DNA of 64,000 nt from Rufibacter sp. LB8 (GTDB lineage Bacteria > Bacteroidota > Bacteroidia > Cytophagales > Hymenobacteraceae): assembly GCF_014876185.1 (NCBI RefSeq), contig NZ_JADALJ010000001.1:1779501-1843500 (forward strand), written 5' to 3'. Shown in pieces: positions 1 to 64,000 of the stretch. Under the pieces are notes generated by a model. That model saw nothing but the letters and a program-made list of their open reading frames with translations, was not told where the DNA came from and did not search any database. Every line of letters starts with the position of its first letter. Position 1 is the first letter of the stretch. The translations under genes and the position numbers were made by a program.

Positions 1-244
1 CGGCCCCGGCGGCGCGCCTTTCTTAAAACTGAAGGAACAGAAACTGCTCACCCGTGATTTTTCGCCGGAATTCCCGCTGGAGTGGATGCACAAGGATTTG
101 CATTTGGCCAGCGTGACCGCGTATGAGCAAGGCGTGGCCTTACCGTTGCTGCAAAGCGCCAAAGAAATGTTCGGGTTTGCCAAGCAGGCGGGCTTGGGCG
201 AAGAAGATTTCTCGGCGGTCTATGACTTCATCAACCCCAAATAA
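1..244 (+). CDS. NAD(P)-dependent beta-hydroxyacid dehydrogenase, C-terminal part (5' end outside window)
   Basis: The last 80 codons of a gene that begins left of the window, in frame from base 2 to the TAA at 242-244. The C-terminal helical domain carries the pattern MHKDLHLA followed by PLLQSAKEMFGFAKQAGLG and a final FINPK. This is typical of the 3-hydroxyisobutyrate dehydrogenase / glyoxylate reductase family (6-phosphogluconate-dehydrogenase-like), where the segment forms the dimerising all-helical domain. Only the C-terminus is visible, so the substrate cannot be assigned. A dispersed palindrome begins 7 bases after the stop. Confidence 0.75.
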   Translation, partial: GPGGAPFLKLKEQKLLTRDFSPEFPLEWMHKDLHLASVTAYEQGVALPLLQSAKEMFGFAKQAGLGEEDFSAVYDFINPK

Positions 245-250
245 GAAATC

Positions 251-290
251 CTGTTTTCGGGCTCATTTCTGGAAATGAGCCCGAAAACAG
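251..290. repeat. Dispersed palindrome copy 1 (CGGGCTC type)
   Basis: Perfect inverted repeat with arm CTGTTTTCGGGCTCATTTC and a tiny loop, placed between two convergent genes. It is 7 bases after the upstream stop and 26 before the end of the minus-strand gene. It could terminate transcription from both sides. Confidence 0.9.
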
Positions 291-315
291 GAAATCTTCC
301 TTCAGCAAAATCTTC

Positions 316-1569
316 TTAGATCATGTCTTGCAGCACCAGCGTAGTTTTCAAGGTCTGAAGTTGGCGGCGCACCTGAATCTTTAGCTTTTTCCCGGGCCTG
401 CTTTGGAACAGATGCAGCATTTCCTCCAGGGTACATTCGCCGCTCCTGATGCCGTTCACGCTCAAGATGGTGTCGCCGGGTTTGAGGCCGGCTTTCTCTG
501 CCGGTGAATCTGGCATAACGGCCGCCACCGAGAAAATCTTGAGACCCGGAATAGGACACATAATCTCCATGCCGCTCAAATTGAAAAAGAATGGGCTGCC
601 GTATTTAGAGTTGGGTTTAAGCAGAAGTTCAGAATTGGCATAGTCAAACACCACCGTGAACCGTTGCAGCACGTCGGCGCCCAGGTTGCCGTTGCGGTTG
701 TTGAGCGTGAGCGCGTGCATGATAGACAGTGAATCTGGGAAAGACGCCGGCAAGTTCTGGAAGTTGTAGCTGCCCAGCTGGAACCCTTTGATACGGCCAA
801 TCACGCCATGAATATCGCCGTTAAGTCCACGTCCCAGATAGGCGTTGATGTGGGTTTCAGGCTTTTTCATGTTGGGCATGGTGGGCAGGTACAACAGCAT
901 AGACGCGCTCAGGCCGCTGTCAATCACCAACCGGAGCGGTTGTTTTTCGCCGTTGGGCAAGAGCACCTGCACTTCCACATACGGCTTGTTATTCTCCACC
1001 TGCAAAGGCAGGCGGGTAGCCCTCAGTTTTTTCTTCTCGGGGTAAAACCCTTGTTTGTAAATAGACAGCAGTTTGTTCTGGTAATCAATCTCCACCACAG
1101 AATTTTTGAACAACGAGTGCCCGATCATGCCGTGCACCTCCATGCCAATGCGCAAAGACAGGTTGAAAATATTCTCAGACAGCACCAGCAGCGGCTGCCC
1201 GTTGGCCTCCAGATCACCTAACTGAAACCGGTTGCCCATGGAAGTGAGCGCCTCAATAGATTTGCCCCGGCCCAACCCGTAGAGTTTCAAAGGCGTGGCA
1301 CTGTTGATCATCACGGAGTCATGTTCGCCCAGTTCGGTGAGAATAGCGGTCTCCACGCCGGTGTCCACAATAAAATTCAGCGTCTTTGATTTGTTGATTC
1401 TCAGCGGAATGATGACCAGGTTATGAATGAGCTTGAACGGAATCCGGACTACGTTGCGGTTGCGGGGGAATTTGAACTCGCCGTCCGTTAGCGCCTGCGC
1501 CTGCGCCGTTGGGCCATGGCAGAGGCTTACCACACAGATAAGAAAGAAGAAAAACAACTTGTATCTCAT
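316..1569 (-). CDS. Secreted retropepsin-like aspartic protease with PDZ domain
   Basis: A 417-residue protein with a signal peptide (hydrophobic residues 5-17, cleavage likely after AQA near 25). Two pepsin-like half-domains follow. The first has IVDTG (Asp69) and the second VIDSG (Asp217), so both catalytic aspartates are carried on one chain rather than by dimerisation. A PDZ domain covers about residues 340-405, with DSPAEKAGLKPGD and the VNG strand. Proteins of this build are common in Bacteroidota and probably act in the periplasm or at the cell surface; the substrate is unknown. It is divergent from the M14 peptidase gene, across a 333-bp gap. Confidence 0.85.
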   Translation of the reverse strand: MRYKLFFFFLICVVSLCHGPTAQAQALTDGEFKFPRNRNVVRIPFKLIHNLVIIPLRINKSKTLNFIVDTGVETAILTELGEHDSVMINSATPLKLYGLGRGKSIEALTSMGNRFQLGDLEANGQPLLVLSENIFNLSLRIGMEVHGMIGHSLFKNSVVEIDYQNKLLSIYKQGFYPEKKKLRATRLPLQVENNKPYVEVQVLLPNGEKQPLRLVIDSGLSASMLLYLPTMPNMKKPETHINAYLGRGLNGDIHGVIGRIKGFQLGSYNFQNLPASFPDSLSIMHALTLNNRNGNLGADVLQRFTVVFDYANSELLLKPNSKYGSPFFFNLSGMEIMCPIPGLKIFSVAAVMPDSPAEKAGLKPGDTILSVNGIRSGECTLEEMLHLFQSRPGKKLKIQVRRQLQTLKTTLVLQDMI

Positions 1570-1902
1570 GGGTTCAACAACTTCCGGGTGGTCATGCCTC
1601 GGGGGAGAGGTGGTTCTGGTCTTCTTTTAAAGGGTAAACAAGCACCTATCGGCTTGCCTTTTATGAGTACTGCTGACAAGGCGGGCCTGCCTGGGGGTTG
1701 GCGGGCCCAACGGTAACAAAAAGCAGCGGCACGCAAGTACCCGGTCCTTTTTATTACTCAGTAAGATAGACAATTAGGGCGAAAATATAAAACAAAATTA
1801 TGAGACGCCTGCGCCCCGCCGCGCATTTGCGAAACACTGAAATTGAAACCATCTTGCACCCGTATTCCAAACCTTTCTACGCCTACAATTCTCTATACTT
1901 CC
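1570..1902. other. Intergenic region between divergent genes
   Basis: 333 bases between two divergently transcribed genes, so it must hold both promoters. It includes an AT-rich run near 1745-1800. No clear TAnnTTTG box, palindrome copy or RNA gene was found. Confidence 0.5.
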
Positions 1903-4467
1903 ATGCGGAAACTTTCCTTTGTCTGCGCTTTTGTTTTTTGGTGCCTGGCCTTGCCTGCGAGTGCCCAAACCAACCTGTCTTATTACCTGCCCGGCGGCGT
2001 GACCTATGATGCCAAAATCCCTACGCCCAAACAGGTGCTGGGCTATGAGGTAGGTGAATGGCACGTGACCCATGACCAGCTGGTGCACTACATGCGCACC
2101 GTTGACGCCGCCTCAGACCGCATTACGCTGCAGGAATACGGCCGCACCCATGAGAACCGGCCTTTGCTGCTGCTCACCATCACTTCGGGGCAGAGCCACA
2201 GCCAGATCACCCAGCTCAAAGAACAGCACCGCCAACTCACAGACCCCGCCAACTCCGGCAAACTAGACATCAGTACCATGCCGGCCGTGGTCTGGATGGG
2301 CTACAGCGTGCACGGCAACGAGCCCAGCGGCACCAACGCCTCTTTGCTGGCCATCTACCACTTGGCGGCGGCCCAGGGTCCTGAGATAGAGAAACTATTG
2401 AAAGAGACCATTGTTTTGATGGACCCCAGCATTAACCCAGACGGCATGCAGCGCTTCTCTACCTGGGTGAACGCCAACCGCGGCGAAAACCTGGTGTCTG
2501 ACCCCAACAGCCGTGAGTTTTCTGAGACCTGGCCCGGTGGCCGCACCAACCATTACTGGTTTGACCTCAACCGCGACTGGCTCCCGCTGCAACACCCAGA
2601 GTCACGGGGAAGACTGGCCAAGTTCCATGAGTGGAAACCCAACCTGCTCACCGACCACCACGAGATGGGCACCAACGCCACCTTCTTCTTCCAACCGGGC
2701 ATTCCCAGCCGTAACCACCCGCTCACGCCCGCCAATACCTTTAAACTGACGCAGAAAGTAGGCACGTTCCATGCCAAGGCACTGGACAAAATTGGCTCAT
2801 TTTACTACACAGAAGAGAGCTATGATGATTTCTATTACGGCAAGGGTTCTACGTACCCAGACGTAAACGGCGCGGTGGGCATTCTCTTTGAGCAGGCCAG
2901 TTCCAGAGGGCACGCCCAGGAAAGCGCCAACGGCCTGCTCACGTTCCCGTTCACCATCAGAAACCAGTTCACCACCACCTTGTCAACCTTGGAGGCCGCC
3001 GTGAGCATGCGCCAGGAATTGCTGGAACACCAACGCACTTTCTACAAAGAAGCCGTCAAGGAAGCTGGGAAAGATGGCGTAAAAGCCATTGTGTTCGGGT
3101 CACCAGAAGATGCCATGCGCACGTTTCACCTGGCCGAAATCATGCACCAGCACCAGATTCAATTATATCGCCCTAAACAGAACCTTAAAGTGGGCAACAT
3201 GACCTACACGCCAGAGAACGCCTATGTTGTGCCCCTGGAACAAGCACAGTACAAATTGATTCAGGCAATGTTTGAGAAGCGCACCAAGTTCCAGGACAGC
3301 CTTTTCTATGACATCTCGGCGTGGACCTTCCCGCTGGCCTTTGACCTGGACTACGCCCAACTCAAGAACACCCAGCTTTTAGGCAGCAAGGTTGAGCAAG
3401 TCACCAGACCAACCGGAACCGTCTCCGGAGGCCAAAGTACTTATGCCTACGCCTTGGAATGGACCGGGTATTACGCGCCCCGCGCCTTGCACAAACTGCA
3501 ACAACTGGGCGTACAGACCCGCGTGGCCACCAACACGTTCTCTGGGCCGGAAGGCAAGCGTTTTGCACCGGGCACCATCTTAATTCCGGTGACAGGCCAA
3601 ACGCTTTCGCCTGAATTGTTGTTTGCCAGATTGCAGACCATTGCCCAGGAAGACGGCGTTTCTATCTACAACATGGCCACCGGTTTGAGCGCGCAAGGCG
3701 TAAAACTGGGCAGCCCAACCTTACTGGCCCTGCAGACACCTAAAATTGCCATGTTGGTGGAAGGCGGCGTGAATTACCTGGATGCCGGTGAAATCTGGCA
3801 TTTGCTGGACAATCGGTTTGACATGAAAGTGACCTTATTGACCCAGGACCGCTTTAACCGAACGTCTATCCAGAAATACAACACCTTGATCATGCCAGAC
3901 GGCACCTTTAATGAACTCACCCCGGCGGCGCGCGAGAAACTGCGGGCCTGGGTGCAGGGCGGCGGCACCATTGTAGCCACCGGCATGGCCGTGAAATGGC
4001 TGGCAGACAACAAACTCGGGGATTTCAATTTCAAGGCGGAGGCCGCCGAGAAAAACCCCACCCGCCAACTACCTTACGCCGACCTGGAGAACAACCGCGG
4101 GGCGCAGGAAATTGGCGGGGCCATCTTTGAGACGCGCCTGGACATTACCCACCCGCTGGGTTTTGGCTACAGCAAGCCGCAGTTGAGCATTTTCAGGAAC
4201 ACCAATCTGTTTCTGGAACGTTCGGCTAACCCATATGCTAACCCGGTCATGTACACGGCCAATCCCTTACAGGCAGGCTATATCAGCAAGCAGAATTATG
4301 AGAAAATCAAGAGTTCGGCGGCCATTGGCGTATCAGCGTTGGGCAGCGGGCGCGTGATTGGCATTGTGGACAACCCTAACTTTAGGGCATTCTGGTACGG
4401 CACCAACAAACTGTTCCTGAACAGTATTTTCTTCGGGGGCATCATCAACCCCAATTCGGCCAGATAA
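1903..4467 (+). CDS. Secreted M14-family zinc carboxypeptidase with C-terminal glutamine-amidotransferase-like domain
   Basis: An 854-residue protein. I chose the ATG at 1903 over an upstream one at 1843 because it opens directly into a signal peptide (RKLSFVCAFVFWCLALPASA). The M14 zinc site is visible: His137 and Glu140 in VHGNEPSG, and the third ligand in TDHHEMG (residues 250-256). Family members remove C-terminal residues or cleave D-amino-acid peptides. The C-terminal 250 residues (LVEGGVNYLDAGEIWHLLD onward, with WVQGGGTIVATG) resemble the class-I amidotransferase fold often attached to such Bacteroidota enzymes. It is probably periplasmic or outer-membrane associated and involved in peptide scavenging. 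A palindrome copy starts 17 bases after the stop. Confidence 0.88.
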   Translation: MRKLSFVCAFVFWCLALPASAQTNLSYYLPGGVTYDAKIPTPKQVLGYEVGEWHVTHDQLVHYMRTVDAASDRITLQEYGRTHENRPLLLLTITSGQSHSQITQLKEQHRQLTDPANSGKLDISTMPAVVWMGYSVHGNEPSGTNASLLAIYHLAAAQGPEIEKLLKETIVLMDPSINPDGMQRFSTWVNANRGENLVSDPNSREFSETWPGGRTNHYWFDLNRDWLPLQHPESRGRLAKFHEWKPNLLTDHHEMGTNATFFFQPGIPSRNHPLTPANTFKLTQKVGTFHAKALDKIGSFYYTEESYDDFYYGKGSTYPDVNGAVGILFEQASSRGHAQESANGLLTFPFTIRNQFTTTLSTLEAAVSMRQELLEHQRTFYKEAVKEAGKDGVKAIVFGSPEDAMRTFHLAEIMHQHQIQLYRPKQNLKVGNMTYTPENAYVVPLEQAQYKLIQAMFEKRTKFQDSLFYDISAWTFPLAFDLDYAQLKNTQLLGSKVEQVTRPTGTVSGGQSTYAYALEWTGYYAPRALHKLQQLGVQTRVATNTFSGPEGKRFAPGTILIPVTGQTLSPELLFARLQTIAQEDGVSIYNMATGLSAQGVKLGSPTLLALQTPKIAMLVEGGVNYLDAGEIWHLLDNRFDMKVTLLTQDRFNRTSIQKYNTLIMPDGTFNELTPAAREKLRAWVQGGGTIVATGMAVKWLADNKLGDFNFKAEAAEKNPTRQLPYADLENNRGAQEIGGAIFETRLDITHPLGFGYSKPQLSIFRNTNLFLERSANPYANPVMYTANPLQAGYISKQNYEKIKSSAAIGVSALGSGRVIGIVDNPNFRAFWYGTNKLFLNSIFFGGIINPNSAR

Positions 4468-4484
4468 GGAGGAGATATACGCTG

Positions 4485-4536
4485 ATAGCATCGTTTTGGG
4501 GCTCATTTCTGGAAATGAGCCCCAAAACGATGCTAT
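4485..4536. repeat. Dispersed palindrome copy 2 (GGGGCTC type, extended stem)
   Basis: Core arm CGTTTTGGGGCTCATTTC, with the perfect stem extended outward by a copy-specific ATAGCAT / ATGCTAT pair. It lies 17 bases after the M14 peptidase stop. Confidence 0.9.
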
Positions 4537-4585
4537 TATTTTCTTATCTTGCCACCATCTCGTTACCCGCCATTTCACCTTTTCT

Positions 4586-5092
4586 ATGAGTGCATCATCT
4601 TACCAGCAGCTTTTAACCCACGTGTTCACCCCCGCAGACGCCGCGCTGCAGGACCAGCTTTTCCCGCTGTACCAAGACCTGGAAACCGCCCTGAAAGAGG
4701 CGCGCCCGGGCCGCCAAAGCCAGGAGAATGTCAGTTTCCGGTTTGAGCGCCTTCGGCTGGGCCTGGGCATCACGCTTATGCAGTTGCTCACAGATTTGGG
4801 CGGAGATGAAGACAGTGCCTTAGTGCGTGATTTGCTGGAGGAAGCCTTGGCGGCTACGTCGGTGGAGCAGATTGACAAAGTGATCCAGAAGAAAAGCCAC
4901 CTCTTTGAGGAACTTTACACTGAGCTTTATGTAAACGCCGATGCCGAGCAGGTGCTTGCCCTGTTTGAGACTACCCTGCACGCCACCACCCAGCAGGAAA
5001 CCGACCAGGTCATCACCCAAACCCTACAACTGGCCCAGGACCTGGAGTTCCACGCTGACGCCAGCGACGAGGAAGACAGCCCAGAGGCCTAA
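4586..5092 (+). CDS. Hypothetical acidic all-helical protein
   Basis: 168 residues starting at ATG 4586. A longer reading from 4496 would run through the palindrome repeat and is not credible. It has no signal peptide or membrane segment. The sequence is rich in Leu, Gln, Glu and Asp with a strongly acidic tail (DASDEEDSPEA), which suggests a soluble cytoplasmic helical bundle. I do not recognise the family. It ends 16 bases before the DUF2721 gene, so the two are probably co-transcribed. Confidence 0.75.
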   Translation: MSASSYQQLLTHVFTPADAALQDQLFPLYQDLETALKEARPGRQSQENVSFRFERLRLGLGITLMQLLTDLGGDEDSALVRDLLEEALAATSVEQIDKVIQKKSHLFEELYTELYVNADAEQVLALFETTLHATTQQETDQVITQTLQLAQDLEFHADASDEEDSPEA

Positions 5093-5108
5093 CCCTGCCT
5101 TACTGCCC

Positions 5109-5516
5109 ATGGAAATCACGCTCACTACCCCTGCCCTGCTATTTCCGGCGCTCTCCTTGTTGCTGCTAGCCTTTACCAATCGGTTTCTGGCTTTGGCCAA
5201 ACTCATCAGAAGCCTTAAGAACGTGTACCAGTCCACACGCAATCACCTCATTATTGAGCAAATCCAGAACCTGCGCACCAGGCTTAACCTCATCAGAAAC
5301 ATGCAGGCTTTTGGCATTGCCAGCATGTTTTCTTGCGTGCTGTGCATGTTCATGCTGTACCAGGGCTGGCAGATGGCGGGCAAGGCTACCTTTGGGCTGG
5401 GCCTGGTTTTACTCATGATTTCCATGGTGCTCTCCTTGTGGGAAATTCAGATATCGGTGAAGGCTCTGGAGCTGGAGTTAAGTGATCTGGCGCAAGGCGA
5501 AGAGAACCCCCAGTAA
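5109..5516 (+). CDS. DUF2721 family membrane protein
   Basis: 135 residues from ATG 5109, the start that opens into the first hydrophobic helix (LLFPALSLLLLAFTNRFLAL). Two further membrane helices occupy about residues 75-120 (ASMFSCVLCMFMLY and LGLVLLMISMVLSL). Between them lies a cytoplasmic arm with the family's R-x-R-x-N pattern (LRTRLNLIRNMQ). The length and topology match DUF2721 proteins, whose function is unknown. It is probably co-transcribed with the preceding gene. Confidence 0.8.
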   Translation: MEITLTTPALLFPALSLLLLAFTNRFLALAKLIRSLKNVYQSTRNHLIIEQIQNLRTRLNLIRNMQAFGIASMFSCVLCMFMLYQGWQMAGKATFGLGLVLLMISMVLSLWEIQISVKALELELSDLAQGEENPQ

Positions 5517-5594
5517 AACAATTTCGAGGTGCAGTTGTATTACTATTGAAAGAATAAATATTAGCCTAGAGGTAATCTCCATCTTCGCATAGCG

Positions 5595-5602
5595 TATCTT
5601 TG
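5595..5602 (+). promoter_or_regulatory. Possible Bacteroidota -7 box
   Basis: TATCTTTG fits the TAnnTTTG -7 consensus. It lies 147 bases upstream of queA and before palindrome copy 3, which would then be inside the leader. I see no good TTG -33 element. Confidence 0.35.
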
Positions 5603-5618
5603 CAGCGCTTTCCGTTTC

Positions 5619-5657
5619 CTGTTTTGGGGCTCATTTTCAGAAATGAGCCCCAAAACG
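5619..5657. repeat. Dispersed palindrome copy 3 (GGGGCTC type)
   Basis: Arms CTGTTTTGGGGCTCATTT and AAATGAGCCCCAAAACGG, with one mismatch near the base. It lies 103 bases after the DUF2721 gene and upstream of queA. Confidence 0.88.
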
Positions 5658-5748
5658 GAGCGTAACAGACCGTAGAATTCCCCCATTCTAGTTTTCATAA
5701 GGCAGCGGCAGGCCCGGCCTTCCCTCCTGTATTACCGCTTACACATAC

Positions 5749-6981
5749 ATGGTTCCACAACACCCGCGGCAGCTTGCCATCTCAGATTTCACGTACACTC
5801 TCCCCACCGACCGCATTGCGCAGTTTCCTTTGGAAAACCGTGACCAGTCTAAACTGCTGCTCTACAAAAACAACCGCCTGGCAGACAACCAGTTCCGTGA
5901 CTTGCCAGACGTGTTGCCGCCCCAGTCAATGCTGGTGTTCAATGACACGCGGGTGGTGCAGGCGCGGCTTAGGTTCCAGAAATCTACGGGTGGCCTGATT
6001 GAGCTTTTCTGCCTGGAACCCCTGGAACCCGCGCGCGAAGTGCAGCAAGCCATGCAGCAGACGTTTTCTGTGGTCTGGAAGTGTTTGGTGGGCAACAACA
6101 AGCGCTGGCGCGAGGGTCGTCTGGAGATGCCACTCGGGCCATTTCCGCAGGATGGTACCTTGTGGGCTGAACGCCTGGCCCCCGCCGAGGAAGGCTATGC
6201 CATTCATTTCACCTGGAGCCCGGGCCACTTGACCTTTGCCGAAATTCTGGAGAAAGCCGGTCTGTTGCCCCTACCGCCCTACATGAACCGTGATGCCGAA
6301 ACCAGCGACCAGGAACGCTACCAAACCGTGTACGCCGCTGAGCGTGGCGCCGTAGCCGCCCCTACCGCGGGCCTGCATTTCACCCCGCAGATTCTGGAGA
6401 ACCTGCAAGCCAAAGGCCACCAACTGGGATTTGTAACCCTGCACGTGGGCGCGGGCACGTTTAAGCCCGTGAAGGCCGAACTCATGGAATACCACTACAT
6501 GCACGGCGAGCAACTGTCAGTGAGCCGCGACCGTGTCACGCAGCTTTTGCGGCATTTGGGCAAACCCGTGATTGCGGTGGGCACCACGTCCATGCGCACG
6601 CTGGAGAGCCTGTATTGGTTGGGAGCCGCGCTTTCTATGGGCCTTTTGCCCTTAGAAGACGAAGAACTGGTTTTGCCGCAGTGGGCCCCCTATGAAACCA
6701 AATCCAACCTGTCGGTGCAAGAGGCCCTGGAAGCCATTCTAACGTATTTAGACCATAGAAACCTGAGCCATTTGCAGGCCACCACCCGTATTCTCATTGC
6801 GCCTGGCTACACGTTCAAGCTGTGCACTGGTCTGGTCACCAATTTCCATCAGCCGCAGAGCACCTTGCTATTATTAGTGGCCGCCTTGATTGGCCCCAGT
6901 TGGCAGAAAGTGTACCGGCACGCGCTGGCCAACAACTACCGTTTCCTGAGTTACGGCGACAGTTCCTTGCTGCTGCCTTAA
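5749..6981 (+). CDS. queA: S-adenosylmethionine:tRNA ribosyltransferase-isomerase QueA
   Basis: 410 residues. QueA transfers and isomerises the ribose of S-adenosylmethionine onto 7-aminomethyl-7-deazaguanine in tRNA, giving epoxyqueuosine. Family signatures are clear: DFTYTLPTDRIAQFPLENRDQSK-type N-terminus, MLVFNDTRVVQARL, TVYAAERGAVAAPTAGLHFT, VTLHVGAGTFKPV, and TNFHQPQSTLLLLVAALIG near the C-terminus. It is longer than the usual 340-360 residues because of inserts around residues 90-150. No other queuosine genes are adjacent. Palindrome copy 4 begins two bases after the stop. Confidence 0.95.
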   Translation: MVPQHPRQLAISDFTYTLPTDRIAQFPLENRDQSKLLLYKNNRLADNQFRDLPDVLPPQSMLVFNDTRVVQARLRFQKSTGGLIELFCLEPLEPAREVQQAMQQTFSVVWKCLVGNNKRWREGRLEMPLGPFPQDGTLWAERLAPAEEGYAIHFTWSPGHLTFAEILEKAGLLPLPPYMNRDAETSDQERYQTVYAAERGAVAAPTAGLHFTPQILENLQAKGHQLGFVTLHVGAGTFKPVKAELMEYHYMHGEQLSVSRDRVTQLLRHLGKPVIAVGTTSMRTLESLYWLGAALSMGLLPLEDEELVLPQWAPYETKSNLSVQEALEAILTYLDHRNLSHLQATTRILIAPGYTFKLCTGLVTNFHQPQSTLLLLVAALIGPSWQKVYRHALANNYRFLSYGDSSLLLP

Positions 6982-6983
6982 GG

Positions 6984-7027
6984 TTCCGTTTTCGGGCTCA
7001 TTTTCAGAAATGAGCCCGAAAACGGAA
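6984..7027. repeat. Dispersed palindrome copy 4 (CGGGCTC type)
   Basis: Perfect stem TTCCGTTTTCGGGCTCATTT paired across the loop TCAG. It starts two bases after the queA stop and 26 bases before the next ATG. Confidence 0.92.
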
Positions 7028-7053
7028 TTTTCCTTCGGATTAACCTTACTTGC

Positions 7054-8169
7054 ATGACCCCAGAAAGTCACTTTACAGGCCAGTATTTCGCAACGCCAGA
7101 CGCGCCGGCGCAGGACGTGCAGGTAACCTTACAACCCAACGGCCTGGCCCTGACTTTTCCGGGCAGCGCCCAACACCCCATCTTCTGGCTTGCCTCTGAC
7201 ATTCACCCACATGCTTACCGCAAAGGTGACCTGACCATCTTCACTTACGGGCCAGAGCCCCTGCAGCGCCTGGAAGTCATCTCCCCCACTTTTGCCGATG
7301 CTGCCCGGAAAAAATACCCTTCGGCGGTTTTCCACCAGAACGCCTTGTCAGCGGCCCAACCCAAACGCTCTGCGCTGTATCTGTTGGTGTTACTAGTTGT
7401 GGGTGGCTTGTTGGCGGCGTATTTTCTGGTACTCCCGGCCTTGTCTGGTGTGCTCGTGCAGTTGTTGCCGCCCTCGGCGGAGGTGGCCCTTGGCCAGAAG
7501 CTGTACGAGCAAATGGTGCCAGCCTCCAAAATTGACTCCGCGCGCAGCCTGCCGGCCAATCAGTTTCTGCGCGCCCTGGCTATAGAAGCAGATTATCCGT
7601 TGCAGGTAACGGTGGTCAAGGATGAAAAAGTAAACGCGTTTGCGCTGCCCGGGGGCCACATGGTGATTTACACCGGCCTGCTTGATTCTTTGCAAACCCC
7701 CGAAGAATTTGCCGCCTTGCTGGGCCATGAATTCGCGCATGCGCAAAACCGGCATTCCTTGAAGAGCCTGGCCCGAAATTTCTCTACCTACCTGCTGGTT
7801 TCCTTAGTGTTCAGTGATGTGACTGGGTTGGCGGCGGTCTTGCTGGAAAATGCTGACAAACTGGAGTCGCTTTCTTACAGCCGCGCCCTGGAAGAAGAGG
7901 CAGACACGCAGGCCTATATTCTGCTGAAAGAAAAAGCGCTGAACCCCCAAGGCTTGCAACGCCTGTTTGAACGCCTGCAAAAGGCCCAACCCACCGGCAC
8001 TGACCTCACACCGCCCCTGCTGCAAACCCACCCGCTCACAGCAGAGAGACTTCAGCATTTACAGGAATTGCGGCGCAAGCATCCGTACCCCTTCAGGAAA
8101 AACCCAGGCTTGCAAAAAGTCTGGGGCCAACTTCAGCACCAAAATTCAGACGTCAACACTCATCAATAG
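7054..8169 (+). CDS. M48 family metalloprotease, membrane anchored
   Basis: 371 residues. A soluble N-terminal domain of about 100 residues, of the kind found ahead of many M48 peptidases, is followed by one membrane helix (about 106-130, ALYLLVLLVVGGLLAAYFLV) and then the peptidase. The zinc motif HEFAH is at residues 225-229, and the third ligand is probably in the EEEAD segment near residue 280. The ALPGGHMVIYTGLL strand is also typical. M48 enzymes of this type degrade misfolded envelope proteins; the catalytic domain probably faces the periplasm. Confidence 0.88.
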   Translation: MTPESHFTGQYFATPDAPAQDVQVTLQPNGLALTFPGSAQHPIFWLASDIHPHAYRKGDLTIFTYGPEPLQRLEVISPTFADAARKKYPSAVFHQNALSAAQPKRSALYLLVLLVVGGLLAAYFLVLPALSGVLVQLLPPSAEVALGQKLYEQMVPASKIDSARSLPANQFLRALAIEADYPLQVTVVKDEKVNAFALPGGHMVIYTGLLDSLQTPEEFAALLGHEFAHAQNRHSLKSLARNFSTYLLVSLVFSDVTGLAAVLLENADKLESLSYSRALEEEADTQAYILLKEKALNPQGLQRLFERLQKAQPTGTDLTPPLLQTHPLTAERLQHLQELRRKHPYPFRKNPGLQKVWGQLQHQNSDVNTHQ

Positions 8170-8191
8170 CTTACAGGCCGCAGCGCAAACC

Positions 8192-8241
8192 AACTCCCGT
8201 TTTCGGGCTCATTTCCGTAAATGAGCCCGAAAACGGGAGTT
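8192..8241. repeat. Dispersed palindrome copy 5 (CGGGCTC type, extended stem)
   Basis: Stem AACTCCCGTTTTCGGGCTC is perfectly paired and includes a copy-specific outer AACTC / GAGTT. It lies 22 bases after the M48 stop and is followed by TTTCTTTTT, so it can act as a rho-independent terminator. Confidence 0.92.
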
Positions 8242-8272
8242 TCTTTTTATGCTGACCGAAAAGTATGGGCAT

Positions 8273-8306
8273 AAAAAAAGGGAGAAGGCATTGGCCCGCT
8301 CCCTTT
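8273..8306 (-). terminator. Rho-independent terminator of the SusC/SusD operon
   Basis: Inverted repeat AAAGGGAG ... CTCCCTTT which, read on the minus strand, runs into a T-tract. It sits 23 bases beyond the susD-like stop. Confidence 0.75.
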
Positions 8307-8328
8307 CTGTTACAATGCTGTTCTGAGA

Positions 8329-9732
8329 CTAGTACCCGGGGTTTTTCACCAGGTTAGGGTTGGTCTCAATCTGCTGCAGCGGTATTGGCCACAGGTTCCG
8401 GAAACTGTTGTCTGGTGTTGTGCCGTTGGCTGGGCAGAAGTTCAAGACGGTGCAGGTGAGTCCATAACGCTTCAAGTCCATGAAACGGTGGCCTTCAAAC
8501 GCGAACTCCAGACGGCGCTGAGCCAAAATTTCTGTCAATGCAGCGGCGTTGGTAGCCAACGTAACCGGGTCTAAATTGGCACGCTCTCTGATGATATTGA
8601 TATCTTCCTCCACGCTGGCGGCTGGGGCTGCGGAGGCCGCTCCCTGGCGGGCAACCGCCTCTGCTCTGATCAAATACATCTCTGCCAATCTAATCACGGG
8701 CACGTTGTCGCCGTTGTTGATCACGTCATTGTACTTTCTCACTTTTCTGCGGTTAGCACCAGCGTCAAAGAAAGCGGTGGACTCCAGGCGGGTATCGCCC
8801 AGGGCCTCAGATGCTGTAAGGGCATTGAAAAGGCCGGCGCTCACGTTGAACCGCTGACCCAACGTACCCGGTGCGGCAGAAGACGAAGCCAGGGCGTTTT
8901 GGTCATCACGGGAGTAAGCCAGTTCAAAAATAACTTCAGGCGTGCTGGCATTCTGGGTGTTGCCGGTGCTGGAGAAGATATCTCTGAAATTATTGGCCAG
9001 GCCATAAGGCCCATTGGTGATGACATGGTTGGCGCGGTCCTGGGCCAGGGCCCATTTCCCTTGCTGCAAGTACACGCGGGCTAACAAGGCCGAGGCTGCC
9101 ATGTCTGAGGCATAGTACGGGCTTGAGCTGTTGCTGGTACCTTCCAAACCAAGTTCGGCGTCTTTCAGGTCTTGCTCTATAAAAGCGTACACTTGCTCCT
9201 GGGTACTTCTGGCTTGGTTTTGAACTTCACCGGGGTTAGTAGGGATTTTAGTCACTAACGGTACACCGCCAAACACTTTCACCAGGTCAAAATATGCCAA
9301 CCCGCGCAGGAACTTGGCCTCACCAATAAGGCTGGCTTTCTGGTCTGCGGGAATGTTCAAAGCCTCCACTGACTGAATTACCCAGTTGGCCCGCCCAATG
9401 GCGTTGTAAATGCTGGACCAGGTGTTGGCAATCTGCAGGTTACTTGGGTTGATTACTCTGTTGGCAATCTCACGGTGCGTGGTGAACGTGCCGTTGAACA
9501 CCATGTTGTCGGCGTACAGGTCCTGGTAAAACAGGTAAGACAAGCCATAGTAATCACTTGACTGGAAGGCACTGTAAATACCCAGGATACCTCTCTGCGC
9601 AGAGGCGGCGTCTGTGATGGCCTCTTCCATGGCTACGCCATTGGCCGGATCAACATCTAGGATATCATCACAGCTGGCTGAGAAAAGACCCAGACCGGCT
9701 GCCATGCAAAGTATATATATCTTCTTTTTCAT
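8329..9732 (-). CDS. RagB/SusD family nutrient-uptake lipoprotein
   Basis: 467 residues. A lipoprotein signal ends at Cys21 (GLFSASC) and is followed by an acidic DDILDVDP stretch typical of surface-exposed SusD proteins. TPR-like helices hold LIGEAKFLRGLAYFDLVKVF and ASALLARVYLQQGKWALAQ. The C-terminal family signature is RRLEFAFEGHRFMDLKRYG. SusD proteins cap the SusC barrel and bind the glycan or peptide ligand. The gene follows the SusC gene by 8 bases, so the pair forms one operon. No sigma/anti-sigma or glycosidase gene is adjacent, so the substrate cannot be inferred. Confidence 0.95.
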   Translation of the reverse strand: MKKKIYILCMAAGLGLFSASCDDILDVDPANGVAMEEAITDAASAQRGILGIYSAFQSSDYYGLSYLFYQDLYADNMVFNGTFTTHREIANRVINPSNLQIANTWSSIYNAIGRANWVIQSVEALNIPADQKASLIGEAKFLRGLAYFDLVKVFGGVPLVTKIPTNPGEVQNQARSTQEQVYAFIEQDLKDAELGLEGTSNSSSPYYASDMAASALLARVYLQQGKWALAQDRANHVITNGPYGLANNFRDIFSSTGNTQNASTPEVIFELAYSRDDQNALASSSAAPGTLGQRFNVSAGLFNALTASEALGDTRLESTAFFDAGANRRKVRKYNDVINNGDNVPVIRLAEMYLIRAEAVARQGAASAAPAASVEEDINIIRERANLDPVTLATNAAALTEILAQRRLEFAFEGHRFMDLKRYGLTCTVLNFCPANGTTPDNSFRNLWPIPLQQIETNPNLVKNPGY

Positions 9733-9740
9733 ACTGCTAA

Positions 9741-12700
9741 TTATAAACCAATGTTAATACCAAATGTGATGGTTCTTGCTTGCGGGAACGTGTAGAAATC
9801 AACACCCAGCGTGGTGTTAGAGGTTCCTGCGAAGTTTACTTCAGGGTCAAAACCAGGGTAGTCTGTGAACGTCACCAGGTTTTGCGCCTGCACGTAAATA
9901 CGCGCCGTGCGCAGCTTGGCTTTAGACACCAACGTAGATGGCAAGCTGTACCCCAGCATCAGGTTTTTAAGACGGGCGTAAGAACCGTCATACACAAATC
10001 TGTCTTGGTTGCTGCGGTTGTTGTTGTTGATGTCATCTACCGTAGCTCTTGGCACATCTGTTACATCGCCTTCTTTTCTCCAACGGTTCAACACGTTTTT
10101 GGTCATGTTGTCATCCAAGAAGTCAGCACCTAAGTGTTGCTGGTACTGCATAGCCGGGCTGGCAATGTCATTGCCTACAGAGAACTGCAGGAAAGCGGTC
10201 AGGTCAAAGCCTTTGTAAGAGAACGTGTTGGTGAAACCACCCACAAAGTCAGGCTGCGCGTTCCCAATAATGGTCAAATCAGCGTCTGTGATGATGCCGT
10301 CACCGTTAATGTCTCTGAAGTTCACATCACCAGCTTGGGTGTCTGGCAAGCCGTCACCGTTTCTGTCCATGGCCTTAGCGGCTGGCACATCTGCGTTGCT
10401 GGCATAGATACCGTCTGTTTTGAAACCGTAGAACGTACCAATAGGCTGTCCTTCACGCAATACCAGAGAGTTACCGCCAAAACCGTAGAAAATATCCTGG
10501 TTATTGTATAGTTCGGTTACCTTGTTGCGGTTGAAGGAGATGTTGAGGTCAGTGGTCCAGGTGAAGCCTCTGGTCTCTGAAGTGAAGTTCAAGGTGTTCA
10601 AAGCAAATTCAAAGCCTTTGTTCTCTACGCTTCCAATGTTAGAGAAGTATGATCTGAATCCACTCTGCGTAGGCAGCGGGCGCGCGAACAACAGGTCATT
10701 GGTGTTCTTGATATAATAGTCAGCAGACAGGTTGATGCGGTTGTTCAGGAACCCTACATCTACCCCAGCGTTGAACTGCGTGGTTTCTTCCCACTTAAGG
10801 TCTTCAAAGCCTAGCTGCGTGAACGCCAAACCAGATCTGTCAGCATAAGGAGAGGCCGTCACCAAATTCAGGTAGGCAAAATCCCCAATCTCCTGGTTAC
10901 CCGTAATACCGTAGCTGGCGCGCAGTTTCAATTCACTCAAGGCACCAATCTCCGGCATGAATTCTTCTTCCATCACGCGCCATCCGGCCGAAACAGAGGG
11001 GAAGAAACCAAATCTGTACTCAGACCCAAAGCGGCTGGAACCGTCTGTTCTGAAGTTCACACCCAACAGGTATTTGTCAGCTACGTTCAAGTTGGCTCTA
11101 CCAAAAACAGAAAGCAACGAAGTAGGAACCGGCAAGTTGGTACCGCCGTTCACGCGGGAAGAGCTGGTCAGGTAACGGAATTTCTCACCCGGGAAACCTG
11201 CCCCGCTGATAGAGGTGATGTCACGGTCGTTTTTCTCATTAGACGTACCTACCAACACATTCAGGTTGCTTTTGGTACCCAAGTCAAAACGGTAATCTAA
11301 GGTAGCCTCCAACAGACGCTTGGTCACGGTGGTAGAAGACTTAGAAGCAGATCCTTCATCAGACTCAGCGGCGCTGCCTGGGTAGTTGGTAGCCGTGTAG
11401 GTACGCTCGGCCAGGTTCAGCACGTCTACCCCTGCGCGTACGTTCAGGTTCATTTTAGGCATGATCTTGTAAGTAGCGGTAATGTTACCCAAGGCACGCA
11501 AGTTAGAGCTCACACCGTCATTCTCGCGGCCTTCGGCCACGGCGTTGGTGTAGTAATAGTTAGGCTGCGTGTATGACCCATCTGAGTAATATACTGGCCA
11601 GATAGGCGAAGAAGCCAAGGAGTTGGCAAACGGACCTACCACGGTGTTATCACTTACAATACGGTCATTGTCGGCGCGGCTCAACTGTAAACCAGCACTG
11701 AAAGACAGTTTATCATTGAAGTTGTGGTCCAGGTTCAAACGACCTGAATAACGCTGGTAGCGGCTACCAATCACAATACCCTCCTGGTCAAAATAGTTAC
11801 CGGAGATGTAGTATCTGGTTTTGGCATCGCCGCCGCTCACAGACAGTTCATAGCTGCTGATAGGAGCATCTCTGCGGGTTACCTGCTTGATCCAGTCGGT
11901 GTCTGTGGGCTCAAAATCAACCCCACCGTAGTACCAGTCCAACCAATCATCAAAGGTGGCGTCTGGAGCCAGGTACTGGTCATTGACATAGGCTTCCAAG
12001 ATCACTTCTTTGTACTCATTGGCATTCAGGAAAGATGGTTGCTTCCACACGTTCTGTACACCGCCGTACACATTGAGGTTAATGCTGGTTCTGTTGGCTT
12101 TACCGCGCTTGGTGGTGATCAACACCACACCATTAGCGGCACGTGACCCGTAGATAGCGGCCGCAGACGCATCTTTCAAGATGTCAATAGATTCAATGTC
12201 TGAAGGGTTCAAGTCAGAGAGGGCATTCACGCCCTGCCCGCCGTAATCTACCTGCGAGTAGTCACCGGTAGTCAACGGCACACCGTCTACCACATACAGA
12301 GGCTGGTTGCTGGCAGAAATAGAGCTGGCGCCCCTGATTCTTACCGACACCCCGCCACCCGGCGTACCGGAGTTCTGGGAAATCTGTACACCAGCGGCGC
12401 GGCCTTGCATGGCCTGGTCAACACCCACCACCGGCAAGTCCTGGATAGAAGCGGCGGTCACCTGGGCTGTGGCACCGGTGAGTTCGCGGCGGTCCTGGGT
12501 ACCGTACCCTACCACCACTACTTCGCCTATGGTTCTGGCGGCTTCCTGCAAGGTCACGTCAACGGTGGTGCGGGTACCCACGGCCACCTCTTGGTTGTTG
12601 AAACCCAGGTAGCTAAAAACCAGCGTTTGGTTGCCGTTCACGCTCACTTCATAGCGGCCGTTCACGTCTGTGCTGGCACCAACAGTGGTGCCCTTCACCA

Positions 12701-12833
12701 CTACGCTAACACCTGGCAGGGGGGAACTGTCAGTAGATGAAATCACCCTTCCTGATACAGTCCTGCTTTGTGCCATGGCGCTGAAACTCAGCACGCTAAG
12801 CAGCATGGAGAACAAGAGTAATACTTTCTTCAT
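9741..12833 (-). CDS. SusC/RagA family TonB-dependent outer-membrane transporter
   Basis: 1030 residues. I chose the start at 12833 because it opens into the signal peptide (KKVLLLFSMLLSVLSFSAMA); an in-frame ATG 30 bases upstream is less likely. Domains in order: CarboxypepD_reg-like beta-sandwich (about 25-110, VSGRVISSTDSSPLPGVSV), the SusC junction EVVVVGYGTQDRRELTGA, plug domain with LYVVDGVPL and IESIDILKDASAAAIYGSR, then a long beta-barrel ending in aromatic TFGINIGL. It imports ligand delivered by the downstream SusD using TonB energy. Confidence 0.95.
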   Translation of the reverse strand: MKKVLLLFSMLLSVLSFSAMAQSRTVSGRVISSTDSSPLPGVSVVVKGTTVGASTDVNGRYEVSVNGNQTLVFSYLGFNNQEVAVGTRTTVDVTLQEAARTIGEVVVVGYGTQDRRELTGATAQVTAASIQDLPVVGVDQAMQGRAAGVQISQNSGTPGGGVSVRIRGASSISASNQPLYVVDGVPLTTGDYSQVDYGGQGVNALSDLNPSDIESIDILKDASAAAIYGSRAANGVVLITTKRGKANRTSINLNVYGGVQNVWKQPSFLNANEYKEVILEAYVNDQYLAPDATFDDWLDWYYGGVDFEPTDTDWIKQVTRRDAPISSYELSVSGGDAKTRYYISGNYFDQEGIVIGSRYQRYSGRLNLDHNFNDKLSFSAGLQLSRADNDRIVSDNTVVGPFANSLASSPIWPVYYSDGSYTQPNYYYTNAVAEGRENDGVSSNLRALGNITATYKIMPKMNLNVRAGVDVLNLAERTYTATNYPGSAAESDEGSASKSSTTVTKRLLEATLDYRFDLGTKSNLNVLVGTSNEKNDRDITSISGAGFPGEKFRYLTSSSRVNGGTNLPVPTSLLSVFGRANLNVADKYLLGVNFRTDGSSRFGSEYRFGFFPSVSAGWRVMEEEFMPEIGALSELKLRASYGITGNQEIGDFAYLNLVTASPYADRSGLAFTQLGFEDLKWEETTQFNAGVDVGFLNNRINLSADYYIKNTNDLLFARPLPTQSGFRSYFSNIGSVENKGFEFALNTLNFTSETRGFTWTTDLNISFNRNKVTELYNNQDIFYGFGGNSLVLREGQPIGTFYGFKTDGIYASNADVPAAKAMDRNGDGLPDTQAGDVNFRDINGDGIITDADLTIIGNAQPDFVGGFTNTFSYKGFDLTAFLQFSVGNDIASPAMQYQQHLGADFLDDNMTKNVLNRWRKEGDVTDVPRATVDDINNNNRSNQDRFVYDGSYARLKNLMLGYSLPSTLVSKAKLRTARIYVQAQNLVTFTDYPGFDPEVNFAGTSNTTLGVDFYTFPQARTITFGINIGL

Positions 12834-13238
12834 TGGTTTGGTTTGGTTAATAAAAAGAAACAATAATTGACTAATGTAGGCATTTAAAAGAATTGTGAAA
12901 AAACATTTTTTTTGGAGGCTTTTACCAGGGAGATAAATAAACGGGAGGCAAAGAAGTAGTATGCATGTAGTGCTTTAAGGGTCAGCAACTTAAAAGTGTT
13001 TCATTATTTAACCTAATTATTTAACACTTTTTTAACGTTTTTAACACAATCATAACAACATTTCATTCATAATTCTGTTTTAGTGTAGGCCTATTAATTC
13101 AAAGACCCAGAACAGGCAGAGAGGGTTGCATCTGCGGCTTTTATTCGTCTAAGCTTCCCGAAGGCAAAAATTATATTAGCAGCGCCTTTTTTCTTAATAT
13201 TACACCTGTATTTACCATATACATATTTCCTTACTTCT
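12834..13238. other. AT-rich divergent promoter region
   Basis: 405 bases between the susC-like gene (minus) and the DUF2911 gene (plus). Much more AT-rich than the flanking genes, with several TTAA/TTTAACAC runs around 13000-13060. It must carry both promoters. No palindrome copy is present, which fits a region that holds no gene ends. A TATATTAG resembling a -7 box lies near 13172. Confidence 0.5.
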
Positions 13239-14117
13239 ATGAAAAACATATTGACTTCTAAGGTAGGCTTGGTGCTGGCCTTATTTTTTGCTCTTGCTGG
13301 GTCAAGCGCCATGGCGCAGATTAAAATGCCGGCCGCCAGCCCATCTACTACCATTAAACAAACCCTGGGCCTGGGCGATGTGACCGTGGAATATTCCCGC
13401 CCCAGCGCCAAAGGCCGCAAAGTGATAGGCGACCTGGTACCTTTCAATGGAAAAGTGTGGAGAACCGGCGCCAATGCCTCCACCAAAATCACGTTCTCTG
13501 AGGAGATGATGCTGGAAGGCAACAAAGTACCCGCCGGCCAATATGCACTCTACACCATACCCGGTGAAAAAGAGTGGACCGTTATCATCCACAAAAACCT
13601 GAAGCACTGGGGAGACGGCGGTCCTGCTTACAAGCAAGACGAAGACCTGGTGCGCTTTAAGGTAACGCCTAAGAAATCTGCTGAAAAAGTGGAGACCTTC
13701 ACCATCGGTTTCGCGGATCTGACCAACAACGGCGGCACTATGCAAATCATGTGGGAAAACATTGTGGTACCGGTGAAGATTACCTCAGACGTAGACAGCA
13801 AGGTCATGGCCCAGATTCAGGAGAAAGTGGCGAACGGCACCAACGTAACGCCTGCCCTGTACGCCGCCGCGGCCAACTACTACTTTGACAACAACAAAGA
13901 TGTGAAGCAGGCCCTTACCTGGATCCAGAAAGCCAACGAAACCGACCCTAAGTTCTGGAACCTGCACTACCAGGCCAAAATGCAAGCCAAACTGAAAGAC
14001 TACAAAGGTGCTGCCGCCACCGCTCAGAAATCAATAGAGCTGGCCAAGAAAGAAAACAACGCCGACTACGTAGCCCTGAACGAGAAACTGTTGGCCGAGA
14101 TCAAGAACAAGAAATAA
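13239..14117 (+). CDS. Secreted DUF2911 domain protein with TPR-like C-terminus
   Basis: 292 residues with a signal peptide (residues 1-26, GSSAMAQ). Residues about 27-165 match DUF2911: VEYSRPSAKGRKVIGDLVPFN, VWRTGANASTKITFSE, VPAGQYALYTIPGEKEWT and the IIHKN strand. The last 110 residues form helical tetratricopeptide-like hairpins (ALYAAAANYYFDNNKDVKQ, AKMQAKLKDYKGAAATAQ). The family's function is unknown; it is widespread in Bacteroidota and presumably periplasmic. Confidence 0.85.
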   Translation: MKNILTSKVGLVLALFFALAGSSAMAQIKMPAASPSTTIKQTLGLGDVTVEYSRPSAKGRKVIGDLVPFNGKVWRTGANASTKITFSEEMMLEGNKVPAGQYALYTIPGEKEWTVIIHKNLKHWGDGGPAYKQDEDLVRFKVTPKKSAEKVETFTIGFADLTNNGGTMQIMWENIVVPVKITSDVDSKVMAQIQEKVANGTNVTPALYAAAANYYFDNNKDVKQALTWIQKANETDPKFWNLHYQAKMQAKLKDYKGAAATAQKSIELAKKENNADYVALNEKLLAEIKNKK

Positions 14118-14160
14118 CCCGTTTTCCGGCTCATTTCCGGAATTGAAGCCAAAAACAGAA
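14118..14160. repeat. Dispersed palindrome copy 6 (asymmetric, degenerate)
   Basis: CCCGTTTTCCGGCTCATTTC on the left and GAAGCCAAAAACAG on the right, an imperfect pair. It abuts the stop of the DUF2911 gene directly and is followed by a separate terminator. Confidence 0.75.
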
Positions 14161-14190
14161 AACCCCGTCATGCAGTTGGCGGGGTTTTCT
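14161..14190 (+). terminator. Rho-independent terminator after the DUF2911 gene
   Basis: AACCCCG ... GGCGGGGTT hairpin followed by TTCTGTTTTT. Confidence 0.8.
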
Positions 14191-14335
14191 GTTTTTGGGC
14201 TTTAGGAGATTGTTGGTATCTTAGACTAAGGTCTCTATATTACCTGGCCTCAGAAAAGATATTATTTCGTTCACAGACGCAAATTGAGGCTTCGCTTTTA
14301 ATGCAGATAAATGGAATAGTTGCGTTTATCCACTA

Positions 14336-14345
14336 GTTGTGCCAC
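14336..14345 (+). other. Left border of cassette-like unit 1
   Basis: GTTGTGCCAC, the exact reverse complement of GTGGCACAAC at 14870-14879 just after the gene it precedes. Just upstream, GATAAA and TTTATC (about 14306-14330) can pair, as the tail of an attC-like hairpin would. Its position relative to the next gene mirrors the start of an integron cassette. Confidence 0.5.
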
Positions 14346-14351
14346 AGTTGA

Positions 14352-14861
14352 ATGAAAGAAGAATACACTATAGCAAGAATTTGTTCGAATGGACACACCC
14401 AGCGAATTGCTGTCTCTAAGCGAGAAGTTGCTTTTGAGCTTGTAGATATTAACGAAGTACTCGGGCCGCAATGCGGGATTTGTCATTCAATCACTTTCTC
14501 AACCTCTCATGAAATTCCTGAAATAGACCTTGAATTACTACAGGAGTGGTCCACTAATTTAGATTTATACTTCATGCCTCAGGATGAAGAACTTCTCTTG
14601 GCAGACGAAAAGTATTTGGACATGATATTAGAGATGCTCGATAGTGTTCAATTGCCAGATCACAAGAGAAATGTACTTATGGACGCCCTTTGTGTAATTG
14701 TTTACGATAACACGATTGAAGGGAATGATAAAAAAGATGACCAGCTAAAAAGCAGAGTTATTTCAGAACTAGTTAAAAGGAAAGAGAAGCTCGTTTTGGC
14801 GGAAGAATGGATAATGGATTACATAAAGGATGTTGTATATCCGCAGCTGGAAGAAAAGTAA
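14352..14861 (+). CDS. Hypothetical AT-rich protein in cassette-like unit 1
   Basis: 169 residues, not recognised. The ATG lies only six bases after the left border repeat, leaving almost no leader and no Shine-Dalgarno site, as is common for cassette genes. The N-terminus has a possible metal-binding layout, ICSNGH then CGICHS (Cys, His and two Cys in C-x2-C), and the rest is acidic and helical. Codon use is clearly more AT-rich than that of neighbouring genes, which suggests recent acquisition. The gene is framed by the exact inverted repeat GTTGTGCCAC / GTGGCACAAC. Confidence 0.7.
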   Translation: MKEEYTIARICSNGHTQRIAVSKREVAFELVDINEVLGPQCGICHSITFSTSHEIPEIDLELLQEWSTNLDLYFMPQDEELLLADEKYLDMILEMLDSVQLPDHKRNVLMDALCVIVYDNTIEGNDKKDDQLKSRVISELVKRKEKLVLAEEWIMDYIKDVVYPQLEEK

Positions 14862-14869
14862 AATAAACC

Positions 14870-14942
14870 GTGGCACAACAAAGTGTAGCAGTATGGCTTG
14901 CTGACGCTGCGCCATTGTGCTACACCAGTAACGTTAGCGGTA
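14870..14942 (+). other. attC-like recombination site between two cassette-like units
   Basis: Layout: GTGGCACAAC, then arms GTGTAGCA / TGCTACAC and inner arms ATGGC / GCCAT around a loop, then GTTAGCGGTA. The first box matches the left border of the preceding gene in reverse complement. The last box matches, with two mismatches, the inverse TACCGCCAAG after the following gene. This is the arrangement of an integron attC (RYYYAAC, imperfect hairpin, GTTRRRY), although both outer boxes deviate from the proteobacterial consensus. About 73 bp lies within attC size range. Confidence 0.5.
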
Positions 14943-14961
14943 ATCTTAAAAATTAATTAAA

Positions 14962-15504
14962 TTGAAAAACTTTATCCTATTATCTATCATAATTACCTTC
15001 TCCTCCTGTTCTAGTAAGCCGTTTTCTGAAATAACTAAGAGTACAGAAGGTATAATTATCAATGGTACTTATGTCAATGATTATTTAACTATTGATATAC
15101 CCACAGGGTGGTCTGAAATGCCAAGTAGCGAAAGCTCTAACTTTCTTGTAATCGGCAAGGACCACAATGACCCAAAACCTAGTATTATATTAGTCGCATT
15201 GAATAAAAAAGAAATAAAGGAAGTCTATGGCTTTCAATCGGCCGAAGAATACATGATGGACCTTACAGAGTATTTTGAAAGTAAACCTGAATATCAACTT
15301 ATAAATGGATTGGACTCAATAAAAATTGATAATAAAGCAACTTTCTTGAGCAATTTTAAACTTACAAAAGATTCTATACAACTTAGCCAATCCTATTCAG
15401 CAACCGATTTGGAGGATATATACTTTGGAATAGTAGCTACAAATGGTAATAAAGAATCTCAGGTAGAAATTGAAAAAATTATAAGCTCAATAAATTTTAA
15501 ATAA
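14962..15504 (+). CDS. AT-rich lipoprotein in cassette-like unit 2
   Basis: 180 residues starting at a TTG codon 20 bases after the cassette border; no ATG precedes a credible signal. The N-terminus (KNFILLSIIITFSSC) is a lipoprotein signal with the lipidated Cys at about residue 16. The mature part shows a short beta-rich domain (YLTIDIPTGWSEMPSS, SIILVALNKKEIKEVYGF) resembling small lipoproteins of the PsbP/DcrB type, but I cannot assign it firmly. Base composition is strongly AT-rich compared with the surrounding chromosome. Confidence 0.65.
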   Translation: MKNFILLSIIITFSSCSSKPFSEITKSTEGIIINGTYVNDYLTIDIPTGWSEMPSSESSNFLVIGKDHNDPKPSIILVALNKKEIKEVYGFQSAEEYMMDLTEYFESKPEYQLINGLDSIKIDNKATFLSNFKLTKDSIQLSQSYSATDLEDIYFGIVATNGNKESQVEIEKIISSINFK

Positions 15505-15510
15505 AAGGCC

Positions 15511-15570
15511 TACCGCCAAGAAGGTATAAACACCACATTTCGGCCGACGGCCGGCGCCTCCGTTTACACA
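15511..15570 (+). other. Second, partly decayed attC-like site
   Basis: TACCGCCAAG matches the inverse of the border GTTAGCGGTA before the preceding gene at eight of ten positions. GTATAAAC and GTTTACAC then pair around a GC-rich loop with its own CGGCCG palindrome. No terminal GTT box is visible before the next palindrome copy, so this end of the array looks degraded. Confidence 0.35.
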
Positions 15571-15586
15571 AGTCAATTGCCCTATT

Positions 15587-15626
15587 CCCGTTTTTGCCCT
15601 CATTTTCCGAAATGAGCCCGAAAACG
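15587..15626. repeat. Dispersed palindrome copy 7
   Basis: CCCGTTTTTGCCCTCATTTT paired imperfectly with AAATGAGCCCGAAAACG. It ends 8 bases before the end of the minus-strand symporter gene. Confidence 0.8.
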
Positions 15627-15634
15627 AAAACCAC

Positions 15635-17353
15635 TTATCCAACCGCCTCCTTCTCCCCTATGCTGGGTTTACTTTTAGGCAAGAGCGGCTCTAGCAGATA
15701 GCCAATAATTACCACCAAAAAGCAGCCGATGAGGTTATACCAGAGGTAGGCGATCTCAGTAGTATAGTACAGCAGGAAAATGAGGAACTGGGTGAGCACC
15801 GCGGCCCAGAAAACAGCGTTGCCGTGCAGGCGCTTGAAATAGAAAGCCGCCACAAAAACACCCAGAATGGTGCCGTAGAACAAGGAACCTAAAATGTTCA
15901 CCGCCTGAATGAGGTTCTCCAGCTGCGAGGCAAACAGCGCGAAGAAAATAGAAACCGCGCCCCAGCCAATGGTAAACCACCGGGAGGCTTTTACATAATG
16001 CGTCTCAGAGCCGTTTTTATTGACAGAGCGTTTGTACACATCTACCACGGTGGTAGAAGCCAATGAACTGAACGCCGAGGCCGTGCTGCCCATGGCTGCG
16101 CACAAGACCACCGCCAACAGCAAGCCTACCAGCCCACGGGGCAGTTGCTGCGTCACAAACGTCAGGAACACATAGTCGGTGTCTTTCAGGTCCACGCCGC
16201 TGTTGTGGGTTTTCACTAATTCCTGGGCACTGGCTCTGAGTTGTTTCTGCTGCACTTCGGCGGCCTGGGCTTGTTGGGTGGCTTGGGCAATTCCGGCTTG
16301 GTCCTGGTTTTGGTGTGCGGCCACCAAGGCCAAAGTGGCGTCACGTTTCTGCAGGAAGGCGGCCTGGCTTTGCGTTTCCAGGGTTTGCCAGGCGGGGGCA
16401 TCTTGGGTGGCCATCACTTTGGTGGCTTGTTGCTGGTTAAAATAAAGAGGAGGTTGGTAGAATTGGTAGAACACGAATACCAGCACGCCCACCAGCAGAA
16501 TCAGGAACTGCATAGGCACTTTCACCAGACCGTTCATGAGCAAACCTAGCCTGCTCTGCGCAATGGTTTCGCCGCCCAGGTAGCGGCCCACCTGGCTTTG
16601 GTCTGTGCCGAAATACGACAGCGCCAGAAAGAAACCACCAATCAAACCCGACCACAGATTGTACCGATCATTGGGGTTGAAGCTCAAATCTACCAGATTC
16701 AATTTGCCCAGCTTGCCCGCCACCACCATAGCCTCAGAGAAACCTACCTGGGCCGGTAGCATCTGCACCACCACTACCGCCGCGGCCACCATGCCGCCCA
16801 ACATCACGGCCATCTGCAGGCGCTGCGTCTGGCTCACGGCCTTGCTCCCGCCCACCACGGTGTAAAACGTGACAACAATGCCTATGAACAGAATGGTGCC
16901 CGTCAGGTTCCAACCCAGAATAGCCGACAAAATAATGGCCGGCGCATAAATGGTTATGCCCGTTGAAAGCCCACGCTGCAACAAAAACAGCAAGGCCGCC
17001 AGTGACCGGGTCTTCAAATCAAACCTGTTCTCCAGGTACTCATAGGCCGTGTACACCTTGAGCCGGTAATAGATAGGAATTGCCGTGATAGACAGCACCA
17101 CCATAGCCAACGGCAACCCGAAGTAGAACTGTATAAACCGCATGCCATCAGCGAACGCCTGGCCGGGTGTGGAAAGGAAGGTGATGGCACTGGCCTGCGT
17201 GGCCATGACAGAGAGGCCCATCATCCACCAGCGCTCTGTGTTGCCCGCCTTCAGAAAGCTAGACATGTTGCTGGTTTTCCGGGTTTTCCAGACGCCGTAA
17301 AGCACAATAAAGGCAATGGTGCCCACCAATACGCCCCAATCTAACTGGCTCAT
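15635..17353 (-). CDS. Sodium:solute symporter (SSS family)
   Basis: 572 residues from the ATG at 17353, whose first base overlaps the stop of a 41-residue upstream gene (ATGA overlap). About 13 membrane helices are visible. SSS features include STPGQAFADGMRFIQFYFGLP, YEYLENRF and GSTASAFSSLASTTVVDVYK, the last holding the Na2-site helix. An unusual hydrophilic insert of about 90 residues (roughly 325-415), very rich in Gln and Ala, separates two helices and probably forms an extracellular coiled-coil hairpin. The substrate cannot be deduced; sugars, sialic acids, amino acids and vitamins are all known for the family. Confidence 0.9.
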   Translation of the reverse strand: MSQLDWGVLVGTIAFIVLYGVWKTRKTSNMSSFLKAGNTERWWMMGLSVMATQASAITFLSTPGQAFADGMRFIQFYFGLPLAMVVLSITAIPIYYRLKVYTAYEYLENRFDLKTRSLAALLFLLQRGLSTGITIYAPAIILSAILGWNLTGTILFIGIVVTFYTVVGGSKAVSQTQRLQMAVMLGGMVAAAVVVVQMLPAQVGFSEAMVVAGKLGKLNLVDLSFNPNDRYNLWSGLIGGFFLALSYFGTDQSQVGRYLGGETIAQSRLGLLMNGLVKVPMQFLILLVGVLVFVFYQFYQPPLYFNQQQATKVMATQDAPAWQTLETQSQAAFLQKRDATLALVAAHQNQDQAGIAQATQQAQAAEVQQKQLRASAQELVKTHNSGVDLKDTDYVFLTFVTQQLPRGLVGLLLAVVLCAAMGSTASAFSSLASTTVVDVYKRSVNKNGSETHYVKASRWFTIGWGAVSIFFALFASQLENLIQAVNILGSLFYGTILGVFVAAFYFKRLHGNAVFWAAVLTQFLIFLLYYTTEIAYLWYNLIGCFLVVIIGYLLEPLLPKSKPSIGEKEAVG

Positions 17354-17475
17354 GCGTAGGAAACGGTTAGCACGTAAAACAGCAGAATCAAGACCGCCAG
17401 CACGCCCAGCACCAACCAATACATGCTACTCCACTTCTTGAAAAACGGCGGCGGGTCTATGTCTCCTTTTTGCAT
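17350..17475 (-). CDS. 41-residue single-helix membrane peptide, translationally coupled to the symporter
   Basis: An open frame of 41 codons from ATG 17475 to TGA at 17350-17352, overlapping the symporter start by four bases (ATGA). It starts MQKGDIDPPPFFKKW and then has one membrane helix, YWLVLGVLAVLILLFYVLTV. Positive residues precede the helix. The position, overlap and topology suggest a small accessory subunit of the transporter, as small single-helix partners are known for other secondary transporters. The function is inference. Confidence 0.7.
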   Translation of the reverse strand: MQKGDIDPPPFFKKWSSMYWLVLGVLAVLILLFYVLTVSYA

Positions 17476-17523
17476 GGTTGGTTGTTGATGGATGATAAAT
17501 TAGGTATTGCTAAGAAATAGTAT

Positions 17524-18021
17524 TCAATTCTTCTTAATGAAATGCTTCGCGAATATTCGAACAGTAAGAGCGCTTGTTTGCTGCGATAGCTCAAAATTTA
17601 TAGCCCATGTAAACTCTGGATCAAATACTGTGAATAAAGAGTCACCACCTTGTTCAGCAGGGTCAAGAAATAAGGAATTAACCAGAAAAGTAAGCCAATC
17701 GCTTTTAATCGGCAGAAGGCCAATCCCAACATAGTCCTTTACAGCTTGATCTATAAAGTTTACCCTAAACCAGATGGGTCTGCTATTATAGTCCATTTCC
17801 TTATACACTTGGTTTTTTGAGTGTAGGAAGTTAATGACTTCTGGTATTTCCCCTTTTAACAAATCCACATCAAGAAACTGCCTTTTGCTAAAATCAACCG
17901 CCACACTCTTTGCAAAATTCTGTTCACCTATTTTATGGAAATCTCCATAGGAATCTTCACCAAAAAATTCTGATAAAATGATTGCCTCATAGTGACCCAA
18001 CCTTAACTTTCTAAGATCCAT
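17524..18021 (-). CDS. Hypothetical AT-rich protein
   Basis: 165 residues, not recognised. It has no signal peptide or membrane helix. The composition is mixed alpha/beta with many Phe residues (FFGEDSYGDFHKIGEQNF, WFRVNFIDQAVKDYVGIGL), of the sort seen in small immunity-like cytoplasmic proteins, but this is only a resemblance. Base composition is AT-rich like the two cassette genes and unlike the symporter beside it, suggesting transfer. No toxin gene or attC-like hairpin is adjacent. Confidence 0.65.
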   Translation of the reverse strand: MDLRKLRLGHYEAIILSEFFGEDSYGDFHKIGEQNFAKSVAVDFSKRQFLDVDLLKGEIPEVINFLHSKNQVYKEMDYNSRPIWFRVNFIDQAVKDYVGIGLLPIKSDWLTFLVNSLFLDPAEQGGDSLFTVFDPEFTWAINFELSQQTSALTVRIFAKHFIKKN

Positions 18022-18090
18022 TGACTTTTTAGTGGAGCAAACAGTTTGATACCAAACTCAAAAAATGATTAGCACTTTCTATTAATACTT

Positions 18091-18130
18091 CCCGTTTTCG
18101 GCTTCATTTTCAGAAATGAGCCCCAAAACG
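18091..18130. repeat. Dispersed palindrome copy 8
   Basis: CCCGTTTTCGGCTTCATTTT with AAATGAGCCCCAAAACG, mostly paired. It directly abuts the stop codon of the PIG-L gene. Confidence 0.82.
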
Positions 18131-20620
18131 CTATTTGCCCAATGACAACAAATTCACGAACAAACGGTACGCGCCGGCCACTCCGGCGGGCAGTTCCCTG
18201 AAGAACGAGTAACCCGTGTACACATAATGTCCTTTGCCGTATTTGGCCACCAACAAACCGCCGTCTTTGGGCGTTTCGCCGGGGTCATTGGCCGATAAAA
18301 TGGATTCGTACTCTGGGGCCCATTGGTTGGGGAAATACAGGCCGCGCTCCTGCACCCAGCCTTTGAAATCTTCCCCGGTGATTTTGTTCGGCGAATTTAA
18401 CACTGGGTGGTTGGGCTTCAGGAACCGGACGGGCGCGTCTTCCACCGTTACGCGGTCACTGGACAATTTAATGGGATACGGCCCCAATTCCGGCGTGACC
18501 AGACCGTTGCTCACGTTGTATTGCACCACCACCGTGCCACCGTTGCGCACATACTCCAGCAATTGCGGCTGCTGGAATTTCAAGCGTTCCAGCGTGTTGT
18601 ACGCCCGAACGCCCACTACCAAGGCATCATATTGCTGCAGGTTGCCCTCGGTCAGATTCTCCACGGTGAGTAGGTCCACGGTATAACCAATCTGCGACAG
18701 GCTGGCCGCCACCTCGTCACCGGCGCCCATCAAATAGCCAATGCGCTGGCCTTTGCGCTTCAGGTCCAGTTTCACGGCGCGCGCGGTGGCTTCGGGAAAG
18801 ATGGTTTGGGTGGGCAAATGGCTGTAGGCAATGGTTTTAAGTCCCTGCGTAAAGGTCCGGCCTTGGTTAGTGACAGCGGCGCTAAGGCTGCTCTCTGTCT
18901 GGGCCGCCGACGGGTACACCTGGAATGTGAAGCGCTGCTCCTCCCCTTTCAAATTCATTTTAAACGATTGCGCCGATGGTTCCGCCCGCCAGCCGTCTGG
19001 CAAACGCAGCGCCACCTGGCCGTCCAACTTGTCCTGACCGGCGCGCACCCTAACGGTCACGGGCTTGGGTTGGGCATCGGCGAAGACGTACACTTTTTCC
19101 TCAATGTTCACAAACACCGGCGGCGTTATCTCAAACGGACGGTACTGTTCGCCTTCTACGGGGTCAGTGCGTTTGAAAACCACCGGCAACACATAACTGA
19201 ACGGCTGCCCTTGAATACTAAGCTGCACCCGCACCTGGGCGGCGGCCGGGTTCTCTGGCAAGCCAATCAAGGCCTGGTCATTTACCCTGAACATGCCCGT
19301 GGAGCCCGGCACGCGTAACCAATATGGCTGTGAATACACGCTAGAAGCAGGCAAAGTCACGGTGGTTTTAGTGATGAAAGGTTTGCTGGCGGCCAAGGCC
19401 TGTTGCAAAGTGGTGTCTTTCTGGCTGAAGAGATACGAGATGCCGGTAAGCGTGACAGGCACCGCGCTTCGGTTTACAGCCTCCAGGGTCAGGCTCACCT
19501 TTTCGCCAGGCGCGGCGGTATAGTCACGCGCCGAAACTTCCAGGTACAAACCCAGGCAGGCTTTGAGCAGTTGCGCCAGTTCTTCCTGTTTTACTTTTTT
19601 CCAGGTGGAATTAGGGAGTTTGTCTAACGCAGTGTTGATTTTGAGCAGCGTGGGCACCACGGCCGCGGGGTTGGTGGCCTGGTAGTTTTTGAGCGCTTCC
19701 TGCACCAGTTTTCCCACGGCTTCGCCGCCTTTCACGCGGTTCCAGGTGGTGGGCACGCCTTCCAATAAATCAGTTTTGGTTTGGTCGCCAACCAGGTGCT
19801 GGAAATATTCCACGGCCTCGCCGCGGCTGCCGCTGGAGCCAAAACCCTGGCTTTTGTGCATGCTGCGGCTTTCGGCGGCTATTTCATTGTAAGATTTGCC
19901 CAACAAGGGGTTGTACACGCCGGCATCTAAGGTAAGTTTGTCACTGGTCTCAAATTTCTGGCCGGGGCCGTAGAAAAAAGAGGACGTGTTCCAGACCACG
20001 CGCTTCACTTGCCAGGGTTCCACGGTTTTAAGTTGCTCGGGGAACCGTTTGGGGTCGGCGGCGGCGGCAAAGGCCTCCACGGCAATCATGGCCGAGGCCG
20101 TGTGGTGCCCGTGCGTGTTGCTGGGTTCCGGCGAAAACCGGGTAATGATCACGTCTGGCCTGAACTTTCTGATGACCCACACCGCATCGGCCAGAACCTG
20201 CTCGCGGTTCCAGATGGTGAATGTTTCCTGCGGGTTCTTGGAAAAGCCGAAGTCATTGGCGCGCGTGAAAAACTGCTCACCGCCGTCCAGCCTTCGGGCT
20301 TGTAACAATTCTTGGGTTCTGATGATGCCTAATTCCTCTCGTATCTCGGGGCCAATCAAATTTTGCCCACCGTCGCCGCGGGTGAGCGACAAATAGCCGG
20401 TGCGAAGTTTTCGTTCATTGGCCAGGTAGGCAATCAGGCGGGTGTTTTCATCGTCTGGGTGGGCGGCAAAATAGAGCACGCTGCCCAGTACGTTCAGTTT
20501 TTCAAGGGCCAGCCGTATGTCGGCGGCGTTTGGTTTTTTAGGGGCCTGCGCGCTGGTGATGGTGTAGGAAGCCAATACGGCCAACAAAACCAAGACAGCC
20601 CTTAATCTGAGAGAGACCAT
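18131..20620 (-). CDS. Secreted PIG-L (LmbE-like) family deacetylase
   Basis: 829 residues with a signal peptide (residues 1-25). The N-terminal PIG-L domain carries the zinc motif AAHPDDE (His54, Asp56, Asp57, Glu58) and a later SNTHGHH that supplies further ligands. Such enzymes remove N-acetyl groups from GlcNAc conjugates. A large C-terminal part follows: beta-sandwich domains (about 370-590), then a flavodoxin-like segment (GYLMGAGDEVAASLSQIGY, VVVGVRAYNTLERL, YVRNGGTVVVQYN) like that in related Bacteroidota proteins. It is probably periplasmic and involved in glycan processing. It stands alone between other minus-strand genes. Confidence 0.88.
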   Translation of the reverse strand: MVSLRLRAVLVLLAVLASYTITSAQAPKKPNAADIRLALEKLNVLGSVLYFAAHPDDENTRLIAYLANERKLRTGYLSLTRGDGGQNLIGPEIREELGIIRTQELLQARRLDGGEQFFTRANDFGFSKNPQETFTIWNREQVLADAVWVIRKFRPDVIITRFSPEPSNTHGHHTASAMIAVEAFAAAADPKRFPEQLKTVEPWQVKRVVWNTSSFFYGPGQKFETSDKLTLDAGVYNPLLGKSYNEIAAESRSMHKSQGFGSSGSRGEAVEYFQHLVGDQTKTDLLEGVPTTWNRVKGGEAVGKLVQEALKNYQATNPAAVVPTLLKINTALDKLPNSTWKKVKQEELAQLLKACLGLYLEVSARDYTAAPGEKVSLTLEAVNRSAVPVTLTGISYLFSQKDTTLQQALAASKPFITKTTVTLPASSVYSQPYWLRVPGSTGMFRVNDQALIGLPENPAAAQVRVQLSIQGQPFSYVLPVVFKRTDPVEGEQYRPFEITPPVFVNIEEKVYVFADAQPKPVTVRVRAGQDKLDGQVALRLPDGWRAEPSAQSFKMNLKGEEQRFTFQVYPSAAQTESSLSAAVTNQGRTFTQGLKTIAYSHLPTQTIFPEATARAVKLDLKRKGQRIGYLMGAGDEVAASLSQIGYTVDLLTVENLTEGNLQQYDALVVGVRAYNTLERLKFQQPQLLEYVRNGGTVVVQYNVSNGLVTPELGPYPIKLSSDRVTVEDAPVRFLKPNHPVLNSPNKITGEDFKGWVQERGLYFPNQWAPEYESILSANDPGETPKDGGLLVAKYGKGHYVYTGYSFFRELPAGVAGAYRLFVNLLSLGK

Positions 20621-20879
20621 TTTTCTGAAAAGATGTGCTTGTATCGGCTAAAAAAACCAGCCGCATTCTACCGGTAAAGCTATGGAATTTTACTTCAGGA
20701 CCCACCACCCGCGGCGGCAAACTGAAATCACGGCGGTAATCTAAAACCTTCCGGAAAAAGAACCAGTTTAAGCGGGTAAGGTTTACAGGTCTATTCCTGA
20801 TCTCATGAAATAAACCTGAGCATACGCCTCAACCAACCGTTGGCTTTTCAGTACAAAACCAAAAAAAAAAATCAAGACT

Positions 20880-21161
20880 ATGAAAAAGGCATTGATACTT
20901 TTAGCCGTGGCCGGCATGACCAGCCTGGCAGCCTGCGACGCAAAAACCGGCGGAAACGTGGGCGGCGCGCAGGGCGACCCCAACGCAGAACAACTAGGTG
21001 GTTCTACCAGCCCAGAAGCCGTACCCAATGACACCACCGGCACCGCAGCCACCGAGAAAACTCAAACCAACGTGGGCAACTCGGACACGCGCGGCGAACG
21101 GAACAATTCCACCTCCAGAACCACCCAAAACCAAGTGGTCAAAGACAGCACCAACCAGTAA
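20880..21161 (+). CDS. Small low-complexity lipoprotein
   Basis: 93 residues. The signal KKALILLAVAGMTSLAAC has a clear lipobox (LAAC, Cys19). The mature part is disordered, dominated by Gly, Asn, Thr, Ser and Gln, with no domain recognised. Similar short lipoproteins are common in this lineage. It ends 18 bases before an unusually long palindrome copy that serves as its terminator. Confidence 0.75.
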   Translation: MKKALILLAVAGMTSLAACDAKTGGNVGGAQGDPNAEQLGGSTSPEAVPNDTTGTAATEKTQTNVGNSDTRGERNNSTSRTTQNQVVKDSTNQ

Positions 21162-21179
21162 TTTATTTGCTAGACACGA

Positions 21180-21242
21180 AACCGGGGTGCGTTTTGGGGC
21201 TCATTTTCAGAAATGAGCCCCAAAACGCACCCCGGTTTTTTT
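21180..21242 (+). terminator. Dispersed palindrome copy 9, extended into a strong terminator
   Basis: Core GTTTTGGGGCTCATTTTCAG, with the stem extended outward by a copy-specific AACCGGGGTGC / GCACCCCGGTT. The extension is perfect and gives almost 27 base pairs, followed by seven T. It lies between convergent genes and ends 6 bases before the minus-strand gene. Confidence 0.92.
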
Positions 21243-21248
21243 CTGGTG

Positions 21249-21935
21249 TTACTTTCCTTTTGTGCCGGAGCCCTGGGCGTTTTTGGTTTTCTGGCGCTCC
21301 TTGAATTCCTGGCCAGACCGCAGGGTGTGGAATTCGCCAATAAGGGTTCTGATCTTAATGTTATCCAGGGTGGTGAGTTTGCTTTCCACGGTGTCGCGGC
21401 GGCGGGTGAGTTTCTGCAGAATATAATCGGCGTAGTCCCAGTCACGGGCAGTCCAGGATTTCCGTTTATCGCGCACGTTCTGGATGAACACCAGGTAGGC
21501 TTCGCGCAGTTGCGTGGGCTTTATGGTCTGAATGTTAGTGAATTTGCCCAGTAAATCCTTTTCCCGGAGTTTGACTTCCTCGGCTTGTAAGGGCACCTCA
21601 TCGGCCATGGGCTTAGACTCTAGTTCCTGAAACCTGGTTTTGAGCTCCAGAAATTCGCGCTTAGATTCTTCAGACAGATTCTGGAAACCGTTTTCAATCT
21701 TGTTGGCGTGCCGCGCGAAATCACTTTTAATGGTAGGCCACTCTGCCCGCGTGGTGGTGGCTATTTTATCTGAGTGGGTTTTGATCCATTCGCGCAGGTT
21801 TTTGAGTTCCTGTTCTGTGCCTGACTCCTGCTGGGCCGTTCTGGTGTTGGCTTGGGTCTCCTGGCCGAAACTTACCGTCGGGACTGCTAAAATAGTGGCC
21901 AAACATGCGTAAACAAGGGTTTTTATCTTTCTCAT
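21249..21935 (-). CDS. Secreted coiled-coil protein, paralogue of the protein at 30606
   Basis: 228 residues from ATG 21935, chosen because it opens into a signal peptide (RKIKTLVYACLATILAVPTVSFG). The mature protein is almost all helical and charged. It aligns along its length with the lipoprotein at 30606-31277: ELKNLREWIKTHSDKI against ELAELRDWMKDKTEKV, and AYLVFIQNVRDKRKSWTARD against VYTTFLQNVRARHGSWTASD. I do not recognise the family. Conserved Trp residues and the WTA(R/S)DW motif suggest a real fold. It is presumably periplasmic. Confidence 0.78.
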   Translation of the reverse strand: MRKIKTLVYACLATILAVPTVSFGQETQANTRTAQQESGTEQELKNLREWIKTHSDKIATTTRAEWPTIKSDFARHANKIENGFQNLSEESKREFLELKTRFQELESKPMADEVPLQAEEVKLREKDLLGKFTNIQTIKPTQLREAYLVFIQNVRDKRKSWTARDWDYADYILQKLTRRRDTVESKLTTLDNIKIRTLIGEFHTLRSGQEFKERQKTKNAQGSGTKGK

Positions 21936-22080
21936 AGGGTAGGGTGCTGGGCGTCTGCTACTCAAAAGTAGCCAATTTTCATGGAAACAAGGCAGACCTT
22001 CTGCTGGTAAAAGCCTTCGCAAAAACAACGCCAACTCTTGGGCCGCTATTTCCCAACCCTTGAAATTTTCTACAATACAC

Positions 22081-22126
22081 TTTCCGTTTTCGGGCTCATT
22101 TCTGGAAACGGGGCCAAAAACGGAAA
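22081..22126. repeat. Dispersed palindrome copy 10 (asymmetric)
   Basis: TTTCCGTTTTCGGGCTCATT on the left and GGGGCCAAAAACGGAAA on the right. The outer part pairs perfectly, with mismatches in the middle. Confidence 0.8.
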
Positions 22127-22137
22127 CCCCATAACAA

Positions 22138-22175
22138 AACCAGCCCCGCCAGACAAAACGCTGGCGGGGCTGGTT
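22138..22175 (-). terminator. Rho-independent terminator of the OmpA-family gene
   Basis: Perfect 15-bp stem AACCAGCCCCGCCAG / CTGGCGGGGCTGGTT; read on the minus strand it is followed by a T-rich run. It lies 21 bases beyond the ompA-like stop. Confidence 0.88.
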
Positions 22176-22195
22176 CTAAAAGAAATCTCAACAAC

Positions 22196-23041
22196 TTAGT
22201 TCTGCTCCAAAATCTGGAAGAGTTCGTCAAGTTTAGGCGTTAAGATAATCTCGGTGCGGCGGTTTTTCTGGCGGGCCTCAGCGGTGGTGCTTCCATCTAC
22301 CGGCACGTACTTAGAACGTCCGGAGGGCGTTACGCGTTGCGGGGCCACACCGGCATCGGTGAGAATACGGGTGATCTCGGTGGCGCGGAGCACGCTCAAA
22401 TCCCAGTTGTCGGTCATGCCGGCGGTGCCGCGGGCCACGGGCACATCATCTGTGTGGCCTTCCACCAACACGTTCACTTCCTGCTGGTTCTGCAACACAG
22501 CCGCCAATTTCTTCAGGGCTTCCTGGCCCTGGGCATCTACCTTGGTGGAGCCAGACTTGAACAGCAATTGGTTGGAGAGCGATACGTACACTTTTCCGTT
22601 GCGCACGTCAATGGTGAGGTCAGAGGCTTTGAAACCCAATAGCGCGTTGCTCACCACTTGGCGCAGGTTGTTCACGGCGCGGTCTTTCTCCTCCAGAATG
22701 CGCTGCATCTCGGCCAGGCGGGCTTCACGGGCCTGCAAGTCAGAGCTCAGTTTGTCAACCTGCTGGTTTTTGGTGTTGAGGTTGGTGCGAAGCGAGGCTT
22801 CTGTGGAGGCTTTCTCTTTGGCCAAATCAGATTTTTCCTGGGTCAGGCGGTCGCGGTCGGCTTGCAAACGGCCACGCTCGGCTTCCAGCTCTGCTTTCTG
22901 GCGGCTCAGTTCATCTTGCAGCACTACCAGAGATTTGTTTTCGGCCAGGGCGGCTTCATATTTCTTGGTAGATACACATGAACTCAGGGCCCCCACTGAC
23001 AGAAACGCCAGCATGATAGGTGTAAATAATTTCTTTTTCAT
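22196..23041 (-). CDS. OmpA-family peptidoglycan-binding lipoprotein with coiled coil
   Basis: 281 residues. A lipoprotein signal ends at Cys22 (GALSSC), followed by a long heptad-rich coiled coil (about 30-135, with KSDLAKEKASTEASLRTNL) and the OmpA C-terminal domain (about 165-275). The latter shows VEGHTDDVPVARG, WDLSVLRATEITRIL and AEARQKNRRTEIIL, which include the conserved Asp and Arg that hold diaminopimelate. It probably tethers the outer membrane to peptidoglycan. Signal, coil and OmpA domain resemble Pal/YiaD-type proteins. Confidence 0.93.
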   Translation of the reverse strand: MKKKLFTPIMLAFLSVGALSSCVSTKKYEAALAENKSLVVLQDELSRQKAELEAERGRLQADRDRLTQEKSDLAKEKASTEASLRTNLNTKNQQVDKLSSDLQAREARLAEMQRILEEKDRAVNNLRQVVSNALLGFKASDLTIDVRNGKVYVSLSNQLLFKSGSTKVDAQGQEALKKLAAVLQNQQEVNVLVEGHTDDVPVARGTAGMTDNWDLSVLRATEITRILTDAGVAPQRVTPSGRSKYVPVDGSTTAEARQKNRRTEIILTPKLDELFQILEQN

Positions 23042-23367
23042 AGGATATAGGTATTAATGGTCAGTAGTTCACGCAACGTGCGGGTTGGCCTTAGGTACGC
23101 AGTCTGGGGCCCTGGGGTTAAAACAGCTAAATTTCTAGCACACCCGCAAACTTAAAAATAATTGGTATTTGGTGCGCCTCATGGGCGAAAACCTAACCGG
23201 TTCAGGCCCAGCAATTACAGGAAAGCAATCATACCGGGCACCGGAAAAGGCTTAAAAAGTAGTCAAAATTTTAAGGCTAGGCACAGCTAAACCAATTCTA
23301 TACCGTATAAACATCAGTTCCTGCCGCAGTGGTTGGTGAAAATTCAATTGCCAAGAACGTTCCTTCC
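23042..23367. other. Divergent promoter region
   Basis: 326 bases between the OmpA-family gene (minus) and the zinc-ribbon gene (plus). A TAAGTTTG at 23147-23154 on the minus strand fits the TAnnTTTG -7 box for the OmpA gene. Nothing else was recognised. Confidence 0.4.
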
Positions 23368-23700
23368 ATGAAGCCCATTTATTCTAAACAAGAATTTGAG
23401 TCACAGATCAAGGAATGTCAGGAATTTGACCATCTGCACAAGCTCATTCAGTTTATTTTAAGCGAAGAACGGCACAACTATTCCCCCGAGGATTTCATTG
23501 ACCTGCTCCTGCAGCTCATTAAAAAGCACTCTGAGGTCAACAGCGAGGTGGTTTATGACAGCACCCATGACGAGGTCTTAAAGGAACTCACTGAATGCCT
23601 CATAGAATCCAGCTTCTGGAAATGCCGCCTCTGCGGGTTCCAAAACCCCATGAAATTGCACAAGTGCATTAAATGCCGCGCCGACGTGTACTGTAATTAG
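23368..23700 (+). CDS. Small protein with C-terminal RanBP2-like zinc ribbon
   Basis: 110 residues from ATG 23368; an upstream reading from 23329 would add 13 residues with no support. The first 80 residues are helical and acidic. The end holds WKCRLCGFQNPMKLHKC followed by IKC, so four cysteines at 86, 89, 100 and 103 in the W-x-C-x2-C-x10-C-x2-C layout with an Asn, as in RanBP2-type zinc fingers. In eukaryotes this fold binds ubiquitin or single-stranded RNA; its role in bacteria is not established. There is no clear operon partner. Confidence 0.75.
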   Translation: MKPIYSKQEFESQIKECQEFDHLHKLIQFILSEERHNYSPEDFIDLLLQLIKKHSEVNSEVVYDSTHDEVLKELTECLIESSFWKCRLCGFQNPMKLHKCIKCRADVYCN

Positions 23701-23715
23701 CCTACGCCCTACCTA

Positions 23716-23879
23716 AGAGCATGTTTAAATTTGTCTTTTGCGCTGCAAAAAGCCATCAAAAGAACCTGACTTTGCCTTTTTCTCGCACCATAGCGCTGCT
23801 ATGCTGCTCAAAAAACGCTTCGCCAGAACCTTTCGCTACCTTTTTTCGCCTACAAAATCAAAATTTAAACAAGCTCTAA
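23716..23879. repeat. MITE-like element with terminal inverted repeats
   Basis: About 164 bp. The left end AGAGCATGTTTAAATTT and the right end, read inward on the other strand, AGAGCTTGTTTAAATTT are inverted repeats differing at one position. The inside is non-coding with internal imperfect pairing (AAAGCCATCAAAAGAACC, and CGCCAGAACCTTTCGC). This is the structure of a miniature inverted-repeat transposable element or a large hairpin. No transposase is in the window. It lies between a plus-strand and a minus-strand gene end. Confidence 0.6.
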
Positions 23880-23935
23880 ACGGCGCTGGTCCAAAAAATT
23901 CAATTGAGGTATTTTCTAGTTGAGAGCGCTTAAAT

Positions 23936-24271
23936 TTAAACGGTATAGGCCGCATCATCTTCCTGCGGGGCTTTGGTGTCTATCTGGGTGTTCTCCAGAA
24001 ATGTGGCAAGAATGTCTAGAAATGCGGGAACCGTCTCTGGGGCCAGGGGGCTTTGTATTTCTTTCCGGAGCACGTCTAACTTAGTGGCCGTGGTTTCCAC
24101 CGGTTTCAGGTGTTTGGCTTTGCACTGCATGGAAATCTCATGGAGAAACAACTTGGCATTGACCAATGCCGTGTGAAACAACTGCGGGTCCAAGTCGCCG
24201 TCTTGCTGGCTTTGCTGTATTTGGGTGAAGACTTCTTTCAGCCCTTCTATCTGTAACGCATACGTCTTCAT
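23936..24271 (-). CDS. Hypothetical small helical protein
   Basis: 111 residues without signal peptide or membrane helix. The predicted structure is a bundle of amphipathic helices (KEVFTQIQQSQQDGDLD, FHTALVNAKLFLHEISMQCK, VPAFLDILATFLENTQ) ending in an acidic tail. I do not recognise the family. Codon use matches the chromosome, so it looks native. Confidence 0.65.
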   Translation of the reverse strand: MKTYALQIEGLKEVFTQIQQSQQDGDLDPQLFHTALVNAKLFLHEISMQCKAKHLKPVETTATKLDVLRKEIQSPLAPETVPAFLDILATFLENTQIDTKAPQEDDAAYTV

Positions 24272-24625
24272 AGGCTTATCTTAAAGTTTTATTGTCTGCG
24301 CCTTTGCAAAAAGCAGACCAATTTTGGCAGGCACCACAAGGAGTTAAACTAACGCTCCTGATTAGGCTAACACGGTGCAACCTACTTTAATTTTCCGTAT
24401 AAATACGTAGCTACCCTTTATTAGTAGAAGTGATTGACCAGTATTTTACCGGAATCCGAATTTTCATCTTAGCATCCAAGCCAAATAAGAGCTCAGTGCA
24501 ATTCATGGGCCGCATGCAGCCACTTTGCGCAAAAACACTATCTTTGAACGAGGTATCTTACACCCTTCTGTTGGGTTGGCGCCAAGTGGCCCTTCCCGCA
24601 CCATCAAGTACTTTTTTAAAATCGC
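24272..24625. other. Intergenic region before the CDGSH gene
   Basis: 354 bases without a credible gene; it holds the promoters of two divergent genes. There is no palindrome copy and no RNA gene signature. Confidence 0.45.
24539..24546 (+). promoter_or_regulatory. Possible -7 box of the CDGSH gene
   Basis: TATCTTTG fits TAnnTTTG, 79 bases before the ATG. No clear -33 TTG at the expected distance. Confidence 0.35.
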
Positions 24626-24847
24626 ATGAAAACAAAATTGACCGTGAACAACAACGGCTCCCTGAAAGTTGAAGGGGAGTTTATTATTGTAGACCCCCAG
24701 GGGAACGAATACAACCTGCAAGGCCGTGAGCTGGTGTCTATCTGCCGCTGTGGCCTCTCGCAGAACAAACCTTTCTGTGACGGCTCGCACAAAGGGCACT
24801 TTGAGCACAACGCCGTAGCCTTTGAGTTGCCGCCCCGCAAAGTGTAA
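24626..24847 (+). CDS. CDGSH iron-sulfur domain protein
   Basis: 73 residues, a single CDGSH domain. The 2Fe-2S ligands are Cys40, Cys42, Cys51 and His55 in ICRCGLSQNKPFCDGSH. Proteins of this family carry a redox-active, transferable 2Fe-2S cluster. The N-terminal strands (VEGEFIIVDPQGNEYNLQG) are typical of short bacterial members. It is followed 99 bases later by the permease gene on the same strand; a functional link is not implied. Confidence 0.92.
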   Translation: MKTKLTVNNNGSLKVEGEFIIVDPQGNEYNLQGRELVSICRCGLSQNKPFCDGSHKGHFEHNAVAFELPPRKV

Positions 24848-24946
24848 TCTTCTTCATTTCCATTGATTAGCGCGAAGGCCCGGCCTTCGCCTTTTCTTTT
24901 TAACCGCTTTTTTCTCTCACCCTTCCTTTTCTCTTTGTCAGATTCT

Positions 24947-26431
24947 ATGTCGCAGACTTCTACGGGTTTTAAGCGCGAAATCAAATTATTTGATGCCGTG
25001 ATGCTGGTGGCCGGCTCCATGATTGGGTCCGGTATTTTTATTGTGTCCGCTGACATTGGCCGCTCCGTGGGCAGCACCGGGTACCTGTTGTTGGTATGGG
25101 CGCTCACGGGCCTCATGACCCTGGCCGGTGCGCTCTCTTACGGCGAACTCACCAGCCTCATGCCCCGCGCCGGCGGCCAATACGTGTACCTGCGCGAGTC
25201 TTACGGCAAACTGGTGGCGTTTCTCTACGGCTGGACGTTGTTCCTGGTGATTCAGAGCGGGACCATTGCGGCCGTGGCCGTGGCTTTCGCCAAGTTCACC
25301 GGGGTGCTGGTGCCTTGGTTTTCTGTAGACAATGTGCTGGTTGATTTAGGATTCCTCAAATTAACATCGGTGCAGTTGCTGGCCATTGGCTCTATTGTTT
25401 TGCTCACCATCATTAACCAGCAAGGCGTGAAGAATGGCACGTTTATTCAGAACATCTTCGGCAGCACCAAAATCATCGCGTTGTTTGCCTTGTTGGGTTT
25501 TGGCTTGTGGCTGGGCACCGATGCAGACGTCATGGCCCTGAACTTCTCTAACCTCTGGGATGCACAGTCGGTGGTGTTGGACCCTACCACGGGGGAGGCC
25601 ACCCGCACCAGACTTTCGGGCTGGGCTTTGACGGTGGGCATTGGCACGGCCATGATTGGTTCATTGTTCTCTTCTGATGCCTGGAACAACATTGGCTTCT
25701 CCGGTGACGAAATAGTAAACCCTAAACGTACTATTGTCTTGAGCATGGCCATTGGCACCACGTTGGTGACTTTGCTCTACATTCTCATCAACGTAGTCTA
25801 CCTCACCATTCTGCCCCTAAACGGCGACCCCGCCGGTACAGACGTGATGGCGCGCGGCATTCAATTCGCCAGCAATGACCGCGTGGCTACCGCCGTGGCC
25901 GAAGTGTTTGGCGGTTCTACCGCTACCATCGGCATTGCCGTATTGATCATGATTTCCACGTTTGGCTGCAACAATGGCGTGATTCTGTCGGCGCCGCGGG
26001 TGTATTACGCCATGGCCAAAGACGGGCTGTTTTTCTCCAGCATGGCCAAACTGAACAAAAACTCGGTGCCAGGTGCGGCGCTCACTATTCAATGCGTGTG
26101 GGCCAGTTTGCTCTGCTTGTCGGGCAGTTACTCAGATTTGCTGGACTACGTGATTTTCTCGGTGTTGCTGTTTTACATCTTGACCATTGCGGGCATTTTC
26201 ATCTTGCGCCGCACCATGCCAGATGCACCGCGTCCGTACAAAGCCATTGGTTACCCGGTGTTGCCGGCCATCTACATTCTCATGGCCACCTTTATCTGTC
26301 TCTTGCTGCTCATGTACAAAACAGAAAACGCCGGTTGGGGATTGGCCCTCGTGATTGTGGGAATTCCGGTGTATTATTTCTTCGGAAACAAATTCCAGAA
26401 ACTGGATGACGGAGACGCACCACTTACCTAA
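24947..26431 (+). CDS. APC-superfamily amino-acid permease
   Basis: 494 residues from ATG 24947; an earlier in-frame ATG at 24863 adds residues of no recognisable kind. About 12 membrane helices. The first carries the APC signature VMLVAGSMIGSGIFIVSADI, with the GSGIF turn that binds the substrate alpha-amino and carboxyl groups. Helix 6 includes LFSSDAWNNIGFSGDE. The C-terminal helices contain ILRRTMPDAPRPYKAIGYPV, typical of LAT-like or serine/threonine-exchanger-like members. The transported amino acid cannot be fixed from sequence alone. Confidence 0.92.
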   Translation: MSQTSTGFKREIKLFDAVMLVAGSMIGSGIFIVSADIGRSVGSTGYLLLVWALTGLMTLAGALSYGELTSLMPRAGGQYVYLRESYGKLVAFLYGWTLFLVIQSGTIAAVAVAFAKFTGVLVPWFSVDNVLVDLGFLKLTSVQLLAIGSIVLLTIINQQGVKNGTFIQNIFGSTKIIALFALLGFGLWLGTDADVMALNFSNLWDAQSVVLDPTTGEATRTRLSGWALTVGIGTAMIGSLFSSDAWNNIGFSGDEIVNPKRTIVLSMAIGTTLVTLLYILINVVYLTILPLNGDPAGTDVMARGIQFASNDRVATAVAEVFGGSTATIGIAVLIMISTFGCNNGVILSAPRVYYAMAKDGLFFSSMAKLNKNSVPGAALTIQCVWASLLCLSGSYSDLLDYVIFSVLLFYILTIAGIFILRRTMPDAPRPYKAIGYPVLPAIYILMATFICLLLLMYKTENAGWGLALVIVGIPVYYFFGNKFQKLDDGDAPLT

Positions 26432-26436
26432 TTATG

Positions 26437-26470
26437 AAAGCCCTGCCAATTGGCGGGGCTTTTCTTTTCT
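26437..26470 (+). terminator. Rho-independent terminator of the permease gene
   Basis: AAAGCCCTGCC ... GGCGGGGCTTTTCTTTT: a short GC-rich hairpin and T-tract a few bases after the stop. Confidence 0.82.
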
Positions 26471-26484
26471 GCCCAGATTCGCCA

Positions 26485-26532
26485 ATTTCCGTTTTCGGGC
26501 TCATTTCTGTAAATGAGCCCGAAAACGGAAAT
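26485..26532. repeat. Dispersed palindrome copy 11 (CGGGCTC type)
   Basis: Perfect stem ATTTCCGTTTTCGGGCTCAT plus its complement. It lies beyond a separate terminator and 58 bases before the amidohydrolase ATG. Confidence 0.92.
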
Positions 26533-26590
26533 CCTTTGGTGGCAAAAGGCTAAAATAGATTACTTTAGAAACTCCACTGATGCTACTTCC

Positions 26591-27871
26591 ATGAAAAAGT
26601 TCTTCTTCTCACTTTCATTGCTGGCCTGCGCCAGCTTGCCGGTCCTGGCCCAGAAAACGTATTTGCACTGCGGTCTTTTGATTGACGGCGTGAAAGACAA
26701 AGCCCAGTCTGAGATGACGGTGATTGTGGAAGGCAATAAGATTCTAGCCGTGGAGAAAGGCTATATGGCTGCTCCGGCGGGCGCCAAACTCATTGACCTT
26801 AAAAATAAAACTGTACTGCCGGGCCTCATGGACATGCACGTGCACCTGGAATCTGAGACCAGCCCCAACGCCTACGCTGAGGAAATCAGCCTGAACGCGG
26901 GCACGGTAGCGTTCAGGTCGGTTAATTATGCGGAGCGCACGTTGCTGGCCGGTTTTACCACGGTGCGGGATTTGGGCGGAAGCGGGGTGAACACGCAACT
27001 GCGCAACGCCATTAACCAAGGCCTAATCAAAGGGCCGCGCATGTTTGTGGTGAACAAAGCCATCTCGGCCACGGGCGGTCACATGGACCCCACCAACGGT
27101 TACCGCCAGGACTTACAGGGTGACCCAGGCCCCGCCGACGGAGTGGCCAACGGGCCCGATGAAGCCAGAAAAGCGGTGAGGTTCCAATACAAAAACGGCG
27201 CGGATCTGATCAAGATTGCCTCTACCGGCGGCGTGCTGAGCGTGGCCAAAGACGGGTCTGCCCCCCAGTTCACCGAGGAGGAAATCAGGGCCATTGTAGA
27301 GACCGCCCGTGACCTGGGCCTGAAAGTAGCGGTGCACGCCCACGGCGCTGAAGGCATGAAACGCGCCGTTCGGGCGGGTGTCACGTCGGTGGAGCACGGC
27401 ACGCTTATGGATGATGAAACCATGGCCCTCATGAAGAAAAACGGCACCTGGTACGTACCCACGCTCACCGCCGGCAAATCAGTAGCCGACTCGGCCAAAA
27501 TCAAAGGCTATTTTCCACCGCTGGTCACCCCAAAAGCCTTGTCCATTGGGCCACAGTTGCAGGGTACGTTTTCCAGAGCCTACAAAGCCGGGGTGAAAAT
27601 TGCGTTCGGGACAGATGCCGGGGTGTTCATGCACGGCAAGAATGCCAAGGAGTTTGAGTACATGGTAGAAGCCGGCATGCCCGCTATGGAAGCCATTAAA
27701 GCCGCCACCAAAAACGCCGCCGAATTGGTGGGCGCCACCGACCGCCTGGGCAGCCTGGAACAAGGCAAACTGGCCGACCTCATTGCCGTGGACGGCAACC
27801 CCTTGCAAGACATCAAGACCCTGCAGCAGGTACGGTTTGTGATGAAAGACGGCCTGGTGTACAAACAATAG
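26591..27871 (+). CDS. Secreted amidohydrolase (imidazolonepropionase / prolidase-like)
   Basis: 426 residues from ATG 26591, which opens into a signal peptide (KKFFFSLSLLACASLPVLA). The amidohydrolase metal site is visible: HVH at residues 83-85 in GLMDMHVHLES, a later VHAHGAEG, SVEHGTLM, and the final FGTDAG Asp. Close Bacteroidota relatives are annotated as Xaa-Pro dipeptidases or imidazolonepropionase-like hydrolases; the export signal argues for a periplasmic peptidase-like role rather than histidine degradation. It is followed 82 bases later by a porin-like gene. Confidence 0.88.
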   Translation: MKKFFFSLSLLACASLPVLAQKTYLHCGLLIDGVKDKAQSEMTVIVEGNKILAVEKGYMAAPAGAKLIDLKNKTVLPGLMDMHVHLESETSPNAYAEEISLNAGTVAFRSVNYAERTLLAGFTTVRDLGGSGVNTQLRNAINQGLIKGPRMFVVNKAISATGGHMDPTNGYRQDLQGDPGPADGVANGPDEARKAVRFQYKNGADLIKIASTGGVLSVAKDGSAPQFTEEEIRAIVETARDLGLKVAVHAHGAEGMKRAVRAGVTSVEHGTLMDDETMALMKKNGTWYVPTLTAGKSVADSAKIKGYFPPLVTPKALSIGPQLQGTFSRAYKAGVKIAFGTDAGVFMHGKNAKEFEYMVEAGMPAMEAIKAATKNAAELVGATDRLGSLEQGKLADLIAVDGNPLQDIKTLQQVRFVMKDGLVYKQ

Positions 27872-27953
27872 CTTCGGTTCAGAATCGTTCTTTGTACAAA
27901 AGACATCTTCTGGTGGCAGAAGGCCGTACCAAAGATTTTGAGGGGAAGCGATT

Positions 27954-28511
27954 ATGAAAAAAGTTGGGTTGCTAGGAGTTTTGGTGCTTTTGAGCACAGT
28001 GGTGGGTTTTGCCCAAACCACCCTGGGAGTGAAGGGAGGAATTAATTCTGCTATTATTGGAGGAAACGCCAAAAACGCCAAGCCGCGGGTGGGCGTCCAC
28101 ATTGGCGCGTTCGCTTCTACGCCCATCTCCAACCGCGTGGCCCTGCAGCCCGAGGTGCTCTATTCCCAGCAAGGCTACCTGCACAAAGACGACACCTACG
28201 CGTTTAACTACCTGCTCATTCCCCTGATTTTCAAAGGCACTATCTCCGGTGGTTTGCATGCGCAGGTAGGCCCGCAATTTGGCATGTTATTGAAAGCCAC
28301 CCGCACCAAGGACAAAACTTCCACAGATATCACGGAAGACATTAACCGCTATGACGGCGGCATTGCCCTGGGGCTTGGCTATGACGTAGGCGCCGTACAA
28401 GTCTCGGCGCGCTATTCTTTGGGTTTGTCTGACACCCGCAACGCCGCCATCAAAGGCGAAACCTTTCCCAATAACGTTTTCCAGTTCTCTTTAGGCTATA
28501 GACTCAGGTAA
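27954..28511 (+). CDS. PorT-like outer-membrane beta-barrel protein
   Basis: 185 residues with a signal peptide (KKVGLLGVLVLLSTVVGFAQ). The mature chain alternates amphipathic strands: LGVKGGINSAIIGG, RVALQPEVLYSQQGYL, GLHAQVGPQFGMLL, VGAVQVSARYSLGLSD, ending in Phe-rich VFQFSLGYRLR. This matches the outer-membrane beta-barrel family of PorT/OprF-like small proteins in Bacteroidota. Its transport or structural role is unknown. Confidence 0.85.
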   Translation: MKKVGLLGVLVLLSTVVGFAQTTLGVKGGINSAIIGGNAKNAKPRVGVHIGAFASTPISNRVALQPEVLYSQQGYLHKDDTYAFNYLLIPLIFKGTISGGLHAQVGPQFGMLLKATRTKDKTSTDITEDINRYDGGIALGLGYDVGAVQVSARYSLGLSDTRNAAIKGETFPNNVFQFSLGYRLR

Positions 28512-28580
28512 GGCCGCTGGTCCTAAACATTCCAATTCCGAAGACTGACAATTGCTGAACGAGCGGCTTTTACCCAACCT

Positions 28581-28916
28581 TTATTTAAGGCTAGCCTGTG
28601 CGTTTGGGTAAACCCCGGAAGGAATTTGCCGAAAGGCGGGAGTTGCTTGAATATAAGTGAAGATTTTGTTGGGGAATGGCTTGAAATGGAAGGAACAGGT
28701 ACCAGCCACGGCGCCGGCCCCAATGGCTTGCCCCAGAATAGCCCAATCATAGGGAGCGGGCACTTCACTCCCCTTCCAGCCGCCGGCGCTGGTGATGATG
28801 TGGTGCGAGAACGAGGGAAATGCGGCTTCTTCGTTCTGTTTCTTGCCAAACCAGAGCAAGGACAGAAACAGGCAAAGGGTAAGCGCAGATTCAAGGAGTG
28901 CGTCAGGTTTTTCCAT
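28581..28916 (-). CDS. Possible hypothetical protein with N-terminal hydrophobic segment
   Basis: 111 residues if started at ATG 28916 (a TTG start 15 bases upstream is possible). Residues 10-22 (LTLCLFLSLLWFG) could be a signal anchor. The rest contains HHIITSAGGWKGSEVP and AILGQAIGAGAVAGTCSFHF, without similarity to anything I know. It lies between two plus-strand genes with no overlap. The coding status is uncertain because codon bias is weak. Confidence 0.4.
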   Translation of the reverse strand: MEKPDALLESALTLCLFLSLLWFGKKQNEEAAFPSFSHHIITSAGGWKGSEVPAPYDWAILGQAIGAGAVAGTCSFHFKPFPNKIFTYIQATPAFRQIPSGVYPNAQASLK

Positions 28917-29029
28917 AAGCCTATCAGTCAAAATGTTACAAACATAACAATAGATTGAAGGTATAAAACCTAACAGGCATTAGCAAGTGTTTGGGCTTAT
29001 TTTTTACCAATTGATTCTAAGAGAAACGC

Positions 29030-29037
29030 TATTTTTG
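29030..29037 (+). promoter_or_regulatory. Promoter of the GNAT gene
   Basis: -7 box TATTTTTG with TTG at 29011-29013, 16 bases upstream; the ATG is 21 bases downstream, so the leader would be very short. Confidence 0.5.
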
Positions 29038-29058
29038 CCGAAGCGTAATTCTTTTTCC

Positions 29059-29568
29059 ATGAACTTCACCCCTTCTGCGGCGCCCGTACAGGTTTCTGTC
29101 ACTACAGACCCAGCCGTTATTCAAGAGCTGGCCCTGGCCACCTGGCAAACCACCTACCAGCACATTCTGGCCCAGGCACAAATAGAGTACATGCTGCAGA
29201 CTTTTTACACGCAAGAGGCCTTGCAACAGCAAATGGGCACCGGCCAGACTTTTTTGCTCGCCTCTCAGGCCGGGGTGCCTGTGGCTTTTGCTGCTTTCTC
29301 CTGCTCCCAGCCCCAGGAAAACCTCTACAAACTCAACAAGCTTTACATTCACCCAGAATACCAGGGCCTGGGCGTTGGGCGGTTGCTGCTGGAGGAAGTA
29401 GTTTCTCGGGCCAAAACCATGGGAGGCAAGGAACTGGAGCTGAACGTACACCGCTTAAACCCCGCGTTTTACTTTTACAAACGCCATGGATTTACGGTGC
29501 ATCTGGTGGCAGATATTCCGTTGGGCGATTTCGTTTTGAACGATTACATCTTGCGCAGGCCCTTGTAA
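29059..29568 (+). CDS. GNAT family N-acetyltransferase
   Basis: 169 residues from ATG 29059; the upstream in-frame start at 28987 would precede the likely promoter and is rejected. The acetyl-CoA site is clear: LYIHPEYQGLGVGRLLLEEV (the Q/R-x-x-G-x-G/A loop), then ELNVHRLNPAFYFYKRHGF. The best resemblance is to the small RimI/YpeA or tabtoxin-resistance-like class. The acceptor substrate is unknown. Confidence 0.9.
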   Translation: MNFTPSAAPVQVSVTTDPAVIQELALATWQTTYQHILAQAQIEYMLQTFYTQEALQQQMGTGQTFLLASQAGVPVAFAAFSCSQPQENLYKLNKLYIHPEYQGLGVGRLLLEEVVSRAKTMGGKELELNVHRLNPAFYFYKRHGFTVHLVADIPLGDFVLNDYILRRPL

Positions 29569-29582
29569 CGCTGGGGCAGGTT

Positions 29583-29618
29583 TCTGTTTTCGGGCTCAAA
29601 ATCTTAAATGGAGGCCAA
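29583..29618. repeat. Dispersed palindrome copy 12 (decayed)
   Basis: Left arm TCTGTTTTCGGGCTC is intact, but the right arm has drifted (GGAGGCCAAAC). It lies 14 bases after the GNAT stop, the usual position. Confidence 0.6.
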
Positions 29619-29741
29619 ACCAGGCAAATTGAATCCAAGGTTAACAAAAAGACTTTGCGCCAGAAATAAATTTCCATTTCGGCCTGCGTTCTTTTTAGCT
29701 GTCGGGCCGAGGGCGGTGCAGGTAAATCAGGAGGAAAGCTG

Positions 29742-29749
29742 TACTTTTG
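29742..29749 (+). promoter_or_regulatory. -7 box of the deoxynucleoside kinase gene
   Basis: TACTTTTG fits TAnnTTTG and lies 33 bases before the ATG. Confidence 0.45.
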
Positions 29750-29782
29750 CCGTCCCCCTTTTTTATTTCATAACCAGAGCAT

Positions 29783-30397
29783 ATGCACATTGCCATAGTA
29801 GGGAACATTGGAGCCGGTAAGACCACCCTGGCCACCAAACTGGCCCAGCATTTTAAATGGGAGGTTTTTTTGGAGGCCGTTGATGACAACCCCTACCTCA
29901 AAGATTTCTATGACGACATGCCCCGCTGGGCGTTTCACCTGCAGGTGTTTTTCCTGAACAGCCGGTTCAACCAGGTGTTGCAAATCAATGACGCTAAGCA
30001 TGACGTGGTGCAGGACAGAACCATTTATGAAGACGCCTACATTTTCGCCAAGAACCTGCACCAGTCTGGCATGATGAGCGACCGCGACTACCAGAACTAC
30101 TTCAATTTGTTCCTGTCCATGACCAAGATGGTGAAGGCACCAGATTTGCTGGTGTACCTGAAAGCCGATTTACCCAAACTGATTGGCCAGATCCAGAAAC
30201 GGGGCCGCGACTATGAGGAGAACATTTCGCTGGCCTACCTCAAAAACCTGAACGAGCATTATGAGCAGTGGATCAGCGGCTACAAACACGGCAAGTTGCT
30301 GGTGATAGACGTGAACAACATAGATTTTGTGCAGAACCCTGAAGACCTGGGCTCTATCATTGAACGAATCAATATAGAACTGTTCGGGCTTTTTTAG
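29783..30397 (+). CDS. Deoxynucleoside kinase
   Basis: 204 residues. The Walker A P-loop GNIGAGKT is at 7-14. The DR(T/S) motif is present as QDRTIYEDAYIFA, and the arginine-rich LID as QIQKRGRDYEE. This is the dNK family (deoxyadenosine/deoxyguanosine/deoxycytidine kinase), which phosphorylates salvaged deoxynucleosides with ATP. EAVDDNPYLKDFYDD and WAFHLQVFFLNSRF are conserved substrate-side helices. Cytoplasmic, single gene. Confidence 0.93.
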   Translation: MHIAIVGNIGAGKTTLATKLAQHFKWEVFLEAVDDNPYLKDFYDDMPRWAFHLQVFFLNSRFNQVLQINDAKHDVVQDRTIYEDAYIFAKNLHQSGMMSDRDYQNYFNLFLSMTKMVKAPDLLVYLKADLPKLIGQIQKRGRDYEENISLAYLKNLNEHYEQWISGYKHGKLLVIDVNNIDFVQNPEDLGSIIERINIELFGLF

Positions 30398-30485
30398 GCT
30401 GTTGGCCTTACCTTTTCCGCGTCCTTCCGGCTTTCTTTGGCGCAAGTAGAGAGGACCTTTTTTTATATCGAAATTATGGATTCAG

Positions 30486-30541
30486 CCTTTTCCGTTTTGG
30501 GGCCCGTTTTCAGAAATGAGCCCGAAAACGGAAACCAAAGG
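30486..30541. repeat. Dispersed palindrome copy 13
   Basis: TCCGTTTTGGGGCCCGTTTT pairs with AAATGAGCCCGAAAACGGA with a few mismatches. Outer AGCCTTT / AAAGGCT gives a copy-specific extension with a small bulge. Confidence 0.8.
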
Positions 30542-30605
30542 CTGCTTCTTGTTGGCGGTTTATCTCAACGGGCAGGTTTCCGTATAAATACCAAAAAGGA
30601 ATCGT

Positions 30606-31277
30606 ATGCAGAAATTTCCATTATTACTTGCCAGCCTTCTTTCTGTGGGAATTTTAACGTTCACGGCCTGCGACACCACCTCTCAGGAAGCCAAACAGGA
30701 AGTAAATCAAACCGAGAACAAGGCGGAGCTCGAACTGGCCGAACTGCGGGACTGGATGAAAGACAAAACAGAGAAAGTAGACAGCGCCGCCGACCGAAAA
30801 TGGCCGCAGATCAAGGAAGAATTCAAGGAGAAAAGCAGCCAACTGGACAGCCGGGTAGACAGCCTCTCGGTTAAATCTAAGGAAGAATACAAGGAGCTCA
30901 GGCGCAAGTTCAACAACTGGGAAGCCCGCAACGCCCAACGCGAAGCCCTGCCCCTGCACCCGGAGACCATGGACCGTTTCAAGACTGAACTGCTGGGTTC
31001 CGCAGACGCCTTAAACCAACCCTGGGCCGCCACCCACGTGCGAAATGTGTACACCACGTTTCTGCAGAATGTGCGGGCCCGCCACGGTTCCTGGACTGCC
31101 TCTGACTGGGAATACGCCAGCGCCCTGTACCGGCAACTGAACGCCAAAAAAGATGACACCGAAGCCAATATCTCCTTGCTCACCCAGGACAAACTCAAGA
31201 TAAAAGCCCTGCAGGCCGAGTTTCTGGCCCTGGAGAAAGCCAAAGCCACCAAGCAGCTCTACAAAGAAATCAGGTAA
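30606..31277 (+). CDS. Helical lipoprotein, paralogue of the protein at 21249
   Basis: 223 residues with a lipobox (LTFTAC, Cys22) after a hydrophobic signal. The mature protein is highly charged and helical, containing LRDWMKDKTEKVDSAADRKW, a central SKEEYKELRRKFNNWEARN, and NVRARHGSWTASDWEYA. It aligns over its length with the secreted protein at 21249-21935, but this copy is lipid-anchored whereas the other has an ordinary signal peptide. The family is not recognised. Probably an envelope protein. Confidence 0.8.
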   Translation: MQKFPLLLASLLSVGILTFTACDTTSQEAKQEVNQTENKAELELAELRDWMKDKTEKVDSAADRKWPQIKEEFKEKSSQLDSRVDSLSVKSKEEYKELRRKFNNWEARNAQREALPLHPETMDRFKTELLGSADALNQPWAATHVRNVYTTFLQNVRARHGSWTASDWEYASALYRQLNAKKDDTEANISLLTQDKLKIKALQAEFLALEKAKATKQLYKEIR

Positions 31278-31285
31278 ACTTGGGG

Positions 31286-31687
31286 TTAGACACTCGCCAG
31301 CCACTGGCGGGCCGAGGGCAGATCACGGAAGAGTTGCATCTCACAGGCGGGAGCCAGGCGGCGCTGCAAATCCTGTGACGGCGCCAGATCATGCAAATCC
31401 CTGGAAATCACCATAGATAAAAACCGAAGACCGCCTTCCAGCGCCTGCGGCAACCACTCATACTCCAGCCAGTCATTGGCATCTTCCCAGTCACCGGTAA
31501 CTTCGCTTTTGTCATTGAGCAGCCTGGGCGTCTTATGTCCCTTCAGAAATTCAAGGTATTTTCCGGCCGTGGTGATCACGTCCTCAGAATCAATATGGCC
31601 GCTCCACTTCACGTAAATCCAGTCCTTTTCCGGGTCATAGGAAATGGTGCTGTTGGAATGTGCTCCTACGTTTTGCCAGTTCGTCAT
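31286..31687 (-). CDS. STAS/SpoIIAA-like domain protein
   Basis: 133 residues. The pattern resembles the SpoIIAA/STAS fold used by Bacteroidota in small regulatory proteins: a first strand pair with YDPEKDWIYVKWSGHIDSEDV, helix ITTAGKYLEFLKGHK, strand RLLNDKSEVTG and the EWLPQALEGGLRFLSMVIS helix-strand. No phosphorylatable serine can be asserted. The function is probably regulatory. It converges with the lipoprotein gene, ending 8 bases from it with no palindrome between. Confidence 0.65.
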   Translation of the reverse strand: MTNWQNVGAHSNSTISYDPEKDWIYVKWSGHIDSEDVITTAGKYLEFLKGHKTPRLLNDKSEVTGDWEDANDWLEYEWLPQALEGGLRFLSMVISRDLHDLAPSQDLQRRLAPACEMQLFRDLPSARQWLASV

Positions 31688-31903
31688 GCCCTTGCTTGGT
31701 TAACCCACTGATTTCCATCTCATTTGGCGCTATACCTTGAGACACCAGCGGTTCTGGCAAATACGTATTACTACTTATGAATGTTGTTGAGCAACTTTCC
31801 GGGTGATTATCTCTTTCCCAAACACTTATTTACATCATAAAAAGAGCGAATATTCTTTCAAAGATTCGCCCAAAAACAACACAACTCAAACTGCCAGAAA
31901 TAG

Positions 31904-33268
31904 TTAACGGGTAGCCGAAGCGGGAATCCAGCCGGTCTCGCCTTTCTGGTCTTTCACCAGCCAGAAGTCGTCTAGTTTGGCCAGCACGCGCACGGTGGAG
32001 TCAGGGGTCAGGGTCTGTTTGGCGGCGGCTTCTGGGTTTGAGGTTTCCAGCAAAGGAGCTTCGCGTTTGAGTTTCAAGGACTGCAGGGGTTTCTCCACGC
32101 CTTCCAGCAAACTTCCGGAGATGTAACCCTGGCGGCCATCTGCCAATTGCACGCGGTACCAACTTCCGGAACCTCCCAGCACCTGCACCGGCGCGTGGCG
32201 GCCCAGCGTGGCCAGGCTAGCCGAAGAAGTGGCCGGCGCTTCCCGCACCGTGGTTTTTTCTTTTGTCACGCGGGTCCAGGCATTCAGGTTTTTGGTGTCA
32301 ATTTGCAAGGCTGCGGGTGGGGTTCTGTCTTGGTGCACGTACGGGAACGGGTCCACGGCGCCTTGCCCAAACTGGTAAATCCCGAAGTGCAGGTGCGGTG
32401 CGGTGGTGATGGCGTTGCCGGTGTTGCCCATGAGCCCCAGCGTATCGCCCACTGCTACACGCTGGCCCGGTTCCACGGTTTGGCTGTCCAGGTGCGCATA
32501 ATACAGGCTTTGCTGTCGTTTCACATCGGTGAGCCAGACCACTTTTCCGCCAATGGGCGTGGTGTTCACCCGGCTCACCACGCCTTCCACAGACGCAACC
32601 ACGGGCGTGCGCCGCGGCGCGAAAATGTCAATGCCTTCATGTCGTCGGGCGCCGGCGTCACGGTCTTGGCCCCAGAAGCTCTGCACCGCGCGGCTGTCTT
32701 TGCCCTGCACCGGGAACGCCAGCACCGGGCCGGTTTCTATGGTGACGGTGTACTGGCCGCTGCGCAGCAACTCGGGCTGCAGCCGAAGAATGTGGGGCAG
32801 TTCCTCGTCTATTTCATATTCCAGTTGCAGGCTGGTGGTGTCTGCCGACGCCACGCGTTTGGGGTTTCCGGGGTTGGCGGCATCTGTCTCAAACAAATCC
32901 AGAAACACCTGGGGCACGTTCTGGCCTTTGGTCTCTACGCGCACCGCCACTTTCTGCCCGCGTTTCACGGTGAACCGGTAGCCGGCGGCGCTGGGTTTGT
33001 CTGCGGGGAAATAGCCGGTTTCCTTAAAAGGCAAGGTCACGGGCACCGGGGCCTGCAGGGCCTTGGCGCTGGCGGCCACCCATTGCTGGCCCAGGCCGGT
33101 CTGGTCCAACTTGGCGTCTTTGAGCGCGGCGGCGTACTTCTCATGCCCCGACTGGCTTTTGAAAACGCCCCGCAACGTGTTCTGCGGACTGCAACTGCCC
33201 AACATGAGCAACATACTCACTACTATATAAACCGGAAAGGCCTGGCTTGTACTTTTCTTGAACATCAT
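31904..33268 (-). CDS. M23 family peptidoglycan endopeptidase lipoprotein with two SH3 domains
   Basis: 454 residues. A lipobox (LGSC, Cys26) anchors it to a membrane. The LytM/M23 domain (about 190-310) has all zinc residues: RRHEGIDIF (His210, Asp214) and APHLHFG (His292 and His294). Two SH3-type repeats follow (about 325-390 and 395-454), each with W-x-V or Y-R-V strands and a GWIPASATR-like end. It should cut cell-wall cross-bridges; SH3 domains usually bind the wall. The N-terminal 180 residues form a separate beta-rich domain of unknown role. Confidence 0.92.
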   Translation of the reverse strand: MMFKKSTSQAFPVYIVVSMLLMLGSCSPQNTLRGVFKSQSGHEKYAAALKDAKLDQTGLGQQWVAASAKALQAPVPVTLPFKETGYFPADKPSAAGYRFTVKRGQKVAVRVETKGQNVPQVFLDLFETDAANPGNPKRVASADTTSLQLEYEIDEELPHILRLQPELLRSGQYTVTIETGPVLAFPVQGKDSRAVQSFWGQDRDAGARRHEGIDIFAPRRTPVVASVEGVVSRVNTTPIGGKVVWLTDVKRQQSLYYAHLDSQTVEPGQRVAVGDTLGLMGNTGNAITTAPHLHFGIYQFGQGAVDPFPYVHQDRTPPAALQIDTKNLNAWTRVTKEKTTVREAPATSSASLATLGRHAPVQVLGGSGSWYRVQLADGRQGYISGSLLEGVEKPLQSLKLKREAPLLETSNPEAAAKQTLTPDSTVRVLAKLDDFWLVKDQKGETGWIPASATR

Positions 33269-33380
33269 GTGTTACGGGTATAAAACAACAGGTTATACGT
33301 ACGCAGCAAGGCTGGTTTGAAGTTCTGTGCCGCGACTTTTAATTTATTTCTGTTACCAACTTGAATTCCACCAAAGCAAA

Positions 33381-33428
33381 AATCCCGTTTTCGGGCTCAT
33401 TTCTGGAAATGAGCCCGAAAACGGGATT
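33381..33428. repeat. Dispersed palindrome copy 14 (CGGGCTC type)
   Basis: Perfect stem AATCCCGTTTTCGGGCTCAT and complement. It sits 22 bases beyond the stop of the minus-strand gene at 33450. Confidence 0.92.
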
Positions 33429-33449
33429 CACAACAAAACCTGGGTTAAA

Positions 33450-33707
33450 CTATTCTTCTTCTAGCCGCTGGAAAGGGTGTTTGTACGTTTTGGCTTCTTC
33501 CTCCTGCATTACCTCATATTGGTCCAGCATGAGGTTGAGGTTACCGGAGTTGGTGCCTTTCACGTACACGCCCTCTGGGGTACGGTAAATGGCGTAGTTG
33601 TGCTGCCCAAACGGGAAAAGGTTGTTGCTCCGGAGTTCTTTGGCGTAGGTCAGGTCCAGTTCTTCGCCGCCGGTGGCAGTTACTAAGTAGAGGCTATGAG
33701 ATGTCAT
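33450..33707 (-). CDS. Conserved small hypothetical protein
   Basis: 85 residues, soluble, no signal. The N-terminal beta-rich part (SLYLVTATGGEELDLTYAKEL, NYAIYRTPEGVYVKGTNSGN) is followed by a charged helix. Codon use matches the chromosome and it is set off by a palindrome copy at its 3' end, so it is probably a real gene. No family recognised. Confidence 0.65.
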   Translation of the reverse strand: MTSHSLYLVTATGGEELDLTYAKELRSNNLFPFGQHNYAIYRTPEGVYVKGTNSGNLNLMLDQYEVMQEEEAKTYKHPFQRLEEE

Positions 33708-33810
33708 AAAGTAAGGTCTTCAGGAGGAAAGTGAGAAAGTAAAAGTAGAAAACGAAGCCTAGAAATCAGCGAAAGTTACCCTTGAAATCATCTTCCCTTT
33801 AAATTGGCAT

Positions 33811-33853
33811 TTCCGTTTTTGGCTTCGTTTTCAGAAATGAGCCCGAAAACGGA
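33811..33853. repeat. Dispersed palindrome copy 15 (asymmetric)
   Basis: TTCCGTTTTTGGCTTCGTTTT with AAATGAGCCCGAAAACGGA; the middle mismatches become G-U pairs if transcribed from this strand. Confidence 0.82.
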
Positions 33854-34151
33854 CTGTGCGAAGCTGTATTCTAGATGATTTCGCACAGCTTGACTTCTCC
33901 AACGCATTTCTGAGCCACACATTTCCAGTGAAATTCCTCCATTTTTGCTTTGTAGAAAAGAATTTTACTTCAGCCACCGTTCAGGACAGGTCAAGCCCTG
34001 TGCCTACATTACCATGTTTAGGGACGGCGACTTTATGGCGCGGAAGTTACTTCCATGCCATAGAAGAAAACGAGAATTCATCATGAAATGAAATCATCCC
34101 CCAACCCCCTTCAAAGGACGACGAAATACTTGCCATTTGCCTTCGCTGGAA

Positions 34152-34197
34152 ATTTCCGTTTTTGGCTCCGTTTCCAGAAATGAGGCTGAAAACGGAA
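34152..34197. repeat. Dispersed palindrome copy 16
   Basis: ATTTCCGTTTTTGGCTCCGT with TGAGGCTGAAAACGGAAT. Ends two bases before the stop of the MOSC gene on the minus strand. Confidence 0.8.
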
Positions 34198-34199
34198 TG

Positions 34200-35027
34200 C
34201 TAATCCTCTGATCCGGTGGCGGCTTCCATGACCACAATTTTGTCGCCTAGGGAGATTTCGCCGGTAGAGAGGCCAATCAGATTCATCCCGAACATGACTT
34301 TGCCTTCTTGCTTGCGGTAGGTGCTGAGCGTGGTGAGCGGTTCCTGGCTGGCCTGGGCGGTGTCTTGGTCAATGGTGGTCACGTTGCAGCGGCCGCAGGG
34401 CTTGGTGCCGTAAAAGAGCACGTTGCCAATCTTGAAGGTCTTCCAATGCTCCTCGTCATAAGGCGCGCCGCCGGTGAACACAAAGTTGGGCCTGAACCGG
34501 TTCATGGGCAAAGGCTCTTCCAGGCGGCTGTTCAAATCATTCAGAGACTCCTGGCCGATGATCAAAAACGGATAGCCATCAGAAAAACTCACTTTCTCAT
34601 TGTGCTTGGCGTAGTTGGGGTCAATGAGCCGGATGGAATTGTCGGGCATGTAGACCAGGCGGCAGTCCACGCCCAGGGCTTGGGTAAACCAGGCGTTGGC
34701 CTCGGCGCTCACAATGTAGGCGAAGCAGATATCGTCCCAGACGGTCACCAAAAGAGAGCGCGTGCTGGTGGTCTCAAACGGTACGTGCAGCGGCGGCAGG
34801 TCTTTGGTTTTATGCGTGACCACCAAACCGTTTTCGGCCAAATTTACTTGGAGCAAGGCCATTTCGGCCAATTTGCGCTGGGTCAGGAACACGCCACTTT
34901 CGTCAATGAGCATCCAGCGCCGGTCATACTGCAGCCCGCGTTCATCTACCTGGCTGGTGGTCAGGGAAATGCCGCCCAAACTCTTGATGGGGTAAATAAA
35001 TAGCTGGCTAAGGACTAATGTTGACAT
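34200..35027 (-). CDS. MOSC domain protein (molybdenum-cofactor sulfurase-like)
   Basis: 275 residues from ATG 35027. The N-terminal beta-barrel (MOSC_N) shows LFIYPIKSLGGISL and RGLQYDRRWMLIDESGVFLTQR. The C-terminal MOSC domain has MNRFRPNFVFTGGAPYDEEHW and the Cys-containing GTKPCGRCNVTTID. These proteins bind sulfur or molybdopterin and act as reductases of N-hydroxylated compounds (YcbX/mARC type). Two cysteines in the KPCGRC element could carry the cofactor sulfur. Monocistronic. Confidence 0.9.
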   Translation of the reverse strand: MSTLVLSQLFIYPIKSLGGISLTTSQVDERGLQYDRRWMLIDESGVFLTQRKLAEMALLQVNLAENGLVVTHKTKDLPPLHVPFETTSTRSLLVTVWDDICFAYIVSAEANAWFTQALGVDCRLVYMPDNSIRLIDPNYAKHNEKVSFSDGYPFLIIGQESLNDLNSRLEEPLPMNRFRPNFVFTGGAPYDEEHWKTFKIGNVLFYGTKPCGRCNVTTIDQDTAQASQEPLTTLSTYRKQEGKVMFGMNLIGLSTGEISLGDKIVVMEAATGSED

Positions 35028-35411
35028 ATAACGTGGAACTGTGCGCGTGTTCTGGCCCGCTTGGGCAGCCAAATGTAATAATGATTCTGTGATCAAGTTT
35101 AAAATTTGTGGTTCCGGTGGCAAAAAGCCATCTCAGCAAACTGCCTTCGTGCTTTTCCTGCCTTTTCAGCACCGCTTGTAAGCGGAAAAACAGATTGGCA
35201 GCACCTTACCCTATCATTCTTAGCCTTCGGAATCAAAAATGTAAACTTGTTCTTAAAACGCGAAGCTGCCCCAGAAGGATTTGCACTTTTAACACAATTA
35301 CTAGCGAATTAAGGACAAAAATCGGCTTGGCTAAAAATAATAGCTAAATGGTTGGTGTGTTTGGTAAAAACCGTAATTTTAGGAGATTGAAAATAAAGAG
35401 GAGCGCTAGGC
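35028..35411. other. Divergent promoter region
   Basis: 384 bases between the MOSC gene (minus) and xseA (plus). Short open frames here show no codon bias. No palindrome copy, as expected for a region between gene starts. Confidence 0.45.
35070..35077 (-). promoter_or_regulatory. Promoter of the MOSC gene
   Basis: On the minus strand TACATTTG fits TAnnTTTG, with TTG 16 bases upstream; it lies 43 bases before the ATG. Confidence 0.5.
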
Positions 35412-36992
35412 ATGGGGATACATTTTCAGAGTTACCGCGAAGAGATTTCGCTCACGGTGAGCACCCACCGGCCACTCACGCTATTTGAGTTCAACCGCCG
35501 CCTGCGCGAGGAGATTGAGAACGCCCTGCCCCACCGCTACTGGATCATTGCCGAGATTTCTGAGGCGCGCGTGCACCACGGCTCCGGCCACTGCTACCTC
35601 ACCCTCACCGACAAAGACCCCGGTGCCAAAAGCACCCTCACCGCCCAGGCCCGCGGCACCATCTGGAAACGCCAGCACCAGGAAATTGCTTCTTATTTTG
35701 AAGCCCAGACGGGCCACAGCCTTCGGGCCGGACTGAAAATCCTGTTCCAGGCCAGCCCCCGGTTTCATGAGCTCTACGGCTTCAGCCTGGACATTCATGA
35801 TATTGACCCCACCTATACGCTAGGTGATTTGGCCCGCCAGCGCCAGGAAACTATCACGCGTCTGCAAACCGAAGGCCTGCTGGACCTAAACCAGAAAATT
35901 AACTTGGCTTTGGTGCCGCAACGCCTGGCCGTTATCTCCTCGCCTACCGCCGCTGGTTATCAAGATTTTGTGGCACAATTGGCGAATAACCCGTTTGGCT
36001 ATGATTTCAGGCTGACCTTGTTTGAGGCCAGCGTGCAGGGCACCGAGGCGGTTTCTTCCATCAAGGCTGCCTTACACCGCGTGACCTTGCAGCAGCAGGC
36101 TTTTGACGCGGTCATCATCATTAGAGGTGGGGGTTCGCAGACAGATTTGCTGTGCTTTGACCATTATGATCTGGCGGCCACCGTGGCCCAGATGCCCTTG
36201 CCTGTTCTCACCGGCATTGGCCACGAGCGCGATGAATCTGTGACGGACTTGGTGGCGCACACGCCGTTGAAAACCCCAACCGCCGTCGCGGCTTTTCTGG
36301 TAGACAGGCTGAACGAGTTTGAAGCCAATGTAGAACAGTTATTTTTGCAGGTACGCGACACGGCCGCGGCTTTGGCTGTGCAGCAAGAAAGGCGCATCAC
36401 GCAGATTGCCACCCAGTTACAGCAGCGCACCAACACGTTTCTGCACCAGCGCCAGCACCATCTGGAGTGCCAGACCCGCACTTTGTCAGACAAACCACAG
36501 AAATTCCTCACCGAAGAACAGCGCCATGTCATGTGTGAGGAACTCAGGCTCACGCACAGTGTGCAGCAAGTACTCAGAGCCAAGGAAGCCAAACAATTGC
36601 AGTACCACCAACAGCTGGAAAGCAACAGCCAGAAAAAAGTAGATGCCGGCAAGCGCAGCCTGGCGCACGTGGAGCATTGCCTGGAGTTGTATGCCAAAAA
36701 CCAGCTGCAGAAAGCCACGCTCACGTTCCAGAAAAACCAGCAGCGGTTATTGTATGGCGCCAAAGACCACCTGCAGATCAAAGGCCACCAACTGCAACTG
36801 CTGGAGATGGACATGCGCAGCCATGACCCCGAAATCATGCTCATGCGCGGCTACACCCTCACTTACGTGAACGGCAAGCTCCTCAAATCCATTGACCAGC
36901 TCAAGAAAGGCGATAAACTGCAAACCAAACTGTTGGCCGGCTCCGTGGACAGCACCGTCACCCAGGTAAAACCACCAGACCTTTTTACTTGA
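35412..36992 (+). CDS. xseA: Exodeoxyribonuclease VII large subunit
   Basis: 526 residues from ATG 35412, preceded by AGGAG at a suitable distance, one of the few clear ribosome sites here. The N-terminal OB-fold (RYWIIAEISEARVHHGSGHCYLTLTD-like) binds DNA. The nuclease core contains LAVISSPTAAGYQDF, FDAVIIIRGGGSQTDL, GIGHERDESVTDLVAHTPLKTPTAVAAFL. A long coiled coil follows (about 305-465) and the C-terminal VNGKLLKSIDQLKKGDKLQT. It is about 80 residues longer than E. coli XseA through an enlarged coil. The enzyme degrades single-stranded DNA with XseB, the next gene. Confidence 0.95.
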   Translation: MGIHFQSYREEISLTVSTHRPLTLFEFNRRLREEIENALPHRYWIIAEISEARVHHGSGHCYLTLTDKDPGAKSTLTAQARGTIWKRQHQEIASYFEAQTGHSLRAGLKILFQASPRFHELYGFSLDIHDIDPTYTLGDLARQRQETITRLQTEGLLDLNQKINLALVPQRLAVISSPTAAGYQDFVAQLANNPFGYDFRLTLFEASVQGTEAVSSIKAALHRVTLQQQAFDAVIIIRGGGSQTDLLCFDHYDLAATVAQMPLPVLTGIGHERDESVTDLVAHTPLKTPTAVAAFLVDRLNEFEANVEQLFLQVRDTAAALAVQQERRITQIATQLQQRTNTFLHQRQHHLECQTRTLSDKPQKFLTEEQRHVMCEELRLTHSVQQVLRAKEAKQLQYHQQLESNSQKKVDAGKRSLAHVEHCLELYAKNQLQKATLTFQKNQQRLLYGAKDHLQIKGHQLQLLEMDMRSHDPEIMLMRGYTLTYVNGKLLKSIDQLKKGDKLQTKLLAGSVDSTVTQVKPPDLFT

Positions 36993-37090
36993 GAATTGGG
37001 AAGTACGAATCAGGAATGTGTCCATCCTTTTTGTGCAATACGCTCCTTCCAATTCAAAATTCCCACTTCAATTCTTAATTCCCAATTCCT
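36993..37090. repeat. Imperfect hairpin between xseA and xseB
   Basis: GAATTGGGAA just after the xseA stop and TTCCCAATTC near 37078-37087 are exact inverted complements, with further partial pairing inside. This could limit read-through or stabilise the mRNA. Confidence 0.5.
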
Positions 37091-37108
37091 AATTTTAAAT
37101 GAAACGCC

Positions 37109-37321
37109 GTGAGTAACATAACCTATAAACAAGCCACCCAGGAACTAGAGACCATTCTCAAAGCCATTGAAAACGATGACGTGGACGTGGACGAACTTAC
37201 CCAAAAAGTGCAGCGGTCCTCAGAGCTCATTAAACTCTGCAAGCAGAAACTCAGGAACGCCGAAGATGCCATCAACCAGGTCTTCAACGACATTAACTGC
37301 GAAGACCCCAAGGCGGAATAA
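37109..37321 (+). CDS. xseB: Exodeoxyribonuclease VII small subunit
   Basis: 70 residues starting at GTG 37109; the family N-terminus (ITYKQATQELETILKAIEND) begins right there, and the ATG upstream is out of frame. Two helices, with the typical LTQKVQRSSELIKLCKQKL segment and an acidic tail. Several XseB subunits coat the coiled coil of XseA. It is 116 bases downstream of xseA. Confidence 0.92.
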   Translation: MSNITYKQATQELETILKAIENDDVDVDELTQKVQRSSELIKLCKQKLRNAEDAINQVFNDINCEDPKAE

Positions 37322-37333
37322 ATCCTGAAACTT

Positions 37334-37372
37334 GCGTTTTCGGGCTCATTTCTGGAAACGAAGCCAAAAACG
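37334..37372. repeat. Dispersed palindrome copy 17 (asymmetric)
   Basis: TGCGTTTTCGGGCTCATTTC with GAAACGAAGCCAAAAACGG, 12 bases after the xseB stop. Confidence 0.82.
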
Positions 37373-37408
37373 GGCAAGGCGGCTTCTGGGCGGCCTTGCC
37401 CGTTTTTT
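37366..37408 (+). terminator. Rho-independent terminator of xseAB
   Basis: AAAAACGGGCAAGGC ... GCCTTGCCCGTTTTTT: long GC stem and T-tract, sharing its left foot with palindrome copy 17. Confidence 0.88.
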
Positions 37409-37543
37409 GTGGTGTTCATGTACCATCTAATTTGTTAAGTTGTTTGCCCGCGTTTTTGTGCGCGCTCAAAATTCGGTTGTTCCCGGTTTGGTTTTATGCC
37501 GCCGCAACTGCTAGTTTTACCTGAAGCAAATCTCTTTGAATCT

Positions 37544-38299
37544 ATGCGTTTTCTACCTGTAGTTTTCGGTTTCGGCAAATGCCTGGCCCTGGCTTTTTTA
37601 ATACTCACCAGCTGCCAGCAGAAGCCCGCCGAGGCACCGGCCGCCCCTGCACCACCTGCTCCGCCAGTCCCTACCCTGCTCACAGACACCACCGCGCAAG
37701 ATTCTCTGGCCGCTTACGCCCTGGCCCACCCGCATGACACGCTGGTGCTCCTTTCCACACCCAAAGGCGATATTAAAATACGGTTGTTCCAGGACACGCC
37801 GCTGCACCGCGCCAATTTTGTGCGGCTGGCCAACTATGGGTTCTTTGACAACACTGTTTTTTTCAGGGTAGAGAAAGATTTCATGATTCAGGGTGGCCGG
37901 TCAGATTTCCAGACCATGAAGATTGGCGTTTATAAAATTCCGCCGGAAATACGGCCCCATTATTACCATAAACGCGGCATGGTGGGCATGGCCCGCTACG
38001 GCGACAAGGAAAACCCCGAGCGCAAATCGTCTAACCGTGATTTCTACATTGTGCAGGGCCACCCCATGAGTGAGTTGGAGTTGCAGGCCAGCATCAGGGA
38101 ATTCAATTTAAAACTCACCCCTGCCCAAAAGCGCGTGTACCGCACCCAGGGCGGCGCACCCAACCTGGACCAGCAGTACACCATCTTCGGGGAAGTGGTG
38201 GAAGGCATGGCTGTGGTGGACAGCATTGCCGCCACGCCCGTGGATCAGCAGAAATGGCCGGTGAAGGAGGTTACTATGAAGGTGAAGGTGCTGAGGTAG
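37544..38299 (+). CDS. Lipoprotein peptidyl-prolyl isomerase (cyclophilin type)
   Basis: 251 residues from ATG 37544, chosen because it leads directly to the lipoprotein signal (LALAFLILTSC, Cys near residue 23). A Pro/Ala-rich linker follows, then a cyclophilin domain: GDIKIRLFQDTPLHRANFVRL, NTVFFRVEKDFMIQGG, a diverged KRGMVGMARYG and QYTIFGEVVEGMAVVDSI. It has an insert of about 40 residues (about 175-215) relative to compact cyclophilins. It should help outer-membrane or periplasmic proteins fold by isomerising X-Pro bonds. Confidence 0.92.
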   Translation: MRFLPVVFGFGKCLALAFLILTSCQQKPAEAPAAPAPPAPPVPTLLTDTTAQDSLAAYALAHPHDTLVLLSTPKGDIKIRLFQDTPLHRANFVRLANYGFFDNTVFFRVEKDFMIQGGRSDFQTMKIGVYKIPPEIRPHYYHKRGMVGMARYGDKENPERKSSNRDFYIVQGHPMSELELQASIREFNLKLTPAQKRVYRTQGGAPNLDQQYTIFGEVVEGMAVVDSIAATPVDQQKWPVKEVTMKVKVLR

Positions 38300-38335
38300 T
38301 AGTTACTTTTAGTGGATTGCCTTTTTTCTCCTTTT

Positions 38336-38795
38336 TCGCCGTTGTTGGTGTTATCACCAACAACCTGAACTGCGTTTCTAGCTGCTTTTGTGCACGCAGT
38401 TTGCTTTCCTTTCAAATGACCGCTTACTCCTGAGTTTTACAAGACAGCCTTTTCCATAGCCCGGCTCCGAGCGCTCACGGCCGCGAGGCCCCGCCTTCCC
38501 CTCTCGCACTGCCCGTCTTGGCCATTTCTGATATTTGTTTCATCGCATCAGCCATACAAGGCCAACCCGCGAGGCGCTCGATGGAAAGGCTGGAAACGGT
38601 GCGATTCGATAGGCCGTCTGCGCTTTTGGAACCGAATTAATTGCGTTTCGGGCTCTAAATTGGAAATGGAGCCGAAACTGGGATTCGGTTGCAGGTGGTA
38701 GAGACAAGGCACTGCCTTATCTCTACGCTTGAGGTTCCTGCTGTTACTCAAAAGACCTCGTAGCGCGCGCAGCTCCTACGAGTGTCTCCGCTAAA
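38336..38795. repeat. Composite structured repeat, copy A
   Basis: Non-coding. In order: hairpin GTTGTTGGTG / CACCAACAAC (38341-38363); a 60-base block (38396-38455) identical to copy B; a 45-base GC-rich block (38463-38507) identical to copy B; a 64-base variable centre; a 25-base block (38572-38596) identical to copy B; a decayed palindrome; hairpin AGAGACAAGGCA (38700-38724); hairpin CTCGTAG / CTACGAG (38757-38782). AGCCTTTTCC can pair with GGAAAGGCT, and CGAGCGC with GCGCTCG, across the variable centre. It fills the gap between convergent genes. Confidence 0.8.
38643..38680. repeat. Dispersed palindrome copy 18 (variant, inside composite repeat A)
   Basis: GCGTTTCGGGCTC and GGAGCCGAAACTG around AAATTGGAAAT. 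Shorter T run and diverged loop compared with the main family. Confidence 0.6.
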
Positions 38796-38814
38796 AAACC
38801 CTTCTGACATACCC

Positions 38815-38848
38815 AAAAAAACGCACCCCATGTCTGAGGTGCGTTTTT
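38815..38848 (-). terminator. Rho-independent terminator of the M13 peptidase gene
   Basis: AAAAACGCACC ... GGTGCGTTTTT; read on the minus strand it ends in a T-tract. It overlaps the foot of palindrome copy 19. Confidence 0.85.
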
Positions 38849-38881
38849 GGCTCCATTTCCGGAAACGGGCCCGAAAACAGG
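38840..38881. repeat. Dispersed palindrome copy 19
   Basis: TGCGTTTTTGGCTCCATTTC with GGAAACGGGCCCGAAAACAG, imperfect. Ends two bases before the M13 peptidase stop. Confidence 0.78.
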
Positions 38882-38883
38882 AA

Positions 38884-40983
38884 TTACCAGATATGCACGC
38901 GCTCCGCGTCTGGGCGGTACATCTTGTTGTCCGGTCCGCACCCGAAGGCTTTGTAGAACTGCGGCAAATTAGACAACGGCCCATTAATCCGGAACTGGGC
39001 TGGGGAGTGTGAATCTGTTAACACTTGCTGGCGCAAAGCGGCTGGGGTGGAATTGTTCCGCCAGATTTGGGCCCAAGCCAGAAAGAAGCGCTGCTCCGGC
39101 GTGAAACCGTCAATCTTGCCCACGTTTTTGTTTGCAATGGCTTTCTGCAGCGCACTGAAGGCAATGTTCAGACCGCCAATATCGGCAATGTTTTCGCCCA
39201 TGGTCAGTTTTCCGTTCACAAACACGCTGTCAAGCGGCTGGTAGGCGCTGTATTGGCGGTCCACCAAATCAGTGCGCTGCTTGAATTTGGCCTTGTCTTC
39301 GGCGGTCCACCAATCGCGGAGGTTGCCTTGGTGGTCAAACTGGCTGCCCTGGTCGTCAAAGCCGTGGGTGAGTTCATGTCCAATCACGGCACCCATGCCA
39401 CCGTAGTTCACGGCATCATCGGCGTTGGGGTCAAAGAAGGGCGGCTGCAGAATTCCGGCCGGGAATACAATCTCGTTCATGCTGGGACTATAGTAGGCGT
39501 TCACGGTGGGCGGCGTCATGCCCCACTCGGTGCGGTCTACGGGTTGGCCCAGTTTGGCCACGTTGCGGTTGTAGTTCCAGCGGGCGGCGCTGAGCATGTT
39601 CTGCACATAGGAATCACGGCTGATGGTCAAGCCAGAATAATCGCGCCATTTGTCTGGGTAGCCAATCTTCACCGCGAAGGCGTTCAGTTTGGTCATGGCC
39701 TGCTGCTTGGTGGCCTCGCTCATCCAGTCCAGGTTTTTCACATGTTCCTGAAACGCGGCACGCAGGTTGTTCACCATCTCCAGGGCTTTGGCCTTGGCGG
39801 CCGGCGAAAAGGTTTTCTCTACATACGCTTGTCCTAAGGCTTCGCCGATGGTGGCATCTGTAGAACCCAAAATGCGTTTCCAACGCGGTTGCATCTGGCG
39901 GGTGCCATTCAGGAACTTGCTGTTGAAGTTGAAGCTTTCCTGCACAAAAGCCATGGGCAGGTAGTTGGCCGTGCCCCGCACTAGGTGCCAGCGCAGGTAG
40001 GTTTTCCAGTCAGATACGGGAATGCTGGCCAGCATTGTGTTGGCTTCCTTCAAGAACTCGGGCTGCGCCACAATAATCTCAGTGGCAGCCTTGGCGTTCA
40101 GTTGGCCTAAAAGTGTGTTCCAGTTGAAGTTGGGCGCCAGTTTCTGCACCTCGGCCAGGGTCATTTTATTGTAGGTGGCATATGGGTCGCGTTGCTGCAC
40201 GCGGGTCATAGAGGCTTTGGCCAGGCGCGTTTCCATCTCCACCACTTTGGCGGCGTTGCGCTGCGCGGCGAGTTGGTTGTCGCCCAAAAGCATGAACATG
40301 CGGCCCACGTGGCGCTGGTATTCCTCTTTCACGGCTTGTGACCTGGCATCAGAATTCAGGTAATAATCACGGTCAGGCAAGCCCAAACCGCCCTGCCGAA
40401 TACTAGCGATGTGTTGCGTGCTGTTTTTTCGGTCCTGCCCCACACCAAAGCCGAACAGGGCGCCGCTGCCCAGCATTTTCTGCTGCGCGATGGTCTGCAA
40501 CAAGGTGTTTCTGTCTTTGATGGCGTTGATGCGGTCCAGTTCTGGTTTCAAGGGCGCAATGCCGGCGCGCTCAATGGCCATGGAGTCCATGCCGGCGGCG
40601 TAGAAGTCCCCTACCAATTGGGTGCTGGAGCCTTTGGCGGCGTTGCGCTGGGCCACGGCGGCATTGACCACTGCTAAAAGAGCCGCATTGTTATTGTCTC
40701 TCAGTTCATTGAAACTGCCCCAGCGGCTCTCGGCGGCGGGCACGGGATTGTTTTTGAGCCAGCCGCCGTTGGCAAACTGGTTGAAATCCTCGCACGGCGA
40801 CACGCTACGGTCCAAGTTGGCCATGTTCAAACCTATGCCCGGCACAATGGCCTCTGTGGTGCTGGCCACGGCGGTTGCCGAAGCCGTGGAAGCGGTTTGT
40901 TGAACGGCAGGTTTGCTGCAACCCAGGGCCAGCGTGCCGGTGAGGGCGGTGGCCAGCCAGATACTTTTGTGTTTCATCATCAT
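38884..40983 (-). CDS. M13 family (neprilysin-like) zinc metallopeptidase
   Basis: 699 residues. The start is one of three consecutive Met codons, leading to a lipoprotein signal (LTGTLALGC). The peptidase-M13 N-terminal helical domain begins after residue 55 (DRSVSPCEDFNQFANGGWL). The zinc motif HELTH is at 536-540 in VIGHELTHGFDDQG, and the third ligand lies in GENIADIGGL. The family ending CGPDNKMYRPDAERVHIW matches the neprilysin C-terminal CxxxxxMxP...C/VW pattern. It probably degrades oligopeptides at the outer membrane or periplasm. Confidence 0.95.
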   Translation of the reverse strand: MMMKHKSIWLATALTGTLALGCSKPAVQQTASTASATAVASTTEAIVPGIGLNMANLDRSVSPCEDFNQFANGGWLKNNPVPAAESRWGSFNELRDNNNAALLAVVNAAVAQRNAAKGSSTQLVGDFYAAGMDSMAIERAGIAPLKPELDRINAIKDRNTLLQTIAQQKMLGSGALFGFGVGQDRKNSTQHIASIRQGGLGLPDRDYYLNSDARSQAVKEEYQRHVGRMFMLLGDNQLAAQRNAAKVVEMETRLAKASMTRVQQRDPYATYNKMTLAEVQKLAPNFNWNTLLGQLNAKAATEIIVAQPEFLKEANTMLASIPVSDWKTYLRWHLVRGTANYLPMAFVQESFNFNSKFLNGTRQMQPRWKRILGSTDATIGEALGQAYVEKTFSPAAKAKALEMVNNLRAAFQEHVKNLDWMSEATKQQAMTKLNAFAVKIGYPDKWRDYSGLTISRDSYVQNMLSAARWNYNRNVAKLGQPVDRTEWGMTPPTVNAYYSPSMNEIVFPAGILQPPFFDPNADDAVNYGGMGAVIGHELTHGFDDQGSQFDHQGNLRDWWTAEDKAKFKQRTDLVDRQYSAYQPLDSVFVNGKLTMGENIADIGGLNIAFSALQKAIANKNVGKIDGFTPEQRFFLAWAQIWRNNSTPAALRQQVLTDSHSPAQFRINGPLSNLPQFYKAFGCGPDNKMYRPDAERVHIW

Positions 40984-41249
40984 AAGGAAAACGTTGGTTT
41001 AGTAAAACAAACATCCCAAAGCGGGGGAATCCATTGGGCTAATTTACGAAACTCCCGGGCCCAGGTCAAGTTGTTCCTAACGCTTGTTTGGCACCAGGCT
41101 TATTATTCTACCTGCCCGAATGCCTAATCACAAGTGGTAAAGATTCGTGCTTGAATATTTTTTTACGCGGAAGGCCTGCAGCGTTTATTGTTGCCCTCGG
41201 CACTGTGGTTTATGCGCATCGCAATCACTGCAGGAGAGTTCTCCAGGTT

Positions 41250-41291
41250 TTCCGTTTTGGGGCTCATTTCTGGAAATGAGCCCTAAAACGG
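41250..41291. repeat. Dispersed palindrome copy 20, supplying a stop codon
   Basis: TCCGTTTTGGGGCTCATTTC with GAAATGAGCCCTAAAACGG. The minus-strand membrane-protein gene ends inside its right arm: the arm reads CCG TTT TAG on that strand, giving the last two residues and the stop. Confidence 0.88.
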
Positions 41292-42218
41292 CGCTTCCTG
41301 GGTGTCTCTAGCTTCATAAAACGTGGCGAAGGACTTGGGCAACAGCGGCTGCTCAATGGATCGGGCATAGATTCTGGTGAAGCAGGCGCCAAAGAAAAAG
41401 ATCATGGCGGAGTAGAAGATGAACAACAGCAGTACCACCACAGACCCAGAGGCGGCATACACAGACCCCAAATCACTGTTCACCAGCAAACGCGCCAGCA
41501 CCACTTTACCTAGCAGAAAGAGGAAAGCCGTCACCGCCGCCCCTACCCACACCGCCCGTTTAGGCATGTGCGCAAACGGCAGGAACCTGAAAATCAAAGC
41601 GAACCAAGTAGTCTCCACGGCAAACCCAATGATTCTGTTCAAGCTCTTTATAAGGTTTAGCTGAAAATGCTCGTCCCAAAGGGTATAATGGTCATTGATG
41701 AAGGCAAAAGACGCGTCCATGACCAGAAACGCCACAAATAACAAGCCGCTGGAGAGAATAATCATAAGCGCCCTGAAACGGTTTCGCAACGCTCCTTTTA
41801 AATGCTGCGGACCGCGCAGGCGCACGCTCCAAAGCTGGTTCAACGAGTTCTGAATGACCGTAAACAAGGTGGTGGACACAAACGTGAGGAACAGAAAACT
41901 GACCACGGCGGCCCAGCCCTGCCCCTGCAAATCCAGGAAATTCGTCAAAATCAATTCTACTTGCCCGGCCACGTCTTGCCCCACAAGGGCGGCCATTTTC
42001 TCAAACAACTCGCCGGTGATCAAGGCGTTGCTGAACAAACTTCCTAACACCGTAATTAAAAGAATAAGTATGGGCGGCAACGCGAACAGTGTGAAAAACG
42101 CCGTGGAAGAAGCCAACCGCAACGGGTCATTCTTCTTAAAAAGCACAAACGCCTCTTTAAACAAAAGGAACGTTGGCTGCACTCTTGACAGGATTCTGGG
42201 TGAAGTCATGGTAATCAT
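41283..42218 (-). CDS. YihY/BrkB family inner-membrane protein
   Basis: 311 residues from ATG 42218; a second ATG three codons later is equally possible. Six membrane helices follow a cytoplasmic N-terminus. Family features are RLASSTAFFTLFALPPILILL, the VQLILTNFLDL-type amphipathic region, LNQLWSVR and FRFLPFAHMPKRAVWVGAAVTA. The YihY/BrkB family is widespread, often misnamed ribonuclease BN, and its function remains unclear. The stop codon lies within palindrome copy 20. Confidence 0.88.
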   Translation of the reverse strand: MITMTSPRILSRVQPTFLLFKEAFVLFKKNDPLRLASSTAFFTLFALPPILILLITVLGSLFSNALITGELFEKMAALVGQDVAGQVELILTNFLDLQGQGWAAVVSFLFLTFVSTTLFTVIQNSLNQLWSVRLRGPQHLKGALRNRFRALMIILSSGLLFVAFLVMDASFAFINDHYTLWDEHFQLNLIKSLNRIIGFAVETTWFALIFRFLPFAHMPKRAVWVGAAVTAFLFLLGKVVLARLLVNSDLGSVYAASGSVVVLLLFIFYSAMIFFFGACFTRIYARSIEQPLLPKSFATFYEARDTQEAPF

Positions 42219-42240
42219 CAGGCCGAATACGTAAAAAGCC

Positions 42241-42278
42241 GTTTTTGGGCTGGTTTCTGGAAATGAAGCCAAAAACAG
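42241..42278. repeat. Dispersed palindrome copy 21 (degenerate)
   Basis: GTTTTTGGGCTGGTTTCTGG and AAATGAAGCCAAAAACAG. It lies 43 bases beyond the end of the minus-strand alkyltransferase-like gene and upstream of the YihY gene. Confidence 0.75.
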
Positions 42279-42320
42279 GAAGGAATGTTGTAAATTCTAA
42301 ACCCAATTGCACTTAGTAGT

Positions 42321-42671
42321 TTACAAAAGCTCTTTGGCAGGGTCCCAGAAACGTTTTTCAAAATCTTGTACCTGGTCGTTTTCAATCTTTATGCCTTCGC
42401 TTTCAAGATGTGCCTGCATGGCGTCAGAAGATCCAAAATGCTGCTTGCCGGTGAGCAGGCCATTTCTGTTGACTACGCGGTAAGCCGGTATGCCATGTTG
42501 CGCGTGCGAGGCGATCAAAGCCCAGCCCACCATGCGGGCCGATCCCTTCGCGCCCAGATAAGCGGCAATGGCGCCGTAAGAAGTTACCCGCCCCGGCGGA
42601 ATCAGCTTCACTACTTCATACACGTCTTTAAAAAAATTGGTCTTTTTATCTGAGGCGTTGCTGGCTGGCAT
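42321..42671 (-). CDS. Alkyltransferase-like protein (MGMT family, no active-site cysteine)
   Basis: 116 residues, just the C-terminal domain of O6-methylguanine-DNA methyltransferase. The winged helix carries IPPGRVTSYGAIAAYLG, GSARMVGWAL and the Arg finger. The active-site PCHR motif is replaced by PAYR (residues 62-65), so the acceptor cysteine is Ala63. Such alkyltransferase-like proteins bind O6-alkylguanine without repairing it and hand it to nucleotide-excision repair. Length and fold match the ATL group. The Tyr in place of His is unusual compared with PWHR-type ATLs. Confidence 0.9.
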   Translation of the reverse strand: MPASNASDKKTNFFKDVYEVVKLIPPGRVTSYGAIAAYLGAKGSARMVGWALIASHAQHGIPAYRVVNRNGLLTGKQHFGSSDAMQAHLESEGIKIENDQVQDFEKRFWDPAKELL

Positions 42672-43186
42672 AGGTGGCGCAATTTTGAGATGGTACGTAG
42701 CGGATAGACCAAAGCGTTTAATTTATACACCAGATTAAACTTTACCGGCATTTTTAGGTCTTACTTATAAAAGTAAGAAAAAACGCAATATTTTTGTCTG
42801 CCATGGGGTTACAAGAAGAAGTACCTTGTACTCAATGGTGCTTGCTCATAACCCCCCTAAGCCTCCTCAAAGGAATGAAAAAAGTGACCCTGGCCCCTCA
42901 GCTGACACCTTTCGTCAAAAAAACTTCCTTGCTTACAGAAACTGGTTATTCTTGCTTCTCCCCCAATTTAACCAGAAACGGATTTTTTTGGCAGCCAGTA
43001 ACCGGGCAACCACTCACCCCTAAGTAACCTTTTTCACCACTGACCCAACCTCTTCATTTTCCGGTAACTGCAGGGAACTTACTTCCTTTGTCGCTCCTTT
43101 AAGAAGCTTGGGGTTGGCCCATATATTCATAACCGTCGGTTTTAGCGCCGTACCTTTTCCTCAACCTAATACAGCGTTCTGTTTCT
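42672..43186. other. Divergent region upstream of the RND operon
   Basis: 515 bases. An open frame at 42794-43027 has poor codon bias. A C-rich stretch near 42850 (ACCCCCCTAAGCCTCCTC) resembles one near 34095. No TetR- or MarR-type regulator gene is present next to the efflux operon. Confidence 0.45.
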
Positions 43187-44305
43187 ATGAAAATCAAACA
43201 TATTGTGATTGCCCTTCTTATCCTAGGTTTTGGCGCCTTAGTTTATTACCGCTACACCACCAACCAGGAACAAGCCGGTGCGGCCGGTGGAGGCCCCGGC
43301 GGGGGAAAAGGCGGTCCGGGTGCCGGAGGAAAAGGTGGCCCTGGTGGCGGAGGCGGCATGCCCATGCGCGTGAGCGGCATGGTGGTGCAACCCCAGGAAT
43401 TCGCCAATGCGCTGTCTGTGACCGGTTCCATTGAAGCCAACGAACAGATTGAAGTGAGAGGCCAGGTGGCTGGTTTGGTGCGGGGCATTTACTTTCAGGA
43501 AGGCGGCAACGTACGCAAAGGCCAGGTGTTGGTAAAAATTGACGATTCTGAACTGAGAGCCCAACTGGCCCAGGCCCAAACCCGCCGTAGCCTCGCCTCT
43601 GAAAACGAGCGCCGCGCGGGTCTGCTTTTGGCCAAAGAGGCCATCAGCCGTGAAGAATATGACGTAGCCCGCGCCGAACTGAAAACCGCGCAGGCGCAGA
43701 TTCAGTTAGTGCAGGCGCAATTGGCCAAAACTTCCATCACAGCACCTTTTTCTGGTAAAGTGGGTTTACGGGCGGTCTCCACAGGCAGCTTTTTATCACC
43801 AGAGACGGTGGTGACCAATTTAATGAGCACCAACCCCGCTAAAATCACGTTTGCCGTACCAGAGAAATATGCTGCGCAGGTAAAAGAAGGCACAGAAATT
43901 ACCTTTACCGTAGCGGGCACCACCAACAAATTCAAAGCCAAAGTGTACGCCATTGAGCCTGGCATTCAAGCGGCCACGCGTACGCTGCAGCTACGGGCCC
44001 GGGCAGACAATGCCAACGGTGATTTAATGCCCGGTTCTTTCGCCAATATTCAAATGCCGTTGACAGTTATTCCAGATGCTCTCCTCATCCCTACCCAAGC
44101 GGTGGTGCCCGTGCAAAACGGAAAAAAAGTGTTCATCACGGAGAACGGGAAAGCCAAGGAAGTCATGATTGAAACCGGCACCCGCACAGAGAAAGACCTG
44201 TTGGTGACGTCTGGCCTGAGTGCCGGAGATACATTGTTGACCACCGGCGTGATGACCTTGAAAGCTGGCAGCCCCGTGAAAGTGGCGATTGTTAAGCAGC
44301 AATAA
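43187..44305 (+). CDS. RND efflux periplasmic adaptor (membrane fusion protein)
   Basis: 372 residues with an N-terminal membrane anchor (IVIALLILGFGALVYY). A glycine-rich linker occupies about residues 30-60. Lipoyl half-motifs (IEVRGQVAGLVRGIYFQEG and ITAPFSGKVGLRAVSTG), a coiled-coil hairpin (about 118-170, YDVARAELKTAQAQIQ) and beta-barrel domains are present. This is the AcrA/MexA type of MFP that bridges pump and TolC. The next gene starts 14 bases after the stop, so the three genes form one operon. Confidence 0.95.
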   Translation: MKIKHIVIALLILGFGALVYYRYTTNQEQAGAAGGGPGGGKGGPGAGGKGGPGGGGGMPMRVSGMVVQPQEFANALSVTGSIEANEQIEVRGQVAGLVRGIYFQEGGNVRKGQVLVKIDDSELRAQLAQAQTRRSLASENERRAGLLLAKEAISREEYDVARAELKTAQAQIQLVQAQLAKTSITAPFSGKVGLRAVSTGSFLSPETVVTNLMSTNPAKITFAVPEKYAAQVKEGTEITFTVAGTTNKFKAKVYAIEPGIQAATRTLQLRARADNANGDLMPGSFANIQMPLTVIPDALLIPTQAVVPVQNGKKVFITENGKAKEVMIETGTRTEKDLLVTSGLSAGDTLLTTGVMTLKAGSPVKVAIVKQQ

Positions 44306-44319
44306 AAAATTAAAAACCT

Positions 44320-47300
44320 ATGAGTTTATCTACCACAAGTATAAAACGCCCGGTTTTTACCATTGTGCTCAATTTGCTCCTCATGCTGTTTGGGGTGATT
44401 GGGTACACATTTCTGGGCGTTCGGGAATATCCTTCTATTGACCCGGCTATTGTGTCTGTGCGTACCAGTTACTCCGGCGCCAACTCAGACATTATTGAGT
44501 CACAGATTACAGAGCCGCTGGAAAAGGCCATTAACTCCATTGACGGGATTAGAAATATTTCTTCAACTTCTAACCAAGGCTCCAGCAACATCAACATTGA
44601 GTTTAATCTGGAGAAAAACCTGGAGGAAGCCGCCAATGACGTGCGTGACAAAGTATCTCAGGCCGTAAGAAGCTTGCCTGAGGACATTGATTCGCCACCG
44701 GTGGTTTCAAAAGCAGACGCAGATTCTGAACCCATCATCACAATGACCGTGCGTAGTGCCTCCCGTGACGCCTTACAGTTGTCAGATTATGCGGAGAATG
44801 TGATTTCTCAGCGTTTGCAGACCATTCCTGGGGTGAGTAGCATTCAGATCTGGGGGCAGAAACGTTACGCCATGCGCCTCTGGATTGATCCCATGAAACT
44901 GGCTTCTTATGGCTTGACAGTGGCAGATGTGCGCACGGCCCTCAACCGCCAAAACGTAGAATTACCCACTGGTAAAGTAAGCGGCAGCAACACAGAATTA
45001 ACGGTTAAAACGCTGGGTAACCTCTCAAACCCAGAGCAGTTCAACAACCTTATCATTGCCTCACAAGGCGAGACCATCACCCGCTTCAGTGACATCGGCC
45101 GCGCCGAATTGGGGCCTGAGAACCTGGAAACCAAGATGACGGAGTCAGGCACACCCATGGTGGGCATGGCCATTATTCCCCAACCGGGCACCAACTACCT
45201 GGAAATTGCCGGTAACTTCTATGACCAGTTTGACAAACTCAAAACCGAAGTGCCCGCTGATATTCAGCTAGACATTGTGATGGACAACACCGTGTTCATC
45301 CAGAAATCAGTGACGGAGGTGGCCGAGACAATCTTGATTGCCTTGGTGCTGGTGATTCTAATCATCTATCTGTTCTTCCGGGACTGGGGCATTGCGTTCC
45401 GGCCCTTGATTGACATTCCGGTGTCTTTGATCGCCACGTTCTTCATTATGTATTTGGCGGGTTTCTCCATCAATGTCTTGACGTTGCTAGCTATTGTGTT
45501 GGCCACCGGTCTGGTGGTGGATGACGGTATTGTGGTAACAGAGAACATCTACAAGAAAGTAGAGGAAGGCATGTCTCCCATTGAGGCGGCCATCAAAGGC
45601 TCCAATGAGATTTTCATGGCGGTCATTTCCATCTCCATCACGCTGGCGGCGGTTTTCTTACCGGTAATCTTCCTGGAAGGATTTGTGGGTAGGCTCTTTC
45701 GGGAATTTGGCGTGGTGATTGGCGCGGCGGTGTTGATCTCAGCGTTTGTTTCTTTGACCTTGACGCCTATGCTGAACGCGTACCTGATGAAAGGTGGCGA
45801 GCAGAAGAAATCTAGGTTCTACAACTGGACTGAGCCTATGTTCCAACGCATGAACAGCGGCTACGCCGAGGCGTTGACCAGTTTCATGAAACGCAAATGG
45901 CTCAGTTTCCCTATCATTCTGGCTTGTTTAGGCTTAACGGTTCTTTTCTACATGACCTTGCAGAAAGAAACCGCGCCATATGATGACCGAAGCATGCTGC
46001 GGGTATCTGCCACAGCCCCAGAAGGTGCCTCTTATGAATACATGGACCGCTTCATGCTGGAACTCACCAAGTTGGTAGATGACTCTGTCCCTGAGAAGAA
46101 TGTAAACCTGGTCATCACCTCGCCCGGCTTCGGGTCCAGCTCCGTCAACAGCGGCATGATGCGCTTGGCGTTGAAACAACCTGAAGAACGGGAACGCTCC
46201 CAAAAGGAAATAGCCGATCAACTTTCTAAACTAACACGTCGTTTTCCGGAGGCACGCACCAACGTGAGCCAGCAACCTACTATTTCCGTGAACAGAAGAG
46301 GCGGGCAGCCCATTCAATACATTATTCAGGCGCCAAACTTTGAGAAGCTGCAGGAGAAAATACCGCAGTTTATGGAAGCCGTGGCCGCCAACCCAATTTT
46401 TGTGCAGCCAGATGTAAACCTGAAATTCAACAAGCCGGAAATCAACATCACCATTGACCGGGAGAAAGCGCAAAGCCTGGGCATATCTGTGATTGACGTG
46501 GCCCAAACGCTGCAGCTCTCTTTAAGCGGGCAACGCTTTGGGTATTTCCTGATGAACGGCCGGCAGTACCAGGTAATGGGCCAGTTTGACCGCCCAGACC
46601 GTGATGACCCCATGGACCTGACCTCTCTGTTTGTGCGCAGTTCTACCGGACAGTTGGTACAGCTTGACAACCTGGTCACCATGGAAGAGAAAAGCAGTCC
46701 GCCGCAATTGTACCACAACAACCGCTATTTGTCGGCTACGGTTTCTGCCGGTTTGGCCCCGGGCAAAAGCATTGGCGACGGCATTGACGCCATGGACGCT
46801 ATCAGAGACAAAGTATTGGACGAGTCTTTCTCTACTGACTTGGGCGGCGAATCCCGTGACTTTGTGGAAAGCGGTTCCAACACCATGTTCGCCTTTGGGC
46901 TGGCCTTGCTGTTGATTTACCTGATTCTGGCCGCCCAGTTTGAGAGCTTCGTGGACCCGTTCATCATTATCTTGACCGTGCCTATGGCCGTGGCCGGTGC
47001 CATGCTTAGTTTGTGGTTGCTCGGGCAAACCTGGAACATTTTCAGCCAGATTGGGACTATTATGCTCATTGGCCTGGTAACTAAGAACGGGATTCTGATT
47101 GTGGAATTCGCGAATCAGCTGCGCGAGGAAGGCAAACCAAAATTAGAAGCCATTCTGGAAGCTTCTGAAGCCCGTTTGAGACCAATCTTGATGACCAGTT
47201 TGGCCATTGCCTTGGGTGCCTTGCCTATTGCTCTGGCCTTGGGTGCGGCGGCGCAAAGCCGCATGGGCATGGGGATAGTGATTGTAGGCGGTACTATTTT

Positions 47301-47418
47301 CTCCTTGATTCTGACGCTCTTCGTGATTCCGGCCATCTATGCCATGTGGTCTAAGGAGCGCAAGCATCATCCAGAATTTGACCACATTGAAGAATACGAA
47401 AAAGCGGTTTCCCATTAA
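44320..47418 (+). CDS. RND multidrug efflux pump, HAE1 family
   Basis: 1032 residues, the usual length. Twelve membrane helices in two halves. Helix 4 shows GLVVDDGIVVTEN, with the paired Asp residues of the proton relay, and helix 10 carries the matching Lys region (GLVTKNGILIVEFAN). The porter domain contains REYPSIDPAIVSVRTSY and QITEPLEKAINSIDGI. This is the AcrB/MexB-like group rather than the CzcA metal group. It exports hydrophobic compounds using the proton gradient through the adjacent adaptor and TolC protein. Confidence 0.95.
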   Translation: MSLSTTSIKRPVFTIVLNLLLMLFGVIGYTFLGVREYPSIDPAIVSVRTSYSGANSDIIESQITEPLEKAINSIDGIRNISSTSNQGSSNINIEFNLEKNLEEAANDVRDKVSQAVRSLPEDIDSPPVVSKADADSEPIITMTVRSASRDALQLSDYAENVISQRLQTIPGVSSIQIWGQKRYAMRLWIDPMKLASYGLTVADVRTALNRQNVELPTGKVSGSNTELTVKTLGNLSNPEQFNNLIIASQGETITRFSDIGRAELGPENLETKMTESGTPMVGMAIIPQPGTNYLEIAGNFYDQFDKLKTEVPADIQLDIVMDNTVFIQKSVTEVAETILIALVLVILIIYLFFRDWGIAFRPLIDIPVSLIATFFIMYLAGFSINVLTLLAIVLATGLVVDDGIVVTENIYKKVEEGMSPIEAAIKGSNEIFMAVISISITLAAVFLPVIFLEGFVGRLFREFGVVIGAAVLISAFVSLTLTPMLNAYLMKGGEQKKSRFYNWTEPMFQRMNSGYAEALTSFMKRKWLSFPIILACLGLTVLFYMTLQKETAPYDDRSMLRVSATAPEGASYEYMDRFMLELTKLVDDSVPEKNVNLVITSPGFGSSSVNSGMMRLALKQPEERERSQKEIADQLSKLTRRFPEARTNVSQQPTISVNRRGGQPIQYIIQAPNFEKLQEKIPQFMEAVAANPIFVQPDVNLKFNKPEINITIDREKAQSLGISVIDVAQTLQLSLSGQRFGYFLMNGRQYQVMGQFDRPDRDDPMDLTSLFVRSSTGQLVQLDNLVTMEEKSSPPQLYHNNRYLSATVSAGLAPGKSIGDGIDAMDAIRDKVLDESFSTDLGGESRDFVESGSNTMFAFGLALLLIYLILAAQFESFVDPFIIILTVPMAVAGAMLSLWLLGQTWNIFSQIGTIMLIGLVTKNGILIVEFANQLREEGKPKLEAILEASEARLRPILMTSLAIALGALPIALALGAAAQSRMGMGIVIVGGTIFSLILTLFVIPAIYAMWSKERKHHPEFDHIEEYEKAVSH

Positions 47419-47438
47419 GATTAGACTCACCTTTCCTT

Positions 47439-48758
47439 ATGATACAAAGTAAAAAAAGCTTACTCTGGTTGGTTGCCCTGTTGGCCGTGTTGGCCACAGG
47501 CCCAGCCCGGGCGCAGGAGCTTTTAACCTTAGAAGACGCCGTAAAGATTGCGCTGGAGCGTAATTATGACATCAAACTGTTCACCAATGACCGGCAGATT
47601 GCCGAGAACAATGTAAGCCGCGGCAACGCCGGCATGTTGCCTAACGTGAACGCCACGCTTACCAACAGCAATTCTATTCAGAACAACTCCCAAACCCGCG
47701 CCGACGGTCAAGTGAACGAGGTAAACTGGGGCCGCGGCTCCAACCTTAACTACGGCGTTGGCTTGAACTGGACTATTTTTGACGGCTTCCGGATGTTTGC
47801 GCGCTACGAGCAGTTGCAGGAACTACAGAAACTCGGCGAAGCCAACTTGCAGCAAACCATTGTGACACGGGTGAGCGATGTAGTAGCTCTGTACTATGAA
47901 ATGGTGCAGCAGCAACTCCAGATCCAGGCCTATGATACCGCCATTGCCTTGTCTAGGTTTAGGGTGGAAACGGCTCAGAACCGCTTCCAGATTGGGAAAT
48001 CGGCCCGTTTGGAGGTGTTGAATGCGCAGGTGGACTACAACACAGATACCACCAACCTGTTACGCCAGCAGGACCTCTACCGGAATACCCAAATCAGGCT
48101 GAACGAGATCATGGCCCGCGATGTCAATATCAGATTCAAGGTAGTAAACGGCATCACCATTGATGACCGCCTGACTTTGAGCCAATTGACCACCCAAGCC
48201 ACTGAGCAGAACCCGGCCTTAAAAGCCGCCATCTTAAACAAGCGTATTGCAGAATTGGAAGCTCGCCAGGTGCGTGCCAGCCGCTACCCTACCATTGGCG
48301 TGAACACGGGGTACACCTTTTCCAGGAATCAATCGGCGTTGGGTTTCTCCACTTTGTCTACCGGCAATGGCCTTACCTACGGCGTCACGGCTTCTGTGCC
48401 TATTTTTACTGGCTTCAACCAGCGTCGAAATGAGCAGAACGCTAACATTATCATAAATAGCGCTGAACTGCAACTGGCCCAGGTGAACCAAAACATTCAG
48501 GCGCAATTGGCGGCCGCGTTTCAAACCTACCAGACCAACCTGTCTTTGGTGCGATTGGAGGAAAACAATACCCGCATTGCCCGCCAAAACCTTGATATTA
48601 CCATGGAGAAATATCGCCTGGGCAGCATCACCACCATGGAAGTGCGTGATGCCCAACTCAACTTCGTGAATGCCACTGTGCGGTACAGCAATGCCCTTTA
48701 CCAAGCCAAGCTAGGCGAAATTGGACTAAGAGAAATTGCAGGAAATGTAAATCTGTAA
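47439..48758 (+). CDS. TolC-family outer-membrane efflux channel
   Basis: 439 residues with a signal peptide (residues 1-29, TGPARAQ). Two tandem OEP repeats form the helical barrel; each has the long helices with AEARQVRASRYPTIGVNTGY or similar beta-strand segments. The C-terminal ALYQAKLGEIGLREIAG is typical. It lacks the N-terminal Cys of lipoprotein TolC relatives. It is the last gene of the operon, 20 bases after the pump, and a palindrome copy lies 23 bases after its stop. Confidence 0.95.
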   Translation: MIQSKKSLLWLVALLAVLATGPARAQELLTLEDAVKIALERNYDIKLFTNDRQIAENNVSRGNAGMLPNVNATLTNSNSIQNNSQTRADGQVNEVNWGRGSNLNYGVGLNWTIFDGFRMFARYEQLQELQKLGEANLQQTIVTRVSDVVALYYEMVQQQLQIQAYDTAIALSRFRVETAQNRFQIGKSARLEVLNAQVDYNTDTTNLLRQQDLYRNTQIRLNEIMARDVNIRFKVVNGITIDDRLTLSQLTTQATEQNPALKAAILNKRIAELEARQVRASRYPTIGVNTGYTFSRNQSALGFSTLSTGNGLTYGVTASVPIFTGFNQRRNEQNANIIINSAELQLAQVNQNIQAQLAAAFQTYQTNLSLVRLEENNTRIARQNLDITMEKYRLGSITTMEVRDAQLNFVNATVRYSNALYQAKLGEIGLREIAGNVNL

Positions 48759-48781
48759 TTTACTTTTGCTTTGACTACAAT

Positions 48782-48822
48782 TCCGTTTTGGGGCTCATTT
48801 TCAGAAATGAGCTCTAAAACGG
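48782..48822. repeat. Dispersed palindrome copy 22 (GGGGCTC type)
   Basis: TTCCGTTTTGGGGCTCATTT with AAATGAGCTCTAAAACGGG, one mismatch. Followed by TTTTA; probable terminator of the efflux operon. Confidence 0.88.
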
Positions 48823-48900
48823 GAGTTTTACTTCCTAGTCATCCTGAGTCTGCCGAAGGATCTAACAAATACTCTTTATTGGACTGTTCAAGCAATTCCC

Positions 48901-49460
48901 TTCGCCGTTGTTGGTGTTCTAACCAACAACCTATACTGCGTTTGTAGAAGCTTTTGTGCATGCAGTTTGCTTTCCTTTCAAATGACCGCTTACTCCTGAG
49001 TTTTACAAGACAGCCTTTTCCTTATTATGGCTCCGAGCGCTCACGGCCGCGAGGCCCCGCCTTCCCCTCTCGCGCTGTACCAGCTTCCGGGTGCCTTCGG
49101 CACCCGCCTAGCGGCGACGGAACCTGCTTAGGCGCTCGATGGAAAGGCTGGAAAAGGACCGGGTTGAAAGGCAGTCTGCGTTTTGGGCATCAGCAGTTCC
49201 GCCTGCTCAAAAGACCTCACAGGTTTTCGAAACCTGTGAGGTCTGCGCCATTTGCGTTTCTAGGCTCTGGAATGGAAATGGAGGCGAAACTGATAAATAA
49301 CCTTTCCTAGGAAACATCCCTGCCGCAAGTTTAGCAACAGCGTAACTTGTGGCAGAAGAAAATGTAGAGACCAGGCACTGCCTTGTCTCTTCGGTGGAGG
49401 ACCCGACATTCGCCTGCTCAAAAGACACTCGTAGCGTGCGCAGCTCCTACGAGTGTCTCT
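48901..49460. repeat. Composite structured repeat, copy B
   Basis: The same order as copy A: hairpin GTTGTTGGTG (48906-48929), identical 60-base block (48962-49021), identical 45-base block (49029-49073), variable centre of 56 bases holding GGGTGCCTTCGGCACCC, identical 25-base block (49130-49154). It has extra hairpins absent from A (GACCTCACAGG / CCTGTGAGGTC, 49213-49243), then the decayed palindrome, AGAGACCAGGCA hairpin (49367-49390) and GACACTCGTAG / CTACGAGTGTC (49424-49457). CTGCTCAAAAGAC precedes both of the last-named hairpin types. Non-coding. Confidence 0.8.
49254..49290. repeat. Dispersed palindrome copy 23 (variant, inside composite repeat B)
   Basis: GCGTTTCTAGGCTC and GGAGGCGAAACTG; same diverged subtype as copy 18. 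Confidence 0.55.
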
Positions 49461-49465
49461 GCCAA

Positions 49466-49511
49466 TTTCCGTTTTGGGGCTCATTTTAGGAAATGAGCCC
49501 CAAAACGGAAA
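49466..49511. repeat. Dispersed palindrome copy 24 (GGGGCTC type)
   Basis: TTTCCGTTTTGGGGCTCATT, loop TAGG, perfect complement. It ends four bases before the stop of the YdiJ-like gene. Confidence 0.92.
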
Positions 49512-49514
49512 CGG

Positions 49515-52487
49515 CTACTTCACCGCCAGGGCGTTGTACAGAATCTCAGCAGGGTGAAGGGCTTTGCGGGCGGTGCCATCTTTGATTTGGTGGCGGCAAC
49601 TGGTACCTGCAGCGGCAATAATGACCTCGGCGGGTTGCTTTCTAACCGTGGGGAACAAGACCAATTCGCCAATCTGCATGGAGACGTCATAGTGCTCTTT
49701 CTCGTAGCCAAACGACCCCGCCATGCCGCAACAGCCCGAGGGAATCAGCTCTACTTCATAATTCTGGGGCAGCGCCAAAATCTTTTGAGTGGGCGTGAGC
49801 GCGTGCAGGGCTTTCTGGTAGCAATGTCCGTGCAGTTGAATGCTGCGTTTTTCTGTAGTGAAGGCCTGCACCGACAACGATCCTTCCTCCGCTTCTTTCA
49901 ACAAGAATTCCTCCAGCAAATAAGAATTTCGGGCCACTTGTCTGGCCTTCGGCTCTAAGGAAGATGGTACTAAATCCAGATATTCATCACGGAGCGTGAG
50001 TAAGGCTGAGGGTTCAATACCAACCAACGGCACGCCGTCTTGAATGACTTCTGCCAGCAGCTCAACGTTTTTAATGGCGATTTTTTTGGCGTCACGCACC
50101 AGGCCTTTGGAGAGATAGGTGCGGCCGCTTTCCAGGTGGTTTGGCATGTGCACGTCATAGCCCAGGGCCGTCAATAATTTAACGGTGGTTTGGCCAATCT
50201 CCACATCGTTGAAATCGGTGAACTCGTCGCAGAAAAGGTAGACTTTTTTGGCTGTGGCTTTAGCGGCTGGTTGCTGCTTTTTCCATTTCTTGAACCAAGT
50301 CCGAAAGGTGGTACTGCTTAACCCAGGCAAAGACCGCTTCGGCGCGAAGCCTACCACTTGTTTCACCAGTTTGCTGGTAATTGAGTTGTTGATGACGAAA
50401 TTATAAATACCAGGTGCGATGGACGCCAGACGCTGCAGTTTGGTGAAATTCCCAATCATGCGGGCTCTGAGCGGCACGCCGTTGGCGTCATAGTAATGCT
50501 GCAGGAATTCGGCTTTCATCTTGGCCACGTCCACGCTGCTGGGGCACTCAGATTTGCAGGCTTTGCAGCTGAGGCACAAATCCATGACTTCCTTGATCTC
50601 TTTGTGGTCAAACTTGTTGGCTTTCTCAGAGCTGGTCAAGAACTGCCGAAGGATGTTGGCGCGGGCGCGGGTGGTGTCTTTTTCCTGACGGGTGGCCATG
50701 TAACTCGGGCACATGGTGCCGCCGCTCACGTGGGTCTTGCGGCAGTCGCCGGAGCCGGAGCATTTCTCGGCCAGGCGCAGAATTCCTTCCTGACGGGTGA
50801 AGTCAAAAAGCGTTTCTACCGGAATAATCTGTTGCTGTTGTTTTTCCTCGTACCGCAGAAATTCATTCATGGGCGGCGTATCCACAATCTTACCCGCATT
50901 GAACACGCCGTGCGGGTCAAAGATGCGTTTCACTTCTTTTAAAAGCGCATAGACTTCCTGACCCAAGGCCGCCGGAATGAACTCACCGCGCAGGCGGCCG
51001 TCGCCGTGTTCTCCGCTCAGAGAACCGTTGTATTTTTTGACCAGCTCGGTAGTCTCAGCCAGAACCGTCCGGAAGAGTTGTTTGCCCGCCTCGGTTTTGA
51101 GGTTGATCATGGGTTCCACGTGCAGCTCACCGGCCCCGGCGTGGGCGTAGTATGACGCGTGCAGATGGTGCTTGGCCAGCAAGCCCTGTAATTCTTCAAT
51201 GTAAAAAGGTAAATCCTCTGGTGAGACGGCGCAGTCTTCAATCAGGTTCACTGGTTGCAAGTCACCGGGCAGGTTTCTGATCAGGCCCAAGCCCGCTTTG
51301 CGCACTTCCCAGACCGGCTTGGTTTCCTTGCCGCGCACCAATGGGTAGGCGTAGCCCAAACCGGCAGCCTTTAAGTCCGCCACCAAAGCTTCGGCCTTGG
51401 CCGAAATAATGTCTTGTGAGGCTTCCATGAACTCCACCATCAAGAGAGCGGCGGGGTCGCCTTCAATGAAAAAGCGGTTGTTCTGGTACGTGGGGTGGCC
51501 TTTGGTGAAGTCCATGATATATTTATCCACCAGTTCAGAGGCCAAAGGCTTGTGCTTGAGAATAATGACGTTGGCATGCAGCGCTTCCAACAGGGAGTTG
51601 AAATGCACGCACAACAGGCCTTCTTCTTTGGGCGGCAAGGGCAAGAGATTCAGTTTCGCCTCGGTGATAAACGCCAGCGTACCTTCAGACCCGGCCAACA
51701 GTTGGCATAGGTTAATGGTTTGCTCCCCGTTCACGAGGTGTTTGTCATCTACCAAAAAATCAAGCGCGTAACCGGTGTTGCGCCGGGTGAGGCTGGCTTT
51801 GGGGTAATTGGTTTTGATGGTCTTTCTATGCCCAGGGTGCGTAACCAACTCGTGCATTTGGCGGTAGATGTCGCCTTCTTCTGTGTCTTGCGCCATTTTG
51901 TACTGGAATTCCTGTGGGCTAAGTGGTTTGAATTCAGCCTCAGAACCATCACTTAACAACACCTTCGCCGACAATAAATGGTCACGGGTATCTCCCCAGA
52001 CGATGGAGTGCAGGCCGCTGGAGTTGTTACCGATCATGCCGCCTACCATCGCTCTGTTGGCGGTAGACGTTTCAGGCCCGAACATCAGGCCACTCAGTTT
52101 CAAGACGGCGTTCAAATCATCTCTGATCACGCCCGGCTGCACGCGCACCCACCGCTCCTGCTCGTTGATTTCCAGAATCTGGGTAAAGTACTTAGAGATG
52201 TCCACCACCAGCCCGTGACCCACCACCTGCCCCGCCAACGACGTGCCCGCCGCCCGGGGAATAAGCGTGAGTTGGTGCTCCTTCGCGAATTTCACCAGCA
52301 CCTTGAGGTCATCAATGTTCCTGGGAATAGCCACTGCCACCGGTTTTTCCTGGTACACCGAGGCGTCTGTGGAATACACCAGTTTCTGGGCTTGGTGCAA
52401 CGAAGAGGCATCGTCAAAATACAATTCTCCGGCCAGGGCAGATTGCAACTGGGAAAACACAGAAACACTTGGGGCTATTACAGACAT
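49515..52487 (-). CDS. YdiJ-like FAD/Fe-S 2-hydroxyacid dehydrogenase
   Basis: 990 residues. Domains in order: FAD-binding PCMH domain (about 40-260, with IPRAAGTSLAGQVVGHGLV and GMIGNNSSGLHSIVWGDTRD), FAD-linked oxidase C-terminal domain (to about 540, with HAGAGELHVEPMINL and GEHGDGRLRGEF), an Fe-S ferredoxin region (SGSGDCRKTHVSGGTMCPSY and LSCKACKSECP), then CCG-type cysteine-rich domains (HGHCYQKALHAL and SGCCGMAGSFGYEKEHYD). The layout fuses GlcD- and GlcF-like parts, as in E. coli YdiJ (D-2-hydroxyglutarate dehydrogenase). It probably oxidises D-lactate or D-2-hydroxyglutarate and passes electrons to the quinone pool. Confidence 0.92.
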   Translation of the reverse strand: MSVIAPSVSVFSQLQSALAGELYFDDASSLHQAQKLVYSTDASVYQEKPVAVAIPRNIDDLKVLVKFAKEHQLTLIPRAAGTSLAGQVVGHGLVVDISKYFTQILEINEQERWVRVQPGVIRDDLNAVLKLSGLMFGPETSTANRAMVGGMIGNNSSGLHSIVWGDTRDHLLSAKVLLSDGSEAEFKPLSPQEFQYKMAQDTEEGDIYRQMHELVTHPGHRKTIKTNYPKASLTRRNTGYALDFLVDDKHLVNGEQTINLCQLLAGSEGTLAFITEAKLNLLPLPPKEEGLLCVHFNSLLEALHANVIILKHKPLASELVDKYIMDFTKGHPTYQNNRFFIEGDPAALLMVEFMEASQDIISAKAEALVADLKAAGLGYAYPLVRGKETKPVWEVRKAGLGLIRNLPGDLQPVNLIEDCAVSPEDLPFYIEELQGLLAKHHLHASYYAHAGAGELHVEPMINLKTEAGKQLFRTVLAETTELVKKYNGSLSGEHGDGRLRGEFIPAALGQEVYALLKEVKRIFDPHGVFNAGKIVDTPPMNEFLRYEEKQQQQIIPVETLFDFTRQEGILRLAEKCSGSGDCRKTHVSGGTMCPSYMATRQEKDTTRARANILRQFLTSSEKANKFDHKEIKEVMDLCLSCKACKSECPSSVDVAKMKAEFLQHYYDANGVPLRARMIGNFTKLQRLASIAPGIYNFVINNSITSKLVKQVVGFAPKRSLPGLSSTTFRTWFKKWKKQQPAAKATAKKVYLFCDEFTDFNDVEIGQTTVKLLTALGYDVHMPNHLESGRTYLSKGLVRDAKKIAIKNVELLAEVIQDGVPLVGIEPSALLTLRDEYLDLVPSSLEPKARQVARNSYLLEEFLLKEAEEGSLSVQAFTTEKRSIQLHGHCYQKALHALTPTQKILALPQNYEVELIPSGCCGMAGSFGYEKEHYDVSMQIGELVLFPTVRKQPAEVIIAAAGTSCRHQIKDGTARKALHPAEILYNALAVK

Positions 52488-52509
52488 AACGCACTATTTA
52501 AAAGCAGAG

Positions 52510-52517
52510 CAAATATA
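52510..52517 (-). promoter_or_regulatory. -7 box of the YdiJ-like gene
   Basis: On the minus strand TATATTTG fits TAnnTTTG and lies 22 bases before the ATG. No -33 TTG at the expected spacing. Confidence 0.4.
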
Positions 52518-52857
52518 ACTACCCTGCCACAGGATAACCAGCTAAACCTTGTGGTAAATAAATAATTTTAAAAAGGTGATTGAAGCATCAACTTTCTTTC
52601 AGGATTGCAGAATCTAAAGGTCAGGATAATCCACACTTTATCCATCCTAAAAGTGATTTCCCGTTTCCGGGCTCATTTCTGGAAACGAAGCCAAAAACGG
52701 AACCAATAACTTATAAACAGATAGCGGTTCAACGCTACACATGCGGGCGAAATAAATGGAATTGCTATCTTGAGAAGATTCTACCGTCTTTGTGAGCCCT
52801 TACTTCCAGTTGATGCAAGCCCCTAGCCTTTCCCTAACGTTGTCTCCCCTGCTTAAA
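52518..52857. other. Divergent region before the A2M gene
   Basis: About 340 bases with palindrome copy 25 in the middle, an unusual position because both flanking genes start here. This may mark a lost gene between them. Confidence 0.4.
52658..52702. repeat. Dispersed palindrome copy 25 (asymmetric)
   Basis: TTCCCGTTTCCGGGCTCATT and GAAACGAAGCCAAAAACGGAA. One of the few copies not next to a stop codon. Confidence 0.8.
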
Positions 52858-55800
52858 ATGCGTTCCCTTTTGCTGGCATTTCTATTGGCTTTCTGTTGCC
52901 TGACCGCAAAGGGGCAGACCAGCGCCATCAAAGCCCTGGAATACAAAATTGACTCCCTGGCCGCCGAAGGCCTGCCCAAATCTGCCTTACCCGAAGTGAA
53001 CAAGCTAGACCAACTGTACCGCAAGAACAAAAACACCGGTGGTCAGTTGAAAGCTACATTTTACCGGCTCACGTTCCTATCTTTTCTGGAGGAGAAAGCC
53101 ATGGTCCCCATTATTCAGCAAATGCAGAAAGATATTGCCGCCGCTTCTTTCCCCGTGAAACCCGTGCTGCAGTCGGTCTTGGCCGAAATGTACCAGAAAT
53201 ACTATGAACAAAACCGGTACCAATTCAGGCAGCGCAGCCAGCTGGCCGTGCCCAGCCCAGACTTCACGCAGTGGGATTTGCGCACCATGCTGGAGCAGAT
53301 TGCCACGCAGCACCAGTTGGCCCTGCAAGACCAGAAACCTCTGCAGCAGACGCCCATCACCGTGCTGGGCGTTGCGCTGGAAGGTGACCGCACCACCCGC
53401 CCCCATCGCCCCACCTTGTATGATTTGCTGGCCCACCGCGCCCTGGACTTTTACCTGAACCCCGAGTCTGATTTACCCAAGGCGGCTAATGATTTCAAAC
53501 TCAATGACCCGGCTTATTTTGGCAGCAGTGCAACCTTTGCCCGCCTGAAATTGCCAACCCAAGACACCACCGCCAATCTGTACCTGGGCCTGCGGTTGTT
53601 GCAGCAAGCCACCCAATTCCATCTCACCCAAAACAACCAGGAAGCCCTGGCAGACCTGGAGTTGAAACGCCTGGAAATGTTACTGAAGCAAAACTCCTTT
53701 CTGGGCCAAGGCCACCTATACACCACGCGCCTGAAAGAAATTTCCAGCACTTTCTCCCGCAGCCCCTTAACCGCCGATGCCGCGTATCTGTTGGGAAAAT
53801 ATTACCAAACCAAAGACAGCCTGGTCACTGCGTTAACGTATTTCAACACGGCTATTGCCAAATTCCCGGCCAGCGTGGGCGGACAGAACGCCGCTGCCAG
53901 CCAACAGGAAATCCTGAAGAAATCCATTGAATTCAAAGTGGAAGATGTGGTGCCTGCGCAGGGTCCTATTTTGGCCCAGGCTACTTACCAGAACCTAAAC
54001 TCCGCCCGGTTTACCGTTTACCCACTTACAGAAGCGCAATTTACCCAAATACAGGAAATACGCCGAAGGCTCACCAGGTACGGTTCCGGGGATAACGGCC
54101 AAAGCGCCCGCGCAGAATTACACGCGCTTCTTGCCCCACTGAAACCCAATCAGCAACAACAGATTGCCCTACCTAACCCCGGCAACCACAAACCTCAGAT
54201 TTCAGAATTTAAAATAGAGGCCTTGCCCTTAGGAATGTATGCGGTGCTACTGCAGGGCGGTACTCAGCCTGAGCCAAGTTTGCAGGAAATCAATTTGTTT
54301 ACTGTGACTGACCTGGCCTTCTCCAGCAGAACCAACCCAGACGGCCAGCAGGAAGTACGCGTCATGCACCGCCAAACCGGCAAACCCCTGGCCCAGGTAA
54401 AAGTGGTAGCCGAAGCCCAGGAATGGAATAACGGAACCCGGCAAAGAATCTTATTGGGCGAAGGATTCACTGACACCCAGGGTAAAATCTTATTCAACAA
54501 AGACAGAAAACACAACAACTTATCTTTCTGGTTAACGGCGGGCAAGGACCACTATCTTGCCCTGAATGAATATTATTACTGGAATGACAACGCAAGAGAC
54601 AACGATTCCAAAATAATTGAAAACACCATCCTTTTCACCGACCGCCAGATTTATCGTCCTGGCCAAACCCTCTACTTCAAAGGCATTCAGGTCAGGAAAG
54701 TCAACGGCAAGACTGAGTTAGTGACCAATGGGGAGATGGAAGTGGAGCTGCTGGATGATAACGATGAAACCCTTGGCACGCTTGAACTCAAAACTAATGA
54801 ATACGGGTCGTTCAGCGGTTCTTTCCAGATTCCTGTTTCGGTGTTAACTGGCGTCCTAACCTTGGAAGTTGACAATGAATCGTTGGAAGTGCGAGTGGAG
54901 GAATACAAGCGACCTTCGTTCCAAATCAGCTTTGACCCCGTTAAAACCATTCACCGTTTCAATGATTCTGTGCAGGTAACGGGCAAAGTGGCGGCTTATG
55001 CGGGCTATGGGCTCACTGGCGCCAAGGTGCAGTACAAAGTGGTGCGGGAATCTGTCTATAATCCAGCTTATTATAATAACCCCCGCAACAAAAGGAGCTA
55101 TCAATCCGAAACTCTACTACTTCAATCTGGTCATGTGACTGCCGATACCCAGGGTGAGTTCAAGGTTAATTTTAAAGCGTATGCTGAATTGGTTGCAGAC
55201 CCACCGGAACAACAATATGTTTATTCAATCAGCGCTACTGCCACTGACGCCTCTGGTGAAACTCAGAGCCAATATACCGCCGTGCTAATTGGCCAGAAAG
55301 CTTTAAACCTTTCTATGTACCTCCCCGACCGGATTTTGCTGCCGGACTCTCTTACCACCTTCGTGCGGATGACCAATCTCAACCAGGAACTGCAAGCCGG
55401 AACAATTACCGTAGACGTTTACCAACTGAAAAGCCCGGAGAAACTTTACAAGAACCGGCTCTGGAATTTTCCCACCACACAGGCTTGGCAAAAGGGTGAG
55501 TTTGAGAAGAGCTTCCCTACGTACGCCCCGCAGGAAAATGAATACTATTCCTGGCCCATCAAACAAAAACTACTTTCCCAGACGCTCATAGGCACGGCCA
55601 CGTACCCAGCGGTGTTTAAAGCAGCCTTGCCCTCAAAAACAGAAGCAGGCGTGTACCTGGTTCACGTGCAGGGCACTTCGCTCACTGGCGACACCGTTTC
55701 AATGAAGGATTACATTACCTTGGTTTCGCCCAAAAACCACCAGGTAGCCGAATTGAAAGATTGGGTAATTCCCGTGAAAGTTACCGCTGAGACCGGGGAC

Positions 55801-58800
55801 AAGGCCGAGTTTTTAGTGGGTGCCGGCCCCAGCCATGTGCTGATGGAAGTGTATAACGGTCCCACGCTAGAATCTTCTGAATGGCTCCAAACGGGCGGCA
55901 AACAAAAACTGGTGGAAGTGCCCATTCAGAAAACTTACGGTACCAACGTGCAGGTGCAGTTTTTAATGGTGCAAGACAACCGCGTGTACACTGCCCTGCA
56001 TAAACTCAACCCAAACAAGGCAGACCCCAGCCTGGCCTTGACCTTCAGCACATTTAGGAACAAGCTGTTGCCCGGCCAGAAAGAAACCTGGAAACTTCGC
56101 ATTTCAGATGTCAAAGACAAAACCGCCGCCGCTGAAATGGTGGCCACCTTGTATGACGCTTCTCTAGACAAAATTCTGGGAACTGAAGACAGGTTCGGGA
56201 TGGACTGGTACAGAAAATTCACTGACGGAACTGCCCATGAAAGAACCCAATACTTTACCTGGGCTAGAGGGCAATTTGTAAAACCGTCTGTCTCACAAAG
56301 TCTGCAAGAAATTAGAATATTCACGCCTATTGTCACTAGAAACTACGAACAACTCCATTATTTTGGCTACAGCTATTTTGGCGGCTACAACCAGGCTTAC
56401 CATGAGTATTTGAATAGGGTAAAACGAAAGATAGAAACCGAGAATTCTGACAGAAGCCTGGAGGAAACCTACAAAGAAAACGCCGCCCAAATCAAAAACG
56501 GTGTGGAGGTCACTGGCTATATCCTAGACAAACAGACCAAAGAGACCATGCCCGGTGTAACGGTCACCTTGAAAGGCACCAACATCACCACCTTCTCTAA
56601 TTCAAAAGGCTTCTTCAGGATAAAAGTGCCCGTAAACGGAGTCTTGGAGTTTGCTTTTATTGGATATAATTCAGAAGATTTCAAAATCACGAAGGCTGGA
56701 AGTTATAATATACACCTTCAGGCAGACACAAATGCATTAAGCGAAGTGGTAGTGACAGGTTATGGCGTACAGGAAAGAAGAGAAGTCACTGGTTCTGTTT
56801 CTACTGTTTCCTCCGCAATCTATGGTTCTCGGTCAATGTCAGAAGACAATTTGTTGCAAGCTATTGCGGAAGGCGTAAAAATCACTCCCTCTAAAACGTC
56901 TGCCACCACTGAAAAACTACAGGGACAACCCATCACCCTGAGAAAGAATTTTCAGGAAACAGCCTTCTTTTACCCGCACCTGCAAACTGACAGAAAAGGA
57001 AACATCAGTCTGGAATTCACGGTGCCGGAGGCCTTGACTTTGTGGCAATTCAAAGGCCTGGCGCACACCAAAAAACTGGAATGGGGCTTGCTGGAAGGTC
57101 AGGTCATGACCCAGAAACTCTTGATGGTGAGCCCGTACCTGCCCCGCTTCCTGCGTGAAGGCGACACCATCACCGTTTCGGCTAGAATTGTGAACCTTTC
57201 CAGCGAAAATCTCACGGGCAACGTAAGCCTCCAATTTTTTAATGCCTTCACTAATCAACCCGTCAACCTTTTCCAAAACCAAACTACCGGAGAGCAGAAA
57301 TTCACGGTGGCGGCCGCTTCTACCACGCCGGCTTACTTTCAACTGGTGGTGCCCAGCAATCTGGAAGCCCTCACCTACCGCATCACCGCGCAAGCCAAAG
57401 ATTTTTCTGACGGTGAAGAAAACACGGTGCCAGTGCTCTCCAATTCCATTCTGGTCACCGAAACCTTGCCCTTGCTGGTAAGACCCGGACAAACCAAAAT
57501 TTTCACCTTGCAGAAACTGGCCAACCAGAAAAGCACCACGCTCAAAAGCCAAACCCTCACCTTTGAATACACTCAGAACCCGGTGTGGTCGGCGGTGCAG
57601 GCCTTGCCATATTTAATGGAGTACCCCTATGAATGCGCCGAGCAAACCTTCAGCCGGGTGTATGCCAACAGCGTGGCGGCCCATATTGTTAAGAAATCGC
57701 CCATCATCAAAAAGGTATTTGACCAATGGAAAGCCGCCAACAGCCAGGAACTGCTTTCTAACCTGGAGAAAAACCCAGAACTGAAGCAAACCCTGCTGGC
57801 CGAAACGCCCTGGCTCCGTGATGCCAGAACGCAAGGCGAGCAGCAGAAACGCATTGCCCTGCTCTTCGACTTCAACAAAATGGAAAACGAACTGACCGCC
57901 AACCTGGCCAAACTGGAAGAGATGCAGTTCGCCGACGGCAGTTTCCCGTGGTTTGCCGGCCTGTACCCAGACCGCTACATTAGTCATCATATTCTGGCGG
58001 GCATTGGGCAACTGGAGAAGCTAGGGGTGGTGAATTCAACAGAAAGAAGTCTCTCTAAAATCAAAACTCGAGGCCTTTCATTCCTTGACATAAAATTACT
58101 AGACGATTACCAGAACCAAGTGAACCTCCCAATTGCCAAACAAGAACTGAGCGCCACCCAAATTCATGCCTGGTACACGCGCAGTTACTTTACGGCAACG
58201 CCGCTTTCCCAGGAATTGCAAAAAGCGTGGCAGGCGTTTCAAGTGGTGGCCCAGCAAGATTGGCTTTCACAGAGCATTTATGAACAAGGATTGCTGGCGC
58301 TTACCATGCAGCGGTTCGGGAAACCGGAGCTTACCCAGAAAATCATCAAATCATTGCTGGAAAGAAGTCAAGCTTCTGAGGAATTGGGCCTGTATTGGCC
58401 ACAGAACCAACGCGGTTATTTTTGGAACCAGGCCCCCGTTGAAACGCAGGTGCTCTTGATTGAACTGTTCACCGAGGCCCAGGCAGACCCCAAACACTTA
58501 GCTGAGATGAAACTTTGGCTCCTGAGAAATAAACAAACCAACCACTGGCAGACCACCAAAGCCACCGCCGCCGCCTGCTACGCCCTACTTTTGCGCGGCG
58601 AAGATTGGGTTTCCGCCGAAAACAACACCAGTGCCATTACTTTAGGCGGAAAATCCCTGGAATCTCTGGCCCCAGACCTTAAACGTTCCTCAGGCTCTGG
58701 CTACCTCAAAACCAGCTGGGCCAAGCAGGAAATCACGCCCAAATTAGGCAACGTGGCCATCACCAACCAAGGAACCACGCCTAGCTGGGGCGCTTTGTAC

Positions 58801-59271
58801 TGGCAGTACCTGGAGCAATCTGACAAAGTCACTTCCGCTGAAGGCCAACTGAAACTCACGCGCCAATATTTTGTACAGGAAACCACCAACGGCCGCGACA
58901 TTCTCAAACCCATCAACAAGGAAAACCCACCCAAGGTAGGCGACCTGATCAAAGTTGTGGTGTACCTGCAGGCCGACCGGGAGTTTGAATACATTCACCT
59001 GAAAGACCTTCGTCCCGCCGGCACAGAACCCGTAGACGCCCTCTCAGGCCGAAGGTTCCAGGACGGTTTGTCTTATTACCAGTCTACCAGAGATGCGTCC
59101 ACCAACTTTTTCATCAGCCGCTTGGGCACCGGTAACTATGTGTTTGAATACAAGTTGCGCGTGGCCCACGCCGGTGACTTCGCCACGGGCATCACCACCA
59201 TCCAGAGCATGTACGCGCCCGAATTCAACGCCCACACGTCGGGCGGGAGAATCATCTTCAAGAAGCAATAA
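52858..59271 (+). CDS. Giant alpha-2-macroglobulin family protein with an embedded SusC-like module
   Basis: 2137 residues from ATG 52858, which opens into a signal peptide (RSLLLAFLLAFCCLTAKG). After helical and MG domains (MG2-like RQIYRPGQTLYFKGI, about 600) comes an A2M core. At about 1214-1325 a CarboxypepD_reg sandwich (TKETMPGVTVTLKGT) and a SusC junction-like SEVVVTGYGVQERREVTGS are inserted. The A2M signature EALTLWQFKGLAHTK follows. A thioester-type motif ECAEQ (Cys1593, Gln1596) begins the alpha/alpha-barrel. These proteins trap proteases or foreign proteins at the cell surface. It is single in its operon. Confidence 0.92.
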   Translation: MRSLLLAFLLAFCCLTAKGQTSAIKALEYKIDSLAAEGLPKSALPEVNKLDQLYRKNKNTGGQLKATFYRLTFLSFLEEKAMVPIIQQMQKDIAAASFPVKPVLQSVLAEMYQKYYEQNRYQFRQRSQLAVPSPDFTQWDLRTMLEQIATQHQLALQDQKPLQQTPITVLGVALEGDRTTRPHRPTLYDLLAHRALDFYLNPESDLPKAANDFKLNDPAYFGSSATFARLKLPTQDTTANLYLGLRLLQQATQFHLTQNNQEALADLELKRLEMLLKQNSFLGQGHLYTTRLKEISSTFSRSPLTADAAYLLGKYYQTKDSLVTALTYFNTAIAKFPASVGGQNAAASQQEILKKSIEFKVEDVVPAQGPILAQATYQNLNSARFTVYPLTEAQFTQIQEIRRRLTRYGSGDNGQSARAELHALLAPLKPNQQQQIALPNPGNHKPQISEFKIEALPLGMYAVLLQGGTQPEPSLQEINLFTVTDLAFSSRTNPDGQQEVRVMHRQTGKPLAQVKVVAEAQEWNNGTRQRILLGEGFTDTQGKILFNKDRKHNNLSFWLTAGKDHYLALNEYYYWNDNARDNDSKIIENTILFTDRQIYRPGQTLYFKGIQVRKVNGKTELVTNGEMEVELLDDNDETLGTLELKTNEYGSFSGSFQIPVSVLTGVLTLEVDNESLEVRVEEYKRPSFQISFDPVKTIHRFNDSVQVTGKVAAYAGYGLTGAKVQYKVVRESVYNPAYYNNPRNKRSYQSETLLLQSGHVTADTQGEFKVNFKAYAELVADPPEQQYVYSISATATDASGETQSQYTAVLIGQKALNLSMYLPDRILLPDSLTTFVRMTNLNQELQAGTITVDVYQLKSPEKLYKNRLWNFPTTQAWQKGEFEKSFPTYAPQENEYYSWPIKQKLLSQTLIGTATYPAVFKAALPSKTEAGVYLVHVQGTSLTGDTVSMKDYITLVSPKNHQVAELKDWVIPVKVTAETGDKAEFLVGAGPSHVLMEVYNGPTLESSEWLQTGGKQKLVEVPIQKTYGTNVQVQFLMVQDNRVYTALHKLNPNKADPSLALTFSTFRNKLLPGQKETWKLRISDVKDKTAAAEMVATLYDASLDKILGTEDRFGMDWYRKFTDGTAHERTQYFTWARGQFVKPSVSQSLQEIRIFTPIVTRNYEQLHYFGYSYFGGYNQAYHEYLNRVKRKIETENSDRSLEETYKENAAQIKNGVEVTGYILDKQTKETMPGVTVTLKGTNITTFSNSKGFFRIKVPVNGVLEFAFIGYNSEDFKITKAGSYNIHLQADTNALSEVVVTGYGVQERREVTGSVSTVSSAIYGSRSMSEDNLLQAIAEGVKITPSKTSATTEKLQGQPITLRKNFQETAFFYPHLQTDRKGNISLEFTVPEALTLWQFKGLAHTKKLEWGLLEGQVMTQKLLMVSPYLPRFLREGDTITVSARIVNLSSENLTGNVSLQFFNAFTNQPVNLFQNQTTGEQKFTVAAASTTPAYFQLVVPSNLEALTYRITAQAKDFSDGEENTVPVLSNSILVTETLPLLVRPGQTKIFTLQKLANQKSTTLKSQTLTFEYTQNPVWSAVQALPYLMEYPYECAEQTFSRVYANSVAAHIVKKSPIIKKVFDQWKAANSQELLSNLEKNPELKQTLLAETPWLRDARTQGEQQKRIALLFDFNKMENELTANLAKLEEMQFADGSFPWFAGLYPDRYISHHILAGIGQLEKLGVVNSTERSLSKIKTRGLSFLDIKLLDDYQNQVNLPIAKQELSATQIHAWYTRSYFTATPLSQELQKAWQAFQVVAQQDWLSQSIYEQGLLALTMQRFGKPELTQKIIKSLLERSQASEELGLYWPQNQRGYFWNQAPVETQVLLIELFTEAQADPKHLAEMKLWLLRNKQTNHWQTTKATAAACYALLLRGEDWVSAENNTSAITLGGKSLESLAPDLKRSSGSGYLKTSWAKQEITPKLGNVAITNQGTTPSWGALYWQYLEQSDKVTSAEGQLKLTRQYFVQETTNGRDILKPINKENPPKVGDLIKVVVYLQADREFEYIHLKDLRPAGTEPVDALSGRRFQDGLSYYQSTRDASTNFFISRLGTGNYVFEYKLRVAHAGDFATGITTIQSMYAPEFNAHTSGGRIIFKKQ

Positions 59272-59299
59272 CAGTTAATCTTGGCTTGATAGGTTGGTT

Positions 59300-59323
59300 T
59301 ATGGAAATGAGCCCCAAAACAGG
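59300..59323. repeat. Dispersed palindrome copy 26 (right half only)
   Basis: TATGGAAATGAGCCCCAAAAC, a right arm without its partner, 28 bases after the A2M stop. Confidence 0.65.
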
Positions 59324-59520
59324 AATTTCACTTTCAGGAAATAAACATTCCCGTAAAAATGTACGGACAGGGCTTGACCTGTCCTGAACGGTGGCCGAAG
59401 CAATCTGTCGGCCATGATGCAAAAAAGCCCCCCCCACCGGGAAAGCGTGACTTTGAAATGCATAAGACAGGTAAAGCCCTGTCCGTACGGATTAGGAATG
59501 CCTGACTTTTAAAGAACAAA

Positions 59521-59563
59521 TTCCCGTTTTCGGGCTCATTTCTGAAAACGAAGCCTAAAACGG
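59521..59563. repeat. Dispersed palindrome copy 27 (asymmetric)
   Basis: TTCCCGTTTTCGGGCTCATT and GAAAACGAAGCCTAAAACGG, 19 bases beyond the DUF5686 stop. Confidence 0.82.
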
Positions 59564-59582
59564 CAACCCACACTTTCACATC

Positions 59583-62033
59583 TTAAAACGAAAACGAGAA
59601 CGTGGCTTTGAGGGCGAAGTTATCAAGTTGCCTAGCTACCGCATATTCACCATATCTATAGAACACGCCCGCGCCCAGGCCCAGGTAATACACGTTCAGG
59701 TACGGGAACCGCACCAGGTTATCCACGCTGAGGCCCGACTCAAAAAAGCCTTTTTCCATGGTTTTGAACGAAATACCTTCATGTTGTCCCATGTTTTTCA
59801 ACTGCCCGAAACCCACATTCTGCGTGAACACCAGCTCCGGCTGAAAGTATTTGTTCTGTCCTTTGTACAGCAGTTTCCCGAAGTTATGGGTCAGGAAAAA
59901 GTAGGCGTAGCGGTTAGCGGCAAATTCATACAAGGCCATGGTCTGGAACCGGTTAGGAATAAACAAATCGCCCAGGAAAGAGCCGGTGCGGCTGCCGTGG
60001 CCGTTGTTCAGATATGGGTAGGGCAGGGTGCCCGTGATCATACCGGCCGCCAATTGCACCTCGGTGCTGCCCATGTTCCGGAGGTAAAATGCGTGGTCCA
60101 CTTTAAGCGCCAGCCGGTGGTAGGCAAATTCGCCGCGGTCAGCAAAACCGTCAAGCCCGCGGCCGTAGTAAAACGTAAACACCGGAAAACTGGGTTTAAG
60201 CACCACCGCGCCTCGGCCAATCTGGGTGTACCGTTCCTGCACCGCCAGCCTTAACCCAATGCCCGCTTCTACCGTCTGGAAATCTGGGTTCGGTTGGCCG
60301 TCATCTCCCGCCGGATTGGCAAACCGGTAGGCGTACCCGGGGTTTCGGGCTTCCTGGGTGAGTGAGGTGCGCACCTGCAAATACTTGAACACTCTGAATT
60401 TTAGTGTTGCCTGTAATTGCTCCACGCGGTCCATTCTTGAGATAATAAAATCGCCCAGACTTTCCTGGCTCAAGGGCAATTGGTGTTCCTGAAAAAAAGC
60501 CACAGAACCGGGCTCTGATACGTCTTGCTGGTAGCGCAGTTCCAGCACCGCCTCAGCCTGACGGTGCAGGTTTAACCCCAGATTTCCGCCGTACTTTAGG
60601 GCATGGTCACCGGTACCATAGGCCACGTATCCGCCCAGTTGCAGGATTTTTGAGAAGTCCTCGTTCGTTTGCAGGCCCAGGCCCAGGCGGTATTGCTCGT
60701 AAGTATTAAAGGAAAACAAGCGGCTGGGAATAAGGTCTACCTTGCCCAGTTTGTAACGGTTGAGCACCAGCCCCTCTATCACGTGCATGTAGGTATTGAG
60801 CAGATTGAGGGTGCCAGTCCCCAGAGAATCATAGAGCCGGTATGTGTTCTGCTCCAGCACATTCAGTGAATCTGCTCGGTACTGTTGCCAGACCGCTTCG
60901 GGCTGACGGTTGGCCAGCGGCGCCATCTGGGTTTTGACGTGGTTGAAATCTTTTTTCTGCAGCGCGGGCGACAATTGCACATTGCTCAGGTAACTTTTGG
61001 TGGTGAGCACCAGGTTGCCGCCACCTAGTTTGTACTGCGTGAAGCCCGCCACCAAATGCAACTGGTCTGGAAACCAACGGCCTTGCACGCGCCGGTATTT
61101 CTGCTGAATCCTGAATTTCACCAGCAAGTCTTGGGCGGCGGGCTCTGCGGTCACGTTCTCAATGGCGAACCCATCTGATGAAATAGCCAGCACGCCTTGG
61201 AGGCCGGCTATGTTCTTGCCCGGCAGCGGCGCGTATGAAATCAAAAAGGTGGTGTCTTGCCCGCGCACCAACGTCTCTTCCAAATAGAAGTCATATTTCT
61301 TCAGGCTGCCCGCGCTCAGGGGGTTCAAAAAATGCTGGTCAAAGAAGGTGACCTGGTCCTGGTAAAAAGAAAACGGCTGAAAATCGGTGCCCACCATGGC
61401 CAGAATGGGGTCTTTGTAGCCGGTCATTTTGTTGGCCAGCACTATTTCCTTGGTGTGGTTGGGCGCCAGAAAACTGCGCAACGTGTAGGACTCACTCACG
61501 AACAAATGGCTCTTTTTAAACAGGCTGCCTTCCGAAGAGGAAGATGAATCCAGGTCCAGAGCATCGGGGTTGAAGCCCTTGAGCGTGGCCACTGTTTTGT
61601 TGTAGGAATTGTATTGAAAGGCGGGCAATTGTTCCGGGTCATGCCGCGCCTTGTGCTGCACCGCCTGCCGGATAATCCTGTGCGCCGGGTTCTGGCCGGG
61701 CCTGACCACCACTTCCTGCAAACCGGTAGCTTTTTCCTGCAGCAGAATGACACGCACTTCCCCGGGCGTAAAGCTGCCGCACGCCACTTCCGCCTTCTCA
61801 AACCCCACCGAACTCACTTCCAAGGCGCAACTAGTACCGGCCAAGCGCAAACTGAAATTCCCGTTGATGTCTGAGGTAGTGCCCACCTGGCTGCCTTTCA
61901 CCGCGATGCTCGCGAACGCCAGCGGCGCCTTGGTCTGACTATGGATCACCTGCCCCTTGAGGAAAAGCCCCTGCGCCTGCGCCAACATCGGCATCAAAAC
62001 AAACAGGAAGGCTACTAAAACGCGTGACTGCAT
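59583..62033 (-). CDS. DUF5686 outer-membrane protein with carboxypeptidase-regulatory domain
   Basis: 816 residues with a signal peptide (residues 1-20). An N-terminal CarboxypepD_reg-like sandwich (about 22-105, GQVIHSQTKAPLAFASIAVKG, then the TTSDINGNFSL strand) is followed by VVVRPGQNPAHRIIRQAVQ and a long DUF5686 region with beta-barrel-like strands (FYLEETLVRGQDTTF, GGYVAYGTGDHALKYGG) ending in ALKATFSFSF. DUF5686 proteins are common in Bacteroidota outer membranes; the function is not known, though they are often listed as TonB-independent barrel proteins. Convergent with the A2M gene. Confidence 0.9.
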   Translation of the reverse strand: MQSRVLVAFLFVLMPMLAQAQGLFLKGQVIHSQTKAPLAFASIAVKGSQVGTTSDINGNFSLRLAGTSCALEVSSVGFEKAEVACGSFTPGEVRVILLQEKATGLQEVVVRPGQNPAHRIIRQAVQHKARHDPEQLPAFQYNSYNKTVATLKGFNPDALDLDSSSSSEGSLFKKSHLFVSESYTLRSFLAPNHTKEIVLANKMTGYKDPILAMVGTDFQPFSFYQDQVTFFDQHFLNPLSAGSLKKYDFYLEETLVRGQDTTFLISYAPLPGKNIAGLQGVLAISSDGFAIENVTAEPAAQDLLVKFRIQQKYRRVQGRWFPDQLHLVAGFTQYKLGGGNLVLTTKSYLSNVQLSPALQKKDFNHVKTQMAPLANRQPEAVWQQYRADSLNVLEQNTYRLYDSLGTGTLNLLNTYMHVIEGLVLNRYKLGKVDLIPSRLFSFNTYEQYRLGLGLQTNEDFSKILQLGGYVAYGTGDHALKYGGNLGLNLHRQAEAVLELRYQQDVSEPGSVAFFQEHQLPLSQESLGDFIISRMDRVEQLQATLKFRVFKYLQVRTSLTQEARNPGYAYRFANPAGDDGQPNPDFQTVEAGIGLRLAVQERYTQIGRGAVVLKPSFPVFTFYYGRGLDGFADRGEFAYHRLALKVDHAFYLRNMGSTEVQLAAGMITGTLPYPYLNNGHGSRTGSFLGDLFIPNRFQTMALYEFAANRYAYFFLTHNFGKLLYKGQNKYFQPELVFTQNVGFGQLKNMGQHEGISFKTMEKGFFESGLSVDNLVRFPYLNVYYLGLGAGVFYRYGEYAVARQLDNFALKATFSFSF

Positions 62034-62128
62034 ACCGGCTATTGGAGACTTCTGATGAAAACTTTGGAATAGAAATTAACCGAGGTGAAGGTACGCAGAA
62101 AGCGGCAGGAACCGCTGCGGACAAAAAA

Positions 62129-62170
62129 TGCGTTTTCGGGCTCATTTCTGAAAATGAGCCCGAAAACGCA
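62129..62170. repeat. Dispersed palindrome copy 28 (CGGGCTC type)
   Basis: TGCGTTTTCGGGCTCATTTC and exact complement, 25 bases beyond the thioesterase stop. Confidence 0.92.
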
Positions 62171-62195
62171 CGCACCTTAGGTCAAATTTAAACGC

Positions 62196-62708
62196 TTACT
62201 TGGCGAGTTTCATCTCGTCGCGCAGCTGCTTTACGCGGTCTTCAAACAAGGCGGGCGTTTCTTCCTTCACCACCACTTCGTCAAAGAGTTGCATGAGTTC
62301 AGGCTCGTGCTGGGCGCGCTCACTTTTGCGCACGTCTATGTATACAAACTTGGTCCAGAGAATGGCTTTGAGTTTCTGCCTGTGCTCGTCTAACATAATG
62401 TGTTCCACCAACATGCTGGTGTCGCTCACCTGCCTGATGCTGGTCCTGATGGTCACTAGTTCCCGCACGCGGGCGGGCTGCAGGTACACAATCTGGTTCT
62501 GGCCCACCACCCAGGCGCGGCCGGTCTTCCGAAAGAACGCATGAATGTCCAGCCCGTAGGCTTCCTCCACCTGGTCTTCGCGCTCATTCTGGAAATAATT
62601 GAGAAACGCGCTGTTGTTCAAATGCCCGAAGGGGTCGCAATGGTCAAACCTGATGCGGGTCTGGCTTTCCAGCACGGCTGGCTTGGGAGTATTGGTCTGG
62701 TCTGTCAT
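62196..62708 (-). CDS. Hotdog-fold acyl-CoA thioesterase
   Basis: 170 residues from ATG 62708; an upstream in-frame start (62744) would add 12 residues of no recognisable kind. The 4-hydroxybenzoyl-CoA thioesterase-type pattern is visible: RIRFDHCDPFGHLNNSAFLN (Asp25, His29, Asn31), then ARVRELVTIRTSIRQVSDTS. These enzymes hydrolyse short- or medium-chain acyl-CoA, or aryl-CoA. Tetramer, cytoplasm. The C-terminal 30 residues are charged and may be a helix. Confidence 0.9.
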   Translation of the reverse strand: MTDQTNTPKPAVLESQTRIRFDHCDPFGHLNNSAFLNYFQNEREDQVEEAYGLDIHAFFRKTGRAWVVGQNQIVYLQPARVRELVTIRTSIRQVSDTSMLVEHIMLDEHRQKLKAILWTKFVYIDVRKSERAQHEPELMQLFDEVVVKEETPALFEDRVKQLRDEMKLAK

Positions 62709-62790
62709 AGTTATGTCGATTGCATGGAGCCTAAAATTGGGCAAAAAACCGGACCTAGCCTAGCAAACCGCGCGTCTTGCCTGGGCAAAC

Positions 62791-62830
62791 CCGTTTTCGG
62801 GCTCATTTCCAGAAATGAGCCCGAAAACGG
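62791..62830. repeat. Dispersed palindrome copy 29 (CGGGCTC type)
   Basis: CCGTTTTCGGGCTCATTTCC and complement; 16 bases beyond the response-regulator stop. Confidence 0.93.
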
Positions 62831-62845
62831 AACACCCAGGTTCCT

Positions 62846-63544
62846 TCAAATGCTTTTCTGGTGGAGCCACCGCAGCACGTCCTCTTTGTATTGCCGGCCC
62901 AACGGAATCTCTTTCTGGCCCACGGTCACCTGCTCGGCGGTAAAACTCTGCACGTGCGCCAGGTTGATGATAAAGGACTTCTGCACCCGCAGAAATTGGT
63001 GGGCGGGCAGTTTCTCCTCCAGATACGTCAGGCTGTAATAACCCACCAGTTCACGGCTGGTGGTTTTGATTTTGACGTAGTTGCGAAGGCTTTCCAGGTA
63101 CTCAATATCAGCCACGTTCACTTTCACCATGGCCTTGTCAATCTTAAGGTAAAGAAAAGTTTCTGGCTCCGCCGATGGTTTGCTAGATTTTCCCACAACT
63201 TTAGCCACCGCCTTGGCCAGCCGCTCAAACGACACCGGTTTTACCAGATAATCCACGGCGTCATGCTCAAACCCCTGCAGCGCGAATTCTCGGTGCGCGG
63301 TGGTGAAAATCAGGTTGGTAGAGGATTTCAGGAACGGCGCCAACTCAAAACCGGTGAGCCCGGGCATGGTGATGTCAAGAAAAAGCACATCGGGCGCGGG
63401 TTGGGTCTGCAGGAAGTGCAGGGCCTGAAAAGGATCATCAAACGAAGCCAACATGTGCACGTGCGGTAACTTTCCCAAATGCGTTTTGAGCACCTCCAGG
63501 GCTAGGGGCTCGTCATCTACCAATACACAGGTCAAAAGTTTCAT
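62846..63544 (-). CDS. LytTR-family response regulator
   Basis: 232 residues. Receiver domain: acidic pocket Asp10, Asp11, phosphoacceptor Asp57 in VLFLDITMPG, and Lys in LVKPVSF. LytTR DNA-binding domain (about 140-230) with VNVADIEYLESLRNYVKI, REYLVGYYSLTYLEEKL-like segment and RVQKSFIINLAHVQSF. It binds direct repeats upstream of its targets as the partner of the adjacent histidine kinase. The two genes overlap by four bases, kinase first. Confidence 0.95.
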   Translation of the reverse strand: MKLLTCVLVDDEPLALEVLKTHLGKLPHVHMLASFDDPFQALHFLQTQPAPDVLFLDITMPGLTGFELAPFLKSSTNLIFTTAHREFALQGFEHDAVDYLVKPVSFERLAKAVAKVVGKSSKPSAEPETFLYLKIDKAMVKVNVADIEYLESLRNYVKIKTTSRELVGYYSLTYLEEKLPAHQFLRVQKSFIINLAHVQSFTAEQVTVGQKEIPLGRQYKEDVLRWLHQKSI

Positions 63545-64000
63545 GCCAATGGGAGTTGAAGGGTGGCCAAATAGGTGTCTGTTTTCTGGGTTTTCAGGAC
63601 GAAGGATCTGGGATAAAGCAGTTCTAACCGCTTGCGCAGATTGGTGAGTCCCACGCCGGAGGCAAATATTTTCTCTTCAATAGTATAAGCAGGCAAGTCG
63701 TTTTCCACGGTGAAGGTCAATCTGTTCTGCTGTACCTGGGCATTCAACCGTACCCAAGCCTTGCCCAACCGGTTTCCGTGTTTAAACGCATTTTCCACCA
63801 GCGGCAACAGCAGCAATGGAGCCACTTTCTGCTGCGGCTCCATTCCTACTCCGTAGATTGAAATTGTCACTTTCTCGCCCAGGCGCAACTTTTCCAGGGC
63901 CACGTAGTGTTGCACCATTTCCCACTCTTTCTGCAAGGGCACCAGGTCCTGCTCGCAGTCATAGGTCATGTAACTCAACACTTCAGAGAGGCGCAACACC
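63541..64000 (-). CDS. LytS-type sensor histidine kinase, C-terminal part (5' end outside window)
   Basis: About 153 residues remain, continuing beyond the right edge. The His_kinase/HATPase region shows the post-histidine segment with EVLSYMTYDCEQDLVPLQKEW, LEKLRLGEKV, the N-box PLLLLPLVENAFKHG and a G-box GVGLTNLRKRLELLY. These are typical of the LytS/YpdA group that pairs with LytTR regulators. The sensor and phosphoacceptor His region are outside the window. It overlaps the regulator gene by four bases (ATGA). Confidence 0.93.
   Translation of the reverse strand, partial: VLRLSEVLSYMTYDCEQDLVPLQKEWEMVQHYVALEKLRLGEKVTISIYGVGMEPQQKVAPLLLLPLVENAFKHGNRLGKAWVRLNAQVQQNRLTFTVENDLPAYTIEEKIFASGVGLTNLRKRLELLYPRSFVLKTQKTDTYLATLQLPLA

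Follow-up and report, generated by a model that had tools for sequence, protein, structure and literature searches.

In Rufibacter sp. LB8, a family of 40-letter palindromes is concentrated close to gene ends; what we show is its distribution, its inherited positions, its species dialects and its fixed geometry. We searched the window (the whole stretch of 64,000 nt that was analysed) with the core letters of the palindrome, without demanding pairing, and detected 26 copies. Both arms were recognisable in 25 of these, with 13 to 19 of the 19 pairs Watson-Crick, and one copy was half-degraded. A first-pass annotation of this DNA had reported 29 copies, 25 of them complete or nearly so; our total is slightly lower. 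The copies are given below without strand, with the number of Watson-Crick pairs.

251..290, palindromic element in a convergent gap, 19/19 pairs
4491..4530, palindromic element in a tandem gap, with a T-rich flank and 6 further outer pairs, 19/19 pairs
5619..5658, palindromic element in a tandem gap, 17/19 pairs
6986..7025, palindromic element after queA, 18/19 pairs
8197..8236, palindromic element in a convergent gap, 18/19 pairs
14119..14158, palindromic element directly before the hairpin at 14149-14198, 13/19 pairs
15588..15627, palindromic element, 14/19 pairs
18092..18131, palindromic element touching a stop codon, 14/19 pairs
21189..21228, palindromic element in a convergent gap, inside an outer stem of 10 more pairs with T tract, 18/19 pairs
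22084..22123, palindromic element with mixed arms, 15/19 pairs
26489..26528, palindromic element, 18/19 pairs
30492..30531, palindromic element, 15/19 pairs
33385..33424, perfect palindromic element, 19/19 pairs
33813..33852, palindromic element with mixed arms, 14/19 pairs
34156..34195, palindromic element with mixed arms, 14/19 pairs
37334..37373, palindromic element that overlaps the following hairpin (37366-37407), 14/19 pairs
38841..38880, palindromic element that overlaps a T-tract hairpin (38819-38846), 13/19 pairs
41252..41291, palindromic element that overlaps a stop codon, 18/19 pairs
42239..42278, palindromic element overlapping a called ORF start, 14/19 pairs
48783..48822, palindromic element, 16/19 pairs
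49469..49508, palindromic element at the end of another repeat (49001-49465), 18/19 pairs
52661..52700, palindromic element, the sole divergent-gap copy of the window, 14/19 pairs
59283..59322, half-degraded copy whose right arm is intact, 8/19 pairs
59524..59563, palindromic element with mixed arms, 14/19 pairs
62130..62169, palindromic element, 18/19 pairs
62791..62830, perfect palindromic element, 19/19 pairs

The exact arm CCGTTTTSGGGCTCATTTC occurred 671 times genome-wide, and the reversed pattern not once. Across 464 kb of the LB8 genome (the window and twenty 20-kb stretches, about one seventh of the total), we found 189 copies, and none when the sequence was reversed; a core-only search gave 192 against 1. 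These counts exclude chance as the source and establish the family as real. The density of 0.41 copies per kb (core search) extrapolates to an estimated 1,900 or so copies in the whole genome. In line with the first-pass annotation, which knew of no named family with this sequence, the window gave 0 Rfam matches at gathering thresholds.

The dyad extends by about three weaker bases on each side, T-rich on the left and A-rich on the right (flanks of 187 copies), and the element is a DNA dyad of 40-46 bp whose half-site reads roughly YGTTTT-n-GG-nnnnn-TTT around a 4-bp centre. The centre measured 4 bp in 175 of 179 copies, a count made on exact cores, since a scan that tolerates mismatches also picks up copies at neighbouring lengths. 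Genome-wide, the pattern matched 1158 times when the centre was allowed 2-8 bp and likewise 1158 times when it was held at exactly 4. Solitary arms were rare (9 of 351 in the 464 kb, two of them inside genes). LB8 has two main arm types, and many copies are therefore imperfect palindromes. The centre letters were TG in 71, CA in 78 and other in 43 of 192 copies, and the TG/CA choice followed no clear trend along the chromosome when 21 stretches were judged by eye, so that we rejected a role as replication-strand marker. Copies stand singly, and their spacing in the window was never below 241 bp.

Placement was examined with gene calls from a home-made script. In the window, 10 copies lay in convergent gaps, 14 in tandem gaps and 1 in a divergent gap, and 1 overlapped a called ORF; 25 copies had an upstream stop codon on one side or both, and in 19 of them it was at most 30 nt away. 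In the larger sample, convergent gaps were favoured (58 observed, 32.8 expected) and divergent gaps avoided (14 against 44.3), with tandem gaps near expectation (99 against 93.9), and only 10 of 189 copies fell within genes. Of 215 stop-to-element distances, 43% were 30 nt or less, compared with 10% under random intergenic placement. The earlier proposal that the palindromes follow stops, in either orientation and often between convergent genes, is borne out. Orientation of the centre relative to transcription in tandem gaps showed no clear preference (CA 48, TG 36).

These observations bear on whether the family is a passive repeat of REP type, that is, a functionless old mobile palindrome spread once in the ancestor of the genus by a putative transposase, whose copies are tolerated in intergenic DNA alone and kept uniform through gene conversion or template switching. 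Numerous extragenic copies in either orientation would fit such a history, and purifying selection on promoters would give the avoidance of divergent gaps, but not the excess of short distances to stop codons. We consider this origin improbable, and the comparison among species provided further grounds.

The family was present in all 16 Rufibacter genomes searched, and none of 237 genomes from elsewhere in the order matched the palindrome pattern; it is Rufibacter-specific and mostly vertically inherited. Relatives were compared in samples of 18-80 kb, and the species pairs are not independent of one another. Five species had similar densities of 0.35-0.45 per kb (core search), and one relative, G009, had only 0.14. 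A recent transposition burst in LB8 is not supported by these similar densities, LB8 standing out only under a pattern biased towards its own dialect. We rejected a habit of the whole bacterial family: in five other genera, sampled at 80 kb each, there were terminator-like palindromes and no recurrent family, and the core search there gave 0, 0, 1, 0 and 0 matches. A second contig was almost devoid of copies and had no own-type arms, which a passive repeat would not predict.

The spelling of the palindrome varies by species, forming what we call dialects; its positions tend to be kept. The distance from stop to element agreed within 6 nt between species in 16 of 33 cases (permuted mean 4.6, maximum 10), and in three close species pairs 22 of 22 copies were in register. 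At variable positions, identity was 0.70 among LB8 paralogues and 0.44-0.53 between LB8 copies and their orthologues in four relatives, as though the spelling were set by a common reader. At the level of sequence, this is concerted evolution at inherited sites, and kept places together with jointly changing spelling suggest that something in the cell reads the palindromes. Copying alone would give the partly uniform centres of LB8 and G005, and the mixed-arm copies resemble half-converted ones; in the relative G006, however, the centre was almost random (0.09 bit) and the arms were conserved, which argues against plain copying. Nor would passive copies be expected to keep their positions, and even their distances, between species, or those in a segment recently shared by G013 to retain another dialect, as they do. 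In distant species pairs, the element was no better conserved than the remainder of the gap, and the kept occupancy of tandem gaps may be a simple consequence of operon structure.

The position after stops is also what would be expected of an RNA hairpin that protects mRNA 3' ends or, where an outer stem and T tract are added, acts as a transcription terminator, from both sides in convergent gaps. At least five extra outer pairs were present in 27 of 267 copies (about 2.3 in shuffles), and 18 of these 27 had four or more T among the 8 bases that follow, a T count made without control. At the convergent junction 21161/21249, an outer stem of differing letters was kept in five species, and compensated changes with T tracts were seen in G007/G013. 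A T-rich stretch lay within 40 nt downstream in the sense direction of 66 of 171 copies, compared with 35 for the mirror image; terminators themselves follow stop codons, so part of this excess is to be expected.

Mismatches gave a divided answer. Over all tandem copies (19 positions for LB8, 18 for relatives), 173 G-U stood against 175 A-C, indicating no RNA-strand bias. Well-paired copies, as selected by a palindrome detector, had 58 G-U to 32 A-C, and T-tract terminators found with the same detector 26 to 5; a post hoc split gave 50:26 for well-paired and 104:134 for poorly paired copies. Within LB8, covariation between the arms was clear only at arm positions 2 and 8, and positions 12, 15 and 19 had fewer Watson-Crick pairs than independent arms predict. 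Two-sided changes in orthologous copies exceeded independence in three of the four closer species pairs (4 against 1.3, 4 against 0.9 and 4 against 1.9) and not in the fourth (0 against 0.2). Covariation between distant species proves little, because both arms track the species consensus, and we rejected cross-species pairing as proof of an RNA stem.

The copies share convergent placement with intrinsic bidirectional terminators but differ in having the T run 5' and the A run 3', the reverse polarity, so that the T run is misplaced relative to the stem. The centre is fixed, whereas the loops of terminator hairpins vary in length; the arm letters are conserved beyond the needs of pairing; and a U tract follows the stem only where an outer stem is added, in a part of the copies. 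Furthermore, the copies co-occur with T-tract terminators and do not take their place. An RNA role is likely for those copies that form part of an ordinary intrinsic-terminator stem. The first-pass suggestion of a terminator or 3'-end stabiliser is partly supported: the outer-stem copies and the bias of well-paired copies favour it, and the reversed polarity, the balanced mismatches over all copies and the co-occurrence with T-tract terminators speak against it as the general mechanism. For the family as a whole, we rate an RNA hairpin only narrowly behind the reading preferred below, and clearly under an even chance.

We tentatively and narrowly prefer, while giving it a probability still short of one half, a reading in which the palindrome is a DNA dyad that marks the ends of transcription units and is recognised in trans by a host factor. 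Such a factor would be a sequence-specific, twofold-symmetric DNA-binding protein that recognises the half-sites, and the dialect would drift along with its binding specificity. Bound dyads might then form boundaries at gene ends, stalling or insulating transcription from both sides, or perhaps organising supercoiling there; some copies are additionally incorporated in intrinsic-terminator stems. This preference is based on the gene-end placement with divergent gaps avoided, the fixed 4-bp centre and few solitary arms, the kept distances, the species spelling, the pattern in G006, the lack of overall strand bias and of a clear centre orientation, and the similar density in five species. Against it stand the strand bias of well-paired copies, the outer stems with T tracts, and arm covariation and two-sided changes beyond what a plain protein site needs, as do the conservation in distant pairs, the sparse G009 and the possible effect of operon structure on occupancy.

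By analogy with the DNA uptake sequences (DUS) of Neisseriaceae, the dyad could instead be an identity mark recognised in DNA uptake or recombination, with biased conspecific exchange spreading the dialects. As described in PMC3630211, DUS likewise have species dialects, high copy number and inverted pairs at terminators, and the second contig with few and no own-type copies, as well as the lack of overall strand bias, would suit such a mark. However, the same paper reports intragenic DUS as common, and DUS also occur singly, whereas the Rufibacter unit is 40 bp, its arms are almost never single and it rarely lies in genes; we regard an uptake-like mark as very improbable. A broader proposal, in which an estimated two thousand inherited dyads form a chromosome-wide punctuation code with a putative genus-specific, twofold-symmetric reader co-drifting with them, serving as factor-dependent transcription boundary or uptake-like identity mark, is in our judgement unlikely. 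No comparable punctuation system in Rufibacter or other Bacteroidota was found in the literature searched.

Extragenic palindromes are usually discussed alongside RAYT transposition. Of 29 distinct RAYT-like ORFs, 8 had a copy no more than 150 nt away on the upstream side and 5 on the downstream side, so that enrichment was absent; for comparison genes, the figures were 59/310 upstream and 154/310 downstream in LB8, and 60/263 and 116/263 in the four relatives. Copies being no commoner there than beside other genes, we rejected a RAYT/REP system, and the one RAYT-like gene found in G007 (L108) has no copy in the surrounding 3 kb, although G007 is copy-dense. Direct repeats in the flanks were near the shuffled level for 1-5 nt, giving no sign of the target-site duplication that would point to a MITE or IS-derived repeat. 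Both results speak against a passive mobile origin.

The earlier comparison with REP/BIME elements survives in the distribution. PMC3733652 describes these (GTAG and CGTC super-families) as high-copy extragenic palindromes of 20-40 bp, mostly downstream of genes, in convergent or unidirectional gaps near the 3' end; the Rufibacter palindrome is similarly short, high-copy, extragenic and near 3' ends. It differs in lacking both an unpaired GTAG/CGTC tag (the flanks of the 187 copies being only T-rich and A-rich) and RAYT enrichment, and in its fixed 4-bp centre, dialects at inherited positions and single copies. With REPINs it shares a persistent, long-inherited within-genome population of hairpin-forming repeats, as described in PMC8049555. 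A REPIN, however, consists of two inverted REPs with a variable spacer, moved by a RAYT, whereas the Rufibacter element has a 4-bp centre and showed no link to a RAYT.

The family is abundant, with no detectable RAYT link, stable positions and dialects changing in concert within one genus, and for these reasons the question of parasite or host signal becomes testable for such repeats. From the sites one can predict the binding places of a reader, the species in which it should bind and its preferred spelling. Bound palindromes could show how Rufibacter keeps adjacent transcription units apart. Should they prove passive, it would still have to be explained how about two thousand scattered 40-bp sites evolve in concert while staying in place.

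Many RAYT-like genes are adjoined by other palindromes. At one such gene of LB8 (L006/L120), a copy of the present family spans the start codon, and its arm encodes the first residues of the protein.

The 40-mers form a real, genus-specific, REP-like family. The host is taken to be a Rufibacter: among named genomes, 12 loci code for a relative of its QueA, 10 of them in Rufibacter, 1 in Sabulibacter ruber and 1 in a Flavobacteriales MAG. When the element was searched for in this genome and its relatives, as the first-pass annotation had proposed, a degenerate pattern was found in 16 of 16 genomes of the genus (this one included), with 26-1158 copies per genome. In the rest of the bacterial family this pattern gave one match each in five of 184 genomes, one of which also had a control match. 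A search across the order gave 0 matches in 237 genomes from outside the genus. Of the 15 other genomes of the genus, 13 lacked exact arms of the spelling typical of this genome (own-type arms) and two had a single one each. Each of the five species tallied had a distinct arm consensus. Density in the core search was 0.41 per kb here and, in 80 kb of each of four relatives, 0.39 (G006), 0.35 (G007), 0.39 (G013) and 0.45 (G005); a further genome of the genus, G009, reached just 0.14 per kb, and 80 kb from each of five other genera yielded 0, 0, 1, 0 and 0 copies. In the stretches L049-L059, 231 kb altogether, there were 89 copies, and the reversed control gave 0. Rfam returned nothing at its thresholds within the window, and among the top-ranked literature matches listed, which leave out most subscription journals, none described a family of this kind in Rufibacter.

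The unit consists of 19-bp arms flanking 2 bp, or 18-bp arms flanking a 4-bp centre. The symmetry continues more weakly outside the arms in extensions of about 3 bp, one T-rich and the other A-rich. A 4-base centre was present in 175 of 179 exact-core copies from all sampled species, and a pattern search of the whole genome (4.75 Mb, two contigs) gave 1158 matches both when centres of 2-8 bases were allowed and when exactly 4 were required. There are two main arm types, alpha (CCGTTTTCGGGCTCATTTC) and a second (CCGTTTTTGGCTTCGTTTC) whose spelling is closer to that seen in G007 and G013; judged at positions 11-12, two alpha arms were present in 70 of 192 copies, one in 90 and none in 32. Solitary arms numbered 9 of 351, and no target duplication was seen at the copies.

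Against the 29 copies first reported in the window, 25 of them complete or nearly so, a core-only search gave the slightly lower total of 26, with two recognisable arms in 25. Among the 25 window copies with an upstream stop, it lay within 30 nt in 19. A 464-kb sample, comprising the window and twenty 20-kb stretches of this genome, contained 189 copies by arm similarity (reversed control, 0) or 192 by core search (control, 1), which extrapolates to about 1,900 copies genome-wide. Relative to the room available, the 189 copies were in excess in convergent gaps (58 versus 32.8 expected), near expectation in tandem gaps (99 versus 93.9) and depleted in divergent gaps (14 versus 44.3); 10 lay within called genes and 8 at stretch ends. 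The distance from element to stop was at most 30 nt in 43% of 215 distances, compared to 10% under random placement. Both the placement just after stops and the frequent location between convergent genes were thus borne out.

The elements had been taken for bidirectional terminators or stabilisers of mRNA 3' ends. If an RNA stem matters, G-U pairs should exceed A-C mismatches on the transcribed strand, and T-tract hairpins without the element showed this (26:5, p = 0.0002). Elements in tandem gaps chosen by their core letters did not (118:107 here and 55:68 in four relatives, in total 173:175), whereas those chosen by the palindrome detector used for terminators gave 58:32, and a post hoc split gave 50:26 in copies with 1-3 mismatches and 104:134 in the rest. 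Taken together, the family therefore shows no clear RNA signature, and its well-paired part shows some. The polarity of the element, T's 5' and A's 3', is also opposite to that of a terminator. On the other hand, 27 of 267 copies had 5 or more outer pairs, compared with about 2.3 after shuffling, and in 18 of the 27 the 8 bases that followed included 4 or more T. At the junction 21161/21249 five species (this one, G005, G006, G007 and G013) retained an outer stem, 5-10 pairs long, whose letters differed between them. In tandem gaps a T-rich stretch lay downstream in the sense direction in 66 of 171 cases and in 35 for the mirror image; part of this excess is to be expected, since terminators themselves follow stop codons. 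The elements co-occur with T-tract hairpins: convergent ends carried both in 44 cases, the element only in 39, the hairpin only in 8 and neither in 21, and for tandem ends the numbers were 23, 64, 14 and 71. In three of the four closer pairs, orthologous copies had more two-sided changes than expected under independence (4 versus 1.3, 4 versus 0.9 and 4 versus 1.9; the fourth, 0 versus 0.2), and non-orthologous G007/G013 pairs likewise showed them (6.0 on average). We tentatively prefer, by a small margin, a DNA-level dyad at the ends of transcription units, which would be read in trans by a putative reader; a 3'-hairpin role in RNA is nearly as likely.

Positions were compared at orthologous junctions in 15 pairs of six species, the pairs not being independent. 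Of the tandem junctions, 77 carried a copy in both species (46.2 expected), 98 in neither and 53 in one of the two, a concordance that operon structure alone could explain. Copies in both species were present at 6 divergent junctions (3.2 expected) and at 27 convergent ones, at chance level (26.5). The stop distance was kept within 6 nt in 16 of 33 cases between this species and four relatives (500 permutations: mean 4.6, maximum 10), in 21 of 46 in other distant pairs (7.3, maximum 14) and in 12 of 14 for G007/G013 (3.2, maximum 8), and more weakly against L049-L059 (17 of 38; 10.6, maximum 18). On alignment, all 22 single copies in three close pairs were in register; for four pairs further apart the counts were 1/5, 4/7, 4/6 and 8/10. 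The close pairs had identities of 0.83 in the element and 0.74 in the remaining gap, 0.87 and 0.82, and 0.77 and 0.70; for the distant pairs the corresponding values were 0.77 and 0.77, 0.71 and 0.71, 0.74 and 0.70, and 0.71 and 0.72.

Scored at 20 variable positions, paralogues in this species shared 0.70, compared to 0.44 (G005), 0.46 (G006), 0.53 (G007) and 0.52 (G013) for orthologues, barely above pairs of copies that are not orthologous (0.42-0.50). Between the closely related G007 and G013, orthologues were more alike (0.75) than paralogues (0.67 and 0.69), indicating that turnover of spelling is slow. G006 was the least uniform species (paralogues 0.58), and G006/G013 orthologues were equally alike (0.575). 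Partly uniform centres, here (the two commonest account for 132 of 192) and in G005, would suit a passive repeat; in G006, however, centres are almost random and arms conserved, which argues against simple copying, and we consider a passive repeat unlikely. An uptake-like signal seems very improbable.

The species-specific spelling is largely a mark of lineage, slow to be gained by foreign DNA, as these observations suggest. The second contig (155 kb; L146-L152) had 7 copies in 140 kb, 0 with an alpha arm; by its sequence it is probably a plasmid. A stretch of lower G+C (L028 1-20000; 0.456), perhaps an island, had 0 copies in 20 kb. The sole exact own-type arm of G013 lay inside a segment 96.3% identical to this genome over 750 bp, adjoining a second shared segment (98.7% over 712 bp); this identity far exceeds the usual divergence between the two species, and the region looks like a recent transfer. 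G015, another genome of the genus, had one copy with own-type core letters. The segments shared with G013 (L003/L092) comprise a RAYT and thioredoxin region. A 1.6-kb part of the second contig resembles, at 76%, a traM-bearing plasmid record of Rufibacter tibetensis, and L028 encodes large proteins, two matching the Por secretion tail and one of these also Peptidase_S74.

The likeness to REP/BIME elements held for distribution only; the defining parts of REP systems are missing. Unlike those systems, the Rufibacter element has no REP tag, and copies were not enriched within 150 nt of RAYT-like ORFs (8 of 29 upstream, 5 of 29 downstream; comparison genes, 59 and 154 of 310 in this genome, 60 and 116 of 263 in four relatives). 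Membership in a REP system was rejected on these two grounds. Ordinary REP-type systems exist alongside the 40-mer family, and the following loci were observed:
L118 and L119: RAYT-like genes flanked on both sides by their own palindromes (GTAGAGACAAGGCAGTGCCTTGTCTCTAC; GAGACGCAATACCTTGCGTCTC).
L006 1465-2088, minus strand: RAYT-like gene with a 40-mer arm across its start codon and first residues.
Window 49001-49465: a further repeat, about 450 bp long, in which REP-like palindromes accompany a degenerate 40-mer copy; similar pieces occur in L013, L017, L022, L029 and at window 38435-38788.
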